This document shows positions 1-64,000 of a stretch of DNA of 64,000 nucleotides, in pieces (positions within the stretch are counted from its first letter, which is position 1; each line of letters opens with the position of its first letter). This stretch comes from Nonomuraea rubra (GTDB taxonomy: Bacteria; Actinomycetota; Actinomycetes; Streptosporangiales; Streptosporangiaceae). Under the pieces are notes generated by a model. That model saw only the letters and a list, made by a program, of their open reading frames with translations, searched no databases and was not told where the DNA came from. Where the stretch lies: NCBI RefSeq assembly GCF_014207985.1, contig NZ_JACHMI010000001.1, positions 10,399,001 to 10,463,000 of the forward strand. Direction: 5' to 3'. The position numbers were made by a program, and so were the translations under genes.

Positions 1-806
1 CCTCCGTGGAAGCGGAAGCCGTACTTCTTGCTGACGAACAGGTACATGAGCACCACCGGGATCGAGTAGAGCAGCCCGAACGTGGACAACATGCTGAGGT
101 TGGCCTGCCCGCCCTCGGTGTACAGCGTGTACGTGATCACCGCCGCCGGCTGCTTCTCCACGTCGCTCAGCAGCAGGTACGGCATCAGGAAGTTCCCCCA
201 CACGTTGGCCACGGCCCACACCGCGATGGTCGCCAGCCCCGGCCGTACCAGGGGGACCACCACGTGCCGCACGATCTGCAGCGGCGTGGCGCCGAAGACG
301 CGCGCCGACTCCTCGTACGACTTGGGCGTGGCGTCCATGAAGTCCTTCAGCATGAAGATCGCCGCAGGCAGCAGGCCGCCGCTCAGGATGAGGATCAGCC
401 CGAGCTGCGAGTCGATGAGGTTCAGCTCCACCGCCAGCTGGAACAGCGGCACCATGGCCGCCGTGCCGGTGATGATCGACGACAGCAGCAGCAGCGCGTA
501 CAGCAGGGCGTCGCGGCCGGGCAGCCGCACCCTGCTGAGCGCGTAGGCGGCCAGCGCCGAGAGCAGGACGACCAGCACGGCGGTGCCGACCGACAGCACG
601 ACCGAGTTCCACAACGACGGCAGCGCGTACGGGTGCTCCACGACCGCCCGGAAGTTGTCCCAGGTGAAGTCGGGCACCGACACCTCGTACGTGGGGTCGG
701 AGGTGAAGGGCGCGGTCACCAGCCACAGCAGCGGGATGGTGAAGAACGCCAGCAGCACGGCGATCAGCGTGTAGAACCCGATCCGGCCCAGGACGAATCG
801 CGTCAT
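1..806 (-). CDS. Carbohydrate ABC transporter permease (MalG-like), 3' end outside window
   Basis: This is one half of the inner-membrane channel of a sugar importer. Translation from the ATG at 806 gives a first hydrophobic segment (FYTLIAVLLAFFTIPLLWL), a long periplasmic loop and further membrane segments. The cytoplasmic coupling loop that docks on the ATPase reads ESARVFGATPLQIVRHVV, a recognisable EAA-type motif. About 268 codons are present and the frame runs off the left edge, so the C-terminus is missing. The start overlaps the stop of the upstream permease by four bases (ATGA), which indicates translational coupling. Its neighbours are a second permease and a lipoprotein binding protein. 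Divergence from an inositol catabolic operon suggests that inositol or a related polyol is the substrate, but this is inferred from context only. Confidence 0.9.
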   Translation of the reverse strand, partial: MTRFVLGRIGFYTLIAVLLAFFTIPLLWLVTAPFTSDPTYEVSVPDFTWDNFRAVVEHPYALPSLWNSVVLSVGTAVLVVLLSALAAYALSRVRLPGRDALLYALLLLSSIITGTAAMVPLFQLAVELNLIDSQLGLILILSGGLLPAAIFMLKDFMDATPKSYEESARVFGATPLQIVRHVVVPLVRPGLATIAVWAVANVWGNFLMPYLLLSDVEKQPAAVITYTLYTEGGQANLSMLSTFGLLYSIPVVLMYLFVSKKYGFRFHG

Positions 807-1741
807 TTCTTGCTCCGCAGCAGCCGCAGGTAGAACACCGCCACGACCAGGTTGATCAGCAGGATGATCGTCGAGACGGCGGCGCCGTAGCCCAGCTCGC
901 CGCCCTGCAGGGCGACCTTGTACACGTGCACGGCCAGGATCTCCGACTTGCCGTCGGGGCCGCCGGCGGTGAGCAGGAACGGGGTGAAGTCGTTGAACGT
1001 CCAGAGACTGATCAGCAGCAGGTTCGTCAGGATGTGGCCTCTGATGTGCGGGAACACGACGTCCCTGAGCTGCTGCCAGCCGGAGGCGCCGGCCAGGCGG
1101 GCGCTCTCCAGGTGCGAGGGCGGCACGTTGGCGAGCGCGGCGCCGTACAACATCATCGAGAACGCGGTGCCGCGCCAGGTGTTGAACACGATGATCGACA
1201 ACATCGGGTGGTCCAGCAGCCAGGCGGTGCCGGGGATGCCGAGCAGCGCGTTGAGCGTGCCGCCGTCGCGGTCGAGCAGCGCCACCCAGAGGAACGACAC
1301 GATGGCGCTGGGCAGGATCCAGGCCAGGATGACCAGACCCTCGACCACCCGTTTGAGCGGGCCGCGCCGGTCACGCAGCAGCCACGCGATGGTGAAGCCC
1401 AGCCCCACCTGGCCGATGACGGCCGAGCCCAGCACGAACTGCACGGTCAGCCAGGTGGAGCTCCAGAACGTCGGGTTCGAGACCGCGTCGAGGAGGTTGC
1501 CGAGGCCGACGAACTGCGGCTCGGCGGCGGCGATGCCCGTCAGGCGGTAGTTCGTCAGGCCGAGGTAGAGCACCCAGAGCGCGGGGAAGACGAGGAAGGC
1601 GGCGATCAGCAGCAGGGCGGGGGCCATGAAGACCCCTGCCCGCGCCTTCCCCAGGCCCGCCGCGTCCGAGCTGTAGCGGGAGTGCTCCCTCGTGCCGCGG
1701 TCTGCCTCGGGAGCCTCAGGAGGCGATATTGCCTGCGCCAC
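803..1741 (-). CDS. Carbohydrate ABC transporter permease (UgpA/MalF-like)
   Basis: This is the first permease of the importer and pairs with the next gene to form the channel. A soluble N-terminus of about 35 residues is followed by six predicted membrane segments, the first around MAPALLLIAAFLVFPALWVL. The EAA loop reads ESARLAGASGWQQLRDVVFP. The frame is open from a TTG at 1756, but the GTG at 1741 has GAGGGA six bases upstream and is preferred. That start lies inside the last codons of the binding-protein gene, so the two genes overlap by 26 bases. Carbohydrate-uptake (CUT1) membership is inferred from the length, the topology and the adjacent MalE-like lipoprotein. No ATPase gene is visible, as is common for CUT1 systems that share an MsiK-type ATPase. 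Confidence 0.9.
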   Translation of the reverse strand: MAQAISPPEAPEADRGTREHSRYSSDAAGLGKARAGVFMAPALLLIAAFLVFPALWVLYLGLTNYRLTGIAAAEPQFVGLGNLLDAVSNPTFWSSTWLTVQFVLGSAVIGQVGLGFTIAWLLRDRRGPLKRVVEGLVILAWILPSAIVSFLWVALLDRDGGTLNALLGIPGTAWLLDHPMLSIIVFNTWRGTAFSMMLYGAALANVPPSHLESARLAGASGWQQLRDVVFPHIRGHILTNLLLISLWTFNDFTPFLLTAGGPDGKSEILAVHVYKVALQGGELGYGAAVSTIILLINLVVAVFYLRLLRSKK

Positions 1742-3104
1742 CGACGATTCCCTCAAGCTTCTTCTGGTAGTCGGCCGCGGCCTGGTCAGGAGCCGTGCCG
1801 CCGGCGACCGCGGCGGTGGCCTCCTGCAACGCCACCGACACCTGCGGGTAGAGCGCGACCGGCGGGCGGTAGGCCGTCACCGGCAGCACCTTCTCCGAGA
1901 TGAACGTCAGCAGCGGCTCGCCCGCCAGGATCTCCTTGTTGACGTCCGCGCGCGGAGTGATCCGGACGTTGCCGTCCTTGGTCTCCTCCTTCAGCGCCTC
2001 CGGGGAGAGTGTGAAGGCCAGCAGCTCGAACGCCTCCTTCGGGTGCTTGCTGTTGGGGTTCACCGTGCGCAGGGCGCCGCCGGACATGCTGACGAAGTCC
2101 TGGCCCTTGATGCCCTTGCCGGGCTCGATGGCGGGGATCATGGCGTACCCGACGGTCTGGTCGCGGTCGGCCATCTTGGCCACGCCCGTCTTGGGGTTGA
2201 CCACGCCACGCCAGAAGTAGTCGCCCTCCATCAGGATGCCGATCTTGCCCTCGGCGAACTGCTGGAACGACTTGTCGCGGCCCTTGGCCTCCTGCTGGAG
2301 CTTGGGATCGCCGAGGCCGCCGCCGTAGATCTTCTGGTAGAGGCCGAGCGCGTCCTTCAGCGGCTGGGAGGCGCCGGTCCACTTGCCGTCCTTCTGCACC
2401 TCGCCGCCCGCGCCCGCGAGCAGCGGCAGCACGCCCTGCATGGAGGTGGCCTCGCCCATCGCGGTGCCGGCGTTGATCTGGATGGGCACGGGCACGCCGG
2501 AGGACTTGAGCTTGGCGCCGGCGTCGAGGATCTCCTGCCAGCTCTTGGGCTGCCAGTCGGCCGGCAGCCCGGCCTTGGCGAACAGGTTCTTGTTGAAGTA
2601 GAGCACCCGGCCGTCGGTGCCGACGGGCAGGGCGTACTTCTTGCCGTTGAACTCGGTCATGGCCTGCACGGCCTCGGGGATCTGGGCCCAGCCGTCCCAG
2701 CTCTCGGCCTCGGCCCCGACCAGCTCCGACAGCGGCTTGATGTAGCCGGCCTCGGCGAACTCGCCGGCCCAGATGCCGTCGATGTCGATCACGTCCGCGC
2801 CCTTGCCTGACTTGAGGTCGAGGGAGAGCTTGGTCTTGTACTGCTCGTCGTCGACGCCGCTGGGAACGAACTTGACCGTGACGTCCTTCCCCTTCGCCTT
2901 CTGCGCCGCCTCGAACTTGGGGATCACCCAGTCGGCGATGTACTGCGCCGCGGCCGCGTTCTTGCCGCCGGCGATGGCGTTCTGGGCGATCGTCAGCTCG
3001 ATGGTCTCACCGCCCCCGCCGGAGGACTGGCCGCACGCGGCGAGCCCCAGACCGGCGGCTGTGATGACCGCGACGACACCCATCGACCGTTTCCGCAATG
3101 CCAT
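1716..3104 (-). CDS. Extracellular sugar-binding lipoprotein of ABC transporter
   Basis: This surface-anchored receptor delivers substrate to the two permeases downstream. The 462-residue protein starts with KR-containing basic residues, a hydrophobic stretch and the lipobox LAAC with the lipidated Cys at residue 24, then a Gly/Ser linker (GQSSGGGGE). The rest resembles the solute-binding protein family 1 (MalE/UgpB) in size and in motifs such as ALPVGTDGRVLYFNKNLF and EGDYFWRGV. The ATG at 3104 has GGAGGG six bases upstream. It is the first gene of the importer operon and is read away from iolC. The TGTCATGACA palindrome at 3151-3160 lies about 47 bases upstream and is a probable repressor site. 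Specificity for inositol is inferred from the divergent iol genes. Confidence 0.9.
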   Translation of the reverse strand: MALRKRSMGVVAVITAAGLGLAACGQSSGGGGETIELTIAQNAIAGGKNAAAAQYIADWVIPKFEAAQKAKGKDVTVKFVPSGVDDEQYKTKLSLDLKSGKGADVIDIDGIWAGEFAEAGYIKPLSELVGAEAESWDGWAQIPEAVQAMTEFNGKKYALPVGTDGRVLYFNKNLFAKAGLPADWQPKSWQEILDAGAKLKSSGVPVPIQINAGTAMGEATSMQGVLPLLAGAGGEVQKDGKWTGASQPLKDALGLYQKIYGGGLGDPKLQQEAKGRDKSFQQFAEGKIGILMEGDYFWRGVVNPKTGVAKMADRDQTVGYAMIPAIEPGKGIKGQDFVSMSGGALRTVNPNSKHPKEAFELLAFTLSPEALKEETKDGNVRITPRADVNKEILAGEPLLTFISEKVLPVTAYRPPVALYPQVSVALQEATAAVAGGTAPDQAAADYQKKLEGIVGGAGNIAS

Positions 3105-3149
3105 GCAAACCCTCCGACGTGTCCTTAAGGGAGGAGGCCATGGGCCAAT

Positions 3150-3161
3150 ATGTCATGACAT
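3150..3161. promoter_or_regulatory. Candidate GntR/IolR-type operator 1
   Basis: ATGTCATGACAT is a perfect 12-bp palindrome. Its ten-base core TGTCATGACA recurs at 3314-3323 in the same divergent region. The core fits the degenerate motif KGWCHTRACA that I recall for IolR, the GntR repressor of inositol genes in Corynebacterium glutamicum. This copy sits about 47 bases upstream of the binding-protein start, where it could overlap that promoter. The regulator gene is not in the window. Confidence 0.6.
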
Positions 3162-3234
3162 TCATATGACGTAAAGACCTGGCCGTTATTCGAGGACGTG
3201 CCCACATGCTGCGCCTTTGCCCACGCGGGGCGAT

Positions 3235-3264
3235 CTTCACTACCCGGTATACCGGGTAGTGAAG
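3235..3264. promoter_or_regulatory. Perfect 30-bp palindrome in the iol divergent promoter region
   Basis: The arms CTTCACTACCCGGTA and its exact reverse complement meet with no spacer, giving 30 bp of perfect dyad symmetry centred on GGTATACC. It lies midway between the two TGTCATGACA copies, about 130 bp from the importer start and 100 bp from iolC. A dimeric or tetrameric regulator site shared by both operons is the simplest reading. A cruciform or RNA hairpin is also possible. I do not recognise the regulator. Confidence 0.6.
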
Positions 3265-3313
3265 GACCAGGATTCGGACGGGGCCGCTATTCGCAACATA
3301 GCGGACATCCGAA

Positions 3314-3323
3314 TGTCATGACA
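3314..3323. promoter_or_regulatory. Candidate GntR/IolR-type operator 2
   Basis: This is the second TGTCATGACA palindrome, about 43 bases upstream of the probable iolC start codon at 3367 and therefore near the iolC promoter or leader. With the copy at 3150-3161 it flanks the 30-bp palindrome symmetrically. That arrangement would allow one repressor to hold down both divergent operons. Confidence 0.6.
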
Positions 3324-3366
3324 ATATGCCATAGTGACGAGGTGAGCTCCGTCCCTGGAGGTGCTG

Positions 3367-4305
3367 TTGTACGACCTGATCACGATCGGCCGCTCCGGCG
3401 TCGACGTCTATCCCCTGCAGACAGGTGTCGGCCTGGCCGACGTCGAGACCTTCGGCAAGTTCCTCGGCGGTAGCCCCACCAACGTCGCCGTCGCCGCGGC
3501 CCGCCACGGGCTGCGCTCCGCCGTGGTCACCGGCGTGGGGGCCGACCCGTTCGGCGACTACGTGCGGCGGGCGATCCGCGGCTTCGGCGTGGACGACGCC
3601 TTCGTACGCACCATCGAGGGCCGGCCCACGCCCGTGACGTTCTGCGAGATCTTTCCCCCCGACCACTTCCCGATCTACTTCTACCGCGGCGAGCGACCGC
3701 CCGACCTGCAGCTCACCCCGTCCATGCTCGACCTGGAGGCGATCGCCGGGGCGGGGCTGTTCTGGTTCTCGCTGACCGGGCTGAGCCAGGAGCCGAGCGC
3801 CGCCGCCCACGCCGCCGCGCTCGCGGCGCGCACGTCCGGGCTGACGGTGTTCGACCTCGACTACCGGGCCGTGTTGTGGGAGTCGCGCGAGGCGGCCCAC
3901 GAGGCGGCGCGCGCTATGTTGCCGCTGGCGAACGTGGCCGTGGGCAACCTGGAGGAGGTCGAGGTCGCGGTCGGCGTACGCGATCCGGAGGCCGCCGCCC
4001 AGGCCCTGCTCGACGCCGGCGTACGGCTGGCGATCGTGAAAATGGGCCCGGAAGGGGTTTTCGCGCGTACCTCCGAGGAGAGCGCTCTGGTGGAGCCCAT
4101 GGAGGTGAAGGTGGTCAACGGGATCGGCGCGGGAGACGCGTTCGGCGGCGCGCTCTGCCTCGGCCTGCTGCGCGGCTGGCCCCTGGAGCGCACGCTGCGC
4201 TTCGCCAACGCGGCGGGCGCCTTCGTGGCCGCCCGCCTGGCCTGCGCCGACGCGATGCCGTCCACGTCCGAGGTGGAGGACCTGCTGAACGGGGCGCGCA
4301 CTTGA
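3367..4305 (+). CDS. iolC: 5-dehydro-2-deoxygluconokinase (PfkB family)
   Basis: This cytoplasmic kinase phosphorylates 2-deoxy-5-keto-gluconate, a middle step of myo-inositol breakdown. The protein has the PfkB N-terminal signature GGSPTNVAVAAARHG and the C-terminal signature NGIGAGDAFGGAL, whose GAGD holds the catalytic Asp. Its length of 312 residues is normal for the family. An in-frame GTG at 3361 overlaps the GGAGG ribosome site, so the TTG at 3367, five bases after that site, is the better start and gives the usual IolC beginning MYDLITIGR. It is the first gene of a tightly coupled operon. The stop overlaps the next start (TTGA). Two TGTCATGACA palindromes upstream suggest control by an IolR-like repressor. 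Confidence 0.9.
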   Translation: MYDLITIGRSGVDVYPLQTGVGLADVETFGKFLGGSPTNVAVAAARHGLRSAVVTGVGADPFGDYVRRAIRGFGVDDAFVRTIEGRPTPVTFCEIFPPDHFPIYFYRGERPPDLQLTPSMLDLEAIAGAGLFWFSLTGLSQEPSAAAHAAALAARTSGLTVFDLDYRAVLWESREAAHEAARAMLPLANVAVGNLEEVEVAVGVRDPEAAAQALLDAGVRLAIVKMGPEGVFARTSEESALVEPMEVKVVNGIGAGDAFGGALCLGLLRGWPLERTLRFANAAGAFVAARLACADAMPSTSEVEDLLNGART

Positions 4306-5207
4306 GCGACACCACGCTGTCCAGATCTGCGGACTACGAGCGGCTCACCCGCATCCGGGCCACCCAGCCCGAGGAGATCGCCGCCTCCGCGGCCCGGCGG
4401 CAGCGGCGCGGGCTGCCGGGCGAGGGCGAGCGGCTGCTGATCATCGCCGCCGACCACGCGGCCCGCGGCGCCCTCGGCGTACGCGACCGGCCGCTGGCCA
4501 TGGCCGGCCGCGCCGACCTGCTCGACCGCCTGCGGCTGGCGCTGTCCAGGCCGGGCGTCGACGGCATCCTGGCCTCCCCCGACATCCTGGAGGACCTGCT
4601 GCTGCTGGGCGCCCTGGAGGGCAAGCTCGCCTTCGGCTCCATGAACCGCGGCGGCCTGCAGGGCTCGGTCTTCGAGGTGGACGACCGGTTCACCGGCTTC
4701 GACGCCGCCTCCATCGACGCCATGCGGCTCGACGGCGGCAAGATGCTCTGCCGCATCGACCCGTCCGACCACGCCACCGTGACCACGCTGGAGTCGTGCG
4801 CCCACGCGGTCACCGAGCTGGCGCGCAGGCGGCTGCTGGCCATGGTGGAGCCGTTCTGGTCGCTGCGCTCGGAGTCGGGCGCGCTGCGCAACGACCTGTC
4901 GCCCGACGCCGTCATCCGCGCGATCAGCGTCGCCCAGGCACTGGGCGTCACCTCGGCCTACACCTGGCTGAAGATCCCGGCGGTGGCGGAGATGGAGCGC
5001 GTGATGGCAGCGACCACGCTGCCCGCCCTGCTCCTCGGGGGCGACCCGCCCGACATCGACGCCGCCTACGCCGGCTGGCACCGCGCCCTGAGCCTGCCCG
5101 GCGTGCGCGGCCTCGTCGTCGGCCGCGCCCTGCTCTACCCTCCGGACGACGACGTGGCAACCGCGGTGGACGGCGCCGCCGCACTGGTACGAGAGGCCCG
5201 CGCATGA
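4302..5207 (+). CDS. Cgl0159-type (beta/alpha)8 protein of inositol operon, aldolase-like
   Basis: This 301-residue soluble protein lies between iolC and iolB, where actinobacterial inositol operons often carry a gene annotated as the Cgl0159 family with a predicted TIM-barrel fold. It probably acts in the inositol pathway at the aldolase level, but the exact reaction is not certain to me. Visible features are a conserved LIIAADHAARGALG segment near residue 50, where an aldolase-like fold would place active-site residues, a late LKIPAV stretch with a candidate lysine, and RGLVVGRALLYP near the C-terminus, typical of a phosphate-binding loop. The TTG at 4302 overlaps the iolC stop and no better upstream codon is available. 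The gene ends in ATGA overlap with iolB, so all iol genes here are translationally coupled. Confidence 0.8.
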   Translation: MSDTTLSRSADYERLTRIRATQPEEIAASAARRQRRGLPGEGERLLIIAADHAARGALGVRDRPLAMAGRADLLDRLRLALSRPGVDGILASPDILEDLLLLGALEGKLAFGSMNRGGLQGSVFEVDDRFTGFDAASIDAMRLDGGKMLCRIDPSDHATVTTLESCAHAVTELARRRLLAMVEPFWSLRSESGALRNDLSPDAVIRAISVAQALGVTSAYTWLKIPAVAEMERVMAATTLPALLLGGDPPDIDAAYAGWHRALSLPGVRGLVVGRALLYPPDDDVATAVDGAAALVREARA

Positions 5208-6046
5208 CATACCTGCCGTACGGCAAGACGGCCAGCGGCCCCTGGTCCGTCGAGATCACCCCGTCCCTGGCCGGCTGGACGTACTCGGGGCTGCGCATCG
5301 CGGACCTGACGGACGCCCCGCTCTCCTTCGACACGGGCGGGGAGGAGCTGCTCGTCCTGCCCCTCGCCGGCTCCTGCACGGTCACGATCCCCGGCGAGAC
5401 CTTCGTGCTGTCGGGCCGCCCCTCGGTCTTCGACGGCCCCTCCGATTTCGCCTATATCCCGATTTCTACGCAGGTGACCATCGAGGGGGCGGGCCGGATC
5501 GCGTTCCCCTCGGCCCGGGCCACCCGCGCGCTGCCCCCGCGTTACGTCGCCGCCGCGGAGGTCGCCGTGGAGATCAGAGGCGCCGGCCAGGCCACCCGCC
5601 AGGTCAACAACTTCTGCTCACCCGACGCCTACCAGGACTGCGACAAGCTGATGGCCGTGGAGGTCCTCACCCCGTCGGGCAACTGGTCGTCGTACCCGCC
5701 GCACAAGCACGACACCCCGAACGAGGGGGAGGCGGTCCTGGAGGAGATCTACTACTTCGAGGTCGCCGACCAGGGCATCGGCTACCAGCGCGTCTACTCC
5801 TCCGAGCGCGGCCACATCGACACCCTGGCCGAGGTCTCCTCCGGCGACGTGGTGCTCGTCCCGTACGGCTACCATGGCCCTTCCATGGCCGCCCCCGGCT
5901 ACGACCTGTACTACCTGAACGTCCTGGCAGGCCCGGCGGAGCAGCGCTCGATGGCGTTCTGCGACGACCCCCGCCACACCTGGATCCGCTCCTCCTGGGA
6001 CGCCCAGCCCCTCGACCCCAGACTGCCGTTCGGGAGGACTTCGTGA
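5204..6046 (+). CDS. iolB: 5-deoxy-glucuronate isomerase
   Basis: IolB converts 5-deoxy-D-glucuronate to 2-deoxy-5-keto-D-gluconate, the substrate of IolC. The 280-residue protein has the bicupin character of the family. The metal-binding stretch SSYPPHKHDTPNEGE supplies His and Glu ligands, EEIYYFEV follows it, and VVLVPYGYHGPSMAAPGYD carries the late His. The C-terminus, with the WDAQP segment, is also typical. The ATG at 5204 overlaps the preceding stop (ATGA), and the stop overlaps the GTG of iolD. Order and spacing make this part of one polycistronic message with iolC and iolD. Confidence 0.95.
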   Translation: MTYLPYGKTASGPWSVEITPSLAGWTYSGLRIADLTDAPLSFDTGGEELLVLPLAGSCTVTIPGETFVLSGRPSVFDGPSDFAYIPISTQVTIEGAGRIAFPSARATRALPPRYVAAAEVAVEIRGAGQATRQVNNFCSPDAYQDCDKLMAVEVLTPSGNWSSYPPHKHDTPNEGEAVLEEIYYFEVADQGIGYQRVYSSERGHIDTLAEVSSGDVVLVPYGYHGPSMAAPGYDLYYLNVLAGPAEQRSMAFCDDPRHTWIRSSWDAQPLDPRLPFGRTS

Positions 6047-7890
6047 TCCGTTTGACCGTCGCGCAGGCGGTCGTGCACTTCCTGGCCCGCCAGTGGAGCG
6101 AGCGCGACGGTGCCGAGCGCCGGTTCTTCGGCGGCTGCGTCGGCATCTTCGGCCACGGCAACGTGGCCGGCCTCGGCCAGGCGCTGGCCACCTCCACCGA
6201 GGACCTGCCCTACCGGCTCAGCCGCAACGAGCAGGCCATGGTGCACACCGCCGCCGCCTACGCCCGCGCCAGCAACCGGCTGGCCACGCTCGCCTGCACC
6301 ACCTCGATCGGCCCCGGCGCCACGAACATGATCACCGGTGCGGCCGGCGCGACCATCAACCGCCTGCCCGTGCTGCTGCTGCCCGGCGACATCTTCTCCA
6401 CCCGCGCCGCGAGCCCGGTGCTCCAGGAGCTGGAGGACCAGCGCTCGTACGACATCTCGGTCAACGACTGCTTCAAGCCGGTCTCCCGCTACTGGGACCG
6501 GATCAACCGCCCCGAGCAGCTCCCGAGCGCGCTGCTGGCCGCCATGCGGGTGCTCACCGACCCGGCCGAGACCGGCGCGGTGACGCTGGCGCTGCCGCAG
6601 GACGTGCAGGCGGAGGCGTTCGACTGGCCCGACGAGCTGTTCGCCCGCCGCGTCTGGCACATCCCCAGGCCGCGCCCCGAACGCGCGGCCCTCGCCCGCG
6701 CCGCCGAGCTGATCAGGTCGGCGGCCCGGCCGATCGTCGTGGCCGGCGGCGGCACCATCTACAGCGAGGCCACCGCGCAGCTCCAGGCGTTCGCCGAGGC
6801 GTGCGGGATCCCGGTGGCCGAGACGCAGGCGGGCAAGGGCGCCCTGCCCTACGGTCACCCGCTCGCGCTCGGCGCGATCGGCGCCACGGGCACCACGGCC
6901 GCCAACACGCTGGCCCGCGAGGCCGACCTGATCATCGGCGTCGGCACCCGCTACAGCGACTTCACCACCGCCTCCCGCACGATCTTCGCCCCGGAAGCCG
7001 CGTTCCTGAACCTCAACATCACCGGCTTCGACGCCGCCAAGCTCTCCGGCCTGCAACTCGTCGCCGACGCCCGCGAAGGGCTGAGCGACCTGGCCGAGGC
7101 CTGCGCGGGCTGGAGCACGCCCGCCGCCTACCGCGAGCGCGCCGCCGAGCTGACCCGGGCGTGGGACACGGCCGTCGACGCGGCGTACGCGCTGGAGGGC
7201 TCGCCGCTGCCGCAGGCCGCCGTCATCGGCGCGGTCAACGCGGCGGCGGGCGACGACGGCGTGGTGGTCTGCGCGGCCGGCTCGATGCCCGGCGACCTGC
7301 ACAAGCTCTGGCGGCCCAGCGGCCCCGGCAGCTACCACGTCGAGTACGGCTACTCCTGCATGGGCTACGAGATCGCCGGCGGCCTGGGGGTGAAGCTGGC
7401 GGCGCCGGAGCGCGAGGTGTTCGTGCTGGTGGGCGACGGCTCGTACCTGATGATGGCCCAGGAGCTGGTCACGGCCGTCTCCGAGGGCGTCAAGCTGGTC
7501 GTGGTGCTGGTCGACAACTCCGGGTTCGCCTCGATCGGGCGTCTGTCGGAGAGCGTCGGCGCCGAACGGCTGGGCACCGCCTACCAGCGCCGCGACGGCG
7601 GGCCGCTGCCGGTCGACCTGGCCGCCAACGCAGCCAGCCTCGGCGCCACCGTGCTGCGCCCCGAGACGGTCGCCGACCTGCGCAAGGCGCTCGACACGGC
7701 CCGCTCGGCCACCGGGACCACGGTGATCTACGTGCCCACCGACCGGCTGGCCGACGACGCGCCGTCCTCCGAGGCGTGGTGGGACGTGCCCGTGGCACAG
7801 GTGGCGACGACGAGCGCCACGTACGCGGCACGGGAGACGTACGAGGCGAACAAGCGCTCCCAGCGCCCCCACCTGACCCCGCCCGGCTGA
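6043..7890 (+). CDS. iolD: 3D-(3,5/4)-trihydroxycyclohexane-1,2-dione hydrolase (ThDP-dependent)
   Basis: IolD opens the cyclohexanedione ring in inositol catabolism and needs thiamine diphosphate. The 615-residue protein has the three domains of the ThDP family. An N-terminal domain holds the catalytic Glu in LSRNEQAMVHTAAAYAR. The central domain begins near ARPIVVAGGG. The C-terminal domain has the cofactor motif GDGSYLMMAQE ending in VVLVDN about 25 residues later. The GTG at 6043 follows GGGAGG with good spacing and overlaps the iolB stop (GTGA). It is the last gene of the operon. Downstream genes required for full catabolism, such as iolG, iolE, iolA and iolJ, are not in this window, so they lie elsewhere or left of base 1. 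Confidence 0.95.
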   Translation: MIRLTVAQAVVHFLARQWSERDGAERRFFGGCVGIFGHGNVAGLGQALATSTEDLPYRLSRNEQAMVHTAAAYARASNRLATLACTTSIGPGATNMITGAAGATINRLPVLLLPGDIFSTRAASPVLQELEDQRSYDISVNDCFKPVSRYWDRINRPEQLPSALLAAMRVLTDPAETGAVTLALPQDVQAEAFDWPDELFARRVWHIPRPRPERAALARAAELIRSAARPIVVAGGGTIYSEATAQLQAFAEACGIPVAETQAGKGALPYGHPLALGAIGATGTTAANTLAREADLIIGVGTRYSDFTTASRTIFAPEAAFLNLNITGFDAAKLSGLQLVADAREGLSDLAEACAGWSTPAAYRERAAELTRAWDTAVDAAYALEGSPLPQAAVIGAVNAAAGDDGVVVCAAGSMPGDLHKLWRPSGPGSYHVEYGYSCMGYEIAGGLGVKLAAPEREVFVLVGDGSYLMMAQELVTAVSEGVKLVVVLVDNSGFASIGRLSESVGAERLGTAYQRRDGGPLPVDLAANAASLGATVLRPETVADLRKALDTARSATGTTVIYVPTDRLADDAPSSEAWWDVPVAQVATTSATYAARETYEANKRSQRPHLTPPG

Positions 7891-7934
7891 TCAGGGTTGC
7901 CCGCGATCACCCCGGGGAACTCCTCTGACCAGGC

Positions 7935-8936
7935 ATGATCGGGGGGATCGGGATGGGGCCGTGGCGGCTGCTGGGGTGGTTCGCGGTCATCGCGGTGGCC
8001 TTCTTCTGCCTCTACCACGTGCGTACGGTGGCCATCTCGATCATCATCGGTGTCTTCCTGACCGCGCTGCTGCGGCCCCCGGCCCGCTGGCTCACCTCGC
8101 GCGGGCTGGGCAGGGCGGCGGCCACCACGATCGTCTTCGTCGGCGGGCTGCTGCTGGCCGGCGCGGTGATCGCGCTGGTGGTGCCGCCCACCGTGGACAG
8201 CGTGTCGGAGCTGCGGGCCAGCGTCGGCAAGGTGCTCGACGACCTGCACAACCTGGCGGCCAGGATCGGGCTCGACGACCGGCAGCTCCTCACCCAGGCC
8301 AGGGACTACCTGTCGGGCCAGAGCCGCCAGATCACCACCGGGGCGCTGGCCGGGGTCAGGACGGTCGGCGAGATCGTGGTCGGGGCCGTCCTGGCGGTCA
8401 TCCTGTCGGTGTACTTCGTGCACGGCGGCGACCGGCTCTTCCGCTGGCTGGTGGAGCTCCTGCCGGCCGCCGCCAGGCCGCGCGTGACCGAGACCGGCGG
8501 CCTGATCTTCTCGGTGATCGGCAGGTACATCCACGGCGTCGCGCTCGTGGGGCTGGTGGACGCGTTCTTCATCGGGATGGCGCTGTGGATCCTGGGCGTG
8601 CCGGTGGCGCTGCCGCTGGCGGTGCTGACGTTCGTGGGGGCGTTCCTGCCGGTGGTGGGGGCGTTCTTCGCCGGGCTGCTGGCGGCCGTGGTGGCGCTCG
8701 TGGCCAAGGGGTGGCTGGTGGCGCTGATCGTGGTGGCGGTGACCCTGGCGGTGCAGCAGATCGAGGGGCACGTGCTGGCGCCGCAGATCTACGGCAAGGC
8801 CCTCGACCTGCCGGGCGCCGTCATCCTGGTGGCGATCACGGTGGGCAGCGTGATCGCGGGGATCGCGGGAGCGTTCCTGGCCGCCCCGGTGACCTCGGTC
8901 ATCGTGGCTCTGCTCCGCCACCCGCGCTCCGCCTGA
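7935..8936 (+). CDS. AI-2E family / PerM-like membrane protein
   Basis: This 333-residue integral membrane protein of the UPF0118 (AI-2E/PerM) family has about eight hydrophobic segments. Two at the N-terminus are followed by a soluble part (SVSELRASVGKVLDDLHNLA) and then a cluster of membrane helices. The late motif VQQIEGHVLAPQIYGKALDL is characteristic of the family. Members have been linked to export of autoinducer-2 or to ion/proton antiport, and the substrate here is unknown. The ATG at 7935 lacks a clear ribosome site. The in-frame ATG at 7953 has GGGGGG six bases upstream and may be the true start. The gene is separated from iolD by 44 bases and is probably not part of its function. 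Confidence 0.85.
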   Translation: MIGGIGMGPWRLLGWFAVIAVAFFCLYHVRTVAISIIIGVFLTALLRPPARWLTSRGLGRAAATTIVFVGGLLLAGAVIALVVPPTVDSVSELRASVGKVLDDLHNLAARIGLDDRQLLTQARDYLSGQSRQITTGALAGVRTVGEIVVGAVLAVILSVYFVHGGDRLFRWLVELLPAAARPRVTETGGLIFSVIGRYIHGVALVGLVDAFFIGMALWILGVPVALPLAVLTFVGAFLPVVGAFFAGLLAAVVALVAKGWLVALIVVAVTLAVQQIEGHVLAPQIYGKALDLPGAVILVAITVGSVIAGIAGAFLAAPVTSVIVALLRHPRSA

Positions 8937-8982
8937 GCGGTCGTCACGGCGCGAACCGTCCATGGCCGTCATGATGTGAGTC

Positions 8983-9642
8983 ATGAGATGGGTCACGTTC
9001 GACTGTTTCGGAACTCTGATCGACTGGCGGCACGGCATCCGCACCAGCGCCGAGCTGATCGCGCCGGGGCAGGGGGCGCGGCTGCTGGAGGCGTACAACC
9101 GGCACGAGCACGCCGTCCAGGCCGAGTCCCCCGCCGTGCGCTACCGCCACGTGCTGGCCGAGGCGCTGCGCAGGGCGTGCGAGGAGGAGAAGGTGGAGCT
9201 CGGCGCCGACGACGCCACGGTGCTGGCCGAGACGCTCCCCTACTGGCCGGTGTTCCCCGACGTGGCGGCCGAGCTGTCGGCGCTGCGCGAGGCGGGGTGG
9301 CGGCTGGCGCTGCTGACCAACTGCGACCGCGACCTCATCGCGCAGACGCGGCGGCGGTTGCCGGTGCCGTTCGAGGCGGTGGTGACGGCCGAGGACGCGG
9401 GCGCGTACAAGCCGTCGGACGCGCACTTCGAGCTGTTCAGGAGCTCGTACGAGCCGGAGGTGTGGGTGCACGCGGCGCAGAGCTACTTCCACGACATGGA
9501 GCCCGCCCACCGGCTGGGCCTGCCCCGCGTGTGGATCAACCGCCACGGCGCGCGGCCGTCCGACCCGTCGATCGTCCCGCACGAGCTGCCCGGCCTGGGC
9601 GGGCTGCTCGCGGCGGTCGAGACCGCCGCCGCGCCCTCCTAG
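8983..9642 (+). CDS. HAD-superfamily hydrolase (haloacid dehalogenase type II-like)
   Basis: This is a soluble 219-residue HAD hydrolase. Motif I is FDCFGTLIDW with the nucleophilic Asp at residue 6. Motif II is LLTNCDRDLI. Motif III supplies the Lys in YKPSDAHFEL, and the final acidic motif is in SYFHDMEPAHRLGL. A helical cap domain lies between motifs I and II. The pattern FDCFGT is typical of 2-haloacid dehalogenase-like members, but family members act on many phosphorylated or halogenated substrates and none can be assigned. The start at 8983 places motif I at the very N-terminus, as usual. The gene is convergent with the DivIVA-domain gene, and its stop codon lies in the first unit of a tandem repeat. 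Confidence 0.85.
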   Translation: MRWVTFDCFGTLIDWRHGIRTSAELIAPGQGARLLEAYNRHEHAVQAESPAVRYRHVLAEALRRACEEEKVELGADDATVLAETLPYWPVFPDVAAELSALREAGWRLALLTNCDRDLIAQTRRRLPVPFEAVVTAEDAGAYKPSDAHFELFRSSYEPEVWVHAAQSYFHDMEPAHRLGLPRVWINRHGARPSDPSIVPHELPGLGGLLAAVETAAAPS

Positions 9643-9752
9643 CGCGCCCGCCGCTCCGGGGCCTCCTAGCGGGCCCGCCGCTCCGGGGCCTCCTAGCGGG
9701 CCCGCTGGTCCGGAACGCTCCGCGGGCTCCTATCGGGCCCGCTGGTCCAGCA
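9635..9752. repeat. 27-bp tandem repeat across two convergent gene ends
   Basis: Units starting at 9635, 9662 and 9689 share CCTCCTAGCGGGCCCGC with few changes. A fourth, related unit starts at 9726 after a ten-base insertion. Each unit carries CTAG or CTAT, so unit 1 contains the HAD gene stop and unit 4 the stop of the convergent DivIVA-domain gene. The embedded GGGCCC could form hairpins and help terminate both transcripts. Confidence 0.75.
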
Positions 9753-10281
9753 CGTCGGCGATGCCCGCGAGGAACGAGTCCACGTCCGCGATCAGGTACC
9801 CGGCCCTGAACATCACGGTCGAGAACTTCGCCTCGCGGACCTCCTTGGCCGTCACCGGGTAGTCGGTCGTGCCGCGCAGCGTGGCCACGATCCGGTCGAG
9901 GAAGGCGTCGATCTCGTCCTCGTTGTAACCGGTGCCCATGCGGCCGGGCCGGAACGCCACCCGCTCGACCCGTGCCGCCTGCGTCTCGAACCACTGCTCG
10001 CGCAGCATCTCGCCGGTGGGCTCGGCCATGGCCAGGCGGATGGGCCGCTTGGCCTGGGCCTCCAGCGCCACCACGAACGCCTCCAGCGCGAAGTCCACGG
10101 CGGTCTCCTGGTAACCGCCGCGTTTCGCGCGGAACGTGGCCGTACGGACCTCGTCGGCGGTGACGGGCTCCAACAGGTGCGAGCCTCTGCCAAGGGTCGA
10201 TTCGATCCGCCCGATCAGGGCGTCCACCTCGACGGGGTCATAGCCTGAACGCATACCCATGACGCGCGGAAAGCGGTTCAA
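9730..10281 (-). CDS. DivIVA-domain repeat protein
   Basis: This 183-residue soluble protein is built from four short DivIVA-type N-terminal motifs and has no long coiled coil. The motifs are near residues 4-28 (FPRVMG..GYDPVEVDALIGRI), 50-70 (FRAKRGGYQETAVDFAL), 109-132 (GTGYNEDEIDAFLDRI) and 155-175 (FRAGYLIADVDSFLAGI). In Wag31/DivIVA this motif sits at the N-terminus and targets curved membrane at the cell pole. Repeating it without the coiled coil resembles the actinobacterial DivI1A-domain proteins of unknown role. The start is a TTG at 10281; the first motif begins at residue 4, so a later ATG would cut into it. A cell-pole or septum role is inference. Confidence 0.75.
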   Translation of the reverse strand: MNRFPRVMGMRSGYDPVEVDALIGRIESTLGRGSHLLEPVTADEVRTATFRAKRGGYQETAVDFALEAFVVALEAQAKRPIRLAMAEPTGEMLREQWFETQAARVERVAFRPGRMGTGYNEDEIDAFLDRIVATLRGTTDYPVTAKEVREAKFSTVMFRAGYLIADVDSFLAGIADVLDQRAR

Positions 10282-10376
10282 GCCCTCACTCCTCTGGGGG
10301 TACTTCGTGCTGGGGTCCCTCTATTGTCGGACCTTTTATGCCGACCCTGCGACCCGACATATACCGTTTCGGGATC

Positions 10377-11102
10377 ATGCACCTCTCCAAGGTCTCCTTC
10401 CGTTACCGAAGACGTGATCCTCTCGTCATCGAAGACGCCGACGCCCGCCTCGCCGCCGGCGACGTCATCGAGCTGACCGGCGTGAACGGAGCCGGCAAGT
10501 CCACGCTGCTCCGCCTCCTCGCCGGCCTCGCCAGGCCGACCACCGGCACGATCGCCGGCCGGCCGCCGGTGGTCGGGTTCGCCCCCGACCGGTTTCCGGC
10601 GAGCCAGCCGTTCACCGTCACGGCGTACCTGCGGCACATGTCCCGCGTACGCGGCGGCGCCCGCTGGGAGCCGTGGATCGAGCGCCTGAACATGGGGCAC
10701 CTGCTCGACACCCCGCTCGCCGACCTGTCGAAGGGCAGCGCGCACAAGGTCGGACTGGCCCAGGCGCTGATGGCCGAGCCGGGGCTGCTGATCCTGGACG
10801 AGCCGTTCGCGGGCCTCGACGCCGACACACGCGAGGCGCTGCCCGCGATCGCGATGGAGGTGGCGGAGCGGGGCGGGATCGTCATCGCCAGCGACCACCA
10901 GGGCGGCATGCGCGGGCTGCCCGGCCTGCGCCACTGGTCGATGGTGGACGGTCACCTCAAGGAGGGCACCGCGGCGCCCCTGCCCGCGGCTCCGGCGCAG
11001 GCCACCGTGGCCGTCACGCTGCCCGCCGGGGAGTTGCAGAGGTTCCTGGCGCGGATGCGCGAGGAAGGGTTCCAGGCCCGCGAGATAGAGGAGACCCGTT
11101 GA
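10377..11102 (+). CDS. ABC transporter ATP-binding protein
   Basis: This 241-residue ATPase has Walker A GVNGAGKST, a divergent signature segment LSKGSAHKVGLAQAL, Walker B LLILDEPFAGLD and the switch His in IASDHQ. The usual LSGGQ is replaced by SKGSAHK, as seen in several export-type systems. The ATG at 10377 begins MHLSKVSFRYRRRD, the normal first beta strand; an upstream in-frame ATG at 10338 would add 13 residues of no obvious use. A C-terminal extension of about 40 residues follows the nucleotide-binding domain. The stop overlaps the TTG start of the permease gene, so the two form an exporter-like pair. The substrate is unknown. Confidence 0.85.
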   Translation: MHLSKVSFRYRRRDPLVIEDADARLAAGDVIELTGVNGAGKSTLLRLLAGLARPTTGTIAGRPPVVGFAPDRFPASQPFTVTAYLRHMSRVRGGARWEPWIERLNMGHLLDTPLADLSKGSAHKVGLAQALMAEPGLLILDEPFAGLDADTREALPAIAMEVAERGGIVIASDHQGGMRGLPGLRHWSMVDGHLKEGTAAPLPAAPAQATVAVTLPAGELQRFLARMREEGFQAREIEETR

Positions 11103-11773
11103 TCGCCCTGGCCGGCTTCCGGCTGGTCGCCTACGTGCGCTCGCACCGGGTGTACCAGGCGCTGCTGCTCACCCTGGCCCTGCTGGCCATCGTCCACGGC
11201 AGCCGGGCGCCGAGGGGCGCCGAGGCCACCGTGCTCGTGGACGGCGCCGTGCTCCTCGTGCCCATCCTGGCCTGGGCGGCCAGGAGCCTGCTCGACACCG
11301 AGCCCGACCGGCAGCGCGAGATGTCGGCGATCCAGGCCGGCGGCCGGGGCAGGGAGGTGGCGGCGGGGCTGCTGGCGGCGTTCACGGCGTGCGCGGTGTT
11401 CGCGGCGCTCGGCCTGCTCTGGGCCCTGCTGCTCGGCATCACCGGGTCCCCGCCGTCCGGCCTGCTCCTGGCCGCGCTCGCCCTGTACGTGCTCTCCGCC
11501 CTCGCCGGAACCGCGCTCGGCGCCCTCACCAGCCGCGCCGTCCTGCCGTCCCCGGCCATCTCCATCATGAGCCTGCTGCTCGGCTTCCTGGGGATGCTGC
11601 TGCTGAGCTCGACGTCGCTGTACTGGCTCACGGTGCCGCTCATCCCGTGGATGAAGGCCGCGAACTCCGGCACGGGCGAGCTGCTCGGCGCGTTCCCGGG
11701 GCTGGGCGCGATCTCGCTGGCGTGGTGCCTGATCGGCCTGGCGGCGTACGGCCGGCTCCGCCGGCGTTCGTGA
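11099..11773 (+). CDS. ABC transporter membrane subunit (ABC-2-like)
   Basis: This 224-residue membrane protein has about six hydrophobic segments (for example AVLLVPILAWAARSLL, VFAALGLLWALLLGI, LLAALALYVLSALAGTALG and ISIMSLLLGFLGMLLL). It lacks EAA motifs, which fits an ABC-2-type exporter subunit. The TTG at 11099 overlaps the ATPase stop and is preceded by GAGGAG five bases away. With the ATPase it should form a complete two-gene transporter. There is no signature for antibiotic, sodium or lipid export, so the substrate is open. The gene is convergent with rlmN. Confidence 0.75.
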   Translation: MIALAGFRLVAYVRSHRVYQALLLTLALLAIVHGSRAPRGAEATVLVDGAVLLVPILAWAARSLLDTEPDRQREMSAIQAGGRGREVAAGLLAAFTACAVFAALGLLWALLLGITGSPPSGLLLAALALYVLSALAGTALGALTSRAVLPSPAISIMSLLLGFLGMLLLSSTSLYWLTVPLIPWMKAANSGTGELLGAFPGLGAISLAWCLIGLAAYGRLRRRS

Positions 11774-11816
11774 CGCGGCTGGCCGTACGCCTCGCTGCTT
11801 GTTCGGCTTGTTCGGC

Positions 11817-12917
11817 TTATTCGGCGGCGGCGAGCTGGCCGCAGGCGCCGTCGATCTCGCGCCCGCGCGTGTCGCGCACCGTCACCGGCACGCCGTGGAA
11901 CTCCAGCCGCCGCACGAACGCCCGCTCGTCCTCCGGCCGCGAGGCCGTCCACTTGGAGCCGGGGGTCGGGTTGAGCGGGATCAGGTTCACGTGCACGAGC
12001 TTGTTCTTGACGAGCTTGCCGAGCAGGTCGGCCCGCCACTCCTGGTCGTTGACGTCCTTGATCAGCGCGTACTCGATCGACACCCGCCGCTTGGTCCTGG
12101 CCGCGTACGCCCAGGCGGCGTCGAGCACCTCGCTGACCTTCCAGCGCGTGTTGATCGGCACCAGCGTGTCGCGCAGTTCGTCGTCCGGGGCGTGCAGCGA
12201 CAGCGCGAGCGTGACCGGCAGCCCCTCGTCGGCGAGCTTGCCGATGGCGGGCACCAGCCCCACGGTGGAGACCGTGACGCCGCGCGCGGAGATGCCGAGC
12301 CCGTGCGGCGCCGGCTCCACCAGGCGGCGCACCGCCCCGATCACCTGCTTGTAGTTGGCCAGCGGCTCGCCCATGCCCATGAACACGACGTTGCTGACCC
12401 GCCCGGGCCCGCCGGGCACCTCTCCGGCGGCCAGCGCGCGGGCTCCGGCCACGACCTGCTCGACGATCTCGGCGGTGGACATGTTGCGGGTCAGCCCGGC
12501 CTGCCCGGTGGCGCAGAACGGGCAGTTCATGCCGCATCCGGCCTGCGACGACACGCACATCGTGACCCGGTCGGGGTAGCGCATGAGCACCGACTCCACC
12601 AGCGCCCCGTCGAACAGCCGCCACAGCGTCTTGCGGGTGGTGCCGCGGTCGGTGGTCTGCTCCTTGACCGGCGTGAGCAGCGTGGGCAGCAGGGCGGAGA
12701 GCTTCTCCCTGGCCGCCGCGGGCAGGTCGGTCATGGCCTGCACGTCGGTGGTGTGCCGCTCGAAGTAGTGGCGCGAGAGCTGGTCGGCGCGGAAGGCCTT
12801 CTCGCCCAGCTCCGTCACGGCGGCCCGCCGGTCTGCCATCGACAGGTCGGCCAGGTGCCGTGCGGGCTTGGCCCGCCGCGGCGCGACGAAGGTGAGCTGA
12901 CCTGGAGGCTGGGACAC
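11817..12917 (-). CDS. rlmN: Dual-specificity 23S rRNA/tRNA adenine-C2 methyltransferase
   Basis: RlmN is a radical-SAM enzyme that methylates C2 of A2503 in 23S rRNA and of A37 in some tRNAs. The 366-residue protein carries the iron-sulfur motif CGMNCPFC, the preceding QAG segment, and [11 protein letters not shown]. The two catalytic cysteines are also present, one in the early CVSSQAGC region and the resolving one in the C-terminal DGACGQL. Length and motif order match the family. It starts with a GTG at 12917 (VSQPPGQL) behind an AAAGG. It reads away from the SUFU-domain gene; the 120-base gap probably holds both promoters. Confidence 0.95.
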
Positions 12918-13040
12918 TGTGCTGCCTTTGCTAGCTTGAGGGGTTTGCGACCAGGGTAATCAACGTTCGGATCGGAGGTGACATTCCTGGTCTCGCTACG
13001 GCTCGCGTCTTGGTCGCCGCCCGATCTACAGTCATCTCGT

Positions 13041-14057
13041 ATGGCGATTTTTCGGTCGGCATCCGGCGAGGGAGGCACCGAGGTCGTCCTTGCCGCCGGC
13101 AACCCGTACGGGAGCCGGACGCTCGTGGTCGAGCGGGACGAGGACTCCTCGGTAGCTTACCTGTGCTCGCCCGACGGCACGGTCCACGGAGCCGTCTGGC
13201 TGGCCAACCATCGCCCTGCCCCGGCCGTCGTGGACCTCGCCCGCATCAACGCCGGCCGGCCGCCGCTCATGCCCAGGTCCGGCACGCTGCATCCCGACGG
13301 CCGCCGGCCGCTCGGGCAGCTCAGCCCGCTGTGGTTCGAGGAGGGCGACGGCGTGGCGCTGTACGAGGACGACGAATTGCTCGCGGTCATCCCCGGCTGG
13401 GCCGACATGAGCAGGGGCATGCCCGGTTACGCGCGCGACGCGGTGGGCGAGTCGCCGTTCGCCTGGGCGCTGTCGGAGGCGCTGGAAGGGCTGCGCCCGC
13501 GGATCTCGAACGCCAGGTCCTACTGGCGCTGGCGGCACAGCGAGGGGTCGTGGCCGTCGTTCCAGCAGTTCGTGATGGGTCATCTGGACCGGGTGCTGGG
13601 GCCGGCGGGCCGGTACTGGGACGCCAGCGGCGAGCGGCTGCCGACCGTCGGCATCACCGAGCGGCCGCCGCACGGCGAGCGCGGCTTCACCGTGCTGTCC
13701 ACGGTGGGGATGAGCTGCCAGCGCATGCCGACGGTGGAGCAGTGGATCGACAAGCCCGGCGCGTACGCCAGGATCGAGCTGGCCGTGGCCACCCGCGACG
13801 ACCCGAAGGAGGCGGCGCTGCTGCTGGTGTGGTTGTCGCAGTATCCGTGGCACTCGGTGACGTGGCTGGGCCACGGGCACACGGCGAAGTGGTATCACGA
13901 GCCTTCGACGTTCCCGCTGGGCCCGCAGTACTCGGGGGTCCTGATGCAGGCCAACCCCGGCCACATGCCCGACATGTCAGGATTCGCGTTCGGGGGCGAG
14001 GTCGTCCGGTGGCTCTGGCTCTCGCCCGTCACCACGCAGGCCCTGCAGGCCCACTAG
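13041..14057 (+). CDS. Suppressor-of-fused (SUFU) domain protein
   Basis: This soluble protein of 338 residues has a SUFU-like C-terminal half. The segment from about residue 185 runs through VMGHLDRVLGPAGRYWDAS, FTVLSTVGMSCQRMP, LLLVWLSQYPWHSVTWLGHGHT and a final YSGVLMQANPG. In animals SUFU binds Gli factors. Bacterial homologues are common in actinobacteria, sometimes as immunity-type proteins, and have no settled role. The N-terminal half (residues 1-180) is not recognised. The ATG at 13041 is preferred over the frame's upstream codon at 12978, which would add low-complexity residues. The gene overlaps the end of cdsA by four bases in convergent orientation. Confidence 0.7.
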   Translation: MAIFRSASGEGGTEVVLAAGNPYGSRTLVVERDEDSSVAYLCSPDGTVHGAVWLANHRPAPAVVDLARINAGRPPLMPRSGTLHPDGRRPLGQLSPLWFEEGDGVALYEDDELLAVIPGWADMSRGMPGYARDAVGESPFAWALSEALEGLRPRISNARSYWRWRHSEGSWPSFQQFVMGHLDRVLGPAGRYWDASGERLPTVGITERPPHGERGFTVLSTVGMSCQRMPTVEQWIDKPGAYARIELAVATRDDPKEAALLLVWLSQYPWHSVTWLGHGHTAKWYHEPSTFPLGPQYSGVLMQANPGHMPDMSGFAFGGEVVRWLWLSPVTTQALQAH

Positions 14058-14911
14058 AAGAACAGCGTCATCAGCAGCCAGACCGGCACCAGCGTGGTCA
14101 CCAGCGAGTCCAGCCGGTCCATCAGCCCGCCGTGCCCCGGCAGGATCGTGCCCATGTCCTTGATGCCGAGATCCCGCTTGATCATCGACTCGACCAGGTC
14201 GCCCACGGTCGCCAGCAGCGCCGCCAGCGCCCCGATCAGCGCGCCCTGCCAGAGCTGCCCGTCCAGCAGCCACGTCACCAGCCAGGCCCCGACCGCCGTG
14301 CACGCCACGACCGACCCGGCCAGCCCCTCCCAGGTCTTCTTCGGGCTGATCACCGTGAGCTGGTGCCTGCCGAACAGCACGCCCGCGACGTACCCGCCGA
14401 TGTCGCTCGCCACGGTCACCGCGATGAAGATGAGCACGCGGTGGTTGCCGTCGTCCGGATGCAGCATCAGGGCCACGAACGCGCTCAGCATCGCGGGATA
14501 GAACAGCGTGAACACCGACGCCGACGCGTCCCGTACGTAACCGTCCGTCCCGTCGCTGAACATCCGCCAGATCAGCAGCACGAACGCGAACACCGCGAAC
14601 GTGGCCAGCAACCACTCCGGCCCGCCCCAGTACGCCCCCACCTGCATCGCCACCAGGCCCGCCAGCACGGGCACGGCGGGGACCCTGATGTCACGGGTGG
14701 CGAAGGCCTTGACCAGCTCCAGCACACCGACGCCGACCGCGCCCGCGACCACCAGGAGGAACAGCTCCTTGATGGTGTAGACGGTGCCCAGGACCAGCCC
14801 TGCCAGGACCAGGCCGACCGCGATGGCGGCGGGCAGGTTCCTGCCGGTACGGCTGCCGCCGCTCGAGCTGGTGCCAGCCGTACGTTCTTCCACAGATTCT
14901 CCAAGAGCCAC
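14054..14911 (-). CDS. cdsA: Phosphatidate cytidylyltransferase
   Basis: CdsA makes CDP-diacylglycerol from phosphatidate and CTP in the cytoplasmic membrane, the branch point of phospholipid synthesis. The 285-residue protein has a hydrophilic N-terminus (about 28 residues) and about eight membrane helices. The family signature lies near the C-terminus: SMIKRDLGIKD followed by PGHGGLMDRLDS, with the catalytic Asp/Lys pair. The GTG at 14911 is preceded by GGCGGGGG. It follows frr in the conserved order pyrH-frr-cdsA-rlmN, 84 bases downstream of frr. Co-transcription with frr is likely. Confidence 0.95.
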   Translation of the reverse strand: MALGESVEERTAGTSSSGGSRTGRNLPAAIAVGLVLAGLVLGTVYTIKELFLLVVAGAVGVGVLELVKAFATRDIRVPAVPVLAGLVAMQVGAYWGGPEWLLATFAVFAFVLLIWRMFSDGTDGYVRDASASVFTLFYPAMLSAFVALMLHPDDGNHRVLIFIAVTVASDIGGYVAGVLFGRHQLTVISPKKTWEGLAGSVVACTAVGAWLVTWLLDGQLWQGALIGALAALLATVGDLVESMIKRDLGIKDMGTILPGHGGLMDRLDSLVTTLVPVWLLMTLFF

Positions 14912-14995
14912 GGCCCCCGCCGTCGGGGCGAGGGCCGTAGGTGACCCGCTACCTGCGGCGGAGCGCTCCAGGCGACCCGCCGTGCGGCGCGCCGC

Positions 14996-15553
14996 TCAGA
15001 CTTCGAGCAGCTCGGCTTCCTTGTGCTTGAGCAGCTCGTCGATCTTCGCGACGTGCTTCTGGGTGAGGTCGTCGAGCTCCTTCTCGGCCCGCCTGACCTC
15101 GTCCTCGCCCGCCTCGCCGTCCTTGATCATCTTGTCGAGGGTCTCCTTGGCGGAGCGGCGGATGTTGCGGATGGACACCTTGGCGTGCTCGCCCTTGTTC
15201 CTGGCGACCTTGATGTACTCCTTGCGGCGCTCCTCGGACAGCTCCGGGAACGTCACGCGGATCACCTGACCGTCGTCGGTCGGGTTGACGCCGAGGTCGG
15301 AGTCGCGGATGGCCTTGATGATCGCATTCGTCGAGCCCTTGTCGTAGGGCTGAATGGTCACCATGCGCGCCTCGGGCACGTGGAAGGACGCCAGCTGCTG
15401 AACCGGCGTCGGCGTGCCGTAGTACTCGGCGTTGATCTTGTTGAACATCGAGGGGGTGACCCGGCCCGTACGGATGCTCGCGAAGTCCTCCTTCGCGACC
15501 GAAACGGCCTTGTCCATCTTTTCCTCGGCTTCGAGGAGGGTTTCGTCGATCAC
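14996..15553 (-). CDS. frr: Ribosome recycling factor
   Basis: RRF works with EF-G to split post-termination ribosomes. The 185-residue length is standard. Diagnostic segments are [20 protein letters not shown] near the N-terminus, [14 protein letters not shown], and the C-terminal helix bundle ending [20 protein letters not shown]. The GTG at 15553 has AGGGAG five bases upstream. It lies 43 bases downstream of pyrH, as in most bacteria, and upstream of cdsA. Confidence 0.97.
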
Positions 15554-15596
15554 AGCGGCTCCCTGTCTACTAGCTGGCGTCGTCGGGCTCGCTCCG

Positions 15597-17304
<1,708 letters not shown>

Positions 17305-18103
17305 TGCTCTTTTTCCTTGTGGGATTTCGTCGTCGTCATCGTGGTGCGGGCGGGAGCCGGGATCCGGCCACCCACCCTGGGTTCGTACGGCAGGCGCCCG
17401 CCGTACAGGAGCCTGGTCTTGCTCGGGGCTTCGGGCCGGCCCGGCTTCGCTGCTGCTTCGCTCGGCATACTGCCCAGCCTCGCCTCGGCGTACCACCGCG
17501 GCTCGGCACCGCCCAACGATCTCACCTCGGCACACCACCTTCGGCCCGTCCGGACCCTCGCCCTCGGTCAAGCGCCCTCTGTCACCGCGGGCTTTCGCCT
17601 CCTGCCATCAAGCCTGCAGGAGGCGAACAGGCCGGTCTCAGCGTGCGGAGCCAGGAGATCCTGGCCTCACCGCCACCTCGCCCTGGCCTACCGCCCTGAG
17701 CCCTGGAGCGGCCCGCGCGGCGTGCCGTACTGGCTCAGCCGTTTGCCGAGCCCGGACGACTACCTTGCCTGGCCGCCCACCCGAGACTCGCAGCCATCCG
17801 GTGGTTTGCCTTATTCAGCTGTCACGTTGCCTTGCTCGCTCACTCGCCGAGTCCTGCTCGCCTACTCGCCGAGCTTTACTCGCTCACACGCCCGAGCTTT
17901 GCTTACTCGCTCACCCGAGCCTTGTTCGCTCACTCACCGAGCTTCGCTTGCTCGCACACCCGAGCGCTTTGCTCACTCGCTCCGCCCGAGCCATGCTCAC
18001 ACGCCCGAGCTTCGCTCACCCGAGCCTTGTTCGCTGACTCGCCGGGGGACCGCGGATCCACCCTCAATCGGGAAGACCCGCGGCACCCCCATACGCGCGG
18101 ACG
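17305..18103. other. Long rpsB-tsf spacer without a gene
   Basis: These 799 bases separate two genes that are usually adjacent. No reading frame on either strand has homology I recognise. Bases 17305-17816 are ordinary-looking GC-rich sequence. Bases 17817-18045 are a degenerate repeat described separately. A separate tsf promoter could lie in the first part; I see no convincing consensus. Confidence 0.6.
17817..18045. repeat. Degenerate short repeats CGCTCACTCGCCGAG in the rpsB-tsf spacer
   Basis: About ten imperfect copies of a roughly 20-base theme (CGAGCTTTGCTCACTCGC and variants such as CCCGAGCCTTGTTCGCTC) are strung together with no constant period. They read like a decayed tandem array, and there are no unique spacers of fixed length as in CRISPR. 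In the sense of the rpsB-tsf message the theme is GCGAGTGAGCAAAGCTCG, with internal complementarity of CGAG and CTCG. Confidence 0.65.
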
Positions 18104-19045
18104 TCAGGCCTGCTGCTCGTTCTCGCCCTCACCAGCAGCGGTCTCGGCCTCGGCCTCGGCCGGAGCCTCGGCGGGAGCGGCAGCCTCAGCCGGAGCGGCG
18201 GCCTCGGCGGGAGCAGCCTCGGCGGCGGCCTCGGGAGCGGCAGCGGCCTCCTCGGCCGCAGGCTGCTCGCCGGTGCCCTGCTCGATGAGCTCGCGCTCCC
18301 ACTCGGCCAGCGGCTCGGCGGCGGCCGGCTTCTCGTCACCGCGGGCGGCGCCGGAACGCGCCATCAGCCCGGCGGCGACACCGTCGGCGACCACCCGGGT
18401 CAGCAGGCCGACGGCGCGGATGGCGTCGTCGTTGCCGGGGATCGGGTAGTCGACCTCGTCGGGGTCGCAGTTGGTGTCGAGGATCGCGACGACCGGGATG
18501 CCAAGCTTCTTGGCCTCGCTGATCGCGATGTGCTCCTTCTTGGTGTCGACGACCCACACGGCGCTGGGCACGCGGCCCATGTCGCGGATACCGCCGAGCG
18601 TACGCTCCAGCTTGTCCTTCTCACGGCGGCGCATGAGGAGCTCCTTCTTGGTGAGCCCCGAGCCCGCGACGTTGTCGAAGTCGAGCTCCTCGAGCTCCTT
18701 CAGACGCTGCAGCCTCTTGTGCACGGTGGAGAAGTTGGTGAGCATGCCACCCAGCCAGCGCTGGTTGACGTACGGCATACCGACCCGCGCGGCCTGCTCG
18801 GAGATGGCCTCCTGAGCCTGCTTCTTGGTGCCGATGAACAGGATCGTGCCGCCGTGCGCGACGGTCTCCTTGACGAAGTCATAGGCGCGGTCGATGTACG
18901 ACAGAGACTTCTGCAGGTCGATGATGTAGATGCCGTTGCGCTCGGTGAAGATGAAGCGCTTCATCTTCGGGTTCCAGCGCCGGGTCTGGTGACCGAAGTG
19001 AACGCCACTCTCAAGCAGCTGTCGCATGGTGACGACGGGGGCCAT
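18104..19045 (-). CDS. rpsB: 30S ribosomal protein S2
   Basis: S2 is a structural protein of the small subunit. The 313-residue protein has the standard core, starting [20 protein letters not shown] and including [38 protein letters not shown] and [18 protein letters not shown]. After about residue 260 comes an acidic Ala/Glu/Pro tail of about 50 residues (for example [19 protein letters not shown]), which actinobacterial S2 proteins often carry in shorter form. The ATG at 19045 has GGAGG seven bases upstream; the longer frame to 19213 is not needed. The leader contains a strong hairpin at 19201-19218, a candidate for feedback control. Confidence 0.97.
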
Positions 19046-19200
19046 GTGCTGGTCCTCCAGGTCTGGGCGCCCTGCGGATGGGCGCGGTTCTCGGTTGTGC
19101 CGCGACAGCGCGTTGTCTGCCGCCCTGATGCCCCGAACCCGCTCCCGCCGGGCACATGGCCCGGACCGATGGCGCGGTCCGCAATGGGGCATGCGAAGTC

Positions 19201-19218
19201 GGCCTGTGGTCACAGGCC
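19201..19218 (-). promoter_or_regulatory. Hairpin in the rpsB 5' region
   Basis: GGCCTGTG and its exact reverse complement CACAGGCC flank a two-base centre, giving 18 bp of near-perfect dyad about 155 bases upstream of the rpsB start. In the rpsB transcript this could form a leader stem, consistent with autogenous control by S2 known in other bacteria. It could equally be a terminator for upstream transcription. No promoter consensus was identified with confidence. Confidence 0.45.
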
Positions 19219-19251
19219 ACCGAAAAGTCTACCTCCCACACCACCCCAGGC

Positions 19252-19267
19252 TGACCGTCTACGGTCA
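19252..19267. promoter_or_regulatory. Inverted repeat TGACCGT-CT-ACGGTCA upstream of rpsB
   Basis: Seven-base perfect arms with a two-base centre lie about 207 bases upstream of rpsB. This could be an operator or part of the rpsB promoter region. The rest of 19046-19500 contains no gene I can support. Confidence 0.4.
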
Positions 19268-19500
19268 AACGGACATCCGCCCCTACCCCGACACCACACC
19301 CCACTCATCCCCCGAAACCCCCATTCACCGCACCAGCCCCCGCGGCCTCTTCCTCACGCCGCATCGGCGGGACGACCACCGCAAACGGGCGGCCACCCCC
19401 GCGAACAGACGTACCCCGCCCGAACCTCACCCACAACATCCGTCACCAGACATCCACCTCAAGCCCTGCCCGACCCGAGCCCTCGCCGGCTCCGCGCCAC

Positions 19501-20127
19501 TCACTCAGAGACCATCCGAGCATCGTGGTCCTCGGTAGGCAGCCCCGGAACCACCCTCGCCGCGACCGGGAACAGATTGACCTGCGCCTCCACCACCCTG
19601 GCCCCCTCTGGCGCGACCTCCTCACCCCGATCCCGGGCGAAATACGGCTCCAGCACCTTCTCGATCTGACGATTCAGCTCCGCGAGCTCTCCGGCGTCCA
19701 CCCGGAGCCGATGCCGGCTGAAGAGCGTCACCTCACGCCACTCTTCAGGCTCCAGGTCGGAGGCGGCCAGGGCCCGCTCCGCCTCCTCGTTCGCATCCCG
19801 CCGGAACGCCGCGATCAGCAGCACCTTGGCAGCCCGCACCTCCGGCTGATCATCAGGCTGCACCCCGACGCTCAGCGGCCGGTCCACCCCCCGCCACATC
19901 CGCTCCCTGCCGTCCCCCCGCGCCGGAGCGTCCTCGACGAACCCGTACTTGGCCAGCATCCGCAAGTGATAACTGGCGGCGCTGGGCGTGATCCCCGCGA
20001 TCTCCGCCACCTCGGTGGCGGTGGCGCTGCCCTCCACCCGAAGCCTGTTGAGGATCATCAACCTCGCCGGATGAGCCAGCGCCCGCATCGCCTTGGGATC
20101 GCTGAGCCCTTCTCTGTCCTGCGTCAT
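19501..20127 (-). CDS. ArsR-type winged-helix transcriptional regulator
   Basis: This 208-residue DNA-binding protein has a typical ArsR-like N-terminal domain. KAMRALAHPARLMILNRL is followed by the helix-turn-helix TATEVAEIAGITPSAASYHL and the wing region KYGFVEDAPARGDGRERMW. The C-terminal half is helical and probably senses a ligand or dimerises; no metal-binding cysteines are seen. It diverges from an MFS transporter gene. Three copies of a CTTCATAACTATGAAG-like dyad fill the gap, starting 38 bases upstream of its ATG at 20127. The likely role is repressor of itself and of the efflux pump, released by a pump substrate. This is inference from the arrangement. Confidence 0.85.
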   Translation of the reverse strand: MTQDREGLSDPKAMRALAHPARLMILNRLRVEGSATATEVAEIAGITPSAASYHLRMLAKYGFVEDAPARGDGRERMWRGVDRPLSVGVQPDDQPEVRAAKVLLIAAFRRDANEEAERALAASDLEPEEWREVTLFSRHRLRVDAGELAELNRQIEKVLEPYFARDRGEEVAPEGARVVEAQVNLFPVAARVVPGLPTEDHDARMVSE

Positions 20128-20164
20128 GCGCCAAACGTACCCATCCCGAGACGTGAAGTATTGC

Positions 20165-20218
20165 CTTCATAACTATGAAGCGTTACCTTCACAGTTATGA
20201 AGCGTTCCCTTCACAACT
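20165..20218. promoter_or_regulatory. Triple operator between ArsR regulator and MFS gene
   Basis: CTTCATAACTATGAAG (20165-20180, perfect seven-base arms) is followed by CTTCACAGTTATGAAG (20187-20202, one mismatch) and the half-site CTTCACAACT (20209-20218). The units start exactly 22 bases apart, about two helical turns, so bound dimers would lie on one face of the DNA. The second unit contains the MFS start codon at 20197, so repressor binding would block initiation directly. Confidence 0.75.
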
Positions 20219-21642
20219 CCCCCGCCCTCGCCGAACCAGCAACCGCCTCCAGCGACACCACCATCACCACTTCCACTCCACTCCCGACAGACCTCAACGC
20301 CACCCCACCAACTCCACCCGCGGGCACCCCCCTCCCACCCCTCAGGAAACAACGCGACTACCGCCTGCTCTGGACGGCCCGCACCATCTCCGTCACCGGC
20401 TCAGAGGTCTCCAAGCTGGCCATCCCCCTGACCGCGGTCACCCTGCTGACCGCCTCCCCGTCCCAGATGGGCATCCTGACCGCCGCCGCCTCGGTCCCGG
20501 TCCTGCTGTTCGGCCTGCAATCGGGCGCGATCGCCGACCGGCTCACCCGCCACCGCCCGCTGATGATCGCCTGCGAACTCGTCTCCTGCGCGGCCGCGAT
20601 CACCATCCCCATCGCCTGGCTGCTCGGCGTGCTGAACGTCATCTGGCTGATCGCCGTAGCCCTGGTGATCGGCGCAGCCGGCGTGCTCTTCAAGGCCGCG
20701 AACTTCCCCCACCTCGCAGCGGTGGTCGACCCGTCCCAGCGTACGGAGGCCATGGCCGGCTTCCACGCCTCCTACTCGGTGGCGTCGGTCAGCGGCCCCG
20801 GCCTGGCGGGCCTCCTGGTGCAACTCCTCACGGCCCCGCTGGCCGTACTGGCCGAGGCGTTCGCGTTCCTGACCTCGGCCCTCCTGCTGCGCACCATCAG
20901 AACCCCCGAGAACAACACCCGCGCACCCTCCAAGAGCATGTGGCGCGACGTCGTGGAAGGGCTGAGGACCAGCGTTACCCACCCGGTACTCCGCGCCCTC
21001 CTCGGAGCCGGCGTCACGATCAACTTCTTCGCCATGGCGTACACAGCCGTCTACATGCTCTACATGCTGAACACCCTCGGCATCCCCAAGGCCCTGATCG
21101 GCGTCCTCATCGCCCTGAGCGGCGCCGGCGGCCTCCTCGGCGCCTGGCTGACGTCCCGCCTGTCGAAGCGCTACGGCGAGAACCGCGTCCTGCTCATCTC
21201 AGTGATCTTCTTCCCCATCGAGATCCTCGCGGTGGGCCTCCTGACCGGCCCTCTCTGGTGGAAGCTCTCGCTACTGGCCCTCACCAGTACGATCACCGGC
21301 GGCATCGTCGTCGCCTTCGCCACCTGCATGGGCGCGATCACCCTCCGGGAAACCTCCCCCGAGCTCCGCGGCCGCGTGAACGCCACCACCACCTTCGCCG
21401 TCCAAGGCGTCCTGGCCCTGGGCGGCCTCGCCGGCGGTTTCCTGGCCGAGCTGCTGGGCCTACGCCCGGTAATCCTCATCTGCGCAGCAGGCATCGCCCT
21501 CAGCACCATCTGGATCTGGGCCTCTCCCCTACGCCCACATCCCCGCCGCCCTTCCCTCCCCGACACCCCGGAACCCCCGACCGCATCGTTCGCCCGGTCC
21601 GCAACCCACTTGCTCGAAACCAAGCGCCATTCCCCGCGCTAA
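20197..21642 (+). CDS. MFS transporter (efflux type)
   Basis: This 481-residue major facilitator protein has about twelve membrane segments. A Pro/Thr-rich N-terminus of about 50 residues precedes LRKQRDYRLLWTARTISVTGSEVSKLAIPLTAV, typical of actinobacterial drug-efflux-like MFS proteins. The loop after helix 2 (GLQSGAIADRLTRHRPLMI) matches the MFS A-motif. The ATG at 20197 lies inside the operator and has no visible ribosome site, so translation may be leaderless. It diverges from the ArsR-type regulator and is probably de-repressed by its own substrate. The C-terminal 35 residues are hydrophilic. The substrate is not predictable. Confidence 0.85.
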   Translation: MKRSLHNSPALAEPATASSDTTITTSTPLPTDLNATPPTPPAGTPLPPLRKQRDYRLLWTARTISVTGSEVSKLAIPLTAVTLLTASPSQMGILTAAASVPVLLFGLQSGAIADRLTRHRPLMIACELVSCAAAITIPIAWLLGVLNVIWLIAVALVIGAAGVLFKAANFPHLAAVVDPSQRTEAMAGFHASYSVASVSGPGLAGLLVQLLTAPLAVLAEAFAFLTSALLLRTIRTPENNTRAPSKSMWRDVVEGLRTSVTHPVLRALLGAGVTINFFAMAYTAVYMLYMLNTLGIPKALIGVLIALSGAGGLLGAWLTSRLSKRYGENRVLLISVIFFPIEILAVGLLTGPLWWKLSLLALTSTITGGIVVAFATCMGAITLRETSPELRGRVNATTTFAVQGVLALGGLAGGFLAELLGLRPVILICAAGIALSTIWIWASPLRPHPRRPSLPDTPEPPTASFARSATHLLETKRHSPR

Positions 21643-21694
21643 CTCCCGCGCCCCGCCTCGCCCGATCCCCCGCCGCCAACGCCCATCACCCCAT

Positions 21695-21840
21695 CCGGCT
21701 TCCACAGCCCGCCACCCTCACCGCACCCGGCTTCCACAGCCCGCCACCCTCGCCACACCCGGCTTCCACAGCCCGCCACCCTCGCCACACCCGGCTTCCA
21801 CAGCCCGCCACCCTCGCCACATCCTGCTTTCGCAGTCCGC
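21695..21840. repeat. 32-bp tandem repeat, four copies plus a decayed fifth
   Basis: Units beginning CCGGCTTCCACAGCCCGCCA start at 21695, 21727, 21759 and 21791, exactly 32 bases apart and nearly identical. A fifth unit at 21823 is degenerate. The array lies in the 332-base gap between the MFS gene and the M23 peptidase gene. No gene is supported in that gap. There are no spacers, so it is not a CRISPR. Confidence 0.85.
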
Positions 21841-21974
21841 TTCCCACACCCCAGAACCCCAGCCCACCGCGCGTTCTCATCCACCACCCACAGCACACCC
21901 CGCCCTCCTCCCCTTTATCCACAGAACGGCGTTCGCCCTCTCACTGCCCAACCCAACCCGGCCAAGCTCCCACC

Positions 21975-23120
21975 ATGAACGCCCAGCCCTCCCCCGCCCA
22001 CCTCCCATCGCCGGCCCAGCAACAACCCCCAAGAGCCCTGAGAAGAGTCGCCGCAGCCATCTCAACACTGCTCATCTCAACAACCCTGATCCTCTCCACC
22101 ACTCCCGCTTCCCCAGCGAGAGCCGCTCCCCCCACATGGCGCTGGCCGCTCGACGGAACCCCCAGAATCCTTCGCCCCTTCACCCCACCCCCAGAGCCGT
22201 GGCTCGCCGGCCACCGAGGCATCGACCTCGCCGCCCCAGCGGACACCCCAGTCCTGGCAGCAGGCCCAGGCACGATCCGCTTCGCCGGCCCAGTAGCCGG
22301 CAAGGGCGTGATCACCATCGACCACGAAGGCGGCCTGCGCACCACCTACCTCCCGGTCACAGCCTCAGTACGCCGCGGACAACCGATCACACCAGGAGCC
22401 AAACTCGGCGTCCTCGAGCCCTCGAAGCACCATTGCGAGGAGTCCTGCCTCCACTGGGGCCTCCGCCGCGGCACTTCCTACCTGAACCCCCTGCAACTCC
22501 TCGGCCACGCCCCCACCCGCCTCCTCCCCTTCTGGCCCCCACCCCAACGCACCCCCACAACGCCCCAGCCCAGAACCGCAGCCCGCGTCCCCACCCCGGC
22601 CACCACCCCGGCCATTCCGCCGGGCAGCACCCCACTCACCCCGCTGACCACCGCTATCGCCGCCACCATGACCGACATCGACCCCGACAACGGCTCCCCC
22701 ACCCCCTACAGCCACCACCCCACCGGAAGCCCCGACTCCAGCCCTAACCCCGATCCAAACTCCCCCTCAAGCCCCCGCATAACCCCGCACTTCACCTCAA
22801 GCCCGGCCGCGAACCCCAGCTCAAACAACCACCCTCCATCCACACTCTCCTCATCCGCCGTCGCCTCTCACTGGCTGCCGGGAACGTTCCAAACACTCCG
22901 TCAGAGCGCCTCATCCCATCTCGCCCTCATCCTCACCCTCATCGGCCTCGGCGCCCTGACGACAACGCTCCTCCTGATCACCACCCGACACCGCAACGAC
23001 CGCAAACGCCACGCCAGAACGCACCCGCACACTCGCGTGAAAGGCCAGCACCGCAAACAACGGCGACGCAGAAGCAGGACCCAGAAGCACCGATCACCAG
23101 CCTCACCAAGGCTGCCGTGA
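21975..23120 (+). CDS. M23-family (LytM-like) metallopeptidase, membrane-anchored
   Basis: This is a probable cell-wall peptidase or LytM-type regulator of 381 residues. A signal sequence (RALRR, then a hydrophobic stretch and ARA at residues 48-50) precedes the M23 domain at about 55-175. Metal ligands are the His and Asp of GHRGIDLAAP and the His of CLHWGLRRG. The usual HxH pair is CxH here, so the second motif has lost one His. A long Pro/Ser/Thr linker follows, then a membrane helix (LALILTLIGLGALTTTLLL) and an Arg/Lys tail of about 40 residues. An M23 gene next to rpsB is common in actinobacteria. Third positions here carry more A than in neighbouring genes. Confidence 0.8.
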   Translation: MNAQPSPAHLPSPAQQQPPRALRRVAAAISTLLISTTLILSTTPASPARAAPPTWRWPLDGTPRILRPFTPPPEPWLAGHRGIDLAAPADTPVLAAGPGTIRFAGPVAGKGVITIDHEGGLRTTYLPVTASVRRGQPITPGAKLGVLEPSKHHCEESCLHWGLRRGTSYLNPLQLLGHAPTRLLPFWPPPQRTPTTPQPRTAARVPTPATTPAIPPGSTPLTPLTTAIAATMTDIDPDNGSPTPYSHHPTGSPDSSPNPDPNSPSSPRITPHFTSSPAANPSSNNHPPSTLSSSAVASHWLPGTFQTLRQSASSHLALILTLIGLGALTTTLLLITTRHRNDRKRHARTHPHTRVKGQHRKQRRRRSRTQKHRSPASPRLP

Positions 23121-23239
23121 CCGCCGCGCGCCCCACGCCACCAACATCATCAACCGCTCACTCCGCCACAAACGAAGCCAGCGAGTACAGGCCCCCAACC
23201 AAGCACTCACCCAGACGAACGACAAGAAAGACCACCCGA

Positions 23240-24136
23240 TCAGGCCCTCGGATGCGCCTGCCGATAAGCCGCCCGCAACCGCTCGATCGACACATGCGTA
23301 TAAATCTGCGTGGTGTTCAGCGACGCATGCCCGAGCAACTCCTGAACACTACGAAGATCAGCCCCACCCTCCAGCAAATGCGTGGCCGCACTATGCCGCA
23401 ACCCATGCGGCCCCATGTCCGGCGCCCCCTCTACCTGCGCCAACCGCGCATGCACCACCCGCCGCACGGTCCCCGCATCGATGCGCCCACCCCGTACTCC
23501 GAGAAACAGCGCCGGCCCCGTCCCGGCCCGCATCCACAGTGGCCGCCCATGAATGCACCACCGATCCAAGGCCCGCAACGCAGGCATCCCGAACGGCACC
23601 GTACGCTCCTTGCGCCCCTTGCCCAGCACCCTGACGACGTTCCGCTCCCGGTCCACATCGTCGACATCAAGCGCACAAAGCTCACTCACCCGCACGCCAG
23701 TGGCGTACAACAACTCCAGCAGCGCTTGATCCCGCAACTCCTTGGGCTCAGCGGTCGCAGGCGCGGCCAGCACAGCCTCGGCCTGCCGCTGATCGAGCAC
23801 GGAAGGCAACGTCCGAGGTGACTTGGCGCTGCCGAGCAGCAACCCCGGATCCGCCTGCAGCCAACCCCGGCGATGGCAGTAAGCGGTGAAGGTCCGAGCA
23901 CAGGCGGTCCGACGCGCCAGGGTGGCCCGCGCCTTCCCCGCCGCATGCTGTCCCGCCAACCACTCCCTGAGCATCCCGATATCCAGCCCCTCAACCTCCC
24001 CACCCGTGTGATCGAGCAGAGAGCTGACATCGGTCAGGTACGCCCGAACGGTATGCGGCGAAAGATCCCGCTCAAGCCGCAGATACCGCCCGAACTCGGC
24101 CACGACCTCTTCCCTGTCCACCCAAACCGCCTCCAC
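23240..24136 (-). CDS. xerC: Tyrosine recombinase (XerC-like)
   Basis: This site-specific recombinase of 298 residues is the size of XerC/XerD, which resolve chromosome dimers at dif. An N-terminal SAM-like DNA-binding domain ([19 protein letters not shown]) precedes the catalytic domain. The catalytic Arg is in ATGVRVSEL, the Lys in [11 protein letters not shown], then [12 protein letters not shown] (His-x-x-Arg), LGHAS and the nucleophilic Tyr in QIYTHV. All active-site residues are present. The GTG at 24136 is the frame's first start; a GTG at 24121 has GGAGG eight bases upstream and may be the real one. Its position between rpsB and dprA is the usual chromosomal location in actinobacteria, which argues against a phage integrase. 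Confidence 0.9.
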
Positions 24137-24279
24137 ATCCCCATCACACCCAAACTCTCACCACTCCCCATCCCCCTCCAAGCCAGTCACCGCCCTCTCA
24201 CCACCCCATCCCTGACCGACCCCCACGCCCACCCACCGATACCGCCGAACACCATCGTGACGTTCAGGACCCAGAACCC

Positions 24280-25563
24280 CTACAACTCCGCCACCACACG
24301 GCGCTCCGCGACCAACCACTCCGCGAGGTCCTCTACAACAGCCGGATCCACATGCTGCGCGACCTCATACTCCTCAGGCGTGGAGACACCGTCACCAGGA
24401 AAGAAGAGGTGATTGTCAGCGTCATACACCCGGATCGTGACATCGGGACGGTGCGCGAGCCCCGCGCGCCACCCCGTCAGATCATCCGCGACGGTGACTT
24501 GATAGTCCCGACCTCCCTGCAGAATGAGCATCGGCCTGTCCACGGCCACCGCGGTCGCGACCGGGTCGTAGTCGCGCAGATCCAGCCAGTACGAAGCCGG
24601 CAGCCCGAAGGGCAGCGCCGTAGCCGGTGTCGAGGGCGAGAGGTCCGGGCTGTCCGCCATCGCCGCCTGCTCGACGATCCCCTCCACCGCGCCCTCCGGG
24701 ATCGAACGCGGACTCACCGAAGCGAGGTAGCGCACAACACGCACAGCTGCACGGTGCATCGGCTGCGTATCACCCGCCATGATCACCAGCCCAGCCACGT
24801 ACTCCTCAGCGACGGCCACGCGCGGAGCGACCTTTCCGCCCATGCTGTGACCCACGACGAAGACCCGCGCTGGGTCCACCTCGGGCCGCCGCCGAAGCAA
24901 CCGCACAGCAGCCACCGCGTACGGAACGTACTCACCGGTCATCGTGAAGCCGGGCGCGGTCACCATCTCGCGATGCGCGTACGTCACCTTGTCGAACCGC
25001 AGCACGGCGACACCACGACTGGCCAACCCCCAGGCGAGGTCCTTGAGCGGCTTGTTGGGCCCGCTCGTCTCGTCGCGATCGAACGGCCCCCCTCCACTGA
25101 GCAGCACGACACCGGGCCATGGCCCCTCACCGTGTGGCAGGCTCAGCGTGCCCGGCACGGCATGGGATCCGGCAGCAACGGTGACGTCCTGCTCGGAGAA
25201 ACGTCCGGGCTCTGCGTAAGGCGGCGGTTCCCACGGAGCCGACGTCGCGGGCGCGAGCTGCAGCCCCTGCAGGCCGCCGGCCTCATCAACCACCACGACC
25301 AGCGTGATCCCACCCTGCTGACACCCGACCGGAACACTCACCCGCACCAGCCCCGCACCAGCCGCCTCACTCACCGGCTGCCCGACATCGGCCACACCAC
25401 CCCGCTTGCCGATCTCCCCGAGCCAAGCATCCCGCAGCATCTGCCCGGACACGACCGCCCGCAACGACGGAGCAAACAGCTCCTCGATCTCCCCGAACCG
25501 CCCCTCAACCGCCATCCCCACGACCGAGACAGCAACCACACCGGGCTCGTCTACTGCTTCCAC
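24280..25563 (-). CDS. Alpha/beta hydrolase with N-terminal DUF3887-like domain
   Basis: This 427-residue two-domain protein has an N-terminal part (residues 1-120) with the DUF3887-like pattern GRFGEIEELFAPSLRAVVSG. The C-terminal part is an alpha/beta hydrolase with the nucleophile elbow VGHSMGGKVAPR, an Asp in LQGGRDYQVT and a His in YDADNHLFFPG. An oxyanion-loop stretch GGGPFDRDET precedes the elbow. Esterase or peptidase-like activity on a small substrate is likely; the substrate is unknown. It starts with a GTG at 25563 and has no signal peptide. The 24-bp inverted repeat at 25576-25599 lies just upstream, between this gene and a divergent regulator, and probably controls both. Confidence 0.8.
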   Translation of the reverse strand: MEAVDEPGVVAVSVVGMAVEGRFGEIEELFAPSLRAVVSGQMLRDAWLGEIGKRGGVADVGQPVSEAAGAGLVRVSVPVGCQQGGITLVVVVDEAGGLQGLQLAPATSAPWEPPPYAEPGRFSEQDVTVAAGSHAVPGTLSLPHGEGPWPGVVLLSGGGPFDRDETSGPNKPLKDLAWGLASRGVAVLRFDKVTYAHREMVTAPGFTMTGEYVPYAVAAVRLLRRRPEVDPARVFVVGHSMGGKVAPRVAVAEEYVAGLVIMAGDTQPMHRAAVRVVRYLASVSPRSIPEGAVEGIVEQAAMADSPDLSPSTPATALPFGLPASYWLDLRDYDPVATAVAVDRPMLILQGGRDYQVTVADDLTGWRAGLAHRPDVTIRVYDADNHLFFPGDGVSTPEEYEVAQHVDPAVVEDLAEWLVAERRVVAEL

Positions 25564-25575
25564 CCTCTTCTCCCA

Positions 25576-25599
25576 ACCTTTCTCATCAATGAGAAAGGT
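25576..25599. promoter_or_regulatory. Operator-like inverted repeat between hydrolase and HTH regulator
   Basis: ACCTTTCTCAT and its exact reverse complement ATGAGAAAGGT are separated by CA. The 24-bp site lies 13 bases from the hydrolase start and 24 bases from the regulator ATG at 25623. It is notably AT-rich for this genome, so promoter elements probably overlap it. Binding by the adjacent regulator would repress both genes. Confidence 0.7.
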
Positions 25600-25622
25600 A
25601 GCAGATGTGAGATCATGTGCCC

Positions 25623-26198
25623 ATGGACACCTTGGAGCTTCTGGCCCATCCGGTACGGCTGCGCGTCGTTCACGCGATGCGCGGCGGCCGCCTGCTGACG
25701 ACCTCGCAGTTGTGCGCGCGGATCCCCGACGTCTCCAAGGCCACGCTCTACCGTCACATCGATCTGCTTGCGACCGAAGGCGTCCTGGAGGTGGCCGAAG
25801 AGCGGCGAGTACGGGGAGCGGTGGAGCGCCGATACCGCCTACGCCAGGACCTCGCCGTGATCGACCCTGCCATGATCGAATCGCTGTCGCCCGACGATCA
25901 TCGGCGCGGTTTCGCCACGGCCATGGCCATCCTGCTCGCCGAGTTCAACGCCTACCTCGACCGGGACGAGGCCGACCCGGTGGCGGACCTCGTCGGCTAC
26001 CGGCAGCACGCCATCTGGCTCAGCCGCGACGAACTGCACGACCTGATCAGCGAGCTACGCGCCGCCATCGCCCCCCGCCTCGCCAACCCCTCCGCCCCCG
26101 ACCGCACGCAATACCTGCTCAGCCCGATCCTGTTCCCGATCGAGTCACCGCCCCCACCCCTGGACAACAGCACGAACCCGGAAACCAACACCACCTGA
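25623..26198 (+). CDS. Winged-helix transcriptional regulator (ArsR/PadR-like)
   Basis: This 191-residue regulator has an N-terminal winged helix-turn-helix: MDTLELLAHPVRLRVVHAM, then TTSQLCARIPDVSKATLYRHI as helix-turn-helix and the wing EERRVRGAVERRYRL. The C-terminal domain (about 70-150) is helical and may bind a ligand. An in-frame GTG at 25617 would add two residues; the ATG at 25623 is preferred. It diverges from an alpha/beta hydrolase gene across a 24-bp inverted repeat. The hydrolase may degrade the effector it senses. This is a local, two-gene system by arrangement. Confidence 0.8.
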   Translation: MDTLELLAHPVRLRVVHAMRGGRLLTTSQLCARIPDVSKATLYRHIDLLATEGVLEVAEERRVRGAVERRYRLRQDLAVIDPAMIESLSPDDHRRGFATAMAILLAEFNAYLDRDEADPVADLVGYRQHAIWLSRDELHDLISELRAAIAPRLANPSAPDRTQYLLSPILFPIESPPPPLDNSTNPETNTT

Positions 26199-27348
26199 CG
26201 AACCTCGCACCGTCACACCCGGCGCCGACCTGCCCCCAGCCGCCGATGTAGCTGCCATGGCAATGGTGTCCGCGTGGGGGTGGTTCGGGCCGGCTGGCCA
26301 GGAAACTTCAGTGGTGCGTTAGTGGCCACTGCGGGCAACTGCGACGTGGGTGAGCGGCCGACGCAGGCAACGGCGACCTGCGTGAGCGGCCGACGCTGCC
26401 CGACCTCAACGCGGACGCGATGAGCGGGATGCCGGAGGGCGGCCGGACCTTGGGTGGGAGGGCTAGGCGCCGCCCCAGTCGCGGGCAGCCGACCAGGCTG
26501 CACCACCGTGGTCCGGGGGATGGGGACCCACCCGACGGGACGTCACCCCGACGGGGCGGGGGCGGCCAGACGCCCTGCCCGTCCATCCATCGGTGGCATG
26601 CGCACGGCGGCCGACTGCGGGAGTGGTTGCGCTCGCAGGCCGAGGTAACGAATCGCGGCCCCAGCCACCAGGCGGGCTCCGTAGGCATGGTGACGGCCAT
26701 CGCTTGATCCTTGGAGGGCCTATGTTGAAACCGAGGAGAGCAGAACGATGGCCGCGGACAACAGTTTGGCTTGAGGGCTGGTGATCGCGAGGCGGATCGT
26801 GCACCGGTGACTCCTACTTTCTCTGGATCGATTCCAAGGTGCTGACGTCGCCATGCGCGCCAACACGAGCCGAGCCACGGCACAAGACCTCGCACCGACT
26901 CACCCTTGCCGATGGGGACGCCGCGCACCTGGGTGTCGGCAGCGCCGGCGGTGCGCATGATGGCCTTGGTGGGGCTGCCCCAGTGGCCGTGCGCGCCGCT
27001 GACAGCGGCCTCTCGCACGTGCTGTGCACGCGTGAGCATCCGCGCCGTTCTCCCGCTCCCCTGCCCTCGCGCTTTCCTGCGCCCTGGCGTTCTCGCGCTT
27101 GCCCGCCCTCGCGCCCTGGCGTTCTCGCACCCTGGCGTTCTCGCGCTTGCCCGCCCTCGCGTTCTCCAGCTCTAGCGCCCTGGCGTTCCCGCGTCCTGGC
27201 GTTCCCGCGTCCTGGCGTTCTCGCGCTTGCCCGCCCTCGCGTTCTCCAGCTCTAGCGTCCTGGCGTTCCCGCGTCCTGGCGTTCTGGCGCTTGCCCGCTC
27301 TCGCGTTCTGGCGTTCTGGTGCCGACAGTACGTGCTGCCGCGTACGCG
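26199..27348. other. 1.15-kb region without a convincing gene
   Basis: Open frames exist on both strands (for example minus-strand 26308-27039), but their products are Pro/Arg/Ser-rich and resemble nothing I know. One stretch, complementary to about 26900-27040 and reading AVSGAHGHWGSPTKAIMRT, looks more protein-like and could be the remnant of a decayed gene. Bases 27040-27330 are a degenerate repeat listed separately. The gap separates the hydrolase/regulator pair from dprA. Confidence 0.5.
27040..27330. repeat. Degenerate repeats CTGGCGTTCTCGCG upstream of dprA stop
   Basis: About 290 bases consist of shuffled copies of CCTGGCGTTCTCGCG, GCTTGCCCGCCCTCGCG and TTCTCCAGCTCTAGCG. One block of about 75 bases (from 27140) recurs almost exactly about 70 bases later. 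The array has no fixed spacer and no gene. It lies just downstream of dprA on the minus strand, so it would be in the dprA 3' region if transcription continues. Confidence 0.65.
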
Positions 27349-28767
27349 TCAGGTGTCGGCTTCGTGCCGCGGGTGTGCGCGGAAGGGGGCTTGAGGAGGG
27401 ATTGACGGTCGTGGGGCAGGAGGTATGTCTTCTGGGCCTGAGAGGTCGTCCGGGGGTGGGGGGATTTGGGTGGGGTCTGGTTCTGGGGTGGGTGGGGGTT
27501 CCAGGGCTGTGGAGTCGGGGGCCTTGCGGTACGAGGCCGTCTGTTTGCGGAGGCGCCAGCCGTTCGAGACGCGTTCGATGTAGCCGGCGGCCGCCAGGCC
27601 GCCCAGTGCGCTGAGGGTCACGTCCAGGCTCATGCCGGCTGCCACCGCGATCGAGGCTGGGCCGGCGCCGCCTCTGGACGGGACGGCGTCCAGGACTCTT
27701 CTGGTCGGCTCGTTGAGTTTGTCCCGGGGGACGGCTGGGGCGCGGAGCTGCGGGGCGAGGTCGTCGCCCAGTACGCCTACGAGGTCGATCATGTCTTCTG
27801 GTGAGGTGATGCAGACGGCCTTGCGTTCTCGGAGGAGTCTGTGGCAGCCGGCCGACATCGCGGACGTGATGGGGCCCGGGACCGCTCCCAGGTGTCTGTT
27901 GAGGGACAGGGCGTGGGTGGCCGTGTTCAGGGCGCCGCTGCGGAGTGCGGCTTCCACCACCACCGTCCCTTGTGACAGGGCGGCGATCAGCCGGTTGCGG
28001 ATGAGAAAGCGGGCTCTGGTCGGGTGTACGCCGGGCGGGCACTCGCTGATGAGGACGCCCTTCTCCCTGATCTCGGCGAACAGGGGCTCGTGGGCGCTCG
28101 GATAGCAGACGTCGACTCCGCAGGCCAGGACTACGACCGTGGGGGCGTCGGCGGCCAGCGCACCCTTGTGGGCCGCCCCGTCCACGCCGAACGCGCCACC
28201 CGACACGACGGTCCATCCTGCCTCGCTCAGGCCGACGCCGAACTCCGCCGCGATGTGCGAGCCGTACGAGGTGGCGGCTCTGGCTCCGACCACCGCCACG
28301 GATTTGAGACAGGAGAAGCGGAGGTCGGCGGTACCGTGCGCCCACAGGCCGAGGGGGCGGCTGCGGCCTAGCTGGTCGAGCTGGGTGGGCCATTCGGGGG
28401 TGCCGGGGATGATCAGTCTGGCGCCGGTTCTGTGGCCGGCTTCGAGGTCTGCTGCGGGGTTGGCGGTTGCCAGGCGGGTGTACCAGGCGTTCAGGCAGGC
28501 GGTGAGGTTGGGCGGGCGCTCGTACCTCGCTTGTTTGGCCACGAACTCCGGAGGGAGGGTGCGGGAGCGGATGGCCTCCACCGCCTGTGCGGCACCGTAC
28601 TCGGCCACGAGGCTGCCCATCGTGACGTCGCCGACGTCGGCGGCTCGCATGAGTGCGGCCCTCGCTTCGGCTTCCCGCTCCGCTGCTGCTTGGGGGGTCG
28701 GGTTCAGCTGTCTGCCAGACCCCACCATCTTCGCGTTCGGGGGACGTTGATCGGTCTGACCGTGCAT
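27349..28767 (-). CDS. dprA: DNA-processing protein DprA (Smf)
   Basis: DprA protects incoming single-stranded DNA and loads RecA during natural transformation; in actinobacteria its role is less clear. From the ATG at 28767 the protein has 472 residues. The Rossmann-like core is VAVVGARAATSYGSHIA, VVSGGAFGVDGAAHKGAL and SECPPGVHPTRARFLIRNRLIAAL. A C-terminal winged helix (about VLDAVPSRGGAGPASIAVAAG) and a Pro-rich tail follow. The frame is open to a TTG at 28968, but the extra 67 residues are Ser/Thr/Ala low complexity; the chosen ATG has AGAGG seven bases upstream. It follows yifB in the conserved order yraN-yifB-dprA. Confidence 0.9.
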   Translation of the reverse strand: MHGQTDQRPPNAKMVGSGRQLNPTPQAAAEREAEARAALMRAADVGDVTMGSLVAEYGAAQAVEAIRSRTLPPEFVAKQARYERPPNLTACLNAWYTRLATANPAADLEAGHRTGARLIIPGTPEWPTQLDQLGRSRPLGLWAHGTADLRFSCLKSVAVVGARAATSYGSHIAAEFGVGLSEAGWTVVSGGAFGVDGAAHKGALAADAPTVVVLACGVDVCYPSAHEPLFAEIREKGVLISECPPGVHPTRARFLIRNRLIAALSQGTVVVEAALRSGALNTATHALSLNRHLGAVPGPITSAMSAGCHRLLRERKAVCITSPEDMIDLVGVLGDDLAPQLRAPAVPRDKLNEPTRRVLDAVPSRGGAGPASIAVAAGMSLDVTLSALGGLAAAGYIERVSNGWRLRKQTASYRKAPDSTALEPPPTPEPDPTQIPPPPDDLSGPEDIPPAPRPSIPPQAPFRAHPRHEADT

Positions 28768-29084
28768 GGGCGCCTCTCGAGCCTCGGGTCCTGCTCTGCT
28801 CACGGGCTCCGATGGGAACGCCGTCGTCGTCGTAACCGCCGCCGTCGCGGACGCGGACGCTCGTGGTGAGGCGTTGCGAAGGAGGGACTTCGAGGGTTCA
28901 TCGGCGCAGGTCATGGCGGTGATGGAGGGGCCGCTGGATCCTGCGGATGAGGAAGGCGTGGTGGTCAAGGAAGTTCTCCCGGGAGGGTCGGTGGCGGGTC
29001 GTGCCGAGAACGGTGATCACGTACTCGGTGGGGCGGGGTGGTCAGGGAGGTTCTCCTGGTCAAGGGAGCCTTCCGAGGGGTGGG
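28768..29084. other. yifB-dprA gap, possible dprA N-terminal extension
   Basis: These 317 bases lie between the yifB stop and the chosen dprA ATG. The dprA frame stays open through the first 201 bases (to a TTG at 28968), encoding a Ser/Thr/Ala-rich stretch that could be a real extension. Nothing else is recognised. Confidence 0.4.
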
Positions 29085-30617
29085 TCAGCTGACGCCGAGC
29101 CAGAAGCTGAGGGCCGTGTTGGTCTCGTCCTGTCCGGGGGTGTCCTTGTCGGCCAGGTCGGCGAGGGTCCAGGCCACTCGGACGACGCGGTCGAGGCCGC
29201 GGGCGGTGAGGGTGCCCGCGTCCAGACAGGCCGTCATCGGGCGCATGGCCTCGTCGGAAGGGCGGTAGTCGGCGTGGAGGACGGAGGAGGGGATCTCGGC
29301 GTTGAAACGCCACTGCGTGCCCGCCAGGCGCTTGGCGGCTCGTTCGCGGGCCACCAGAACACGTTCGGCCACCGTCTTGCTGGATTCCACGAACTGGCGG
29401 TCGGCCAGCAGCTCGCGGCGCGACGAACGGGCGACGGTGACCTTCATGTCGATGCGGTCGAGGAGCGGGCCGGAGAGGCGGCCCAGGTAGCGGCGTCTGA
29501 TCGTGGGAGAGCATTTGCAGGTCTCTGCCTGCTCTTCCGCCTGGGCGCAGGGGCAGGGGTTGGCCGCCAGGACGAGCATGAACCTGGCCGGGAACGTCAC
29601 CGAGCCCGCAGACCTCGACACCGTCACGCGGCCGGACTCCAAGGGCTGTCTCAGCGCGTCCAGGACATGCCGGGGGAACTCCGGGGCCTCGTCCATGAAC
29701 AGAACCCCCCGGTGGGCCAGGGAGACGGCTCCGGGGCGGACGATCGTACTGCCGCCACCGATGATCGCGGCGGCGGTCGCCGTGTGATGCGGGCTGACGA
29801 ACGGAGGGCGGCTCATCATCGGCGCGTTGGACGGCAGGACGCCCGCGACCGAGTGGATGGCGGTGACCTCCAGGGCGTGGTCGAGCTCCAGGTCCGGCAG
29901 GAGGGTGGGGAGGCGTTCGGCCAGCATGGTCTTGCCCGTGCCCGGCGGGCCCAGCATCCACAGGTTGTGGCCGCCTGCCGCGCAGACCGCGAGGGCTCGG
30001 CGGGCGACCGGCTGACCGACGACGTCCGCCAGGTCGACGCCGGGGGCGCTGGTGGTCTTGGGCGGCTCCACGTACTCCTCGACCTCGGGCTGGGGCGGAT
30101 CGTCACCCTTGCGCAACCACTCGACGAGCTGGCGCAGGTCCGCCACCGGGATCACCTTCACGTCAGGCACGAGGACGGCCTCGGCGGAGTTCGCGGAGGG
30201 GACCACGACTGTGACGTCACCGTGTTTGGCCGCGCCCAGGACGGAGGGGAGCACGCCGCGTACGGCCCTGATGCGGCCGTCGAGGCCCAGCTCTCCCAGG
30301 AAGAACGGCTCCGCGATGCGCTCGGCCGGGACCACGCCCGCCGCGCCCAGGATCGCCACGGCTATCGCGAGATCGAACTGGGAGCCACGTTTCGGCAGGC
30401 TGGCCGGGAAGAGGCTGACGATGATGCGGGCGTCCGGCCAGGGGTAGTTGCTGTTGACCATCGCCGATCTGACGCGGTCGCGGGCCTCGCTGAGCGCTGT
30501 GTCGGGCAGGCCGATGAGGTGGATGCCGGCCAGGCCGTTTCCCACGTCGGCCTCGACCTCGACCGTGCGGCCCGCGACTCCCACCAGGGCGACGCTGCGC
30601 GTGCGGGCCACGGCCAT
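29085..30617 (-). CDS. YifB/ComM-family Mg-chelatase-like AAA+ ATPase
   Basis: This 510-residue AAA+ protein is related to ComM, a helicase that drives branch migration in natural transformation. The N-terminal domain (ChlI-like) begins MAVARTRSVALVGVAG and includes NYPWPDARIIVSLFPASLPK. The AAA module has Walker A GPPGTGKTMLAERLP near residue 225, Walker B LFMDEAPEFP and a sensor region. The C-terminal Mg-chelatase domain carries the arginine finger region. The ATG at 30617 directly follows the yraN stop. Synteny with dprA supports a DNA uptake/recombination role. Confidence 0.92.
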   Translation of the reverse strand: MAVARTRSVALVGVAGRTVEVEADVGNGLAGIHLIGLPDTALSEARDRVRSAMVNSNYPWPDARIIVSLFPASLPKRGSQFDLAIAVAILGAAGVVPAERIAEPFFLGELGLDGRIRAVRGVLPSVLGAAKHGDVTVVVPSANSAEAVLVPDVKVIPVADLRQLVEWLRKGDDPPQPEVEEYVEPPKTTSAPGVDLADVVGQPVARRALAVCAAGGHNLWMLGPPGTGKTMLAERLPTLLPDLELDHALEVTAIHSVAGVLPSNAPMMSRPPFVSPHHTATAAAIIGGGSTIVRPGAVSLAHRGVLFMDEAPEFPRHVLDALRQPLESGRVTVSRSAGSVTFPARFMLVLAANPCPCAQAEEQAETCKCSPTIRRRYLGRLSGPLLDRIDMKVTVARSSRRELLADRQFVESSKTVAERVLVARERAAKRLAGTQWRFNAEIPSSVLHADYRPSDEAMRPMTACLDAGTLTARGLDRVVRVAWTLADLADKDTPGQDETNTALSFWLGVS

Positions 30618-30977
30618 CTAGATCGCCCCCCGTACGTGGCGGAGGGCGAAATCTCCGGCGAAGCGCTCCAGGGCGATCACGTCCACGCGCACGGCCTCGA
30701 ACGAGCGCGGCTGCGTGGACAGCCATTTGGCGGCGAGCATGCGTAGTCTGGCCAGTTTGGCGGGGCTGACGGACTCCAAGGCTGAGCCGTGGGATCTGCT
30801 TGATCGGGTTTTGACCTCTACCACGACGAGGGTGGGGCCGTCTTCCGCGATGATGTCGATCTCGCCGTGGCGGCAGCGCCAGTTGCGTTCGACCACCCTC
30901 ATGCCCTCGGCCTCCAGGTAGGTCACGGCTGCTTGTTCGCCGCGTTTGCCGAGTTCGAGTTTGCTTTCCTTGGCCAT
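30618..30977 (-). CDS. YraN-family (UPF0102) endonuclease-like protein
   Basis: This small soluble protein of 119 residues has the nuclease fold seen in Holliday-junction resolvase-like families. Signature residues are ELGKRGEQAAVTYLEAEG, RNWRCRHGEIDIIAEDG and VVVEVKTRSS. The acidic/Lys set (E..D..E.K) matches a PD-(D/E)XK active site. The ATG at 30977 has GGAGG upstream (GGAGGTGGCAC); the longer frame extending to 31637 is low complexity and rejected. The biological role is unknown. It sits at the head of yraN-yifB-dprA with one-base spacing to yifB, so the three are probably one transcript. Confidence 0.92.
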   Translation of the reverse strand: MAKESKLELGKRGEQAAVTYLEAEGMRVVERNWRCRHGEIDIIAEDGPTLVVVEVKTRSSRSHGSALESVSPAKLARLRMLAAKWLSTQPRSFEAVRVDVIALERFAGDFALRHVRGAI

Positions 30978-31714
30978 GTGCCACCTCCGTCGTGTCGGGT
31001 CCGGTGCGGTGCGGGTTCCGGGGATCACCTTCGCGGAGGTGGGGTGGTGGTGGAGGGCCGAACGGGGTTCTGTGGATTGGGGGGTGTGGAGTGGCAGGGG
31101 GTTGTGGATAAACCGACTGGGTTGCCCATGGTCGCGGGCCGGGAGGTGGTTGGGTGGGTGGTCAGGGGGTTGGTGCTGGGGGTTGGACTGGGCGGGCGCC
31201 TGGACGCGCTGTGGTGGCATACGGCCTGACAACGACCAGCATGGGCGCGAGGGAACGGGCGCGAGCGGGCGCTGAGCGCGAGCGGTACGGAAGCGAGCGC
31301 GCGCTGGGCGCGGGCGGGCGCTTGGGGCCGGCGCTGGGCTCGAACGGCACAAGCGTGGGCGCGCGCTGGAACGCAGGCGCGCGCTGGGAGCGGACGGCAC
31401 GGGCGCGAGCGGCACGGGCGAAGCAGCAACTTCACAGACATGGGAAGTGTCGGCCACAGCGGCAGCACGCCGGGGATGGGCCTGCTCCAAGGCCCTGGAT
31501 GGGTGCCGGTCCAGGCTGGGATGGCCATGCGCGGGCCTGCACGGGCAAGCACAGGCCGGCGCCAGCAGACGCACGCGCAGACACAACCAGCAAGCACACG
31601 CGCAGACGAACCCCAACGCCGACAAGTACGGCGACACTCGGGCTGGACTGAGTGATGCGGCGGACGCCTACGCCCGCCCTACCTCACATCCCAGGAACCC
31701 CACCCCCGAGCCCC
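30978..31714. other. 737-base spacer with GC-rich degenerate repeats
   Basis: No gene is supported here. Bases about 31230-31430 consist of irregular copies of GGGCGCGAGCGG, GCGCTGGGCGCG and GAACGGCACGGGCG. Apparent long frames across it are low-complexity shadows. The flanks could hold the promoter of the yraN-yifB-dprA group. Confidence 0.55.
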
Positions 31715-32038
31715 CTACCCGGAGAACCCTTCCTTGGGCATCTCCAGATCCGCCTTGGCCAGCTCCTCCACGTTCACATCCTTGAACGTGACCACCCGCA
31801 CGTTCTTAACGAACCGCGCCGGCCGATACATATCCCAAACCCACGCGTCCTGCATCTTCACATCGAAGAAGACGTCGCCGTTCTCGGCGGTACGCACGTC
31901 CAGATCGACCGAGTTGGTCAGATAGAACCGCCGCTCAGTCTCCACCACGTACGTGAACAAACCGACGACATCACGGTATTCGCGGTAAAGCTGCAGCTCC
32001 ATCTCGGTTTCGTACTTTTCGAGATCCTCTGCGCTCAT
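31715..32038 (-). CDS. DUF2469 domain protein
   Basis: This 107-residue acidic protein starts MSAEDLEKYETEMELQLYRE and contains FTYVVETERRFYLTNSVDL and VWDMYRPARFVKNVRVVTF. This is the actinobacteria-restricted DUF2469 family, almost always found next to rnhB, as here (39 bases downstream of it). No enzyme motif, signal peptide or membrane segment is visible. The function is unknown; conservation of position suggests a link to RNase HII or to signal peptidase expression. Confidence 0.92.
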   Translation of the reverse strand: MSAEDLEKYETEMELQLYREYRDVVGLFTYVVETERRFYLTNSVDLDVRTAENGDVFFDVKMQDAWVWDMYRPARFVKNVRVVTFKDVNVEELAKADLEMPKEGFSG

Positions 32039-32077
32039 CGCGGTCCTCCTGTCGTACCGGTCCCCCGGTTCGCCTGC

Positions 32078-32746
32078 TCAGGCAACCCCGGCCCCCATTT
32101 CATTTTCACCCATCTCCCTCGCCACCGTGACGAAGGAGTAACGGTGATCAGGACACGGACCGTGCGTTTCCAGCGCCAGCCGGTGTCCTGGTGTGACATA
32201 CCCCTTGTGTTCGGCGAAGCCGTACTGCGGGTAGCGCTCGTCGAGTGCGACCATCAACCGGTCCCTGGTCACCTTGGCCACGATCGACGCGGCCGCCACG
32301 CACGCGGCCACCTGGTCCCCCTTCCACACGGCCAGCGACGGCGCCGGGAGCCCCGGGACCGGGAAGCCGTCCGTCAGGATGTACTCCGGGTCACAGGGCA
32401 ACTGCGCGACGGCTCGCCGCATTCCCGAGACGTTGCACTTGTGCAGACCTTTGGCGTCGATCTCCCCCGGTGGGATGATCACTATGCCCACATGTGAGAA
32501 ACGCATGATCTGCCCGTGCAGGCGCTCGCGCACCTGCGGGGTCAGCAGTTTCGAGTCGCCCAGGCCGTCGATCTGCTTGCGCAGGACGACGGCCGCGACC
32601 ACCAGGGGGCCGGCACACGCGCCGCGACCGGCCTCGTCGACGCCCGCTATGGGGGTGAGGCCGCGGCGGGCCAGCGCCCGCTCATAGGCGTAGAGTCCGG
32701 AATCGCGCCGGACGACGCTCGGTCGAGGGCGGAACGCAACTGTCAT
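32078..32746 (-). CDS. rnhB: Ribonuclease HII
   Basis: RNase HII removes ribonucleotides misincorporated into DNA. The 222-residue protein has the active-site start GVDEAGRGACAGPLVVAAVV (Asp-Glu pair), LGDSKLLTPQ, a central Asp in ILTDGFPVPG and the final Asp in SIVAKVTRDRLM. The KGDQVAACVAAASIVAK region and C-terminal YGFAEHKGYVTPGH are also typical. It lies in the conserved block lepB-lepB-rnhB-DUF2469. Confidence 0.96.
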   Translation of the reverse strand: MTVAFRPRPSVVRRDSGLYAYERALARRGLTPIAGVDEAGRGACAGPLVVAAVVLRKQIDGLGDSKLLTPQVRERLHGQIMRFSHVGIVIIPPGEIDAKGLHKCNVSGMRRAVAQLPCDPEYILTDGFPVPGLPAPSLAVWKGDQVAACVAAASIVAKVTRDRLMVALDERYPQYGFAEHKGYVTPGHRLALETHGPCPDHRYSFVTVAREMGENEMGAGVA

Positions 32747-32798
32747 GACACAGGAAGCGTACGCCCCATTCGCCGCATACCGCGACTGGAAGTCGGCT

Positions 32799-33392
32799 CT
32801 ACTTGACCTTGTCGAAAATGTCGGGACGGGAGAAGAGATAGCCCCGCGACAGCGGCCAGTAGCGCAGCACGGCCTTGCCGATCACGTCGTCCTCCGAGAT
32901 GAAGCCGCCTCCCGGCTCCTCCATGTGGGCCCGGGAGTCGGCCGAGGCGCTGCGGTGGTCGCCCATCAGCCACAGCTTCCCGGCGGGCACGGTGACGTCG
33001 AAGTCATCGCCGGAAGCGAAATCGTCCGGGTAGAGGTAGGACTGCTCGTCCAGCACCGTACCGTTGACCGAGAGGCGGTGCTGCTTGTCGCAGCACACCA
33101 CCTTGTCGCCGCCGATGCCGATGACCCGCTTGATCGTGTCCTCGCCGTTCCAGCCCTTGAAGACCACGATGTCGCCACGCTCGGGCTTGCCCGCCAGCTT
33201 GTTGACGAAGACCCTGTCGTTGACCAGCAGGGTGTTCTCCATCGATACCGAGGGGATGTAGAACGAACCGACCACGAACGCCTGAAGCAGCAGCGCGATG
33301 CCGACGCCCATGACGAGCAGCAGGACGGTCTCGCGGAAGCCGCCCTTCTTCTTCTGTTTCCCCACGCCCTCCGCCTTTTCGGTGTCGGCCAT
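32799..33392 (-). CDS. lepB: Signal peptidase I (second copy)
   Basis: This type I signal peptidase releases exported proteins at the outer face of the membrane. The 197-residue protein has one N-terminal membrane helix (TVLLLVMGVGIALLLQAF) directly followed by the catalytic Ser in PSVSMENTLL. The catalytic Lys lies in DTIKRVIGIGGD and the GDHRSASADSR box closes the active site. It is shorter than the neighbouring copy and lacks its C-terminal membrane segment. The start overlaps the stop of that gene by one base (TGATG), so the two are coupled. Streptomyces also carries clustered signal peptidases, which may differ in substrate preference. Confidence 0.94.
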   Translation of the reverse strand: MADTEKAEGVGKQKKKGGFRETVLLLVMGVGIALLLQAFVVGSFYIPSVSMENTLLVNDRVFVNKLAGKPERGDIVVFKGWNGEDTIKRVIGIGGDKVVCCDKQHRLSVNGTVLDEQSYLYPDDFASGDDFDVTVPAGKLWLMGDHRSASADSRAHMEEPGGGFISEDDVIGKAVLRYWPLSRGYLFSRPDIFDKVK

Positions 33393-34249
33393 CAGCGCCT
33401 CCTCCGCAGGCGTCGACGGACCAGCACCAAGGGTACGGCCATGCCGAACCCGGCGACCAGCGGCACCGACCCGCCCAGCGCCTGCAGGGCGGGCTGGGCG
33501 AACGTGTCAGGGATGTCGATCGTGTCGAACCTGTTGAACGGCCAGACGATCACGAAGGCCCGCCCGATGACCTGGCCTTCGGGGATGGAGCCGCCACCCG
33601 GGTCACCGGTGTGCGAGCGGGAGTCGAGCGAGACCGAGCGGTGGTCGCCCATGACCCACAGCCGCTCCGGCGGCACCGTGATGTCGAAGAACTCGTCGGA
33701 GGGCCTGTCACCCGGGTAGAGATAGCTCTCCTCGTCGATGGGGGTGCCGTTGACCGTGATGCGCCCCTTGGAGTCGCAGCACTTGACGTGGTCGCCGCCG
33801 ACGCCGATGACGCGCTTGATGTAGTCCTTCTCGCCGGGGATGATGCCGAAGGCCGTGCCGACCCAGCGGAAGAAGCCCTCGACCACGTTGGCCGGCTCCT
33901 CCATCTGGAACTCGCCGTCCCAGGAGTCGACGCCCGAGAAGACCACCACGTCGCCGCGCTCGATGTCACGAGTGTGGTAGACGAGCTTGTTGACCAGGAC
34001 CCTGTCATTCGTGAGCAGGGTGTTCTCCATCGATTCCGACGGAATGTAGAACGCCTGGACCACGAACGTCTTGATGAGCAGGGCCAGCGCCAGGGCTACG
34101 ACGATGAGTACGGGGAGTTCTTTCCAGAACGACCCCTTCTTCTCTGGTTTTTCGCCCTTGGCAGGCTTCTGAGTCTCTTCGGCGACCACGTCCACCTCGT
34201 CCTCGACAGGGCGGCGCGCCGCGCCGTGCTCCTGGCTTTCGCTAGTCAT
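33392..34249 (-). CDS. lepB: Signal peptidase I (first copy, two membrane segments)
   Basis: This is a second type I signal peptidase, of 285 residues. A charged cytoplasmic N-terminus of about 50 residues precedes the membrane helix LPVLIVVALALALLIKTFVV. The Ser is in PSESMENTLLTNDRV, the Lys in KDYIKRVIGVGGD, and the GDHRSVSLDSR box follows. A C-terminal hydrophobic stretch (VPLVAGFGMAVPLVLV) ending in RRRLRRRR probably anchors the tail, a feature of some actinobacterial SipX/SipZ-type enzymes. An insertion of about 30 residues between Ser and Lys boxes (DSWDGEFQMEEP onward) is absent from the second copy. Confidence 0.94.
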   Translation of the reverse strand: MTSESQEHGAARRPVEDEVDVVAEETQKPAKGEKPEKKGSFWKELPVLIVVALALALLIKTFVVQAFYIPSESMENTLLTNDRVLVNKLVYHTRDIERGDVVVFSGVDSWDGEFQMEEPANVVEGFFRWVGTAFGIIPGEKDYIKRVIGVGGDHVKCCDSKGRITVNGTPIDEESYLYPGDRPSDEFFDITVPPERLWVMGDHRSVSLDSRSHTGDPGGGSIPEGQVIGRAFVIVWPFNRFDTIDIPDTFAQPALQALGGSVPLVAGFGMAVPLVLVRRRLRRRR

Positions 34250-34389
34250 CGCTGACGAGCCTAGATGATGCTTCGGCCCGACAAGCCTCGACCGACGTTA
34301 CACCGTGCACGAGTCGCTCCACATAAAGGAAACGGCCCTGTAAAGCCGAATGGCCCGCGCGACGCGCGGGCCATCGAAAGTCCACCTGG

Positions 34390-34752
34390 TTACTTCGCGG
34401 CGGCCGTCTCGCGCTTCTCGCGGATGCGGGCGGCCTTGCCGCGCAGGTCGCGCATGTAGTAGAGCTTGGCGCGACGCACGTCACCGCGGGTCACGAGCAC
34501 GATCTTCTCGATGACCGGGCTGTGCACCGGGAAGGTACGCTCGACGCCGACACCGTAGCTGACCTTGCGGACCGTGAAGGTCTCGCGGGCACCGCTGCCC
34601 TGGCGGCGCAGCACGAAGCCCTTGAAGACCTGGATGCGGGAGCGGTTGCCTTCGACGACGCGGACGTGAACCTCGAGCGTGTCACCGGGGCGGAACGCCG
34701 GCACGTCGCCGCGCAGGGTCGCCTTCTCGAGCTCCTGGATCTTCGTGTGCAT
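34390..34752 (-). CDS. rplS: 50S ribosomal protein L19
   Basis: L19 sits at the subunit interface of the ribosome. The 120-residue protein is standard: [34 protein letters not shown], the conserved [11 protein letters not shown] and a basic C-terminus ending [12 protein letters not shown]. The ATG at 34752 is chosen; the longer frame to 34857 runs through the leader. Between trmD and rplS are two strong hairpins (34834-34882), so expression of rplS is probably tuned separately from trmD. Confidence 0.97.
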
Positions 34753-34833
34753 GAGAGCTGTCCTCAAGTCCTCGCGAGCACGCGGAGGTCCACCCGGCCG
34801 GAGCTCGCGGCGGACACGCTTGCTGGTTTGATG

Positions 34834-34882
34834 TGCCCGGGACCGTTTCCCGGGCATGACGGACCAACCGCTAGACGGTTGG
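34834..34882 (-). promoter_or_regulatory. Two hairpins between trmD and rplS
   Basis: On the minus strand the first stem is CCAACCG/CGGTTGG with a five-base loop (34864-34882). The second is TGCCCGGG/CCCGGGCA with a seven-base loop (34834-34856). They follow the trmD stop and precede rplS by about 80 bases. They could terminate or attenuate read-through, or act as an L19 leader. There is no U tract after either, so classic intrinsic termination is uncertain. Confidence 0.6.
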
Positions 34883-34889
34883 CAGCGAT

Positions 34890-35669
34890 TCAGTTTGCCA
34901 CATCTTCCGGCCGGAGGCGAAACGAGAGCTCTTCGAGCAGCTTCCTGTCGTGCTTGTCGAGCGTCTCGGGGTCGAGCGCCGCCGCCAGCTCGGGCCGGTT
35001 CCGTACGGTGCGCCGGATCGCCTCGTCACGCCGCCAGCGGGCGACATTTCCGTGATGTCCGGACAGCAGCACGGCAGGCACCTCGTGCCCGCGCCACACG
35101 GGCGGCTTGGTGTAGACGGGCCCCTCGACCAGGTTCCGCATCGACCCGGGCGCGAACGAGTCGTCCACGGCCGACTGGGCGTTGCCCAGCACGCCCGGCA
35201 GCAGCCTGCCGATCGCCTCGACCATGACCAGCACCGCCACCTCGCCGCCGGCCAGCACGTAGTCGCCGATGCTGACCTCGTCCACGCGCATCCGCGACGA
35301 GTACTCCTGCATCACCCTGGAGTCGATGCCCTCGTAGCGGCCGCACGCGAACAGCAGCCACGGCTCCTCCGCCAGCTCCTGCGCGAGCTCCTGGTCGAAC
35401 GGCCGCCCGCTCGGCGTCGGCACGATGATCCGCGGCGATCCGCCCTCGGCGACGGTGTCGATGGCCTCGCCCCACACCTCGGGCTTCATGACCATGCCGG
35501 GACCACCGCCGTAGGGGGTGTCGTCCACGGTCTTGTGCACGTCGTGGGCCCACTCGCGCAGCTGATGCAGCCGTACGTCGAGCGTGCCGCGCTCGCGGGC
35601 CTTGCCGATCAGCGAGACGTCGAGCGGCGCGAAGTACTCGGGGAAGATCGAGATGATGTCGAGCCGCAT
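34890..35669 (-). CDS. trmD: tRNA (guanine-37-N1) methyltransferase
   Basis: TrmD methylates G37 of tRNAs reading CNN codons and keeps frame. The 259-residue protein has the family start [13 protein letters not shown], the SPOUT knot motifs [16 protein letters not shown] and [29 protein letters not shown], and the C-terminal domain with [15 protein letters not shown]. The ATG at 35669 overlaps the rimM stop by one base (TGATG). Order rpsP-KH-rimM-trmD-rplS is conserved in actinobacteria. Confidence 0.97.
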
Positions 35670-36169
35670 CACAGCAGCCCTTCCGGAGGATCGACGACCA
35701 GCCGGCCCGCCTCCAGGTCGACCTCGGGCACCAGCTCCCTGACGAACGGGATGAGCGCGTCCTCCTGGCCCTTCCGCCGCACCACGAGCAGGTCCTGGCC
35801 GTGGTGGAGCACGTCCTCCACCTCCCCGACCGGCTCGCCCGCGACGGTCTGCACGCTCAGCCCGATGAGCTGGTGGTCGTGGAACTCGTCGGGGTCGTCG
35901 GACGGCGTGACCTCGGCGGAGTCGATCACCAGCATGGTGCCGCGCAGCTCCTCGGCGGCGTCGCGGTCGGTGACCCCCTCGAAGGTCACCAGCAGCACGC
36001 CCTTGTGCCACCGGCGCCCGGCGACGACGAGCGGCCCCCGGTCGGCGGGGTCGGTCGCGATCGGCTTGCCGGCGGCGAAGCGCAGCTCGGGATCGTCGGT
36101 GCGCACCTCCACGGTCACGTCACCGCGTACCCCGTGCGGGCGGCCTATCCGGCCGACGACCAGCTGCAC
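35669..36169 (-). CDS. rimM: Ribosome maturation factor RimM
   Basis: RimM assists 16S rRNA processing and 30S head assembly and binds S19. The 166-residue protein has the N-terminal barrel VVGRIGRPHGVRGDVTVEVRT and the C-terminal PRC-barrel part with HDHQLIGLSVQTVAG and LIPFVRELVPEVDL. It starts at a GTG (36169) and is coupled to trmD. A hairpin at 36198-36230 separates it from the KH gene upstream. Confidence 0.96.
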   Translation of the reverse strand: MQLVVGRIGRPHGVRGDVTVEVRTDDPELRFAAGKPIATDPADRGPLVVAGRRWHKGVLLVTFEGVTDRDAAEELRGTMLVIDSAEVTPSDDPDEFHDHQLIGLSVQTVAGEPVGEVEDVLHHGQDLLVVRRKGQEDALIPFVRELVPEVDLEAGRLVVDPPEGLL

Positions 36170-36197
36170 GTGAACCTGCTTTCTGTCTCAACGCGGA

Positions 36198-36230
36198 GCG
36201 CCCCCATCGGAACGAGACCGATGAGGGCGC
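36198..36230 (-). terminator. Hairpin between KH-domain gene and rimM
   Basis: GCGCCCCCATCGG (36198-36210) and CCGATGAGGGCGC (36218-36230) pair over 13 bases with one G-U wobble in the minus-strand RNA and a seven-base loop. The stem starts 13 bases after the KH gene stop. It probably works as a terminator or attenuator between rpsP-KH and rimM-trmD. There is no U tract, as is usual in high-GC genomes. Confidence 0.65.
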
Positions 36231-36243
36231 ACAAAACCTGACG

Positions 36244-36489
36244 CTAACGGACTGCTTCGTGCAGATCGAGCAGATCGACCCGCACGTACTTCCCGTCGGC
36301 CAGGGCGTTCACGACCGTGCGCAGCGCCTTGGCGGTGCGCCCGCCGCGTCCGATGACCTTGCCCAGGTCCTCGGGGTGCACCCGGACCTCCAGGACGCGC
36401 CCGCTGCGGATGCGGCGTGCGCGGACCCGGACATCGTCGGGATGTTCGACGATGCCCTTAACGAGGTGCTCGAGAGCCTCCTCGAGCAC
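36244..36489 (-). CDS. KH-domain RNA-binding protein (KhpA/YlqC-type)
   Basis: This 81-residue protein is a single KH domain. LEEALEHLVKGIVEHPDDVRV is followed by LEVRVHPEDLGKVIGRGGRTAKALR, whose GRGG is the RNA-binding GxxG loop. Homologues (KhpA) bind many small RNAs and influence cell division and elongation in other bacteria; in actinobacteria the gene sits next to rpsP, as here. The GTG at 36489 begins two bases after the rpsP stop. The longer frame to 36888 is a shadow of rpsP. Confidence 0.92.
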   Translation of the reverse strand: MLEEALEHLVKGIVEHPDDVRVRARRIRSGRVLEVRVHPEDLGKVIGRGGRTAKALRTVVNALADGKYVRVDLLDLHEAVR

Positions 36490-36490
36490 G

Positions 36491-36931
36491 TCAGGCCTCG
36501 CCCTCGGACGGGGTCTCGGCGGCGGCCTCGGCCTCGTCCTTCTTCTTGCTCTTCCTCGGCGTGGTGGCGGCCGTGCCGGTGTCGCCACCGGACAGCGCCT
36601 CCTTGGCCGCGGCCTCGTAGATGGCGTGGCGGTCGGGCGCGGGCTCGGCCACCAGCAGCGGGGCCGGAGCGGGCTCGCCCTTGAACTTCTGCCAGTCACC
36701 GGTGAGCTTGAGCAGCTTGAGCACCGGCTCGGTCGGCTGCGCGCCGACACCCAGCCAGTAAGCCGCACGCTCGGCGTTGACCTCGATGCGCGAAGGGTTC
36801 TCCTTCGGGTGGTACAGGCCGATCTCCTCGATCGCCCGGCCGTCACGCTTGGTGCGGCTGTCGGCGACGACGATACGGTACTGAGCATTGCGGATCATGC
36901 CGAGCCGCTTGAGCTTGATCTTGACTGCCAC
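36491..36931 (-). CDS. rpsP: 30S ribosomal protein S16
   Basis: S16 is an early assembly protein of the small subunit. The core is [40 protein letters not shown] and [22 protein letters not shown]-terminal extension of about 60 residues, Ala/Glu/Lys-rich (for example [13 protein letters not shown]), is typical of actinobacterial S16. The GTG at 36931 has GGAGAG upstream; the upstream ATG frame to 37090 is rejected. It is the first gene of the rpsP-KH pair and starts 234 bases downstream of ffh. Confidence 0.96.
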
Positions 36932-37164
36932 GGGTGTGGTCTCTCCTGCATTCGAGCGTGGGTGAACGGCACCTCGCCGAGTGGGGCACGACGGGATGAC
37001 GCTCCAGGGACAGGCGTGTCCGGCGGGAGGTGAGAGGGCACCCGCATGGCCACGGTGTTCCAACATGTCATTGTGCCAGATCGACGGCACTGCCTACGAC
37101 CTGTCACGACAGCACACCGCAAAGGTCCGGCAAGGGGTGGACCGGCCACCCCGCCGCCGACGTC

Positions 37165-38715
37165 CTACTTCTGGCCGGGCAGGCGCAGCTTGGACGGGTC
37201 GAAGCCGGGCGGAAGCTCCATGCCCGGCGGCAGCTTCCCGCCGAGGTTGCCCAGCACGCCGCCCTGCTTGGGCCCGTCGGAGGCCGGCTCGGCCGGCGCC
37301 GGCTTGCCCAGCGCGGCCTTGCGCGGGTCGCCGCTGACGCGCCGCCCCTTCTTGGCCTTCTTCTGCGCCTTGCCGGCCTTGCCCTTCCCGCCGGGCATGC
37401 CGGGAATGCCCATGCCCCCGGCCATCCGCTTCATCATCTTCTGGGCGTCGAAGAAGCGGGTGACGAGGTTGCTCACGGCGCTCACCGTCACGCCGGAACC
37501 GGCGGCGATGCGGGCGCGGCGCGAGCCGTTGATGATCTTGGGGTCCTGCCGCTCGGCCGGGGTCATCGAGCGGATGATGGCCGCGATGCGGTCGAGGTCG
37601 CGATCGTCGATCGAGTTGATCTGGTCGCGCATCTGCCCCATGCCGGGCATCATGCCGAGCAGGTTCTTGATGGGGCCCATCTTCTGGACCATCATCATCT
37701 GCTCGAGGAAGTCCTCGAGCGTGAAGTTCTCGCCCGACGTGAGCTTGCCGGCCATCTTGGCGGCCTGCTCCTCGTCGAACGTCTTCTGGGCCTGCTCGAT
37801 CAGGGTGAGGATGTCACCCATGTCGAGGATGCGCGAGGCCATCCGGTCGGGGTGGAAGGCGTCGAAGTCCTCGAGCTTCTCACCCGTGGACGCGAACATG
37901 ATCGGCCGGCCCGTGATGTGCCGCACCGAGAGCGCCGCACCACCGCGGGCGTCGCCGTCGAGCTTGGTCAGCACCACGCCGTCGAAGCCGACGCCCTCCA
38001 TGAACGCCTGCGCCGTCGTGACGGCGTCCTGGCCGATCATGGCGTCGACCACGAACAGGGTCTCGTCGGGCGTGACCGCGTCGCGGATGTCGGCGGCCTG
38101 CTGCATCATCTCCTGGTCGATGCCCAGGCGGCCGGCGGTGTCGATGATGACGATGTCGTGGTTGAGGCGCCTGGCCTCGTCGAGCGACCTGCGCGCGACC
38201 GCGACCGGGTCGCCCACGCCGCTGCCCGGCTCGGGCGCGAAGACGGCGACCTGGGCGCGCTCGCCCACGACCTGGAGTTGCTGGACGGCGTTGGGCCGCT
38301 GCAGGTCGGCGGCGACGAGCATGGGCGCGTGCCCCTGCTCCCGCAGCCACCTGGCCAGCTTGCCCGCCAGCGTCGTCTTGCCCGCGCCCTGGAGACCCGC
38401 CAGCATGATGACGGTCGGCGGCGTCTTGGCGAAGCGGAGCCTGCGGGTCTCGCCGCCGAGGATCCCGATCAGCTCGTCGTTGACGATCTTGACGACCTGC
38501 TGCGCCGGGTTCAGCGCCTGGGAGACCTCGGAACCGCGGGCGCGCTCCTTGACCTGGGCGACGAACGCCTTGACCACCGGCAGCGCGACATCGGCCTCTA
38601 GCAGGGCGATGCGGATCTCGCGGGTGGTGGCGTCGATGTCGGCATCGGACAGCCGCCCCTTGGATCGGAGGGAGGAGAAGACCGATGTCAGCCGGTCGGA
38701 AAGCGTCTCGAACAC
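37165..38715 (-). CDS. ffh: Signal recognition particle protein Ffh (SRP54)
   Basis: Ffh binds signal sequences and 4.5S RNA and targets ribosomes to FtsY and the membrane. The 516-residue protein has the N domain MFETLSDRLTSVFSSLRSK and the G domain with LQGAGKTTLAGKLA (P-loop), DTAGR and LTKLDGDARGG. The Met-rich M domain (MMMVQKMGPIKNLLGMMPGM, then MMKRMAGGMGIPGMPGG) follows, with a Pro/Gly-rich tail. No RNA gene for 4.5S RNA is seen nearby. It precedes rpsP in the conserved block. Confidence 0.97.
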   Translation of the reverse strand: MFETLSDRLTSVFSSLRSKGRLSDADIDATTREIRIALLEADVALPVVKAFVAQVKERARGSEVSQALNPAQQVVKIVNDELIGILGGETRRLRFAKTPPTVIMLAGLQGAGKTTLAGKLARWLREQGHAPMLVAADLQRPNAVQQLQVVGERAQVAVFAPEPGSGVGDPVAVARRSLDEARRLNHDIVIIDTAGRLGIDQEMMQQAADIRDAVTPDETLFVVDAMIGQDAVTTAQAFMEGVGFDGVVLTKLDGDARGGAALSVRHITGRPIMFASTGEKLEDFDAFHPDRMASRILDMGDILTLIEQAQKTFDEEQAAKMAGKLTSGENFTLEDFLEQMMMVQKMGPIKNLLGMMPGMGQMRDQINSIDDRDLDRIAAIIRSMTPAERQDPKIINGSRRARIAAGSGVTVSAVSNLVTRFFDAQKMMKRMAGGMGIPGMPGGKGKAGKAQKKAKKGRRVSGDPRKAALGKPAPAEPASDGPKQGGVLGNLGGKLPPGMELPPGFDPSKLRLPGQK

Positions 38716-38772
38716 GTGGTTGGCCAGTCCTCGAAGCGAATGTACGTCTAAGACTCCAGCCTATCCGCTCCG

Positions 38773-39360
38773 CTAGCCGCTCCAGCCTGGCACGGCCATC
38801 CTGACGGTCAGAGCGTGCTCGACCAGCTGGATCAGGACGTTCTTCACCGAGTCCTTCTTGCGGGCGTCGAGCCGGACCATCGGGATGTGCGGCGACAGGG
38901 TGAGGGCGTCGCGCACCTCGGTGTCGCTGTGCGGGTAGGAGCCGTCCCAGCCGTTGATGCCCACCACGAACGGGAGCTGCGCCTCCTCGAAGTAGTCGAT
39001 GGCCGGGAAGCTGTCGGCCAGGCGGCGGGTGTCCACGAGGACGACCGCGCCGATGGCGCCCCGTACGAGGTCGTCCCACATGAACCAGAACCGGTGCTGC
39101 CCGGGGGTGCCGAACAGGTACAGGATCAGGTCACGGTCCAGGGACACGCGGCCGAAGTCCATGGCGACGGTCGTGGTCGACTTCAGCGGTGTCATGCCGA
39201 GGTCGTCGATCCCGGCGGAGGCGTCCGTCATGACGGCCTCCGTCGTCAACGGCATGATCTCCGACACCGCACCGACGAACGTCGTCTTGCCCACCCCGAA
39301 CCCGCCGGCGACGACGATCTTCGTCGACGTGAGGCCGGGGCTAGAGCCTGCGTAGTCCAC
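38773..39360 (-). CDS. cvnD: Conservon small GTPase CvnD, copy 1
   Basis: This Ras-like, MglA-related GTPase is the output subunit of a conservon, a membrane-associated complex with CvnA-C proposed to resemble G-protein receptor systems in Streptomyces. The 195-residue protein has P-loop GGFGVGKTTFVGAVSE, the switch region DFGRVSLDRDLILYLFGTPGQHRFWF and a NGWDG stretch near the base-specificity position. It starts at a GTG and overlaps cvnC by 20 bases. It differs from the second copy (52636-53223) at six residues by my alignment. It is the last gene of the operon. Confidence 0.93.
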   Translation of the reverse strand: MDYAGSSPGLTSTKIVVAGGFGVGKTTFVGAVSEIMPLTTEAVMTDASAGIDDLGMTPLKSTTTVAMDFGRVSLDRDLILYLFGTPGQHRFWFMWDDLVRGAIGAVVLVDTRRLADSFPAIDYFEEAQLPFVVGINGWDGSYPHSDTEVRDALTLSPHIPMVRLDARKKDSVKNVLIQLVEHALTVRMAVPGWSG

Positions 39361-39736
39361 TGAGCACCCTTTCCAGCAGGTTGACGTCCGGTCTACCCGC
39401 CTCGAGCTGCGGTTGATGCACCCGGACCAGGCCCTCCGCCGCCATGTCCGCGATCAGAACACGCACCACGCCGAGCGGGATCCGCAGCAGCGCCGACACC
39501 TCGGCCACCGATCTGACCTGCAGGCAGAGCTGGCTGATCGCCTTGTACTCGGGCGTGATGTGGGAGAACTCCCGGTGCTCGGCGGTCGCCGAGGACACCA
39601 GGGCCTCCATCGCCAGCTTGACCTTGGGCGCGGTCCGCCCGCCTGTCACGGCGTACGGCCGCACAGGGGAGGCGGGGTCAGAGCTGGCGGGCGGGGGCGG
39701 GGGCTCCCAGCCGCCGCTGTTCCACGAATTCGTCAC
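39341..39736 (-). CDS. cvnC: Conservon protein CvnC (DUF742), copy 1
   Basis: This 131-residue protein of the DUF742 family has a winged-helix-like fold and forms part of the conservon complex. A Pro-rich N-terminus (EPPPPPASSDPA) precedes VRPYAVTGGRTAPKVKLAME. The domain core is HITPEYKAISQLCLQVRSVAE, then LRIPLGVVRVLIADMAAEGL, and it ends NLLERVLSGLRRL. The GTG at 39736 is fixed by an in-frame TAG just upstream. It lies five bases after cvnB and overlaps cvnD by 20 bases. Confidence 0.92.
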   Translation of the reverse strand: MTNSWNSGGWEPPPPPASSDPASPVRPYAVTGGRTAPKVKLAMEALVSSATAEHREFSHITPEYKAISQLCLQVRSVAEVSALLRIPLGVVRVLIADMAAEGLVRVHQPQLEAGRPDVNLLERVLSGLRRL

Positions 39737-39741
39737 CTACA

Positions 39742-40164
39742 TCACCTGGTCTGGCTGGCACGCAGCTCGGCGCGCACAGCCGGAGTCAGCACCTGACCGG
39801 CGCGATCGACCATCAGCGTCATCTGATACGCCACCAGACCCATGTCACAGTCCGGCGCCGCCAGCACCGCCAAGCACGAACCATCACTGATCGACATGAT
39901 CAACATCAGACCGCGCTGCATCTCCACGATCGTCTGGTTGACCGCACCGCCTTCGAACACCCTGGCGGCGCCCTGCGTCAGCGAGACGAGGCCCGAGGCG
40001 ATGGCCGCGAGCTGATCCGCCCGATCAGCCGGAAAACCCGACGAGGCCGCCAGCGGCAGTCCGTCGGAGGAGACGACCACGGCGTGCGCGACTCCCGGAA
40101 CGGTGCTGACGAAGTCGGTGATTAACCAGTCCACCCCACGTGCCGCGTGGCTCAGGTCGTTCAT
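39742..40164 (-). CDS. cvnB: Conservon protein CvnB (roadblock/LC7), copy 1
   Basis: This 140-residue protein is a roadblock/LC7-fold regulator. Such proteins pair with MglA-type GTPases, here CvnD, as activator or scaffold. Diagnostic segments are VDWLITDFVSTVPGVAHAVV, LPLAASSGFPADRADQLAAI and IMSISDGSCLAVLAAPDCDM. It starts at an ATG at 40164, 67 bases after cvnA. The protein is identical to copy 2 (53623-54045) except for one residue (Ser against Ala near position 42), and its 3' half is identical at DNA level over nearly 200 bases. Confidence 0.94.
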   Translation of the reverse strand: MNDLSHAARGVDWLITDFVSTVPGVAHAVVVSSDGLPLAASSGFPADRADQLAAIASGLVSLTQGAARVFEGGAVNQTIVEMQRGLMLIMSISDGSCLAVLAAPDCDMGLVAYQMTLMVDRAGQVLTPAVRAELRASQTR

Positions 40165-40231
40165 GCGCTCTCCCTCGTCGATCGCATGAACGACAGTCGG
40201 CTGTACGTGACTGGCCGCTCACTGCACTCGC

Positions 40232-43090
40232 TCATGCGCCCTCATCCCTACTGTCACTCCTGGACCCGGACCCGTACGTCCGGCCCTCGCTGATGTCGTC
40301 ACGCGCGGCTCTGAAGCCTTGCTGGAAGCTCGACAACCGGCTGCGTACGCGCTCGGGCGAGACCGCCGGCATCGGTGCGACGCCCTTGGGCGCCGAGACG
40401 GTGTCCGCGGAACCGGGCACCAGGTTGGCCTTGGGCACCCGTTTGGGCAGGCCCGCCGCCGTCGCGCCGTCGCGGACCGGCTCGCGGACGGCCTCCGCCC
40501 TGCTCCAGCCCGCGTCCGCGTTGGCCGAGCTCCACGTGGCGTTGGCCTCGGCCGCGTTGTGGTCGAACCAGGCCGACTCCACCGAGGCGAAGATCGGCAG
40601 GTACTCGTCCCCCGCCGACGCCGGCTTGACGGCGGGCATGGGGCCGGTCGCGGCCGACTCGGTCTCGGGGAAGCTGTTGAAGCCGCCCTTGGCGGGCAGC
40701 GGCTGCTCGGGGCCGCGCGTCCACGGGCGGGTCTCGTCGGGCAGCACGCCGCGCTGGGGCAGGCCGCTCTCCCGCTGCGGCAACCCGCTGTCGCCGGTCA
40801 TGGGGCCGCGCGAGCTGACCCAGACGTCGTTGGAGGAGTCGGCCGACATCCAGCCGCCTGCCTCGGCGGGGAAGGCCGGGCCCGACGCCCAGGAGCCGCT
40901 GTTGCCGCCCTGCGGGACGGGCTCCGACGGGTACGACGGATACGACGGATGTCCGGGGCCGAGCTGGAACGACGAGGCGGGCCAGGGGCTGGCGGCCGCG
41001 GGCTGCGGCGTGTGGAAGGCCTCCCTGGAGGCGCCGCCCGCGGCGGGCGTGCTGACCGGGGCGGCCTGCGCGCCGAGCAGCGACTCGGGGATGAGCACCA
41101 TGGCGGTCAGGCCGCCGGAGCCGTGCGGGCGGAGCTGGACGCGGATGCCGTGCCGGTGCGCCAGCCTGGCGACCACGAACAGGCCCATGCGCCGCGAGAC
41201 GGACACGTCCACGGTGGGCGCGTCGGTCAGGCGCTCGTTGGACTGGGCCAGCTCCTCCGCGGTCATGCCGATGCCGGAGTCGCTGATGGACAGCATGATG
41301 CCGCCGCCGTCGATCCGGCTGCCGGAGACGGGGACGCGGGTCTCGCGGGGCGAGAACGACAGGGCGTTCTCGATCAGCTCGGCGAGCAGGTGGATGACGT
41401 CGTTGACGGCCTGGCCGGCGATGGAGACGCCTTCCGGCACCTCCAGCACGACCCGCTCGTAGTTCTCGACCTCCGACAGCGAGGCGCGGGCGACGTCCAC
41501 CAGCTTGACCGGCTGGCTCCAGCGGCGCGGCGGCTCCTGGCCGGCCAGGACCAGCAGGTTCTCGCTGTTGCGGCGCATGCGGGTGGCCAGGTGGTCCAGC
41601 TTGAACAGGTTACCCAGCCGCTGCTCGTCCTGCTCGCCCTGCTCCAGGCCGTCGATCAGGGTGATCTGCCGCTCCACCAGCGTCTGGCTGCGCCGCGACA
41701 GGTTCACGAACATCGCGTTGACGTTGGAGCGGAGCTTGGACTCCTCGCCGGCCAGGCGGACCGCTTCGCGGTGGACCTCGTCGAAGGCCCGGGCGACTTC
41801 ACCGATCTCGTCCCTGGAGTTGATCTCGATGGGCGGGACCCGCAGCTGGTCGGGGTCGACATCGGTGTTGCGGAGCTGGCGGACCAGGTCGGGCAGCGTG
41901 TGCCCGGCGATCTTCAGGGCGTCGCCGCGCAGGCGGCGCAGCGGGCGTACCAGCGAGCCGGCCATGAGGGCGGTGATCGCGAGGACCAGGACCAGCAGCG
42001 CGATCACGATGCCGATGTTGATCGCGGCGAGCTGCCGGTCGGCGCTGGCGACGTCGGCGCTTCGGGTGGCCACCTGCTCCGACAGCGTCTTCTGCACCTG
42101 GTGGTGCCGGTCGACGGTCTCGGAGATGGCGTCGAACCAGCTGTTGGTGTCGTTCACCGTCTTGTTGTCGAGCCGGCGCAGGGACTGGCCGTTGTTGTTC
42201 AGCAGCACGGCGCGGCTGATGTAGAGCTCGGCGAGGCCGATCTTGCGGCTGGCGACCGTGTTGTCGAAGTTCTGGCGCTGCGTGGCCGTGGCGACCGTGT
42301 TGAACGCGGCCCGTTCGCTCTCGCGGCGGGAGCGGGCGTCGAGGAAGGCGTTGAACTCCGGCTCCTCGAACTCGCCCCGGACCAGCGCGATCGTCAGAAG
42401 TGCGCGCTGCTTGGAGGCCTGCTCCTGCGCGCGGGCGATGGCGCGCAGCGCGGAGGACGTCGCGATGAGCTGCTCGTCCGTGGAGCCCTGTCCGAGCTCG
42501 TCGTAGATCTGCAGCATGTCGGCGATGGTCTCGGAGTACTTCTCCACGGTCGGCAGCGGCGGGAGCTCCGAGCCGACGACCGTCTGGCGCAGCGAGGCGA
42601 GCTGGCTGAGCCGGACCTGGATCCGGTCGAGTGTCCTGCGGCCCAGGTCCGACAGCGACGGCTCGACGGTCTTGGCGAGGGCCTGGGTGCGGGTGACGTT
42701 GGCGTCCACGATGCCCTGCTGGCTCTTCAGCTTCGTCTCGTCGCGCCTGCCCTCGGCGACGAAGCGGGCTGCCAGGTCACGCTCCATGCCGATGTCGCGG
42801 GCGAGCTCGCCGATCTGGGCGACCAGGGTTCCCGAGTCGCTGATGAGCTGGTACTGCTGCGCGCTGCTGATGGAGCTGGTGACGCGCAGCGCGCCCAGGA
42901 TCACGGCCACGATCGTGGGAATGGCGATGAGAGCGATGAGGCGGGTACGTACACGCCAGTTGCGCAGCGCGAACGAGCTGCCCGAGCGGGGCGGCCGCGG
43001 CGGCGCCGCACCGCCCGCCGCAGACTCTTCCGGAACGTCCGGAGCGCTAACACGACCGGAGCCGGTCGTTGTTGTCCTCACTGGTGGCAA
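40232..43090 (-). CDS. cvnA: Conservon sensor kinase-like CvnA with nitrate/nitrite-sensor-type domain, copy 1
   Basis: This is the membrane receptor of the conservon, 952 residues. A basic Pro-rich N-terminus precedes the first membrane helix (LIALIAIPTIVAVILGALRV). A long extracytoplasmic NIT-like helical sensor follows (about 75-330), then a second helix (VIALLVLVLAITALMAGSLV), a HAMP linker, and a conserved core through LGNLFKLDHLATRMRRNSE. The HATPase domain has LIENALSFSPRETRV and SISDSGIGMTAEEL. A Pro/Ser-rich C-terminal tail of about 270 residues follows. No canonical HisKA box is seen, as usual for CvnA. It starts at a GTG (43090) and diverges from the ABC importer at 43474. Confidence 0.92.
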   Translation of the reverse strand: MPPVRTTTTGSGRVSAPDVPEESAAGGAAPPRPPRSGSSFALRNWRVRTRLIALIAIPTIVAVILGALRVTSSISSAQQYQLISDSGTLVAQIGELARDIGMERDLAARFVAEGRRDETKLKSQQGIVDANVTRTQALAKTVEPSLSDLGRRTLDRIQVRLSQLASLRQTVVGSELPPLPTVEKYSETIADMLQIYDELGQGSTDEQLIATSSALRAIARAQEQASKQRALLTIALVRGEFEEPEFNAFLDARSRRESERAAFNTVATATQRQNFDNTVASRKIGLAELYISRAVLLNNNGQSLRRLDNKTVNDTNSWFDAISETVDRHHQVQKTLSEQVATRSADVASADRQLAAINIGIVIALLVLVLAITALMAGSLVRPLRRLRGDALKIAGHTLPDLVRQLRNTDVDPDQLRVPPIEINSRDEIGEVARAFDEVHREAVRLAGEESKLRSNVNAMFVNLSRRSQTLVERQITLIDGLEQGEQDEQRLGNLFKLDHLATRMRRNSENLLVLAGQEPPRRWSQPVKLVDVARASLSEVENYERVVLEVPEGVSIAGQAVNDVIHLLAELIENALSFSPRETRVPVSGSRIDGGGIMLSISDSGIGMTAEELAQSNERLTDAPTVDVSVSRRMGLFVVARLAHRHGIRVQLRPHGSGGLTAMVLIPESLLGAQAAPVSTPAAGGASREAFHTPQPAAASPWPASSFQLGPGHPSYPSYPSEPVPQGGNSGSWASGPAFPAEAGGWMSADSSNDVWVSSRGPMTGDSGLPQRESGLPQRGVLPDETRPWTRGPEQPLPAKGGFNSFPETESAATGPMPAVKPASAGDEYLPIFASVESAWFDHNAAEANATWSSANADAGWSRAEAVREPVRDGATAAGLPKRVPKANLVPGSADTVSAPKGVAPMPAVSPERVRSRLSSFQQGFRAARDDISEGRTYGSGSRSDSRDEGA

Positions 43091-43473
43091 CCTCTCGCCA
43101 TGGCCTGCTCTAGGGGGGTCTCAGCGGCTTCGTCACACGGACGATTGATCGCAGGCAAGTTCGAGGCCCAATTTGAGCACAAACCTCATACTTAGGCCAA
43201 CGTCTCGACGGTTTTCAACCGTTCCAACTCACACATTGTTCACGTGGCAAACCCGTGGACACGGAGCGCAACCAGCGCGTCAATCCGGACATACAGCCAT
43301 CAAACACCCCTTATAGCGCTATTTACATCTATAGCGGTGCACAGTCATATTTTGCAGATAAACGGCATAAACGTGGCATAGCGCTCCCGTTCGGATCTCC
43401 CCTCCGGTACGCTTCACGCCCGGCATCCTGTGCCGATCTCCAGAAGACTTCCCCCTGGTAGGAGAACCCCCCG
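43091..43473. promoter_or_regulatory. Divergent promoter region between cvnA (copy 1) and importer set 1
   Basis: These 383 gene-free bases include a locally AT-rich stretch (43290-43385) that should carry the promoters. It holds the palindrome ATAGCGCTAT at 43313-43322 and two further ATAGCG copies at 43331 and 43378. TATAGCGG recurs in the matching region of copy 2 (57306-57313). AGGAG lies nine bases before the binding-protein ATG. The ATAGCG repeats are candidate regulator contacts; no regulator is known. Confidence 0.45.
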
Positions 43474-44460
43474 ATGACACGCAAACTGCGCTGTCACGCC
43501 ATTGTTCTCGGCGTCACAGTCGCTCTCACCCTTGCCGGTTGCGGCAGCTCCGGCACCCCGGAGACCTCCGCCAACAGCAACGGCTTGGAGAAAACCACCA
43601 TCACGGTCGGGGCGCTCCCCATTCCGGACCCGGTATCCCTGTACATCGCGAACGCCAAGGGCTTCTTCAAGGAAGAGGGCCTGACGGTCACCCCGAAGAT
43701 CATCACCGGTGGTGCCGCGGCCATTCCGGCGATCGAGAACGGCTCGCTCGACATCTCTCAGACCAACTACGTCTCGACGTTCCTGGCGGTCAGCCAGGGC
43801 AAGAAGATCAAGCTGGTCGCGGACATGTACCAGGCCGCCCCGAACACCTTCAACATCATGGTTCCGAAGGACTCGCCGATCAAGACGGTGGCGGACCTCA
43901 AGGGCAAGACCGTCCTGGTCAACAACCTCAAGAACATCGCCACGCTCGCGACGACCTCGCAGCTCAAGGTGGCCGGCCTCGCGGAGACCGACGTCAAGTT
44001 CGTCGAGAAGCCGTTCCCCGAGATGGGCAACGCGATCGTCAGCGGCCAGGCCGACGCGGGCTGGATCACCGAGCCGTTCATCACGGCGAACCAGAGCCAG
44101 CACGGCTTCCGCAAGCTGGCCGACACGATGACCGGGCAGACCGCCGACCTGCCCATCGCCGGGTGGATGGCCACCGAGGAGTGGGCCTCGAAGTACCCGA
44201 AGACGCTGGCCGCCTTCCAGCGGGCCATCGCCAAGGCTCAGCAGCTCGCCTCCAGCGACCGCAAGGAGATCGAGGCCATGCTGCCGAAGTACACGAAGAT
44301 CGACGCCAAGACGGCCTCGGTGATCACGCTGGGCGCGTACCCCAGTGAGCTCAACGCCAACCGCCTGCAGAAGGTCGCCGACCTCATGCTCGAGTACGGC
44401 TACCTGGAGAACCCGATCGACGTGAAGTCGGTCATCGCAGCCCCCGCCGCAAGCGGATGA
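43474..44460 (+). CDS. NitT/TauT-like substrate-binding lipoprotein, importer set 1
   Basis: This receptor of an ABC importer belongs to the NMT1/SsuA-like class, which binds small nitrogen- or sulfur-containing or aromatic compounds. The 328-residue protein has a lipoprotein signal with LAGC (Cys23) and then GLEKTTITVGALPIPDPVSL. GFFKEEGLTVTPKII and the SPIKTVADLKGKTVLVNNLK stretch are class-typical. The ATG has AGGAG nine bases upstream. Its stop overlaps the permease start (ATGA). Two paralogues (47102 and 57465) share the GLEKT start of the mature domain. It is read divergently from conservon copy 1. Confidence 0.9.
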   Translation: MTRKLRCHAIVLGVTVALTLAGCGSSGTPETSANSNGLEKTTITVGALPIPDPVSLYIANAKGFFKEEGLTVTPKIITGGAAAIPAIENGSLDISQTNYVSTFLAVSQGKKIKLVADMYQAAPNTFNIMVPKDSPIKTVADLKGKTVLVNNLKNIATLATTSQLKVAGLAETDVKFVEKPFPEMGNAIVSGQADAGWITEPFITANQSQHGFRKLADTMTGQTADLPIAGWMATEEWASKYPKTLAAFQRAIAKAQQLASSDRKEIEAMLPKYTKIDAKTASVITLGAYPSELNANRLQKVADLMLEYGYLENPIDVKSVIAAPAASG

Positions 44461-45233
44461 CCGGTGCTCGACTGCTCCGCGGCGCCATCGGCGCCGCGGG
44501 GTTCCTCGTGGTGGCAGAGCTGGTCATCCGCTTCGGCGTCAGCGGCCGGCTCGACTTCCCCGCCCCCTCGGCCATCCTGCTCGAAGCCGTGCGCCTGCCG
44601 GCCGACCCCGAGTTCATGGCCGGTGTCGGCACGACCCTCACGAACTGGGTGTTCGGCCTGCTCATCGCGACCCTCATCGCCGTGCCGGTGGGCGTGCTGC
44701 TCGGCGCGCTGAGCCCGCTGGAGCGGGCGGTCCGGCCGCTGCTCGAGTTCATGCGGCCGATCCCCTCGGTGGCGATCATCCCGCTGGCGATCCTGCTGAT
44801 CCCGGTGGACGAGCTGATGAAGATCTCGGTCATCGTGTACGCCTCGGTCTGGCCGATCCTCATCAACACCCTGTACGGCATGCACGACGTCGACCCTCTC
44901 GCCAAGGAGTCGCTGCGCAGCTTCGGCTTCGGCCCGCTGGCCGTGCTGACCAGGGTGAGCCTGCCCAGCGCCGCCCCGTTCGTGGCGACGGGCGTCAGGA
45001 TCGCCGCGGGCATCGCGCTCGTCCTGGCGGTCAGCGCCGAGCTGCTGGCCGGCGGCTTCAACGGGATCGGCGTCTTCGTGACGGTCGCGGGCAGCGGCAA
45101 CCGTACGGACCTCATGATGGCGGCCACGTTCTGGGCCGGCGTCATCGGCGTGCTCGCCAACGTGCTGCTGATGGCCGGCGAGCGCCGCCTCTTCCACTGG
45201 CACCGGATGCGGACGGGGGCCACGGAATCGTGA
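44457..45233 (+). CDS. ABC importer permease A, set 1
   Basis: This SsuC/TauC-like permease of 258 residues has about six membrane segments. The EAA loop LAKESLRSFGFGPLAVLTRV and the preceding LRPIPS-type segment (FMRPIPSVAIIPLAILLIP) mark it as the first of a paired permease type used three times in this region. The ATG overlaps the binding-protein stop, and its own stop overlaps the next permease (GTGA), so stoichiometric production is likely. It probably forms a heterodimer with permease B. The ATPase partner is not in this operon; the gene at 61519 is the visible candidate. Confidence 0.9.
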   Translation: MTGARLLRGAIGAAGFLVVAELVIRFGVSGRLDFPAPSAILLEAVRLPADPEFMAGVGTTLTNWVFGLLIATLIAVPVGVLLGALSPLERAVRPLLEFMRPIPSVAIIPLAILLIPVDELMKISVIVYASVWPILINTLYGMHDVDPLAKESLRSFGFGPLAVLTRVSLPSAAPFVATGVRIAAGIALVLAVSAELLAGGFNGIGVFVTVAGSGNRTDLMMAATFWAGVIGVLANVLLMAGERRLFHWHRMRTGATES

Positions 45234-46033
45234 AGAACCTCCCCAGATTCCTGGTGATCCCCGCCGTGCTCCTCGTGTGGGAGCTGGTCACGCGGGCGAT
45301 CGGGGATCCCGATTTCCCGCCGCCCACGACGATCGTCGCCCGCATGTACGAGCTGTGGTTCTCCGGCCCTGTCAGCCGGGTGTTCCTCACCGACGACGCG
45401 ATCGCCAACATCCTGCCGAGCCTCGGGCGCATGTTCGGCGGCTGGGTCCTGGCGGCGCTGATCGGGATCCTGGCGGGCATGCTGCTCGGGCGCTCGCGCG
45501 CGGCGACCGACTTCGTGGACCCGCTGATCGAGTTCGGCCGCGCGCTCCCGCCGCCGCTGCTGATCCCGGTGTTCCTCGTGGTCATGGCCGGGCTGTCGAG
45601 CGAGACCGTGAGCGGCGTGCTGATCACCCAGCTCGCGACGATCGTGTTCGGCGTGATCTGGCCGGTGCTGCTCAACTCCATCGACGGCGTCAGGGCCGTG
45701 GATCGCACCTACACGGAGACGGCGACGGTCTTCAACCTGTCCAAGCCGCAGTACGTGCGCGTGGTGCTGCTCCCCGCCGCCTCGCCGAAGATCTTCGCCG
45801 GGCTGCGGCTGAGCCTGTCGCTGGCGTTGATCATGATGGTGATCAGCGAGCTGCTCGGCGGCTCCGACGGCATCGGGTACCAGCTCCTGCAGGCCCAGCG
45901 CAGCTTCGACGGCGCGGGGGTGTGGGCGGCGATCGCGCTGCTCGGCATCCTCGGCTACGTCGTGAACTCCCTGTTCGTGCTGGCCGAACGGCGCGTGCTC
46001 GTCTGGCACCGCCAGGCCACCCGCAACCCGTGA
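45230..46033 (+). CDS. ABC importer permease B, set 1
   Basis: This is the second permease of set 1 (267 residues). Helices include FLVIPAVLLVWELVTRAIG. The signature PDFPPPTTIVARMYELWFSGP recurs in the B-type permeases of sets 2 and 3. The EAA loop is in TATVFNLSKPQYVRVVLLPA and is followed by SPKIFAGLRLSLSLALIMMV. It has a GTG start inside the permease A stop. The methyltransferase gene follows after 15 bases and is probably co-transcribed. Confidence 0.9.
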   Translation: MKNLPRFLVIPAVLLVWELVTRAIGDPDFPPPTTIVARMYELWFSGPVSRVFLTDDAIANILPSLGRMFGGWVLAALIGILAGMLLGRSRAATDFVDPLIEFGRALPPPLLIPVFLVVMAGLSSETVSGVLITQLATIVFGVIWPVLLNSIDGVRAVDRTYTETATVFNLSKPQYVRVVLLPAASPKIFAGLRLSLSLALIMMVISELLGGSDGIGYQLLQAQRSFDGAGVWAAIALLGILGYVVNSLFVLAERRVLVWHRQATRNP

Positions 46034-46048
46034 TCCCTGGAAGGACAC

Positions 46049-47053
46049 ATGCCGCATTCCGATGACCTCTTATGGGGAGCCGTAGGAGACATCTCCCGTT
46101 TCGCGGCCCTGCTGACGATGGCGGAGCTGGGCCTGGCCGACCACCTCGCCCAGGGGCCGCTGGACAGCGCCGAGCTGGCCGGGCGCTGCGGCGCGCACGC
46201 CCCCTCGCTGCGCAGGGTCCTGCGCGAGCTGGCGAGCATGGGCCTGGTACGGGTGGCCGGGCCCGACGCGTACGACCTCACGGAGAAGGGCACGCCGCTG
46301 CGCTCGGACGTGCCCGACTCGGTCCGCTCGTCGATCCGCATGCTCGGCGAGGAGAGCTTCTGGTACGCCATGGGCATGCTGCCCGCCACCGTCCGCGAGG
46401 GCGGCTCGGCGTTCATGAAGCGCTACGGCCCCCTGTACGACCACCTCGCCGCGAACCCGGACGTGAGCCGGATGTTCGACGACTACATGACCGCCAGGGC
46501 CATCCCCCTCACGGAGGGCCTGGTCAAGCGGTACGACTTCCCCGCCGCCGCGACCATGGTGGACGTGGCGGGCGGCAAGGGCCACATCCTGGCCACCGTC
46601 CTGCACGCCAACCCGCAGATGCGTGGTGTCCTGTTCGATCTGGAGTACGTGACGCGGCACGCCAGGCAGACGCTGGAGGCCGAGGGCCTGGCCGGGCGGG
46701 CGCAGGTCGTCCCGGGCGACATGTTCGCGGGTGTCCCGGCGGGCGGTGACGTCTATTTGCTGGCCAGTGTCCTGCACAACTGGGACGATGACGATGCGGT
46801 CAGGATTCTGCGTAACGTCCGCGAGGCAATGAACGACGAAGGGCGCGTCCTCATCCTCGAGGTGGTGCTCCCCGACAGTGAGGAGCCGCACCTCGGCAAG
46901 GACATTGACATGCGGATGCTGGCGATCTTCAATGGCGGCACCGAGCGCAGCCGCGAGCAGTACGCCGCCGTGCTCGGCCACGCGGGGCTGGTTCTCACCG
47001 ACGTCGTCGAACTCGGGTCGGGCGCTCACCTCATCGAGGCCAGGCGCCGCTGA
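46049..47053 (+). CDS. SAM-dependent methyltransferase with N-terminal winged-helix dimerisation domain
   Basis: This 334-residue enzyme belongs to the plant-COMT/ASMT-like family, which O- or N-methylates aromatic or polycyclic small molecules. The N-terminal dimerisation domain (LLTMAELGLADHLAQGPL, LRRVLRELASMGLVRV) precedes the SAM-binding motif MVDVAGGKGHILATVLHANP. The acidic DLEYV after the second strand and the catalytic-base segment LASVLHNWDDDD with its His are present. GGAAGG precedes the ATG. It sits between importer sets 1 and 2, 15 bases after the former and 48 bases before the next binding-protein start, so one long transcript is likely. The acceptor could be the imported compound. 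Confidence 0.88.
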   Translation: MPHSDDLLWGAVGDISRFAALLTMAELGLADHLAQGPLDSAELAGRCGAHAPSLRRVLRELASMGLVRVAGPDAYDLTEKGTPLRSDVPDSVRSSIRMLGEESFWYAMGMLPATVREGGSAFMKRYGPLYDHLAANPDVSRMFDDYMTARAIPLTEGLVKRYDFPAAATMVDVAGGKGHILATVLHANPQMRGVLFDLEYVTRHARQTLEAEGLAGRAQVVPGDMFAGVPAGGDVYLLASVLHNWDDDDAVRILRNVREAMNDEGRVLILEVVLPDSEEPHLGKDIDMRMLAIFNGGTERSREQYAAVLGHAGLVLTDVVELGSGAHLIEARRR

Positions 47054-47101
47054 CCGCTTCCCAGCCTCCGCCGGACCACCGGACTCAGAAAGGCAGTGGC
47101 G

Positions 47102-48085
47102 ATGCAACTGACCAGGATCGTAGTCGCGGGTATGGCAGTGGCGCTGGCGCTCAGCGCGTGCGGAGGCGGAGGAGAGGGACAGACCGGCGCGACCGGTGCC
47201 GCGTCCTCAGGCGGGCTGGAGAAGACCCAGCTCCTGGTGGGCGTGGTGCCGGTCCCCTCCTCGGCGTCGCTGTTCATCGCGGAGAAGCGGGGCTTCTTCA
47301 AGGAAGAGGGCCTGACGGTCAAGACCGAGATCATCCAGGCGCCGACGGCGGTCATGCCGAAGATCGTTAACGGCAGCATGGACGCGTTCATGACGAGTTA
47401 CGTGGTGCTCATGACCATCAACGACTCGGGCGCGGCCAAGCTCAAGCTGTTCCAGCACACCATGGGCGGCGCCCCGAACGTCTCAGGCGTGGTCGTCGCC
47501 AAGGGCTCGCCGATCAAGACGGTCGCCGACCTGAAGGGCAAGACGGTCGGGGTCAACGTGCTGAAGGCGCTGGGGCAGACGGTGACCAACGCCCACCTCC
47601 AGGAGGCCGGCGTCAAGCCGGAGGAGGTCAAGTTCGTCCCCGTGCCGTTCGCCGACCAGCTCGGCGCGCTGTCCACGGGCAAGGTGGACGCGGCGTGGCT
47701 GGTGGAGCCGTTCCTGAGCGCGGCGAAGAAGAGCGGTTCGACCCAGATCGTCGACACCACGAGCGGCGTCACCGAGGGCGTGCCGATCGACGGGTGGGGC
47801 GTCACCGAGCAGTGGCTGACCAAGTACCCGAAGACGGCCGCGGCCTTCCACCGGGCGCTGGCCAAGGCCCAGGAGGTCGCCGGGGCCGACCGCAGGGCCA
47901 TCGACGAGGTCGTGCCGACGTACACGCAGATCCCCGCGGACACGGCGGCGGCGATGACGCTCGGGACGTTCACCATGGAGCCCGACAGGGCCAGCGTGCA
48001 GAAGCTGGCCGACCTCATGCACGGCTACGGCTACCTGAAGGCCAAGGTGGACGTGGGCCGGTTGTTCGCGTCGGTCGGCGAATGA
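47102..48085 (+). CDS. NitT/TauT-like substrate-binding lipoprotein, importer set 2
   Basis: This is the second paralogous receptor, 327 residues. The lipobox is LSAC (Cys20), followed by a Gly-rich linker and GLEKTQLLVGVVPVPSSASL, then GFFKEEGLTVKTEII. SPIKTVADLKGKTVGVNVLK matches the set 1 motif. The ATG at 47102 has AAAGG eight bases upstream; an in-frame GTG at 47096 is too close to that site. The stop overlaps the permease start (ATGA). The binding-pocket residues differ enough from set 1 to suggest a different ligand, but this cannot be judged without alignment. Confidence 0.9.
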   Translation: MQLTRIVVAGMAVALALSACGGGGEGQTGATGAASSGGLEKTQLLVGVVPVPSSASLFIAEKRGFFKEEGLTVKTEIIQAPTAVMPKIVNGSMDAFMTSYVVLMTINDSGAAKLKLFQHTMGGAPNVSGVVVAKGSPIKTVADLKGKTVGVNVLKALGQTVTNAHLQEAGVKPEEVKFVPVPFADQLGALSTGKVDAAWLVEPFLSAAKKSGSTQIVDTTSGVTEGVPIDGWGVTEQWLTKYPKTAAAFHRALAKAQEVAGADRRAIDEVVPTYTQIPADTAAAMTLGTFTMEPDRASVQKLADLMHGYGYLKAKVDVGRLFASVGE

Positions 48086-48966
48086 CCCCTCGGACCGGGC
48101 GCGGCGCGATCAGCGCCGGGCCCCGGCGAGGTGTGCTCGGCGCCGGACCCGGGCGCGGTGTGCTCGGCGCCGGACCCGGGCGCGGTGTGCTCGGCGCCGG
48201 ACCCGGGCGCGGTGTGCTGGGCGTGGTGGGGGTTGTGGGGTTTCTCGCCGCCGCCGAGGTGGCCGGGCGGGCCGGGCTGATCCCCGACTACCTGCCGTAC
48301 GTGTCGCACGTGCTCGCCACGGCGGCCACGCTGCCGCTGGACGTGCAGTTCAGGACCGACGTGCTGGCCACGCTGGGCCCGTGCCTGCTGGGGCTGGCGA
48401 TCGCGATCGCGGTGGCCGTGCCCGCGGGGCTGCTGTTCGGGACGGTGCCGTTCATGGAGCGCTCGGCGCGGCCGCTGGTGGAGTTCCTGCGGCCGATCCC
48501 GTCGGTGGCGCTGATCCCGCTGGCGGTGTTCCTGTTCCCGGAAGGGCACGACGCCAAGACCGCGCTGGTCGTCTACACCTGCTCGTGGCCGCTGCTCATC
48601 AACACGATGTACGGCCTGAGCGACGTCGATCCGCTGGCCAAGGAGACGCTGCGCAGCTTCGGCTTCGGCCCGCTGGCGGTGGCGCTGCGGGTGAGCCTGC
48701 CGAGCGCGGCGCCGTTCATCGCGACCGGGGTGCGGATCGCGGTGGCGGTCACCCTGATCGTGGCCGTGAGCGTGGAGCTGCTGGCGCCCGGCGGCGGCGG
48801 GATCGGGGCGTTCCAGTCGCTGGCGGGCAGCGCCAACCGGCTGGACCGGGTGCTGGCGGCCACGGTGTGGGCCGGCGTGCTCGGGCTGGCGGCGAACCTG
48901 CTGTTCACGGCGGGTGAGCGGCGGCTGTTCCGGTGGCACCACGCGCGGACGGGGGAGGGCACGTGA
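48082..48966 (+). CDS. ABC importer permease A, set 2, with repeated N-terminus
   Basis: This is the paralogue of the permease at 44457, 294 residues. Its helices and the EAA loop LAKETLRSFGFGPLAVALRV match set 1. What differs is an N-terminal extension of about 45 residues, in which GVLGAGPGR is repeated three times with a partial fourth, encoded by a 27-bp tandem repeat. The extension precedes the first helix and is probably cytoplasmic; its role is unknown and it may be neutral. The ATG at 48082 overlaps the binding-protein stop. The stop overlaps the next permease (GTGA). Confidence 0.88.
   Translation: MTPRTGRGAISAGPRRGVLGAGPGRGVLGAGPGRGVLGAGPGRGVLGVVGVVGFLAAAEVAGRAGLIPDYLPYVSHVLATAATLPLDVQFRTDVLATLGPCLLGLAIAIAVAVPAGLLFGTVPFMERSARPLVEFLRPIPSVALIPLAVFLFPEGHDAKTALVVYTCSWPLLINTMYGLSDVDPLAKETLRSFGFGPLAVALRVSLPSAAPFIATGVRIAVAVTLIVAVSVELLAPGGGGIGAFQSLAGSANRLDRVLAATVWAGVLGLAANLLFTAGERRLFRWHHARTGEGT
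48130..48219 (+). repeat. 27-bp in-frame tandem repeat inside permease A, set 2
   Basis: Three identical 27-bp units start at 48130, 48157 and 48184, with nine bases of a fourth at 48211. The period of nine codons keeps the frame and encodes GVLGAGPGR repeats. The unit includes CGCCGGACCCGGGCGC, rich in self-complementary GC. Identical copies point to recent slippage or expansion. Confidence 0.9.
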
Positions 48967-49754
48967 GCGTCGTGCGCCGGGTGGCGTGGTACTGGCTGCT
49001 GCCGGTGGCGGTGGCGGCCTGGGAGTTCGTGACGCGGGCCCTGGAGGCGACGTACTTCCCGCCGCCGTCGCAGATCGTGGCGCGGCTGCACGAGCTGTGG
49101 TTCTCCGGGCCGGCGTCGCGGGTGTTCCTCACCGACGAGGCGGTGGCCGACCTGCTGCCGAGCCTGTCCAGGCTGTTCGCCGGGTGGGCGATCGCGTGCG
49201 CCGCGGGAGTGCTGTTCGGGGTCGTGCTCGGCCGCTCGTCGTGGCTGTCCGGGCTGGTGGAGCCGCTGGTGCACTTCGGCCGCTCGGTCCCGCCCGCGGC
49301 GCTGCTGCCGGTGTTCCTGGTGCTGTTCAAGGTGGGCACGCCGATGCAGCTCGCCTCGATCGTGTACGGCGTCGTCTGGCCCGTACTGATCAACAGCATG
49401 GACGGCGCCCGCCACGTGGACCGGCAGTACATCGAGACGGGCGCGGTCTACCGGCTGAGCTCCTGGCAGCGGCTCACCAGGATCATCCTGCCCGCCGCCG
49501 CCCCGAAGATCTTCGCCGGGCTGCGGCTGAGCGTGTCGCTGGCGCTGATCATGATGGTGATCTCCGAGCTGGTGGGCAGCAGCGAGGGGATCGGGCACCG
49601 CATGCTGGAGGCGCAGAGCCAGTTCGACATCCCGGCCATGTGGGCGGGGATCGTGCTGCTCGGCCTGCTCGGCATCGGGCTCAACGCGGCGTTCCTGGGA
49701 GTGGAGCGGGTGGTGCTGGGCTGGCACACGAGCGCGCGCACCGGCGACGCCTGA
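48963..49754 (+). CDS. ABC importer permease B, set 2
   Basis: This 263-residue paralogue of the permeases at 45230 and 59284 contains the class-typical YFPPPSQIVARLHELWFSGP, with the EAA loop near YIETGAVYRLSSWQRLTRII and APKIFAGLRLSVSLALIMMV. The GTG start lies in the permease A stop. It ends three bases before the convergent nitrilase-like gene's stop. Sets 1 and 2 lie head to tail and, with the methyltransferase, form one continuous rightward array from 43474 to 49754. Confidence 0.9.
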   Translation: MSVVRRVAWYWLLPVAVAAWEFVTRALEATYFPPPSQIVARLHELWFSGPASRVFLTDEAVADLLPSLSRLFAGWAIACAAGVLFGVVLGRSSWLSGLVEPLVHFGRSVPPAALLPVFLVLFKVGTPMQLASIVYGVVWPVLINSMDGARHVDRQYIETGAVYRLSSWQRLTRIILPAAAPKIFAGLRLSVSLALIMMVISELVGSSEGIGHRMLEAQSQFDIPAMWAGIVLLGLLGIGLNAAFLGVERVVLGWHTSARTGDA

Positions 49755-49757
49755 CGC

Positions 49758-50729
49758 TCAGCCGTGCAACCGGGCGATGGCCTCCAGCTGCCTCGCCCGG
49801 AGCTCCGCCCGATCGGGCACGCCTTTCGCGGGCCGTTCGACGTCGTGCCTGGCGTACTCCTCCGCCCACAGCCCGGTCTTGACCCGGCTGAGCAGGTTGG
49901 CCAGGCCGGGCCGCAGCCGGGCCCTGCGCAGCGCGGCGAGGTCCAGCTCGGCCGCGGCGACCAGCGTCTCCCCCGGCCCGGCCTGCGCGAGCACCCGCCC
50001 CTGGGGATCGATCACCTCGGAGCCGCCGTTGGTGGAGTCGCCGGGGATCGCGATGCCGGTCAGGCCGCCGCTGTTGGCCGACACCACGTAGGCCAGGTTC
50101 TCCACCGCGCGGGCGCGGCGGGCGACGGCCTTGGGGGTGAGCTGCGGGGACGACGCCTCGGAGGTGGGGTTGCAGAGCACCTCGGCACCGCGCAACGCCA
50201 GCGCGCGGGCCAGCTCCGGCACCAGGATCTCCTCGGAGGCGACCACGGCGAGGTTCCCCAGCTCGGTACGGGCCACCGGGAGCACGCCGTCGATGCCGTA
50301 GATCTCCAGGTAACGCTCCCACACGTCGTACGGCGTGGGCGAGAACAGCGAGTGCAGCCTGCGGTAACGCAGCACGGCCTCGCCCGCTGGGGAGAGGATC
50401 ACCGTGGCCTGGAAGAACAGGTCGGGGAAGTGCTCGTCCCGCTCGTAGGCGTTGACGCACAGGAACACGTCGTGGTCGGCGGCGACGGCGCCGAGCGCGC
50501 GGTACTCGGGGCCGCCGGGGTCGAGCGCCGCCCGGTCCCGCCACTGCGCGGGGCTCTCCCGCATGGGGAAGCCGGTCAGCACGTACTCGGGCAGCACGAC
50601 CAGGCGCAGCTCGGGCCCCAGCCATGCCTTCGAGCCGCCCACCCGGGTGGCGATCCGGTCGATCGCGGCCCCGATCCCGGCTCCGACACGGGTCTCCATC
50701 TGCAGGGCCAGCGCGGTGTACGCGGTCAT
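49758..50729 (-). CDS. Nitrilase-superfamily protein, probably catalytically inactive
   Basis: This 323-residue protein has the carbon-nitrogen hydrolase fold. The first catalytic Glu is present (LVVLPEYVLTGFPM). At the Lys position the motif reads YRRLHSLFSP with Arg instead of Lys, and at the Cys position ASEEILVPELA has Ser where active members have Cys (as in CEEIWFPE). Two of three catalytic residues are therefore replaced. It may act as a binding or regulatory protein, or hydrolyse by an altered mechanism. It forms a unit with the DUF3598-like gene (ATGA overlap) and the aldehyde dehydrogenase, on the strand opposite the importers. Confidence 0.85.
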   Translation of the reverse strand: MTAYTALALQMETRVGAGIGAAIDRIATRVGGSKAWLGPELRLVVLPEYVLTGFPMRESPAQWRDRAALDPGGPEYRALGAVAADHDVFLCVNAYERDEHFPDLFFQATVILSPAGEAVLRYRRLHSLFSPTPYDVWERYLEIYGIDGVLPVARTELGNLAVVASEEILVPELARALALRGAEVLCNPTSEASSPQLTPKAVARRARAVENLAYVVSANSGGLTGIAIPGDSTNGGSEVIDPQGRVLAQAGPGETLVAAAELDLAALRRARLRPGLANLLSRVKTGLWAEEYARHDVERPAKGVPDRAELRARQLEAIARLHG

Positions 50730-51163
50730 CCGGCCCGCCGCTCGTCGATCAGCGTCCGCCGTACGCACACCCCGTCGCGCAGCCACTGCCAGACCCGGCT
50801 GCGGGAGCACCCGTCCTCGCTCAGCACGATCAGCTCGAACAGGCGCAGGTCCTGCCCCTTGAACTGCCAGGTCAGGTAGATGGTGCTGGCGTCCAGCTCC
50901 CAGAACTCGCCCTTGAGCCGCTCGGTGTCGAAGCCGCACCGGCCGCCGCCGAGGTAGGTGCCGGGGAACTCGTGCACCTCCGTGCGGCCGTCGTCCCAGG
51001 TGTAGCGGTTGGTCTGGTGGTAGACGGCGTCGTCGCGGATCTCGCACGTCATCCGTACCCGGTGGCGGTCGAGCAGCTCGCCGGCGGGGCCGAGGTGGCG
51101 GTACTCGCCCTCCCATTCGCCCTCGTGCCGGGCCAGCAGCGGCATCTCCGCGCGCAGTCCCAT
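50726..51163 (-). CDS. DUF3598-like beta-barrel protein
   Basis: This 145-residue protein starts MGLRAEMPLLARHEGEWEG and contains HQTNRYTWDDGRTEVHEFPG and ELDASTIYLTWQF. This resembles DUF3598, whose members are predicted to have a lipocalin-like barrel that can hold a small ligand. No catalytic residues can be named. The stop overlaps the nitrilase-like start by four bases and the aldehyde dehydrogenase stop lies four bases upstream, so the three genes are one operon. A carrier or hydration role for the pathway substrate is speculative. Confidence 0.65.
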   Translation of the reverse strand: MGLRAEMPLLARHEGEWEGEYRHLGPAGELLDRHRVRMTCEIRDDAVYHQTNRYTWDDGRTEVHEFPGTYLGGGRCGFDTERLKGEFWELDASTIYLTWQFKGQDLRLFELIVLSEDGCSRSRVWQWLRDGVCVRRTLIDERRAG

Positions 51164-51167
51164 CCGG

Positions 51168-52547
51168 TTACTCCTTCGTGCTGTGCCACCAGGGGTCGGC
51201 GGCGTCGGATCGGTTGACCAGGAAGGCGCGGCGGCGCAGGAAGCGGCCGATGGAGGCGGGGCCCATGCGGGAGCCGCCCAGGCCCGACAGGCGGAAGGAG
51301 TTCTTCTCGCCCTCGTGCACGAGCGCGGTCAGCCCGGCGTCGTTGATGCTCACCGCGCCGGCCTGGAGGCGGGCGGCGACGGCGCGGGCCTGCTCCTCGT
51401 CGGCCGCGAAGACGGCGGCCGACAGACCGTACACCGAGTCGTTGGCCAGCGCGACCGCCTCGCCGGGCCCGGACACCGCCATGACCGGCAGCACCGGGCC
51501 GAACGTCTCCTCCGTCATGACGAGCATGCCGTGATCGACGCCGGACAGCACGGTCGGGCGGCACCAGTGGCCGCCGCCGTGGCGCTCGATGCCGCCGCCG
51601 GTGTGCACGGTCGCGCCCTTGGCCACGGCGTCGGCGAGGTGGGCGGCGATCACGTCCTCCTGGCCCGGCTTGATGAGCGGGCCGATCGGGCCGCCCTCGC
51701 AGGTCAGGCCGACCTGGCGGGCCTCGGCCACGAGCCGGTCGAGGAACTCGTCGTGCACCTCGCGGGCCACGTAGACCCGTTCGATGGACTGGCAGGACTG
51801 CCCGGCGTTCGCGGTGCCGCCCCACAGGACGGCGGACGCGGCGCGGCCGAGGTCGGCCCCGGCCAGCACGATCGCCGGGTCCTTGCCGCCCAGCTCCAGG
51901 AACGCCGGCACGAACGCGCGGGCCGCCGCCTGCGCCACCTGCCGTCCCGTCTCGACGCTGCCGGTGAACACGACGGCGTCCACCAGGTCCACCAGCGCGG
52001 CGCCCGTGGCCCCGTCGCCCTCGACCACGCTCAGCGGCAGGTCGGCGGGGACGAGCCGCATCAGCGGCTCGATGAAGCGGGGCGTCACCTCGCTCGGCTT
52101 GACCAGCACCGTGCACCCGGCGGCCAGCGCGGGAACGGCGTCGATGAGGCCCAGCAGGAGCGGGAGGTTCCACGGGGTGATCATCCCGGCCAGCTCGTAC
52201 GGCACCACGTCGCCCGCCACGAACACCCCGGGCAGGGAGGCCGGACGTTCGGCGGGCGGGGCGAGCAGCGCGGGCGCCTGGCGTACCCAGCGGTCGATGA
52301 GCGCGGCCACGAGCCGGCGTTCCAGCAGCGACTCCCCCACCCTGCCCGTGTCGGCCACCAGGGCGGAGAGCAGGGCGTCGTCATCGGCCAGCGCGGCCCC
52401 GAAGCGGGCCAGGACCGCTCCTCGATCGGCGTTCTGCCAGGCGGGGGCCCGCTCGCGCAGCCCGGCCGCGACGGCGGCCAGCCGATCGGGCGGGATCGGA
52501 GCGAGCGGTCTGTCGGATTGCCCGGTGATCGGGTTCCTCACGTTCAT
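51168..52547 (-). CDS. NAD(P)-dependent aldehyde dehydrogenase family protein
   Basis: This soluble oxidoreductase oxidises an aldehyde to an acid. From the ATG at 52547 it has 459 residues. Signatures are ITPWNLPLLLGLIDAVPALA, VLVKPSEVTP, VFTGSVETGRQVA, the catalytic Glu in FLELGGKDPAIV, the catalytic Cys in NAGQSCQSIERVYV and ETFGPVLPV. All key residues are present, so it should be active. The frame extends to 52592, but AGGAG ten bases before 52547 and the usual MNVRNPITG-like start favour the shorter form. It is the first gene of the operon with the DUF3598-like and nitrilase-like genes. The substrate is unknown. Confidence 0.92.
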   Translation of the reverse strand: MNVRNPITGQSDRPLAPIPPDRLAAVAAGLRERAPAWQNADRGAVLARFGAALADDDALLSALVADTGRVGESLLERRLVAALIDRWVRQAPALLAPPAERPASLPGVFVAGDVVPYELAGMITPWNLPLLLGLIDAVPALAAGCTVLVKPSEVTPRFIEPLMRLVPADLPLSVVEGDGATGAALVDLVDAVVFTGSVETGRQVAQAAARAFVPAFLELGGKDPAIVLAGADLGRAASAVLWGGTANAGQSCQSIERVYVAREVHDEFLDRLVAEARQVGLTCEGGPIGPLIKPGQEDVIAAHLADAVAKGATVHTGGGIERHGGGHWCRPTVLSGVDHGMLVMTEETFGPVLPVMAVSGPGEAVALANDSVYGLSAAVFAADEEQARAVAARLQAGAVSINDAGLTALVHEGEKNSFRLSGLGGSRMGPASIGRFLRRRAFLVNRSDAADPWWHSTKE

Positions 52548-52635
52548 GCGGTGCGGGCTCCTGCGATGCTCGGCGGGAGCCATTGTGATCATGTGATCGG
52601 CCCCGCGTCAACGCACCCGGGGCTCGCCACGGGGG

Positions 52636-53223
52636 TCAGCCGCCCCAGCCGGGGACCGCCATCCGTACCGTCAGCGCGTGCTCGACCAGCTGGATCAGCG
52701 CGTTCTTGACCGAGTCCTTCTTGCGGGCGTCCAGGCGGACCATCGGGATGTGCGGCGCCAGCGTCAACGCGTCGCGCACCTCGGAGTCGCTGTGCGGATA
52801 CTGACCGTCCCAGCCGTTGATGCCCACCACGAACGGCAGCTGCGCCTCCTCGAAGTAGTCGATGGCGGGGAAACTGTCGGCGAGACGACGGGTGTCGACC
52901 AGCACGACCGCGCCGATGGCACCGCGGACCAGGTCGTCCCACATGAACCAGAACCGGTGCTGCCCGGGGGTGCCGAACAGGTACAGGATCAGGTCACGGT
53001 CCAGGGAGACCCGGCCGAAGTCCATGGCGACGGTCGTGGTCGACTTCAGCGGTGTCATGCCGAGGTCGTCGATCCCGGCGGAGGCGTCCGTCATGACGGC
53101 CTCCGTCGTCAACGGCATGATCTCCGACACCGCTCCCACGAACGTCGTCTTGCCCACCCCGAAACCTCCAGCCACCACGATCTTCGTCGAGGTGAGGCCG
53201 GGGCTAGAGCCTGCGAAGTCCAC
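52636..53223 (-). CDS. cvnD: Conservon small GTPase CvnD, copy 2
   Basis: This is the second MglA/Ras-like conservon GTPase, 195 residues. P-loop GGFGVGKTTFVGAVSE and the switch region are identical to copy 1. The six differences cluster after residue 140 (for example GWDGQYPHSDSE against GWDGSYPHSDTE). It overlaps cvnC by 20 bases, the same as in copy 1. It ends the second conservon operon. Confidence 0.93.
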   Translation of the reverse strand: MDFAGSSPGLTSTKIVVAGGFGVGKTTFVGAVSEIMPLTTEAVMTDASAGIDDLGMTPLKSTTTVAMDFGRVSLDRDLILYLFGTPGQHRFWFMWDDLVRGAIGAVVLVDTRRLADSFPAIDYFEEAQLPFVVGINGWDGQYPHSDSEVRDALTLAPHIPMVRLDARKKDSVKNALIQLVEHALTVRMAVPGWGG

Positions 53224-53617
53224 TGAGCACCCTTTCGAGCAGATTTACGTCCGGCCTGCCGGCGTCCAGCTGTGGCTGATGCACGCGGACCAGACCTTCG
53301 GCGGCCATGTCAGCGATCAGCACCCGCACCACGCCGAGCGGGATCCGCAGCAGGGCCGACACCTCTGCCACGGACCGGACCTGCCGGCACAGTTGGCTGA
53401 TCGCCTGGTACTCCGGCGTGATGTGGGAGAACTCCCGCTGCTCGGCGGTCGCCGAGGACACCAGGGCCTCCATCGCCAGCTTGACCCGCGGTGCCGTCCG
53501 TCCACCTGTCACCGCGTACGGGCGGACGGGCGATGCGGGGTCGGGATTCAGCTGCGACTGGGACTGGGGTTGAGGCGGAGGGGCCCAACCGCCGCTGTTC
53601 CATCTCGGGTCTGTCAC
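53204..53617 (-). CDS. cvnC: Conservon protein CvnC (DUF742), copy 2
   Basis: This DUF742 partner has 137 residues. It is longer than copy 1 because of a Gln/Ser-rich insertion (PQPQSQSQLNPDPA) in the N-terminal linker; the folded core is nearly the same (HITPEYQAISQLCRQVRSVA). The GTG at 53617 is chosen by comparison with copy 1, where an in-frame TAG forbids an earlier start. GTG 53626 and ATG 53623, which overlap the cvnB stop, remain possible. Confidence 0.88.
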   Translation of the reverse strand: MTDPRWNSGGWAPPPQPQSQSQLNPDPASPVRPYAVTGGRTAPRVKLAMEALVSSATAEQREFSHITPEYQAISQLCRQVRSVAEVSALLRIPLGVVRVLIADMAAEGLVRVHQPQLDAGRPDVNLLERVLSGLRRL

Positions 53618-53622
53618 GTACA

Positions 53623-54045
53623 TCACCTGGTCTGGCTGGCACGCAGCTCGGCGCGCACAGCCGGAGTCAGCACCTGACCGGCGCGATCGACCATCAGCGT
53701 CATCTGATACGCCACCAGACCCATGTCACAGTCCGGCGCCGCCAGCACCGCCAAGCACGAACCATCACTGATCGACATGATCAACATCAGACCGCGCTGC
53801 ATCTCCACGATCGTCTGATTGACCGCACCACCCTCGAACACCCTGGCCGCACCCTGCGTCAGGCTCACCAGACCCGACGCGATCGCCGCGAGCTGATCCG
53901 CCCGATCAGCCGGAAAACCCGCCGAAGCCGCCAGCGGCAGCCCGTCGGACGAGACGACCACCGCGTGCGCCACGCCGGGGACCGTGCTGACGAAGTCCGT
54001 GATCAGCCAGTCGACGCCGCGTGCCGCGTGGCTGAGGTCGTTCAT
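53623..54045 (-). CDS. cvnB: Conservon protein CvnB (roadblock/LC7), copy 2
   Basis: This roadblock/LC7 partner of CvnD has 140 residues and differs from copy 1 at a single residue (AASAGFPAD against AASSGFPAD). Its DNA is identical to copy 1 over about 190 bases of the 3' half and diverges mainly at third positions in the 5' half. The start overlaps the cvnA stop by four bases, tighter than the 67-base gap of copy 1. Confidence 0.94.
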   Translation of the reverse strand: MNDLSHAARGVDWLITDFVSTVPGVAHAVVVSSDGLPLAASAGFPADRADQLAAIASGLVSLTQGAARVFEGGAVNQTIVEMQRGLMLIMSISDGSCLAVLAAPDCDMGLVAYQMTLMVDRAGQVLTPAVRAELRASQTR

Positions 54046-56951
54046 ACGCCGCCCTCCTCTCTCTCACTCTGTTTCTGGCCGGAAGGCGGGAGCGCCCTGC
54101 CCTCGCTGATGTCGTCGCGGGCCGCCCTGAAGCCCTGCTGGAAGCTGGACAGCCGGTTGCGCACCCGGTCGGGGGAGACCGAGGGCAGCGGCATCACCCC
54201 TTGCGGGGAGGCGGAGGCGTCGGCCGAGCCGGGCACCAGGTTGGCCTTGGGCACCCGTTTGGGCAGGCCCGCCGCCGTCGCGCCGTCACGTACCGGTTCC
54301 ACCACTGCCTCCGCCGCGCTCCAGCCCGCGTCCGACTTCGAGGAGCCCCAGCTCGCGCCGTTCGCGTCGCGGCCGAACCAGGCCGACTCCACGGCGGCGA
54401 AGATCGGCAGGTAGTCGTCGCCGGCGGACGCGGGCGGTGCCGCCGGCATGGGGCTGGCGCCTGGCTCGGACCCGGTGTCCTGGAAGTCGAACCCGGGTCG
54501 CTGCGGCGGGTTGGTGTCCTGGCTCCAGCCGCCTGGCGGCGGCGCGGGGACGGGTCGCTTGGGCAGGCCGCGCTCGCCGTTCCAGGCCGGGCCGCGGGGC
54601 GGGCTCCAGACGTCGCCGCTCTGGAAGCCGCTGCGCGGCTCGGGCGGCCAGGCGGACGGATCCGGCTGCCAGGGCGAGCCCGCGCTCCCCCAGTTGCCGC
54701 CGGCCTCCGGGTTCGACGGGAACGACGGGTGTCCCGGGCCCATCTGGAAAGTCTGCTGCGGCCAGTCGGTGGCCGGTGGGGCGGGATGCGGCCCCGAGTA
54801 CGGCTCGCCGCCCGGCCCGCCGGGACCACCCGCCGCCGCGCCCGCGAAGGCCGGCGGCTGATCGCCGAACGACGAAGGCTGGTCACCGGAGAAGGACGGG
54901 GGCTGGTTCTCGGAGAAGGACGGGGGCTGGTTGCCGGAGAACGACGGCATCCCGGCGAAGTTCGGGGCCTGGGAGCCCAGCATGTTCTCCGGGATCAGCA
55001 CCATCGCGGTCAGCCCGCCTGAGGCGTGCGGGCGGAGCTGGACGCGGATGCCGTGCCGGTGCGCCAGCCTGGCGACCACGAACAGGCCCATGCGCCGCGA
55101 GACGGACACGTCCACGCTGGGCGCCTCCATCAGGCGCTCGTTGGCCTGGACCAGCTCCTCCTGCGTCATGCCGATGCCGGAGTCGGTGATCGACAGCATC
55201 ACCCCGCCGCCGTCGATCCGGCTGCCGGACACCGTCACCCTGGTCTCGCGCGGGGAGAACGACAGCGCGTTCTCGACCAGCTCGGCGAGCAGGTGGATGA
55301 CGTCGTTGACGGCCTGCCCCGCCACCGACACCCCGTCGGGGACCTGGAGCACGACCCGCTCGTAGCTCTCGACCTCCGACAGCGACGCCCTGGCCACGTC
55401 GACCAGCTTGACCGGCTGGCTCCAGCGGCGCGGCGGGTCCTGGCCGGCCAGGACCAGCAGGTTCTCGCTGTTGCGGCGCATGCGGGTGGCCAGGTGGTCC
55501 AGCTTGAACAGGTTGCCCAGCCGCTGCTCGTCCTGCTCGCCCTGCTCCAGGCCGTCGATCAGGGTGATCTGCCGCTCCACCAGCGTCTGGCTGCGCCGCG
55601 ACAGGTTCACGAACATCGCGTTGACGTTGGAGCGCAGCCTGGACTCCTCGCCGGCCAGGCGGACCGCCTCGCGGTGGACCTCGTCGAAGGCCCGCGCCAC
55701 CTCGCCGATCTCGTCGTGAGTGTCCACGCCTATCGGCACGACCGGGCCGACCGTGCCGTCACCGCTCTCGCGGAGCTGCTGCACGGTCTCCGGCAGGCGC
55801 TGCCCGGCGATGTCGAGCGCCTCGCGGCGCAGCCGGCGCAGCGGCCTGATGAGCGAGCGGGCGATGAGCGAGATGATCGCGATCACCACGATCAGCAGGA
55901 TCAGGATGAGCACGCCGGAGATCAGCGCCGAGCGGTTGGCGGCCTCCTCCAGGGCGCGGGCGCGCAGGATGACGGAGGAGGACAGCTCCTTCTCCACGGT
56001 CCGCAGCGCGTCGATCTTGCCGGTGCTGACCTCGAACCAGGTGGCCACGTCCCGGTCCGGCCGTACGCCGATGCTCAGCTCCTTGCCCTCGGCCGACTGC
56101 GCCATGGCGCGCAGCCGGAACAGGTCGGTCTGGTCGACGTCCCTGCCCACGACGGTGTTGCGGTAGAGCTCGAGCTGGTCGAGGTCGGCCAGGACGCCGA
56201 ACAGCGTCTCCTCGCTCTCCTCGCGCGACTTGGCGTCGGTGAGCGCGTCGAGCTCGCCGCTGTCGAACCCCCGCTTGTCCAGCGCGCTGGCCAGGATGCC
56301 GCGCTGCTTGGAGGCCTGCTCCTTGGCCCGCGAGATGGCGGCCATGGCGCTGGCGCTGTCGGCCACCTGGTCGTCCACCGCCACCTGGCCGACCTGGTCG
56401 TGGAACTGCAGCAGCCGCGCGATGATCTGCGAGTACTTCTGGATCATCGGCAGCGGCTGGATCTTGCCGTTGACGGCCGTCTCGCGCAGCGTCGGGATCT
56501 CCTCCAGCCGGCGCAGCACCGGCCGTACGGCCTCGGCGTGGGTCTCGCTGAGCGCGAGCGCGCGCTGCTTGGCGTCCTCGATGAGGTTGTTCACCTGGCT
56601 GTGGGTGGTGCCGAGCTGCCCCTCGCGGTCTTTCGGCCGCCCCTGGGCGATGAAGAGCGCGGTCTCGTCACGTTCGAAGGACAGCTCGTGCGTGACGGCT
56701 CCGAGCTGCTCGCTGAGCTCGGCGACCTCTCTGAGGGTCTGGTACGTGTTGGCGTCACTGAGTGAGGTGACGACGTTCAGCCCGCCCAGGCCCACGGCGA
56801 CGGCCGTCGGAACGACGATCAGCGCGATGAGGCGCGACCGCACGTGCCAGTTGCCCAATCCGAATCGCTTTGAAGGCGGATTGGGCAGCCGTCGCTTCTG
56901 ATGGCCGTGCGGCTCGCGGTCAGCGGAAGCTTCAGCGCTCTGCGTTCTCAC
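54042..56951 (-). CDS. cvnA: Conservon sensor kinase-like CvnA with divergent sensor, copy 2
   Basis: This is the second conservon receptor, 969 residues from the GTG at 56951. Architecture matches copy 1: N-terminal basic tail, helix LIALIVVPTAVAVGLGGLNV, a NIT-like helical sensor, helix LILILLIVVIAIISLIARSL, HAMP, ATPase domain with LVENALSFSPRETRV and SITDSGIGMTQEEL, and a Pro-rich tail that includes short NQPPSFSE-like repeats. From about the HAMP region through the ATPase domain it is almost identical to copy 1, while the sensor halves share little. The frame is open to 57068, but comparison with copy 1 and its GAGAGG supports 56951. Confidence 0.9.
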   Translation of the reverse strand: MRTQSAEASADREPHGHQKRRLPNPPSKRFGLGNWHVRSRLIALIVVPTAVAVGLGGLNVVTSLSDANTYQTLREVAELSEQLGAVTHELSFERDETALFIAQGRPKDREGQLGTTHSQVNNLIEDAKQRALALSETHAEAVRPVLRRLEEIPTLRETAVNGKIQPLPMIQKYSQIIARLLQFHDQVGQVAVDDQVADSASAMAAISRAKEQASKQRGILASALDKRGFDSGELDALTDAKSREESEETLFGVLADLDQLELYRNTVVGRDVDQTDLFRLRAMAQSAEGKELSIGVRPDRDVATWFEVSTGKIDALRTVEKELSSSVILRARALEEAANRSALISGVLILILLIVVIAIISLIARSLIRPLRRLRREALDIAGQRLPETVQQLRESGDGTVGPVVPIGVDTHDEIGEVARAFDEVHREAVRLAGEESRLRSNVNAMFVNLSRRSQTLVERQITLIDGLEQGEQDEQRLGNLFKLDHLATRMRRNSENLLVLAGQDPPRRWSQPVKLVDVARASLSEVESYERVVLQVPDGVSVAGQAVNDVIHLLAELVENALSFSPRETRVTVSGSRIDGGGVMLSITDSGIGMTQEELVQANERLMEAPSVDVSVSRRMGLFVVARLAHRHGIRVQLRPHASGGLTAMVLIPENMLGSQAPNFAGMPSFSGNQPPSFSENQPPSFSGDQPSSFGDQPPAFAGAAAGGPGGPGGEPYSGPHPAPPATDWPQQTFQMGPGHPSFPSNPEAGGNWGSAGSPWQPDPSAWPPEPRSGFQSGDVWSPPRGPAWNGERGLPKRPVPAPPPGGWSQDTNPPQRPGFDFQDTGSEPGASPMPAAPPASAGDDYLPIFAAVESAWFGRDANGASWGSSKSDAGWSAAEAVVEPVRDGATAAGLPKRVPKANLVPGSADASASPQGVMPLPSVSPDRVRNRLSSFQQGFRAARDDISEGRALPPSGQKQSEREEGGV

Positions 56952-57464
56952 TTGCCTTCGCAACCTCTCGCCCTTGAGGGAATTCTCGGTGACATGCGGG
57001 GTTTCACGTCGGGCAATTGCGTCCATCGAGATAAGCGCCATTTGAGCACACGGGTCGACCAGGGCCAACCACTATTAGTGCCCCGATGAGGTGTTTATCC
57101 CTAGATGTCCAGAAAATCCGACAGAATCGGTAAGTGGCCTTCTACCAGGGGAAATGCGGCAACAACTGATCGTTCCGCGGGCCCCATCCTGACTCGCAGA
57201 AAAGATCGAATGGTCTGCCACTCCAGCAACCGATGTCCCCCGAGTCACCCCCTTTCCCAAACCGGACAAACACCAGCTTTCTTGCAGGTCGTCAAATTTT
57301 CACGATATAGCGGCAAACGGACATTGCAACCACAAGTGATATCTTCGCGATAATGACCACCCATTTGGTGCTACGGTCAATCCCTGTTGTGCGTCAGGCA
57401 CACAGCCCCCGGGAGCAGAAGCCACCCGGTCCCCCCCTGGCTCCACCCGAAGGGAGTCCCTGAC
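56952..57464. promoter_or_regulatory. Divergent promoter region between cvnA (copy 2) and importer set 3
   Basis: These 513 bases hold no gene and are locally AT-rich around 57280-57360. A TTGCAA at 57324 and GATAAT at 57349 (19-base gap) could serve set 3. TATAGCGG at 57306-57313 also occurs upstream of set 1 (43330-43337). AGGGAG lies eight bases before the binding-protein ATG. The arrangement mirrors the region at 43091-43473. Confidence 0.4.
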
Positions 57465-58475
57465 ATGAGGCTTGGCCGTTCCGCCAGAGCCGCCATCATC
57501 GGGTTCGCTTTGACGCTCGGCGCCGCGGCGTGCAGCACGGGCACCGAAACGACCGCCAGCGCGCCGCCCTCCGCCGCCGCCGCCGGCGCAGGCGCCGGTC
57601 TGGAGAAGACGAAGCTCAAGATCGCAACCCTGCCCGCCATCGACAGTGCCGCCATCTACGTCGCCATCGACCAGGGGTTGTTCGAGCAGGAGGGCCTGGA
57701 CGTCACCCCCGAGGTCGTCCAGGCGGCTCCCGAGGCCATCCCCATGATGGTGAAGGGCGAGATCGACGCCATGTTCGGCAACTACGTGTCGATGTTCGCC
57801 GCCCATGACAAGCAGGCGCTGAGACTGCGCATCCTGGCCGAGGGCTCTCGCGCGGCCCCCGACTCGCTGAGCATCATGGCCCTGCCCGACTCCCCCATCA
57901 AGACGCCGAAGGACCTGGAAGGCAAGACGATCAACGTCAACGTCCTGCACAACTTCCAGGAGCTGGCGCTCACCCAGGTCCTCAAGGCCAACAACGTCGA
58001 TCCGGCCACCATCAAGTACGTCCAGGTGACGTTCCAGAACATCATGCCCTCGTGGAAGGGCGGCCAGATCGACGCCGCCTACCTGGGCGAGCCCATGGTC
58101 ACCGCCGCCACCTCCAGCATGGGCGCCCGCAAGATCCTCGACCCGGCCTCCGGCCCCGCCGCCGAGTTCCCCATCTCCGGCTACGTCAGCACGCAGGAGT
58201 GGTACGACAAGAACCCGAAGACGGCGGCCGCCTTCCAGCGGGCCATCCACAACGCGGCCAAGCTCATGGAGAACAACCGCGAGGTGGTGGCCAAGGTGCT
58301 GCCCAACTTCACGCAGATCGACGCCGCCACCGCGGCCACCGTGGTCTTCCCGTACTTCTCCAGCAGCGACAACCCGGTCCGCCTCCAGCGGGTGGCCGAC
58401 TGGATGTGGGAAGCCAAGTGGCTGACGAAGGAGATCGACGTCAAGTCCCTCATGTCGCCCACCACGTCCGGGTGA
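57465..58475 (+). CDS. NitT/TauT-like substrate-binding lipoprotein, importer set 3
   Basis: This is the third paralogous receptor, 336 residues. The lipobox is GAAAC (Cys23), followed by an Ala/Ser linker and GLEKTKLKIATLPAIDSAAI, then GLFEQEGLDVTPEVV. SPIKTPKDLEGKTINVNVLH matches the other two. The ATG at 57465 follows AGGGAG at eight bases; the open frame from 57387 adds non-conserved residues. The stop overlaps the permease start (GTGA). It diverges from conservon copy 2 just as set 1 diverges from copy 1. Confidence 0.9.
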   Translation: MRLGRSARAAIIGFALTLGAAACSTGTETTASAPPSAAAAGAGAGLEKTKLKIATLPAIDSAAIYVAIDQGLFEQEGLDVTPEVVQAAPEAIPMMVKGEIDAMFGNYVSMFAAHDKQALRLRILAEGSRAAPDSLSIMALPDSPIKTPKDLEGKTINVNVLHNFQELALTQVLKANNVDPATIKYVQVTFQNIMPSWKGGQIDAAYLGEPMVTAATSSMGARKILDPASGPAAEFPISGYVSTQEWYDKNPKTAAAFQRAIHNAAKLMENNREVVAKVLPNFTQIDAATAATVVFPYFSSSDNPVRLQRVADWMWEAKWLTKEIDVKSLMSPTTSG

Positions 58476-59287
58476 GCGCTCAGACCCTGTCCCGTCCCCG
58501 CCCGGCGTCCTCCGCATCCCGCTGGTACCGCCGGGCGGCCGGGGCTCTCGCCTTCGCCGTCCTCATCGAGCTGGCCAGCAGGACCGGGCTGGCAGACCCC
58601 GAGTTCCTGCCGCCCGCCTCCGAGATCGTCTGGCGGGCCGGCGCGCTGCTGCTCGATCCCGGCTTCGGCGCGCACGCCCTGACCAGCCTGCTCGCCTGGG
58701 CGATCGGGTTGTGCGTGGCGGCCCTGCTGGCCGTGCCGCTCGGCCTGCTGCTCGGCAGCGTGCCGATCATCGACGCGGCCATGCGCTCGGTCGTGGAGTT
58801 CCTGCGGCCGATCCCCTCCGTGGCGCTGATCCCGCTGGTCGCCCTGGTGATCGGCACGGGGCTGCAGCACCGGATCGCGCTGGTGGTCTACGCCTCGCTG
58901 TGGCCCATCCTCTACAACACGATGTACGGCCTGCGCGGCGTCGACCCCCTGGCCAAGGAGTCGCTGCGCGCCTACGGCTTCGGCCCCCTGTCGGTGCTGC
59001 TGCGCGTCTCGCTGCCGTCGTCGGCGCCCTTCATCACCACCGGCATCCGGCTGGCCGCCGGCGTGGCGCTCATCCTGACCGTCAGCACGGAGATCGTGGC
59101 CGGTCGCGGCGAGGGCGTCGGCGTGTTCATCTTCTTCGCCGGCATCGCCGTGCCCGCGCGCATGACCGACATCCTGGCCGGGGTGTTCTGGGTCGGCATG
59201 TTCGGCGTCGTGGTGAACGCGCTGCTGGTGGCCGCCGAGCGGCGGGCGTTCCGCTGGCACCACGCGCAGCTGGGAGAGCGCTCATGA
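58472..59287 (+). CDS. ABC importer permease A, set 3
   Basis: This 271-residue permease is paralogous to those at 44457 and 48082. It carries FLRPIPSVALIPLVALVIG and the EAA loop LAKESLRAYGFGPLSVLLRV. An N-terminal stretch of about 25 polar residues (SAQTLSRPRPASSASRWYRR) precedes the first helix. The GTG overlaps the binding-protein stop, and the stop overlaps the next ATG. Confidence 0.9.
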   Translation: MSAQTLSRPRPASSASRWYRRAAGALAFAVLIELASRTGLADPEFLPPASEIVWRAGALLLDPGFGAHALTSLLAWAIGLCVAALLAVPLGLLLGSVPIIDAAMRSVVEFLRPIPSVALIPLVALVIGTGLQHRIALVVYASLWPILYNTMYGLRGVDPLAKESLRAYGFGPLSVLLRVSLPSSAPFITTGIRLAAGVALILTVSTEIVAGRGEGVGVFIFFAGIAVPARMTDILAGVFWVGMFGVVVNALLVAAERRAFRWHHAQLGERS

Positions 59288-60087
59288 GGAGGCGGGGGAT
59301 GCGGACCGCCCTGTTCCGGACGCTGGTGCTGGTGGTGCTCGTCCTGCTCTGGGAGGCCGCCACCCGGCTGGCGGCCAATCCGTTCTTCCCTCCGCCGAGC
59401 ACGATCGTGAGCCGGATGCACGCGATGTGGTTCTCCGGCCCCGTCACCCGAGGGTTCCTCACGGACCTGGCCGTCGGCAACATCCTGCCGAGCCTCGGCA
59501 GGATGGCGCTCGGGTTCGCGGGGGGCGCGCTGGCCGGGGTCGTGCTCGGGCTGGCGGTGGGGTTGTCGGCGCGGGTGTACGACTATCTCGACGGGGTGCT
59601 GCAGTTCCTGCGCGCCATCCCGCCGCCCGCGCTGGTGACCGTCTTCCTGGTGCTGTTCGGGTTCGGGCTGCGGATGCAGCTCGCGTTCATCATGTTCAGC
59701 ATCGTGTGGCCGGTGCTGCTCAACACCGCCGACGGGGCCCGCTCCGTGGAGCCGCTGCACCTGGACACCTGCCAGGCGTTCCGGCTGTCGCGCGGCGAGC
59801 GGCTCCTCCGCGTGGTGCTGCCCTCCGCGCTGCCCAAGATGTTCGCCGGGCTGCGGCTGGCCCTGTCGCTCTCCCTGATCGTCATGGTCTTCTCCGAGCT
59901 GCTGCCCGGCACCACGAACGGCATCGGCTTCCAGATCACCGACGCGTACTCGACCTTCGACCTGCCCGCCATGTGGGCCGGAATCGTGCTGCTCGGCGTG
60001 CTGGGTTACCTGCTCAACGAGCTGTTCCTGGTCGTCGAGCGCCGCGTGCTCGGCTGGCACCACGCCGCCCAGCAACTGGTCGACTAG
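59284..60087 (+). CDS. ABC importer permease B, set 3
   Basis: This 267-residue B-type permease has the shared FFPPPSTIVSRMHAMWFSGP and the loop LDTCQAFRLSRGERLLRVVL, then LPKMFAGLRLALSLSLIVMV. The ATG overlaps permease A (ATGA). It is followed after 40 bases by the flavin monooxygenase and then the ATPase gene, so set 3 is the only importer set with an ATPase on the same strand and close by. Confidence 0.9.
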   Translation: MRRRGMRTALFRTLVLVVLVLLWEAATRLAANPFFPPPSTIVSRMHAMWFSGPVTRGFLTDLAVGNILPSLGRMALGFAGGALAGVVLGLAVGLSARVYDYLDGVLQFLRAIPPPALVTVFLVLFGFGLRMQLAFIMFSIVWPVLLNTADGARSVEPLHLDTCQAFRLSRGERLLRVVLPSALPKMFAGLRLALSLSLIVMVFSELLPGTTNGIGFQITDAYSTFDLPAMWAGIVLLGVLGYLLNELFLVVERRVLGWHHAAQQLVD

Positions 60088-60127
60088 AGTCCCCGCCACG
60101 GGGACGTCGTCGCGTCTTGGGGGCGCC

Positions 60128-61360
60128 ATGAGGACGATGGTCGTTGGCGGGGGCATCGGCGGGCTCAGCACGGCGCTGAGCCTGCACGCGGCCGGGCTCG
60201 GCTGCGTGGTGGTGGAGGCGGCGCGCACGTTGCGGCCGCTCGGGGTGGGCATCAACATGCAGCCGCACGCCGTACGCGAGCTGACCGAGCTGGGGCTCGG
60301 CCCGGTGCTGGCGGACCTGGGCGTGGAGACGAGCTTCATGAGCGTCGCCGACCGGCACGGCAACATCATCATGGCCTTACCCCGCGGCCGGTCGGCCGGC
60401 TACCGCTGGCCCCAGTACAGCGTGCACCGGGGCGAGCTGCAGATGGCGCTGCTGGCGGCGGTCGAGGAGCGGATCGGCCCGGTGCGCACCGGGGTCGCGT
60501 TCGAGGGCTTCGAGCAGGACGGCGACGGCGTGCTCATCACGCTCCGCCAGGGCGGGCGCGTCCTACGGGAGCGGGTGGACGTGCTGGTCGGGGCCGACGG
60601 GGTGCAGTCCTCCGTACGGGCGCGGCTGTGGCCGTACGGCGATCCGCTGCGGTGGGGCGGGATCAGGATGTGGCGCGGGGTGGCGGAGAGCGACCCGGTG
60701 CTCGACGGTGCCACGGTGCTGGCCGGCGGCTCGAACTCCGCCGCGAAATTCGTGACTTATCACATCTCGGCGCGCAATCCGCGGCTGCTCAATTGGGTGG
60801 CCGAGGTAAAGGTGGCCGAGCCGGGGATCGTTCCGGACGCCGATTGGTCCCGCGAGGGCAGCCACGCCGACGTGTCCAGACATTTCGCATCATGGAAGTA
60901 TCCGCTGGTTGACATCCCGGCATTACTCGCCGCCACGAAGCGGATACTCGAATACCCGATGGTCGACCGCGACCCCCTCCCCCGCTGGGGCGAGGGCCGG
61001 GTGACCCTGCTCGGCGACGCCGCCCACCCCATGTACCCCGTCGGCTCGAACGGCGGCTCCCAGGCCGTGCTCGACGCCCGGTTCCTGGCCCGCTGCCTGG
61101 CCACGTACGACGACCCGGCCGCGGCCCTGGCGGCGTACGAGGCGGAGCGGCGCCCGCCCACGTCGGCGCTGGTGCTCGCGCACCGGTCGCTGCCCATCGA
61201 GCGAACGATCACGCTGGTCACCGAGCGCGCGCCGGACGGTTTCACCCACATCGGCGAGGTGCTCACCGCCGGCGAGCTGGCCGCCATGGAGGCCGCCCAG
61301 CGCGGCCTCTCCGACGCCGACGTGCGGGCGCTGAACGAAAGGGAGTCGTGGAGTGTCTGA
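60128..61360 (+). CDS. FAD-dependent monooxygenase (PhzS/UbiH-like)
   Basis: This is a class A flavoprotein hydroxylase of 410 residues. The dinucleotide-binding motif is MVVGGGIGGLSTALSL, the DG motif is LVGADGVQSSVRARLW, and the GD motif is TLLGDAAHPMYPVGSNGG. These three mark NAD(P)H-dependent hydroxylases of aromatic rings; the closest resemblance by eye is to the PhzS-like flavin-dependent oxidoreductases. It lies 40 bases after importer set 3 and 158 bases before the ATPase gene. It probably hydroxylates or decarboxylates the imported compound. The substrate is unknown. Confidence 0.9.
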   Translation: MRTMVVGGGIGGLSTALSLHAAGLGCVVVEAARTLRPLGVGINMQPHAVRELTELGLGPVLADLGVETSFMSVADRHGNIIMALPRGRSAGYRWPQYSVHRGELQMALLAAVEERIGPVRTGVAFEGFEQDGDGVLITLRQGGRVLRERVDVLVGADGVQSSVRARLWPYGDPLRWGGIRMWRGVAESDPVLDGATVLAGGSNSAAKFVTYHISARNPRLLNWVAEVKVAEPGIVPDADWSREGSHADVSRHFASWKYPLVDIPALLAATKRILEYPMVDRDPLPRWGEGRVTLLGDAAHPMYPVGSNGGSQAVLDARFLARCLATYDDPAAALAAYEAERRPPTSALVLAHRSLPIERTITLVTERAPDGFTHIGEVLTAGELAAMEAAQRGLSDADVRALNERESWSV

Positions 61361-61518
61361 GCCTGTGACCCCCATGGCAGCCAGGAACGTGCGAGAGTAA
61401 GATCGCGCCAGATTAGGTTTACCTGACTGACATGTCCAGCATTTACCGCTCCGCTAGAGTCAATTCAGACTCCGAAAGAGTTGCCGTGCTGACCGCGGTC
61501 TCGCCCCCTAGGAATTCC

Positions 61519-62289
61519 ATGCTCGAGATAGACAACCTTTCCCACGTGTACGGCGGCGGTACTCCCAACGCACACCACGCCATCGAAGGACTCAACCTGA
61601 GCGTCGCAGCCGGCGAGCTGCTCTGCATCGTGGGGCCGTCGGGCTGCGGGAAGTCCACGCTGCTCCGCTCCATCGCCGGCCTGATCCAGCCGACGGGCGG
61701 GCAGGTCAGGGTGGAGGGCAACCTCGTCCGCCAGACGCCGGACAACCTCGCCGTGGTCTTCCAGGACTACAGCCGCTCCCTGTTCCCCTGGATGTCGGTC
61801 GCCGACAACGTGGCCCTGCCGCTGCGCCGCAGGAACATGGACAAGAAGCAGCGCCGCGAGGCCGCCGCCGAGGCGCTGGAGTCCGTGGGCCTGGCCAACG
61901 CGGGCCGCAAGTACCCGTTCCAGCTCTCCGGCGGCATGCAGCAGCGCGTCGCGATCGCGCGGGCGCTGGCGTACCGGCCGACGCTGATGCTCATGGACGA
62001 GCCGTTCGGGTCGGTGGACGCGCAGACCAGGGAGGACCTGGAGGACCTGGTGCTCAAGGTCCGCGGCCACCACCAGATGACGATCGTGCTCATCACCCAC
62101 GACATCGACGAGAGCGTCTACGTCGGTGACCGCGTGGTCGTGCTGTCCAAGGCGCCCGCGCACGTGGTGGGCGACCTGAAGGTGGACCTGCCCGGGCCGC
62201 GCGACCAGATCTCGACGCGCGAGCACCCCGACTTCGTGCACCTGCGCGCCGAGGTGGGGCGGCTCGTCCGCGGCCACGCCACCGTCTGA
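61519..62289 (+). CDS. NitT/TauT-type ABC ATP-binding protein, probably shared by three importers
   Basis: This 256-residue ATPase is of the SsuB/TauB/NrtD type. Walker A is [17 protein letters not shown], the Q-loop [20 protein letters not shown], the signature [15 protein letters not shown], Walker [13 protein letters not shown] and the switch [20 protein letters not shown]. All catalytic residues are present. The ATG at 61519 gives [11 protein letters not shown], the normal first strand; GTG 61483 and ATG 61432 would add up to 29 residues. It is the only ATPase of this class in the window, while three binding-protein/permease sets lie upstream. Confidence 0.92.
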
Positions 62290-62335
62290 CCTCCCCGGGC
62301 CAGGGGCCTCCCTCCAGCATCGGCGGCCCCTGCCC

Positions 62336-62447
62336 GCTCGCGGACCGCCGTGCTCGCGGACCGCCGTGCTCGCGGACCGCCGTGCTCGCGGACCGCCGTG
62401 CTCGCGGACCGCCGTGCTCGCGGACCGCTGTGCTCGCGGACCGCTGT
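62336..62447. repeat. 16-bp tandem repeat, seven copies
   Basis: GCTCGCGGACCGCCGT repeats seven times without interruption from 62336. The last two copies carry one T for C. Each unit holds the short dyad GCGG-A-CCGC. It lies between the ATPase gene and the DUF4429 gene, whose ATG is 47 bases beyond the array. It could be a binding array or neutral slippage. Confidence 0.92.
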
Positions 62448-62493
62448 GCTGAAAGGCACGAGCGAGCGCGTTCCCGGCTCGTACGCTGAAGGC

Positions 62494-63318
62494 ATGGCGG
62501 ATGTCTTAGCGGGCCGAGGCTGCACCTGGGCGTTCGGCGCGGAATCGCTCACCATCACCCCCGAACCCGGCAAGGCGCCCAAACTTCTCGCCGCACTCGG
62601 TGAACGCGTCGTTCCCTACGCGGCCATCGCCGACGTCACGCTCACACCGGGCCGGCACCGCACGGTGGTGCTGCGCGTGCTGCCCAGGCAGGGCGCCGAC
62701 CCCGTCCTGACCGCCGCGGCCGGCCAGCTCAAACCGCCCGCCGACCCCTTCCGGCTGGTGCTGCCCACCGCCAGGGAGACACTGGCCGACTACTACGCGG
62801 ACGAACTGCGCGCGGCCCTTACCGACCGCGGGCCCACCGAACATTTCCTCATCGCCGCTCCGCCGGTGCCGCGCGCCTTCAAGGGCTGGGACGGCGCCGC
62901 CTCCTTCGACGGCACCGACGTCACCTTCACCTGGTTCTGGTCCGGGGCGTCCGCCGCCAAGTACTCGGCGGGCGACCAGCGTTACCCGGTCGCGGACCTG
63001 GAGGGGGTCGAGTGGCACGCGCCCGAGGGGGCCAGCGGCTCGCTGCGGCTGAAGCCGCGCGGCCGGCGCATGTCCCCCGACCCGAACAAGGACCCGGCGT
63101 CGGTCGTCTTCAGCCTCGGCTGGGGCGCCACCCACCAGTCGCTGCCCTTCGCCGCCGCCGTCCTGGCCGCCATCCCGGCTCCCCGGCGGAGCCTGCCCGT
63201 GGCCCGCGGGATCCAGGTGGCCGAACTGATCGCCAAGCTAGGGGAGCTGCGGGACGCCGGGGTGTTGTCAGAGGAGGAGTTCCAGGCCAAGAAGGCTGAG
63301 CTGCTGTCGCGGCTGTGA
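62494..63318 (+). CDS. DUF4429 and SHOCT-domain protein
   Basis: This soluble 274-residue protein has an N-terminal domain (about 1-120) with VVPYAAIADVTLTPGRHRTV and a second similar half (about 130-225) with KGWDGAASFDGTDVTFTW. Together these fit the duplicated PH-like DUF4429 pattern. The C-terminus is a SHOCT motif, VAELIAKLGELRDAGVLSEEEFQAKKAELLSRL in function, with the typical DAGVLSEEEFQAKK core. SHOCT segments occur at protein ends in many bacteria and may mediate oligomerisation. The function is unknown. The ATG at 62494 has GAAGG upstream; the in-frame extension into the 16-bp repeat is rejected. Confidence 0.82.
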   Translation: MADVLAGRGCTWAFGAESLTITPEPGKAPKLLAALGERVVPYAAIADVTLTPGRHRTVVLRVLPRQGADPVLTAAAGQLKPPADPFRLVLPTARETLADYYADELRAALTDRGPTEHFLIAAPPVPRAFKGWDGAASFDGTDVTFTWFWSGASAAKYSAGDQRYPVADLEGVEWHAPEGASGSLRLKPRGRRMSPDPNKDPASVVFSLGWGATHQSLPFAAAVLAAIPAPRRSLPVARGIQVAELIAKLGELRDAGVLSEEEFQAKKAELLSRL

Positions 63319-63451
63319 CGTCCCGCCTCAGGTACGCGGCGCCCGCCGGCCCGTGCCGTACGGGCGGCACGGACAGCGCGGAGGGCCCGAGCGGCCCGAG
63401 CGGCGTGGACGGCGCCGATGAGTTTTCGTGCCGCCGCCGGTCATTACCGTC

Positions 63452-64000
63452 ATGACAACCTTCGCGCTCATTCACGGCGGCGGCGGAAGCGCGTTCGACT
63501 GGCACCTGGTCGAAGCGGCGCTCCGCGATCGCGGGCACGACACGGTGGCGGTGGACCTGCCGACGTCCGACCCCCAGGCAGGGCTCTGGGACTACGCCGA
63601 CGCCGTCGTCCAGGCGGCCGGCACGCCCGGGCCCCTCGTGGTGGTGGCCCACTCGTGGGGCGGCTTCGTCGGCCCTCTCGTCGCCGAGCGTGCCAAGGCC
63701 GCCGCGCTCGTCCTGGTCACCGCCATGATCCCGAGCCCGGCCGAGACCCCGGCGGACTGGTGGGCCCGCACCGGCCACGCCACGTCCGGCATCGACGACG
63801 AGTACGAGCTCTACCTGCACGACGTCCCCCGGGAACTGGGCGAGCGGGTGCTGGCCCACGACCGCGCGCTGGCCGAGAAGATGGACATGGACCGCGCCTA
63901 CTACGAGCCGTGGCCGCTGACCGCCTGGCCGGAGGTCCCGACGAGGTACCTGCTCTGCCGCGACGACCGGTTCTTCACTCCCGAGTTCGTGCGCCGCCAT
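63452..64000 (+). CDS. Alpha/beta hydrolase, truncated by window end
   Basis: From the ATG at 63452 the frame stays open for 183 codons to the right edge. It begins MTTFALIHGGGGSAFDWHLV, where HGGG forms the oxyanion hole, and contains the nucleophile elbow VVAHSWGGFVGPL with Ser. The acid is expected in LLCRDDRFFTPEFV near the edge; the catalytic His lies outside. This pattern matches small esterases such as EstB/methyl-esterase-like proteins. The antisense frame across the same bases is a shadow. Confidence 0.85.
   Translation, partial: MTTFALIHGGGGSAFDWHLVEAALRDRGHDTVAVDLPTSDPQAGLWDYADAVVQAAGTPGPLVVVAHSWGGFVGPLVAERAKAAALVLVTAMIPSPAETPADWWARTGHATSGIDDEYELYLHDVPRELGERVLAHDRALAEKMDMDRAYYEPWPLTAWPEVPTRYLLCRDDRFFTPEFVRRH

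Follow-up and report, generated by a model that had tools for sequence, protein, structure and literature searches.

A tandem conservon array beside nutrient uptake genes in Nonomuraea, with solute-binding proteins as possible inputs

The 12.9 Mb genome of Nonomuraea has 11 conservons in total, and five of these cvnABCD operons form a tandem array of about 64 kb that is bordered by ffh on one side and by glnD-glnK-amtB on the other. The window, meaning the whole stretch of 64,000 nt analysed here, covers the left part of this array, which continues rightward until five conservons are reached. Every conservon of the array adjoins uptake or nitrogen genes. NitT/TauT-type importers, in three sets with one ATPase gene, stand opposite two of them, a polyamine-type block lies beside another, and cvn4 faces a betaine/choline-type (opu) importer. 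The last, cvn5, is found downstream of amtB-glnK-glnD on the same strand as glnD. No terminator-like site was found between glnD and cvn5, which is weak evidence because shuffled sequences gave only 0.6. The features of the left part are collected in Table 1.

Table 1. Features of the left part of the array, with positions in the window
Feature	Position	Strand	Basis
ffh (SRP54), left border of the array	37165..38715	-	Pfam SRP54/SRP54_N/SRP_SPB; border recurs in relatives
cvnD1, small GTPase (ATP_bind_1)	38773..39360	-	Pfam
cvnC1 (DUF742)	39341..39736	-	DUF742 profile, Pfam
cvnB1 (roadblock/LC7)	39742..40164	-	Pfam
cvnA1, NIT-HAMP-HATPase sensor	40232..43081	-	Pfam; ectodomain model matches NasR NIT
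cvnA1/SBP1 divergent intergenic region	43082..43473	.	Conserved blocks, alignment of 22 sequences
SBP1, NMT1/NitT-TauT-type solute-binding protein	43474..44460	+	Pfam, NCBIfam
Permease 1a (BPD_transp_1)	44457..45233	+	Pfam
Permease 1b (BPD_transp_1)	45230..46033	+	Pfam
O-methyltransferase (Methyltransf_2)	46049..47053	+	Pfam, PDB comparison
SBP2, NMT1-type binding protein	47096..48085	+	Pfam, NCBIfam
Permease 2a (start approximate)	48214..48966	+	Gene call, permease profile; NCBIfam SaoP/NtrB/SsuC below cut-off
Permease 2b (BPD_transp_1; start approximate)	48933..49754	+	Pfam
Carbon-nitrogen hydrolase (nitrilase superfamily; CN_hydrolase)	49758..50729	-	Pfam, NCBIfam
DUF3598_N protein	50726..51163	-	Domain profile
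Aldehyde dehydrogenase (ALDH)	51168..52547	-	Domain profile
cvnD2, 97% identical to CvnD1	52636..53223	-	Homology
cvnC2 (DUF742), 91% identical to cvn1 counterpart	53204..53626	-	DUF742 profile, homology
cvnB2, 99% identical to CvnB1	53623..54045	-	Homology
cvnA2, NIT-HAMP-HATPase	54042..56951	-	Pfam
SBP3, NMT1-type binding protein, faces cvnA2	57387..58475	+	Pfam, NCBIfam
Permease 3a	58472..59287	+	Gene call, permease profile match
Permease 3b (BPD_transp_1)	59299..60087	+	Pfam, gene call
Flavin monooxygenase (FAD)	60128..61360	+	NCBIfam PRK07538 above cut-off; nearest solved chains 2rgj/3c96
NitT/TauT-type ABC ATPase	61432..62289	+	The array's only one, for three SBP/permease sets

The initial annotation had described two full cvnABCD operons, each divergent from a NitT/TauT-like set of one binding protein and two permeases, with a third importer set between them. 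This arrangement is borne out. The cvn1 operon (38773-43081, minus strand) is complete, with Pfam matches to ATP_bind_1, DUF742, roadblock and NIT+HAMP+HATPase. In cvn2 (52636-56951, minus strand), also complete, the NIT, HAMP and HATPase domains are found in CvnA2, cvnC2 matches DUF742, and genes B to D are assigned by identity to cvn1. The conservons cvn3 to cvn5 are assigned by homology, DUF742 matches and the Pfam domains of their CvnA. The GTG start of cvnA1 was set from the start context common to cvnA2 and cvnA3. Behind cvnD1 comes ffh and behind cvnD2 the ALDH gene, neither of them a GAF or P450 gene, and no CvnE- or CvnF-like gene is found there, as expected for conservons whose CvnA has a NIT ectodomain. 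Head-to-head with cvnA1 stands an NMT1-type gene with two permease genes behind it (43474-46033). A set of the same order faces cvnA2 (57387-60087), and a third set lies between the two conservons (47096-49754). Binding protein, permease pair and ATPase all belong to the NitT/TauT family, so that every part of an importer of the SsuA/TauA/NrtA type is present. The array differs from these importers in that there is a single ATPase gene for the three sets; one ATPase gene stands for 1-4 binding-protein genes in all 30 arrays that have any. All listed NCBIfam models remain below cut-off for the NitT/TauT importer.

Methyltransferase, nitrilase-like, DUF3598-like, aldehyde dehydrogenase and flavin monooxygenase genes had also been named in the initial annotation, and each was confirmed. 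It was further proposed there that the whole could be one dedicated system for sensing, importing and modifying a family of small molecules, in which the O-methyltransferase and the flavin monooxygenase would be tailoring enzymes. These two enzymes do recur adjoining NitT sets in relatives, and one of the many PDB matches of the O-methyltransferase is a phenazine-specific methyltransferase (2ip2). However, the enzymes of the left part are present or absent by species and their order is not fixed, and the other modules of the array point to different nitrogen compounds. Their nearest substrate matches are polyamine, choline/betaine and ammonium, in addition to the NitT/TauT sets. Array proteins score above the NCBIfam cut-off for the PotA, ProV, BetA and Amt subfamily models, and ALDH3, a partial protein, is closest to aminobutyraldehyde dehydrogenase, below cut-off. 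A single system for one small-molecule family is thus very improbable.

Within the genome, three of 15 NMT1 genes lie no more than 10 kb from a DUF742 gene where 0.21 would be expected, and these three are not independent because they are adjacent to each other. Among relatives, the pairing of conservons and importers is conserved across genera, and the array as such in part of the family. In 41 ffh-glnD intervals of the family, selected and not random, conservons are found in 36 and are absent from five; they occur in 24/29 intervals from other genera, where only gaps larger than about 4 kb were picked, and in 11/11 genus-mate intervals examined. Where both genes lie on one contig (60 genomes), the ffh-glnD gap reaches 9.5 kb or more in 34, counting one record-start wrap; in the other 26 it does not exceed 9.1 kb. 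In the genome collection, cvnA is found in the stretch examined at 27 of the 29 SBP1-like loci, facing SBP1 directly in 24 and another NitT set in three; counts of synteny such as these do not represent independent events. Five arrays have a NitT set that points the same way as the conservon instead of facing it. In the array of genome G003, cvn4 and opu are inverted together as one block, which is neutral between the readings.

These linkages could also have arisen by accretion, if the interval between ffh and glnD tolerates insertion, conservons multiplied by duplication inside it, and importers entered the spaces between the copies; linkage would then reflect descent and not function. Four minimal arrays agree with this, carrying two conservons and no importer. 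But outside the family, the four binding-protein families that were modelled have no member in the stretches examined around 22 conservons (20 loci, five genomes), which speaks against accretion. At the same 20 loci, a permease match is found at two and an ABC ATPase match at six.

The sensors bear further on this question. A NIT domain is found in 11/11 CvnA proteins of the genome. The ectodomains of CvnA1 and CvnA2 are 36% identical while their DHp+CA core is 92% identical, and six pairs of ectodomains from different array units gave 26-36% identity. Typing of 123 CvnA ectodomains from 36 arrays revealed that they remain distinct by type across genera and that type agrees with the adjoining module. 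The glnD-side type stands behind glnD in 33/33 cases, the three NitT-side types adjoin a NitT set in 16/16, 12/13 and 8/8, and the pot type matches its neighbouring module in 23/24. For the opu type the match holds in 17/24, and opu genes are absent beside the other seven, a point in favour of accretion. Among 54 facing pairs of CvnA and binding protein, the ectodomain correlates with the binding protein (r 0.92; core 0.26; partial 0.92; p 0.0005), mostly through contrasts between types. The end of cvnA that encodes the ectodomain adjoins the importer, so co-transfer of a linked cassette alone could yield this correlation. Within the SBP1 group, the ectodomain tracks SBP1 no more than its other neighbours (partial r given Ffh: SBP 0.37, permeases 0.63 and 0.52, O-methyltransferase 0.71), again as accretion would have it. 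Binding-protein genes are also seen beside a conservon while the transporter lies elsewhere or is not found: potD occurs without potB in 4/24 arrays and opuC without opuB in 2/17, and the reverse was never seen. Three genera carry the potABC block elsewhere, while the array bears the single PotD ortholog that was found in them. Accretion makes no prediction of which gene should lie in the array; the agreement of sensor type and module across genera also counts against it, and we regard it as unlikely. The sensor half of each conservon appears to be matched to the adjoining nutrient-binding protein, which suggests what conservon sensors detect.

The model of the CvnA1 ectodomain resembles the NIT fold of the NasR sensor (4akk, TM 0.73, rmsd 9.1). 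Unlike NasR, CvnA resembles a histidine kinase, and its ectodomain is predicted to sit on the outer side of the membrane. All NIT sensors of the array might read nitrate/nitrite or general nitrogen status, with the conservons co-adjusting uptake of many nitrogen sources and the neighbouring genes being targets and not sources of the signal. The position of the array next to amtB-glnK-glnD, with cvn5 after glnD on the same strand, would fit this. Yet the low identity of the six ectodomain pairs and their distinctness by type across genera are more than a common ligand needs, and NIT domains that do not bind nitrate are described in the available part of PMC13343842, according to which the ligands of CvnA have yet to be tested. 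We consider this explanation quite improbable.

The divergent regions were compared by eye and by string search. Two elements recur, namely the context of the cvnA start in cvnA1-3 and an upstream block shared by cvnA1 and cvnA2, and no importer-side motif common to the regions was found. With what we take to be the GlnR box consensus, GlnR-like boxes are seen before amtB, in cvnA4/opu and once in TetR/GT, and are absent from the cvnA1/SBP1 and cvnA2/SBP3 intergenic regions. A common GlnR regulon for the two facing NitT units is unsupported, given no boxes in either intergenic region. Rfam gave no match at the gathering threshold within the window.

Four-fold sites of cvnA are only 58-79% identical between cvn1 and cvn2, and a recent duplication of these operons was rejected on this ground. 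The near-identity of CvnB and CvnD therefore reflects constraint, perhaps with conversion; CvnB is highly conserved across species too. A homogenised output is supported only in part, by the four-fold sites and not by core amino-acid identity, which is 0.904 within and 0.902 between genomes in a comparison of 6-8 genomes. Since CvnB and CvnD are nearly identical, cvn1 and cvn2 probably act on effectors that are shared, wholly or in part.

We lean, somewhat beyond an even chance, towards the reading that the region belongs to a modular array for sensing and uptake of nitrogen nutrients. Each unit would consist of a NIT-type conservon next to genes that take up a single class of nitrogen compound. 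The all-helical NIT ectodomain of CvnA would sense what the neighbouring module takes up, as the free compound or in complex with the binding protein. The signal would travel through CvnB and CvnC to CvnD, a GTPase, and tune how strongly the adjoining importer and the first catabolic enzyme are expressed. Several inputs would thereby be joined to one kind of output beside the PII/ammonium operon. Regulation, ligands and contact between sensor and binding protein are what we infer here. A more specific version, which we hold only tentatively and think rather less probable, is that the solute-binding lipoproteins are dedicated extracellular input subunits of NIT-type conservons, with new specificities gained by swapping a cassette of ectodomain and importer onto a conserved kinase-GTPase output.

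LuxP-LuxQ, ChvE-VirA and TorT-TorS are sensor kinases that depend on binding proteins. By analogy, the array may share their logic, in which a binding protein presents the ligand to a membrane sensor kinase; the output would differ, being a Ras-like GTPase module and not a response regulator. With the conservons in the available parts of PMC8510531 and PMC13343842 the array units agree in gene order, domains and NIT-type CvnA, and the genome's conservon number is within the range of PMC13343842; they differ in that five stand together in tandem and that each has uptake or nitrogen genes next to it. The initial annotation knew of no described pairing of this kind, and none was found among the literature matches listed. 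Importer pairing is not mentioned in those parts of the two papers, and the word "transporter" occurs 0 times in the main text of PMC13343842. According to that paper, the sensory input side of conservons is largely unexplored, and NIT-type CvnA proteins may sense ligands other than nitrate. In the array, distinct sensor types lie beside importers with guessable substrates, namely polyamines, choline/betaine, ammonium and NitT/TauT compounds. With such neighbours, the question of conservon ligands comes down to a few binding and expression tests. Should the sensors be gated by the binding proteins, the latter would correspond, on the outside of the cell, to the CvnF accessory proteins.

The two conservons (cvnABCD operons) and three importer sets described in the initial annotation are all found by DUF742, Pfam and permease profiles, gene calls and identity, as are the O-methyltransferase (OMT), CN_hydrolase, aldehyde dehydrogenase, flavin monooxygenase and DUF3598_N genes placed among them. 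The array continues beyond the window to five conservons, with ffh at one border and glnD-glnK-amtB at the other. The source genome of 12.88 Mb carries 11 DUF742 (cvnC) copies, and a NIT domain is present in all 11 of its CvnA sensors. The NCBIfam models potA, proV, betA and amt exceed their cut-offs in the array, potA by 1 bit only; ranked by E-value, the same PotA protein matches an aminophosphonate ATPase model first, yet below that model's own cut-off. PotD, OpuC, ALDH3 and the sugar-related names denote the nearest NCBIfam models, under cut-off, and the NMT1/NitT-TauT-type binding proteins SBP1–3 fall under the cut-offs of every model listed. SBP1, which is present in many Nonomuraea, shares 95% identity with a Nonomuraea thailandensis protein, placing the source organism in or very near this genus. 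The phenazine-specific methyltransferase 2ip2 is among the many PDB matches of OMT, and the nearest chains to the flavin monooxygenase are 2rgj/3c96 (PhzS); an aromatic-heterocycle link is possible. Directly before the GTG start, cvnA1, cvnA2 and cvnA3 share the element GAGAGGTTGC, and farther upstream cvnA1 and cvnA2 share the block TGTGCTCAAAT.

Table. Features of the array, related loci and individual sites (window positions count from the window start; G, genomes, G000 being our own; C1, its contig; L, stretches read around loci)
Feature	Position	Content
Array order, part 1		ffh, cvn1, SBP1 set, OMT, SBP2 set, CN_hydrolase, DUF3598, ALDH
Array order, part 2, after ALDH		cvn2, SBP3 set, monooxygenase, one NitT-type ATPase, several other genes
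Array order, part 3		cvn3, ALDH3, glycosyltransferase, TetR, polyamine-type ABC importer potA-potC-potB-potD, APH- and SIS-domain genes
Array order, part 4		cvn4, betaine/choline-type ABC importer and choline dehydrogenase, TetR, ABC-2 exporter, F420-family gene
Array order, part 5, end		cvn5, glnD, glnK, amtB
Window	G000:C1:10399001–10463000
Five array cvnC (DUF742) copies	G000, C1: 10438344, 10452207, 10468639, 10483050, 10497539
OMT	window 46049–47053
Flavin monooxygenase	window 60128–61360
GAGAGGTTGC sites	window ~43096 (cvnA1), ~56969 (cvnA2); ~L010:18828 (cvnA3)
cvnA4/opu intergenic region	~L011:12858	palindromic GTTACCCGATTGGAAC
Upstream of amtB	L012:11711–11753	three GlnR-like sites, one mismatch each against the consensus
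Skewed stretch	window 20001–26000	GC skew strongly negative (−0.20 to −0.36); fewer well-scoring genes than in the rest of the window
Non-array conservon facing SBP_bac_5	L106 (G000:C1:1734001–1754000) 9947–13583
Inverted cvn4 and opu block (G003)	L072 ~16800 to L073 ~9000
Interrupting ORF (G051)	L132 ~4921–5826	301 aa

The pairing of conservons with importers, proposed from the sequence of the window, holds in relatives. Among 29 SBP1-like loci of the genome collection, some of which probably come from strains that are also among the genomes, 27 have cvnA within the fetched stretch. It faces SBP1 in 24; in L028, L031 and L038 it faces another NitT set and SBP1 lies behind that set. The two loci without cvnA in the fetched stretch are from Plantactinospora and Bacteroides. 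We read arrays from 11 of the 24 genus-mates listed, chosen for an array on one contig (the G007 piece starts inside the array without the ffh end and the G023 piece ends in glnD). All 11 carry cvn3 to cvn5, the pot block, and opu with cvn4. Their left parts differ, as do the choline dehydrogenase and TetR/exporter genes. In G003, cvn4 and opu have been inverted together and still face each other. Of 120 genomes sampled from the family, 78 have a glnD match, 116 an ffh match and 60 both on one contig. The ffh-glnD gap is at least 9.5 kb in 34 of these 60, with GlnD at least 77% identical to ours (one, G139, looks like the wrap of a circular record), and at most 9.1 kb in 26, with GlnD below 77%; 18 of the 26 gaps are below 0.41 kb. 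We read 29 intervals from other genera, each with a gap above ~4 kb, and 9 of the 34 long intervals lie outside the set read. Conservons are found in all 24 of the long class and absent from all five of the short class (G142, G114, G130, G042, and G154), giving conservons in 36 of 41 intervals together with our genome and the genus-mates. Therefore, adjacency of ffh and glnD is probably ancestral and the array probably arose within the family.

Each of the 36 arrays has at least two conservons, where gene counts rest on homology thresholds to proteins of our own genome. NitT binding-protein genes occur in 30, each with exactly one NitT ATPase gene, and six have neither. Four (G061, G116, G143, and G104) consist of just two tandem conservons with no importer, and in five (G048, G138, G107, G067, and G051) the NitT set adjoins cvnA on the same strand rather than facing it. 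The glnD-side conservon of G051 is apparently interrupted by an ORF, presumably an IS transposase by its motif, that separates cvnD from cvnC.

Clustering of 123 CvnA ectodomains from these arrays (frames above 500 aa, shorter or missed frames being left out) gives types that agree with the neighbouring genes, in counts that share descent and so are not independent. The glnD-side type lies behind glnD in 33/33 cases, pot-type ectodomains adjoin pot-block genes in 23/24, opu-type ectodomains face opu genes in 17/24, and the NitT-side types adjoin NitT importers in 16/16, 12/13 and 8/8; two of the five singletons lie behind glnD. The pot-type sensor and potD occur together in 23 arrays and are both absent from 11; G101 and G096 have one without the other, one each way. 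Every one of the 17 arrays with opuC has the opu-type sensor, which is also found in 7 arrays that have no opuC. The CvnA1 ectodomain is predicted to be all-helical (model from 26 sequences, mean pLDDT 88.8), and at E <0.001 it matches no solved structures beyond two chains of NasR 4akk (best TM 0.73, rmsd 9.1, E 4e-9).

Several arrays keep a binding-protein gene without its transporter. Four of the 24 arrays with potD are without potB and two of the 17 with opuC are without opuB; neither potB without potD nor opuB without opuC occurs. G077, G157 and G066 carry a block of ALDH3, TetR, potA, potC, potB, APH and SIS genes outside the array, with no potD in it; the sole PotD ortholog found (74, 72, and 64%; next-best matches 28–35%) is located in the array, directly upstream of cvnA3 in G077 and G157 and with the glycosyltransferase between the two in G066. 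A single event may underlie these similar layouts. G096 has a PotD-like gene in the array (54%) and a best genome-wide PotB match of 33%; G140 and G103 have an OpuC-type gene facing the opu-type sensor, and OpuB is matched there at no more than 32 and 34%. In G104 the entire pot block, potD included, lies elsewhere and the array is without potD. That arrays keep binding-protein genes without their transporters favours the view that it is this protein that would matter to the conservon.

The sensor and output parts diverge very differently. Between cvn1 and cvn2, identity is 36% in the CvnA ectodomain, 92% in the DHp+CA core, 99% in CvnB, 91% in CvnC and 97% in CvnD. Of 62 facing CvnA/NitT-SBP pairs found, 54 are distinct after removal of 8 duplicate SBPs. 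Across these 54, ectodomain distance tracks SBP distance (r 0.92) and core distance hardly does (0.26); the ectodomain–SBP partial correlation given the core is 0.92 (p 0.0005, 2000 permutations). Among 22 SBP1-type pairs, 18 with all neighbours and 4 without Ffh, conditioning on Ffh leaves the ectodomain partially correlated with SBP1 at 0.37, with the two permeases at 0.63 and 0.52 and with OMT at 0.71; when every other neighbour is conditioned on, the SBP1 value is still 0.41 (p 0.002). Since SBP1 is within its type no more correlated than the permeases or OMT, the between-type signal shows a cassette of ectodomain and importer rather than contact. At four-fold sites, cvn1 and cvn2 of the same genome resemble each other more (0.78 in the core and 0.75 in CvnB) than between-genome orthologs do (0.72; 0.66 and 0.62), which suggests that the output part has undergone conversion. 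The amino-acid identity of the core, however, has no within-genome excess (0.904 within versus 0.902 between). These comparisons cover 7, 6 and 8 genomes.

Outside the family we examined 20 loci with 22 conservons from five genomes. Profiles for four binding-protein families, which would miss other SBP families, match nothing in the fetched stretches of any of the 20; a permease is matched in 2 and an ABC ATPase in 6. Our own genome has six conservons outside the array, in five loci. In one of them (L106), cvnA lies head-to-head with an SBP_bac_5 gene that adjoins an Opp-type ABC importer; another SBP_bac_5 gene, a hydantoinase-family gene, two permeases and ABC ATPase matches are close by, and this is possibly a further conservon–importer pair. 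The others have no transporter part by profiles, and none of nine neighbour proteins scanned is a transporter.

No description of the pairing was found among the matches listed for conservon/cvnA literature (titles and abstract openings, mostly of non-subscription papers), where PMC4316618 and PMC3123327, which both contain 'conservon' and 'ABC transporter', were judged by title or abstract opening. Conservon background is given in PMC8510531, PMC13343842 and PMC2374992. In PMC13343842, CvnE/CvnF accessories accompany CvnA without a NIT domain and the ligands of NIT domains are left open. The array addresses this gap, namely what NIT-type CvnA bind.
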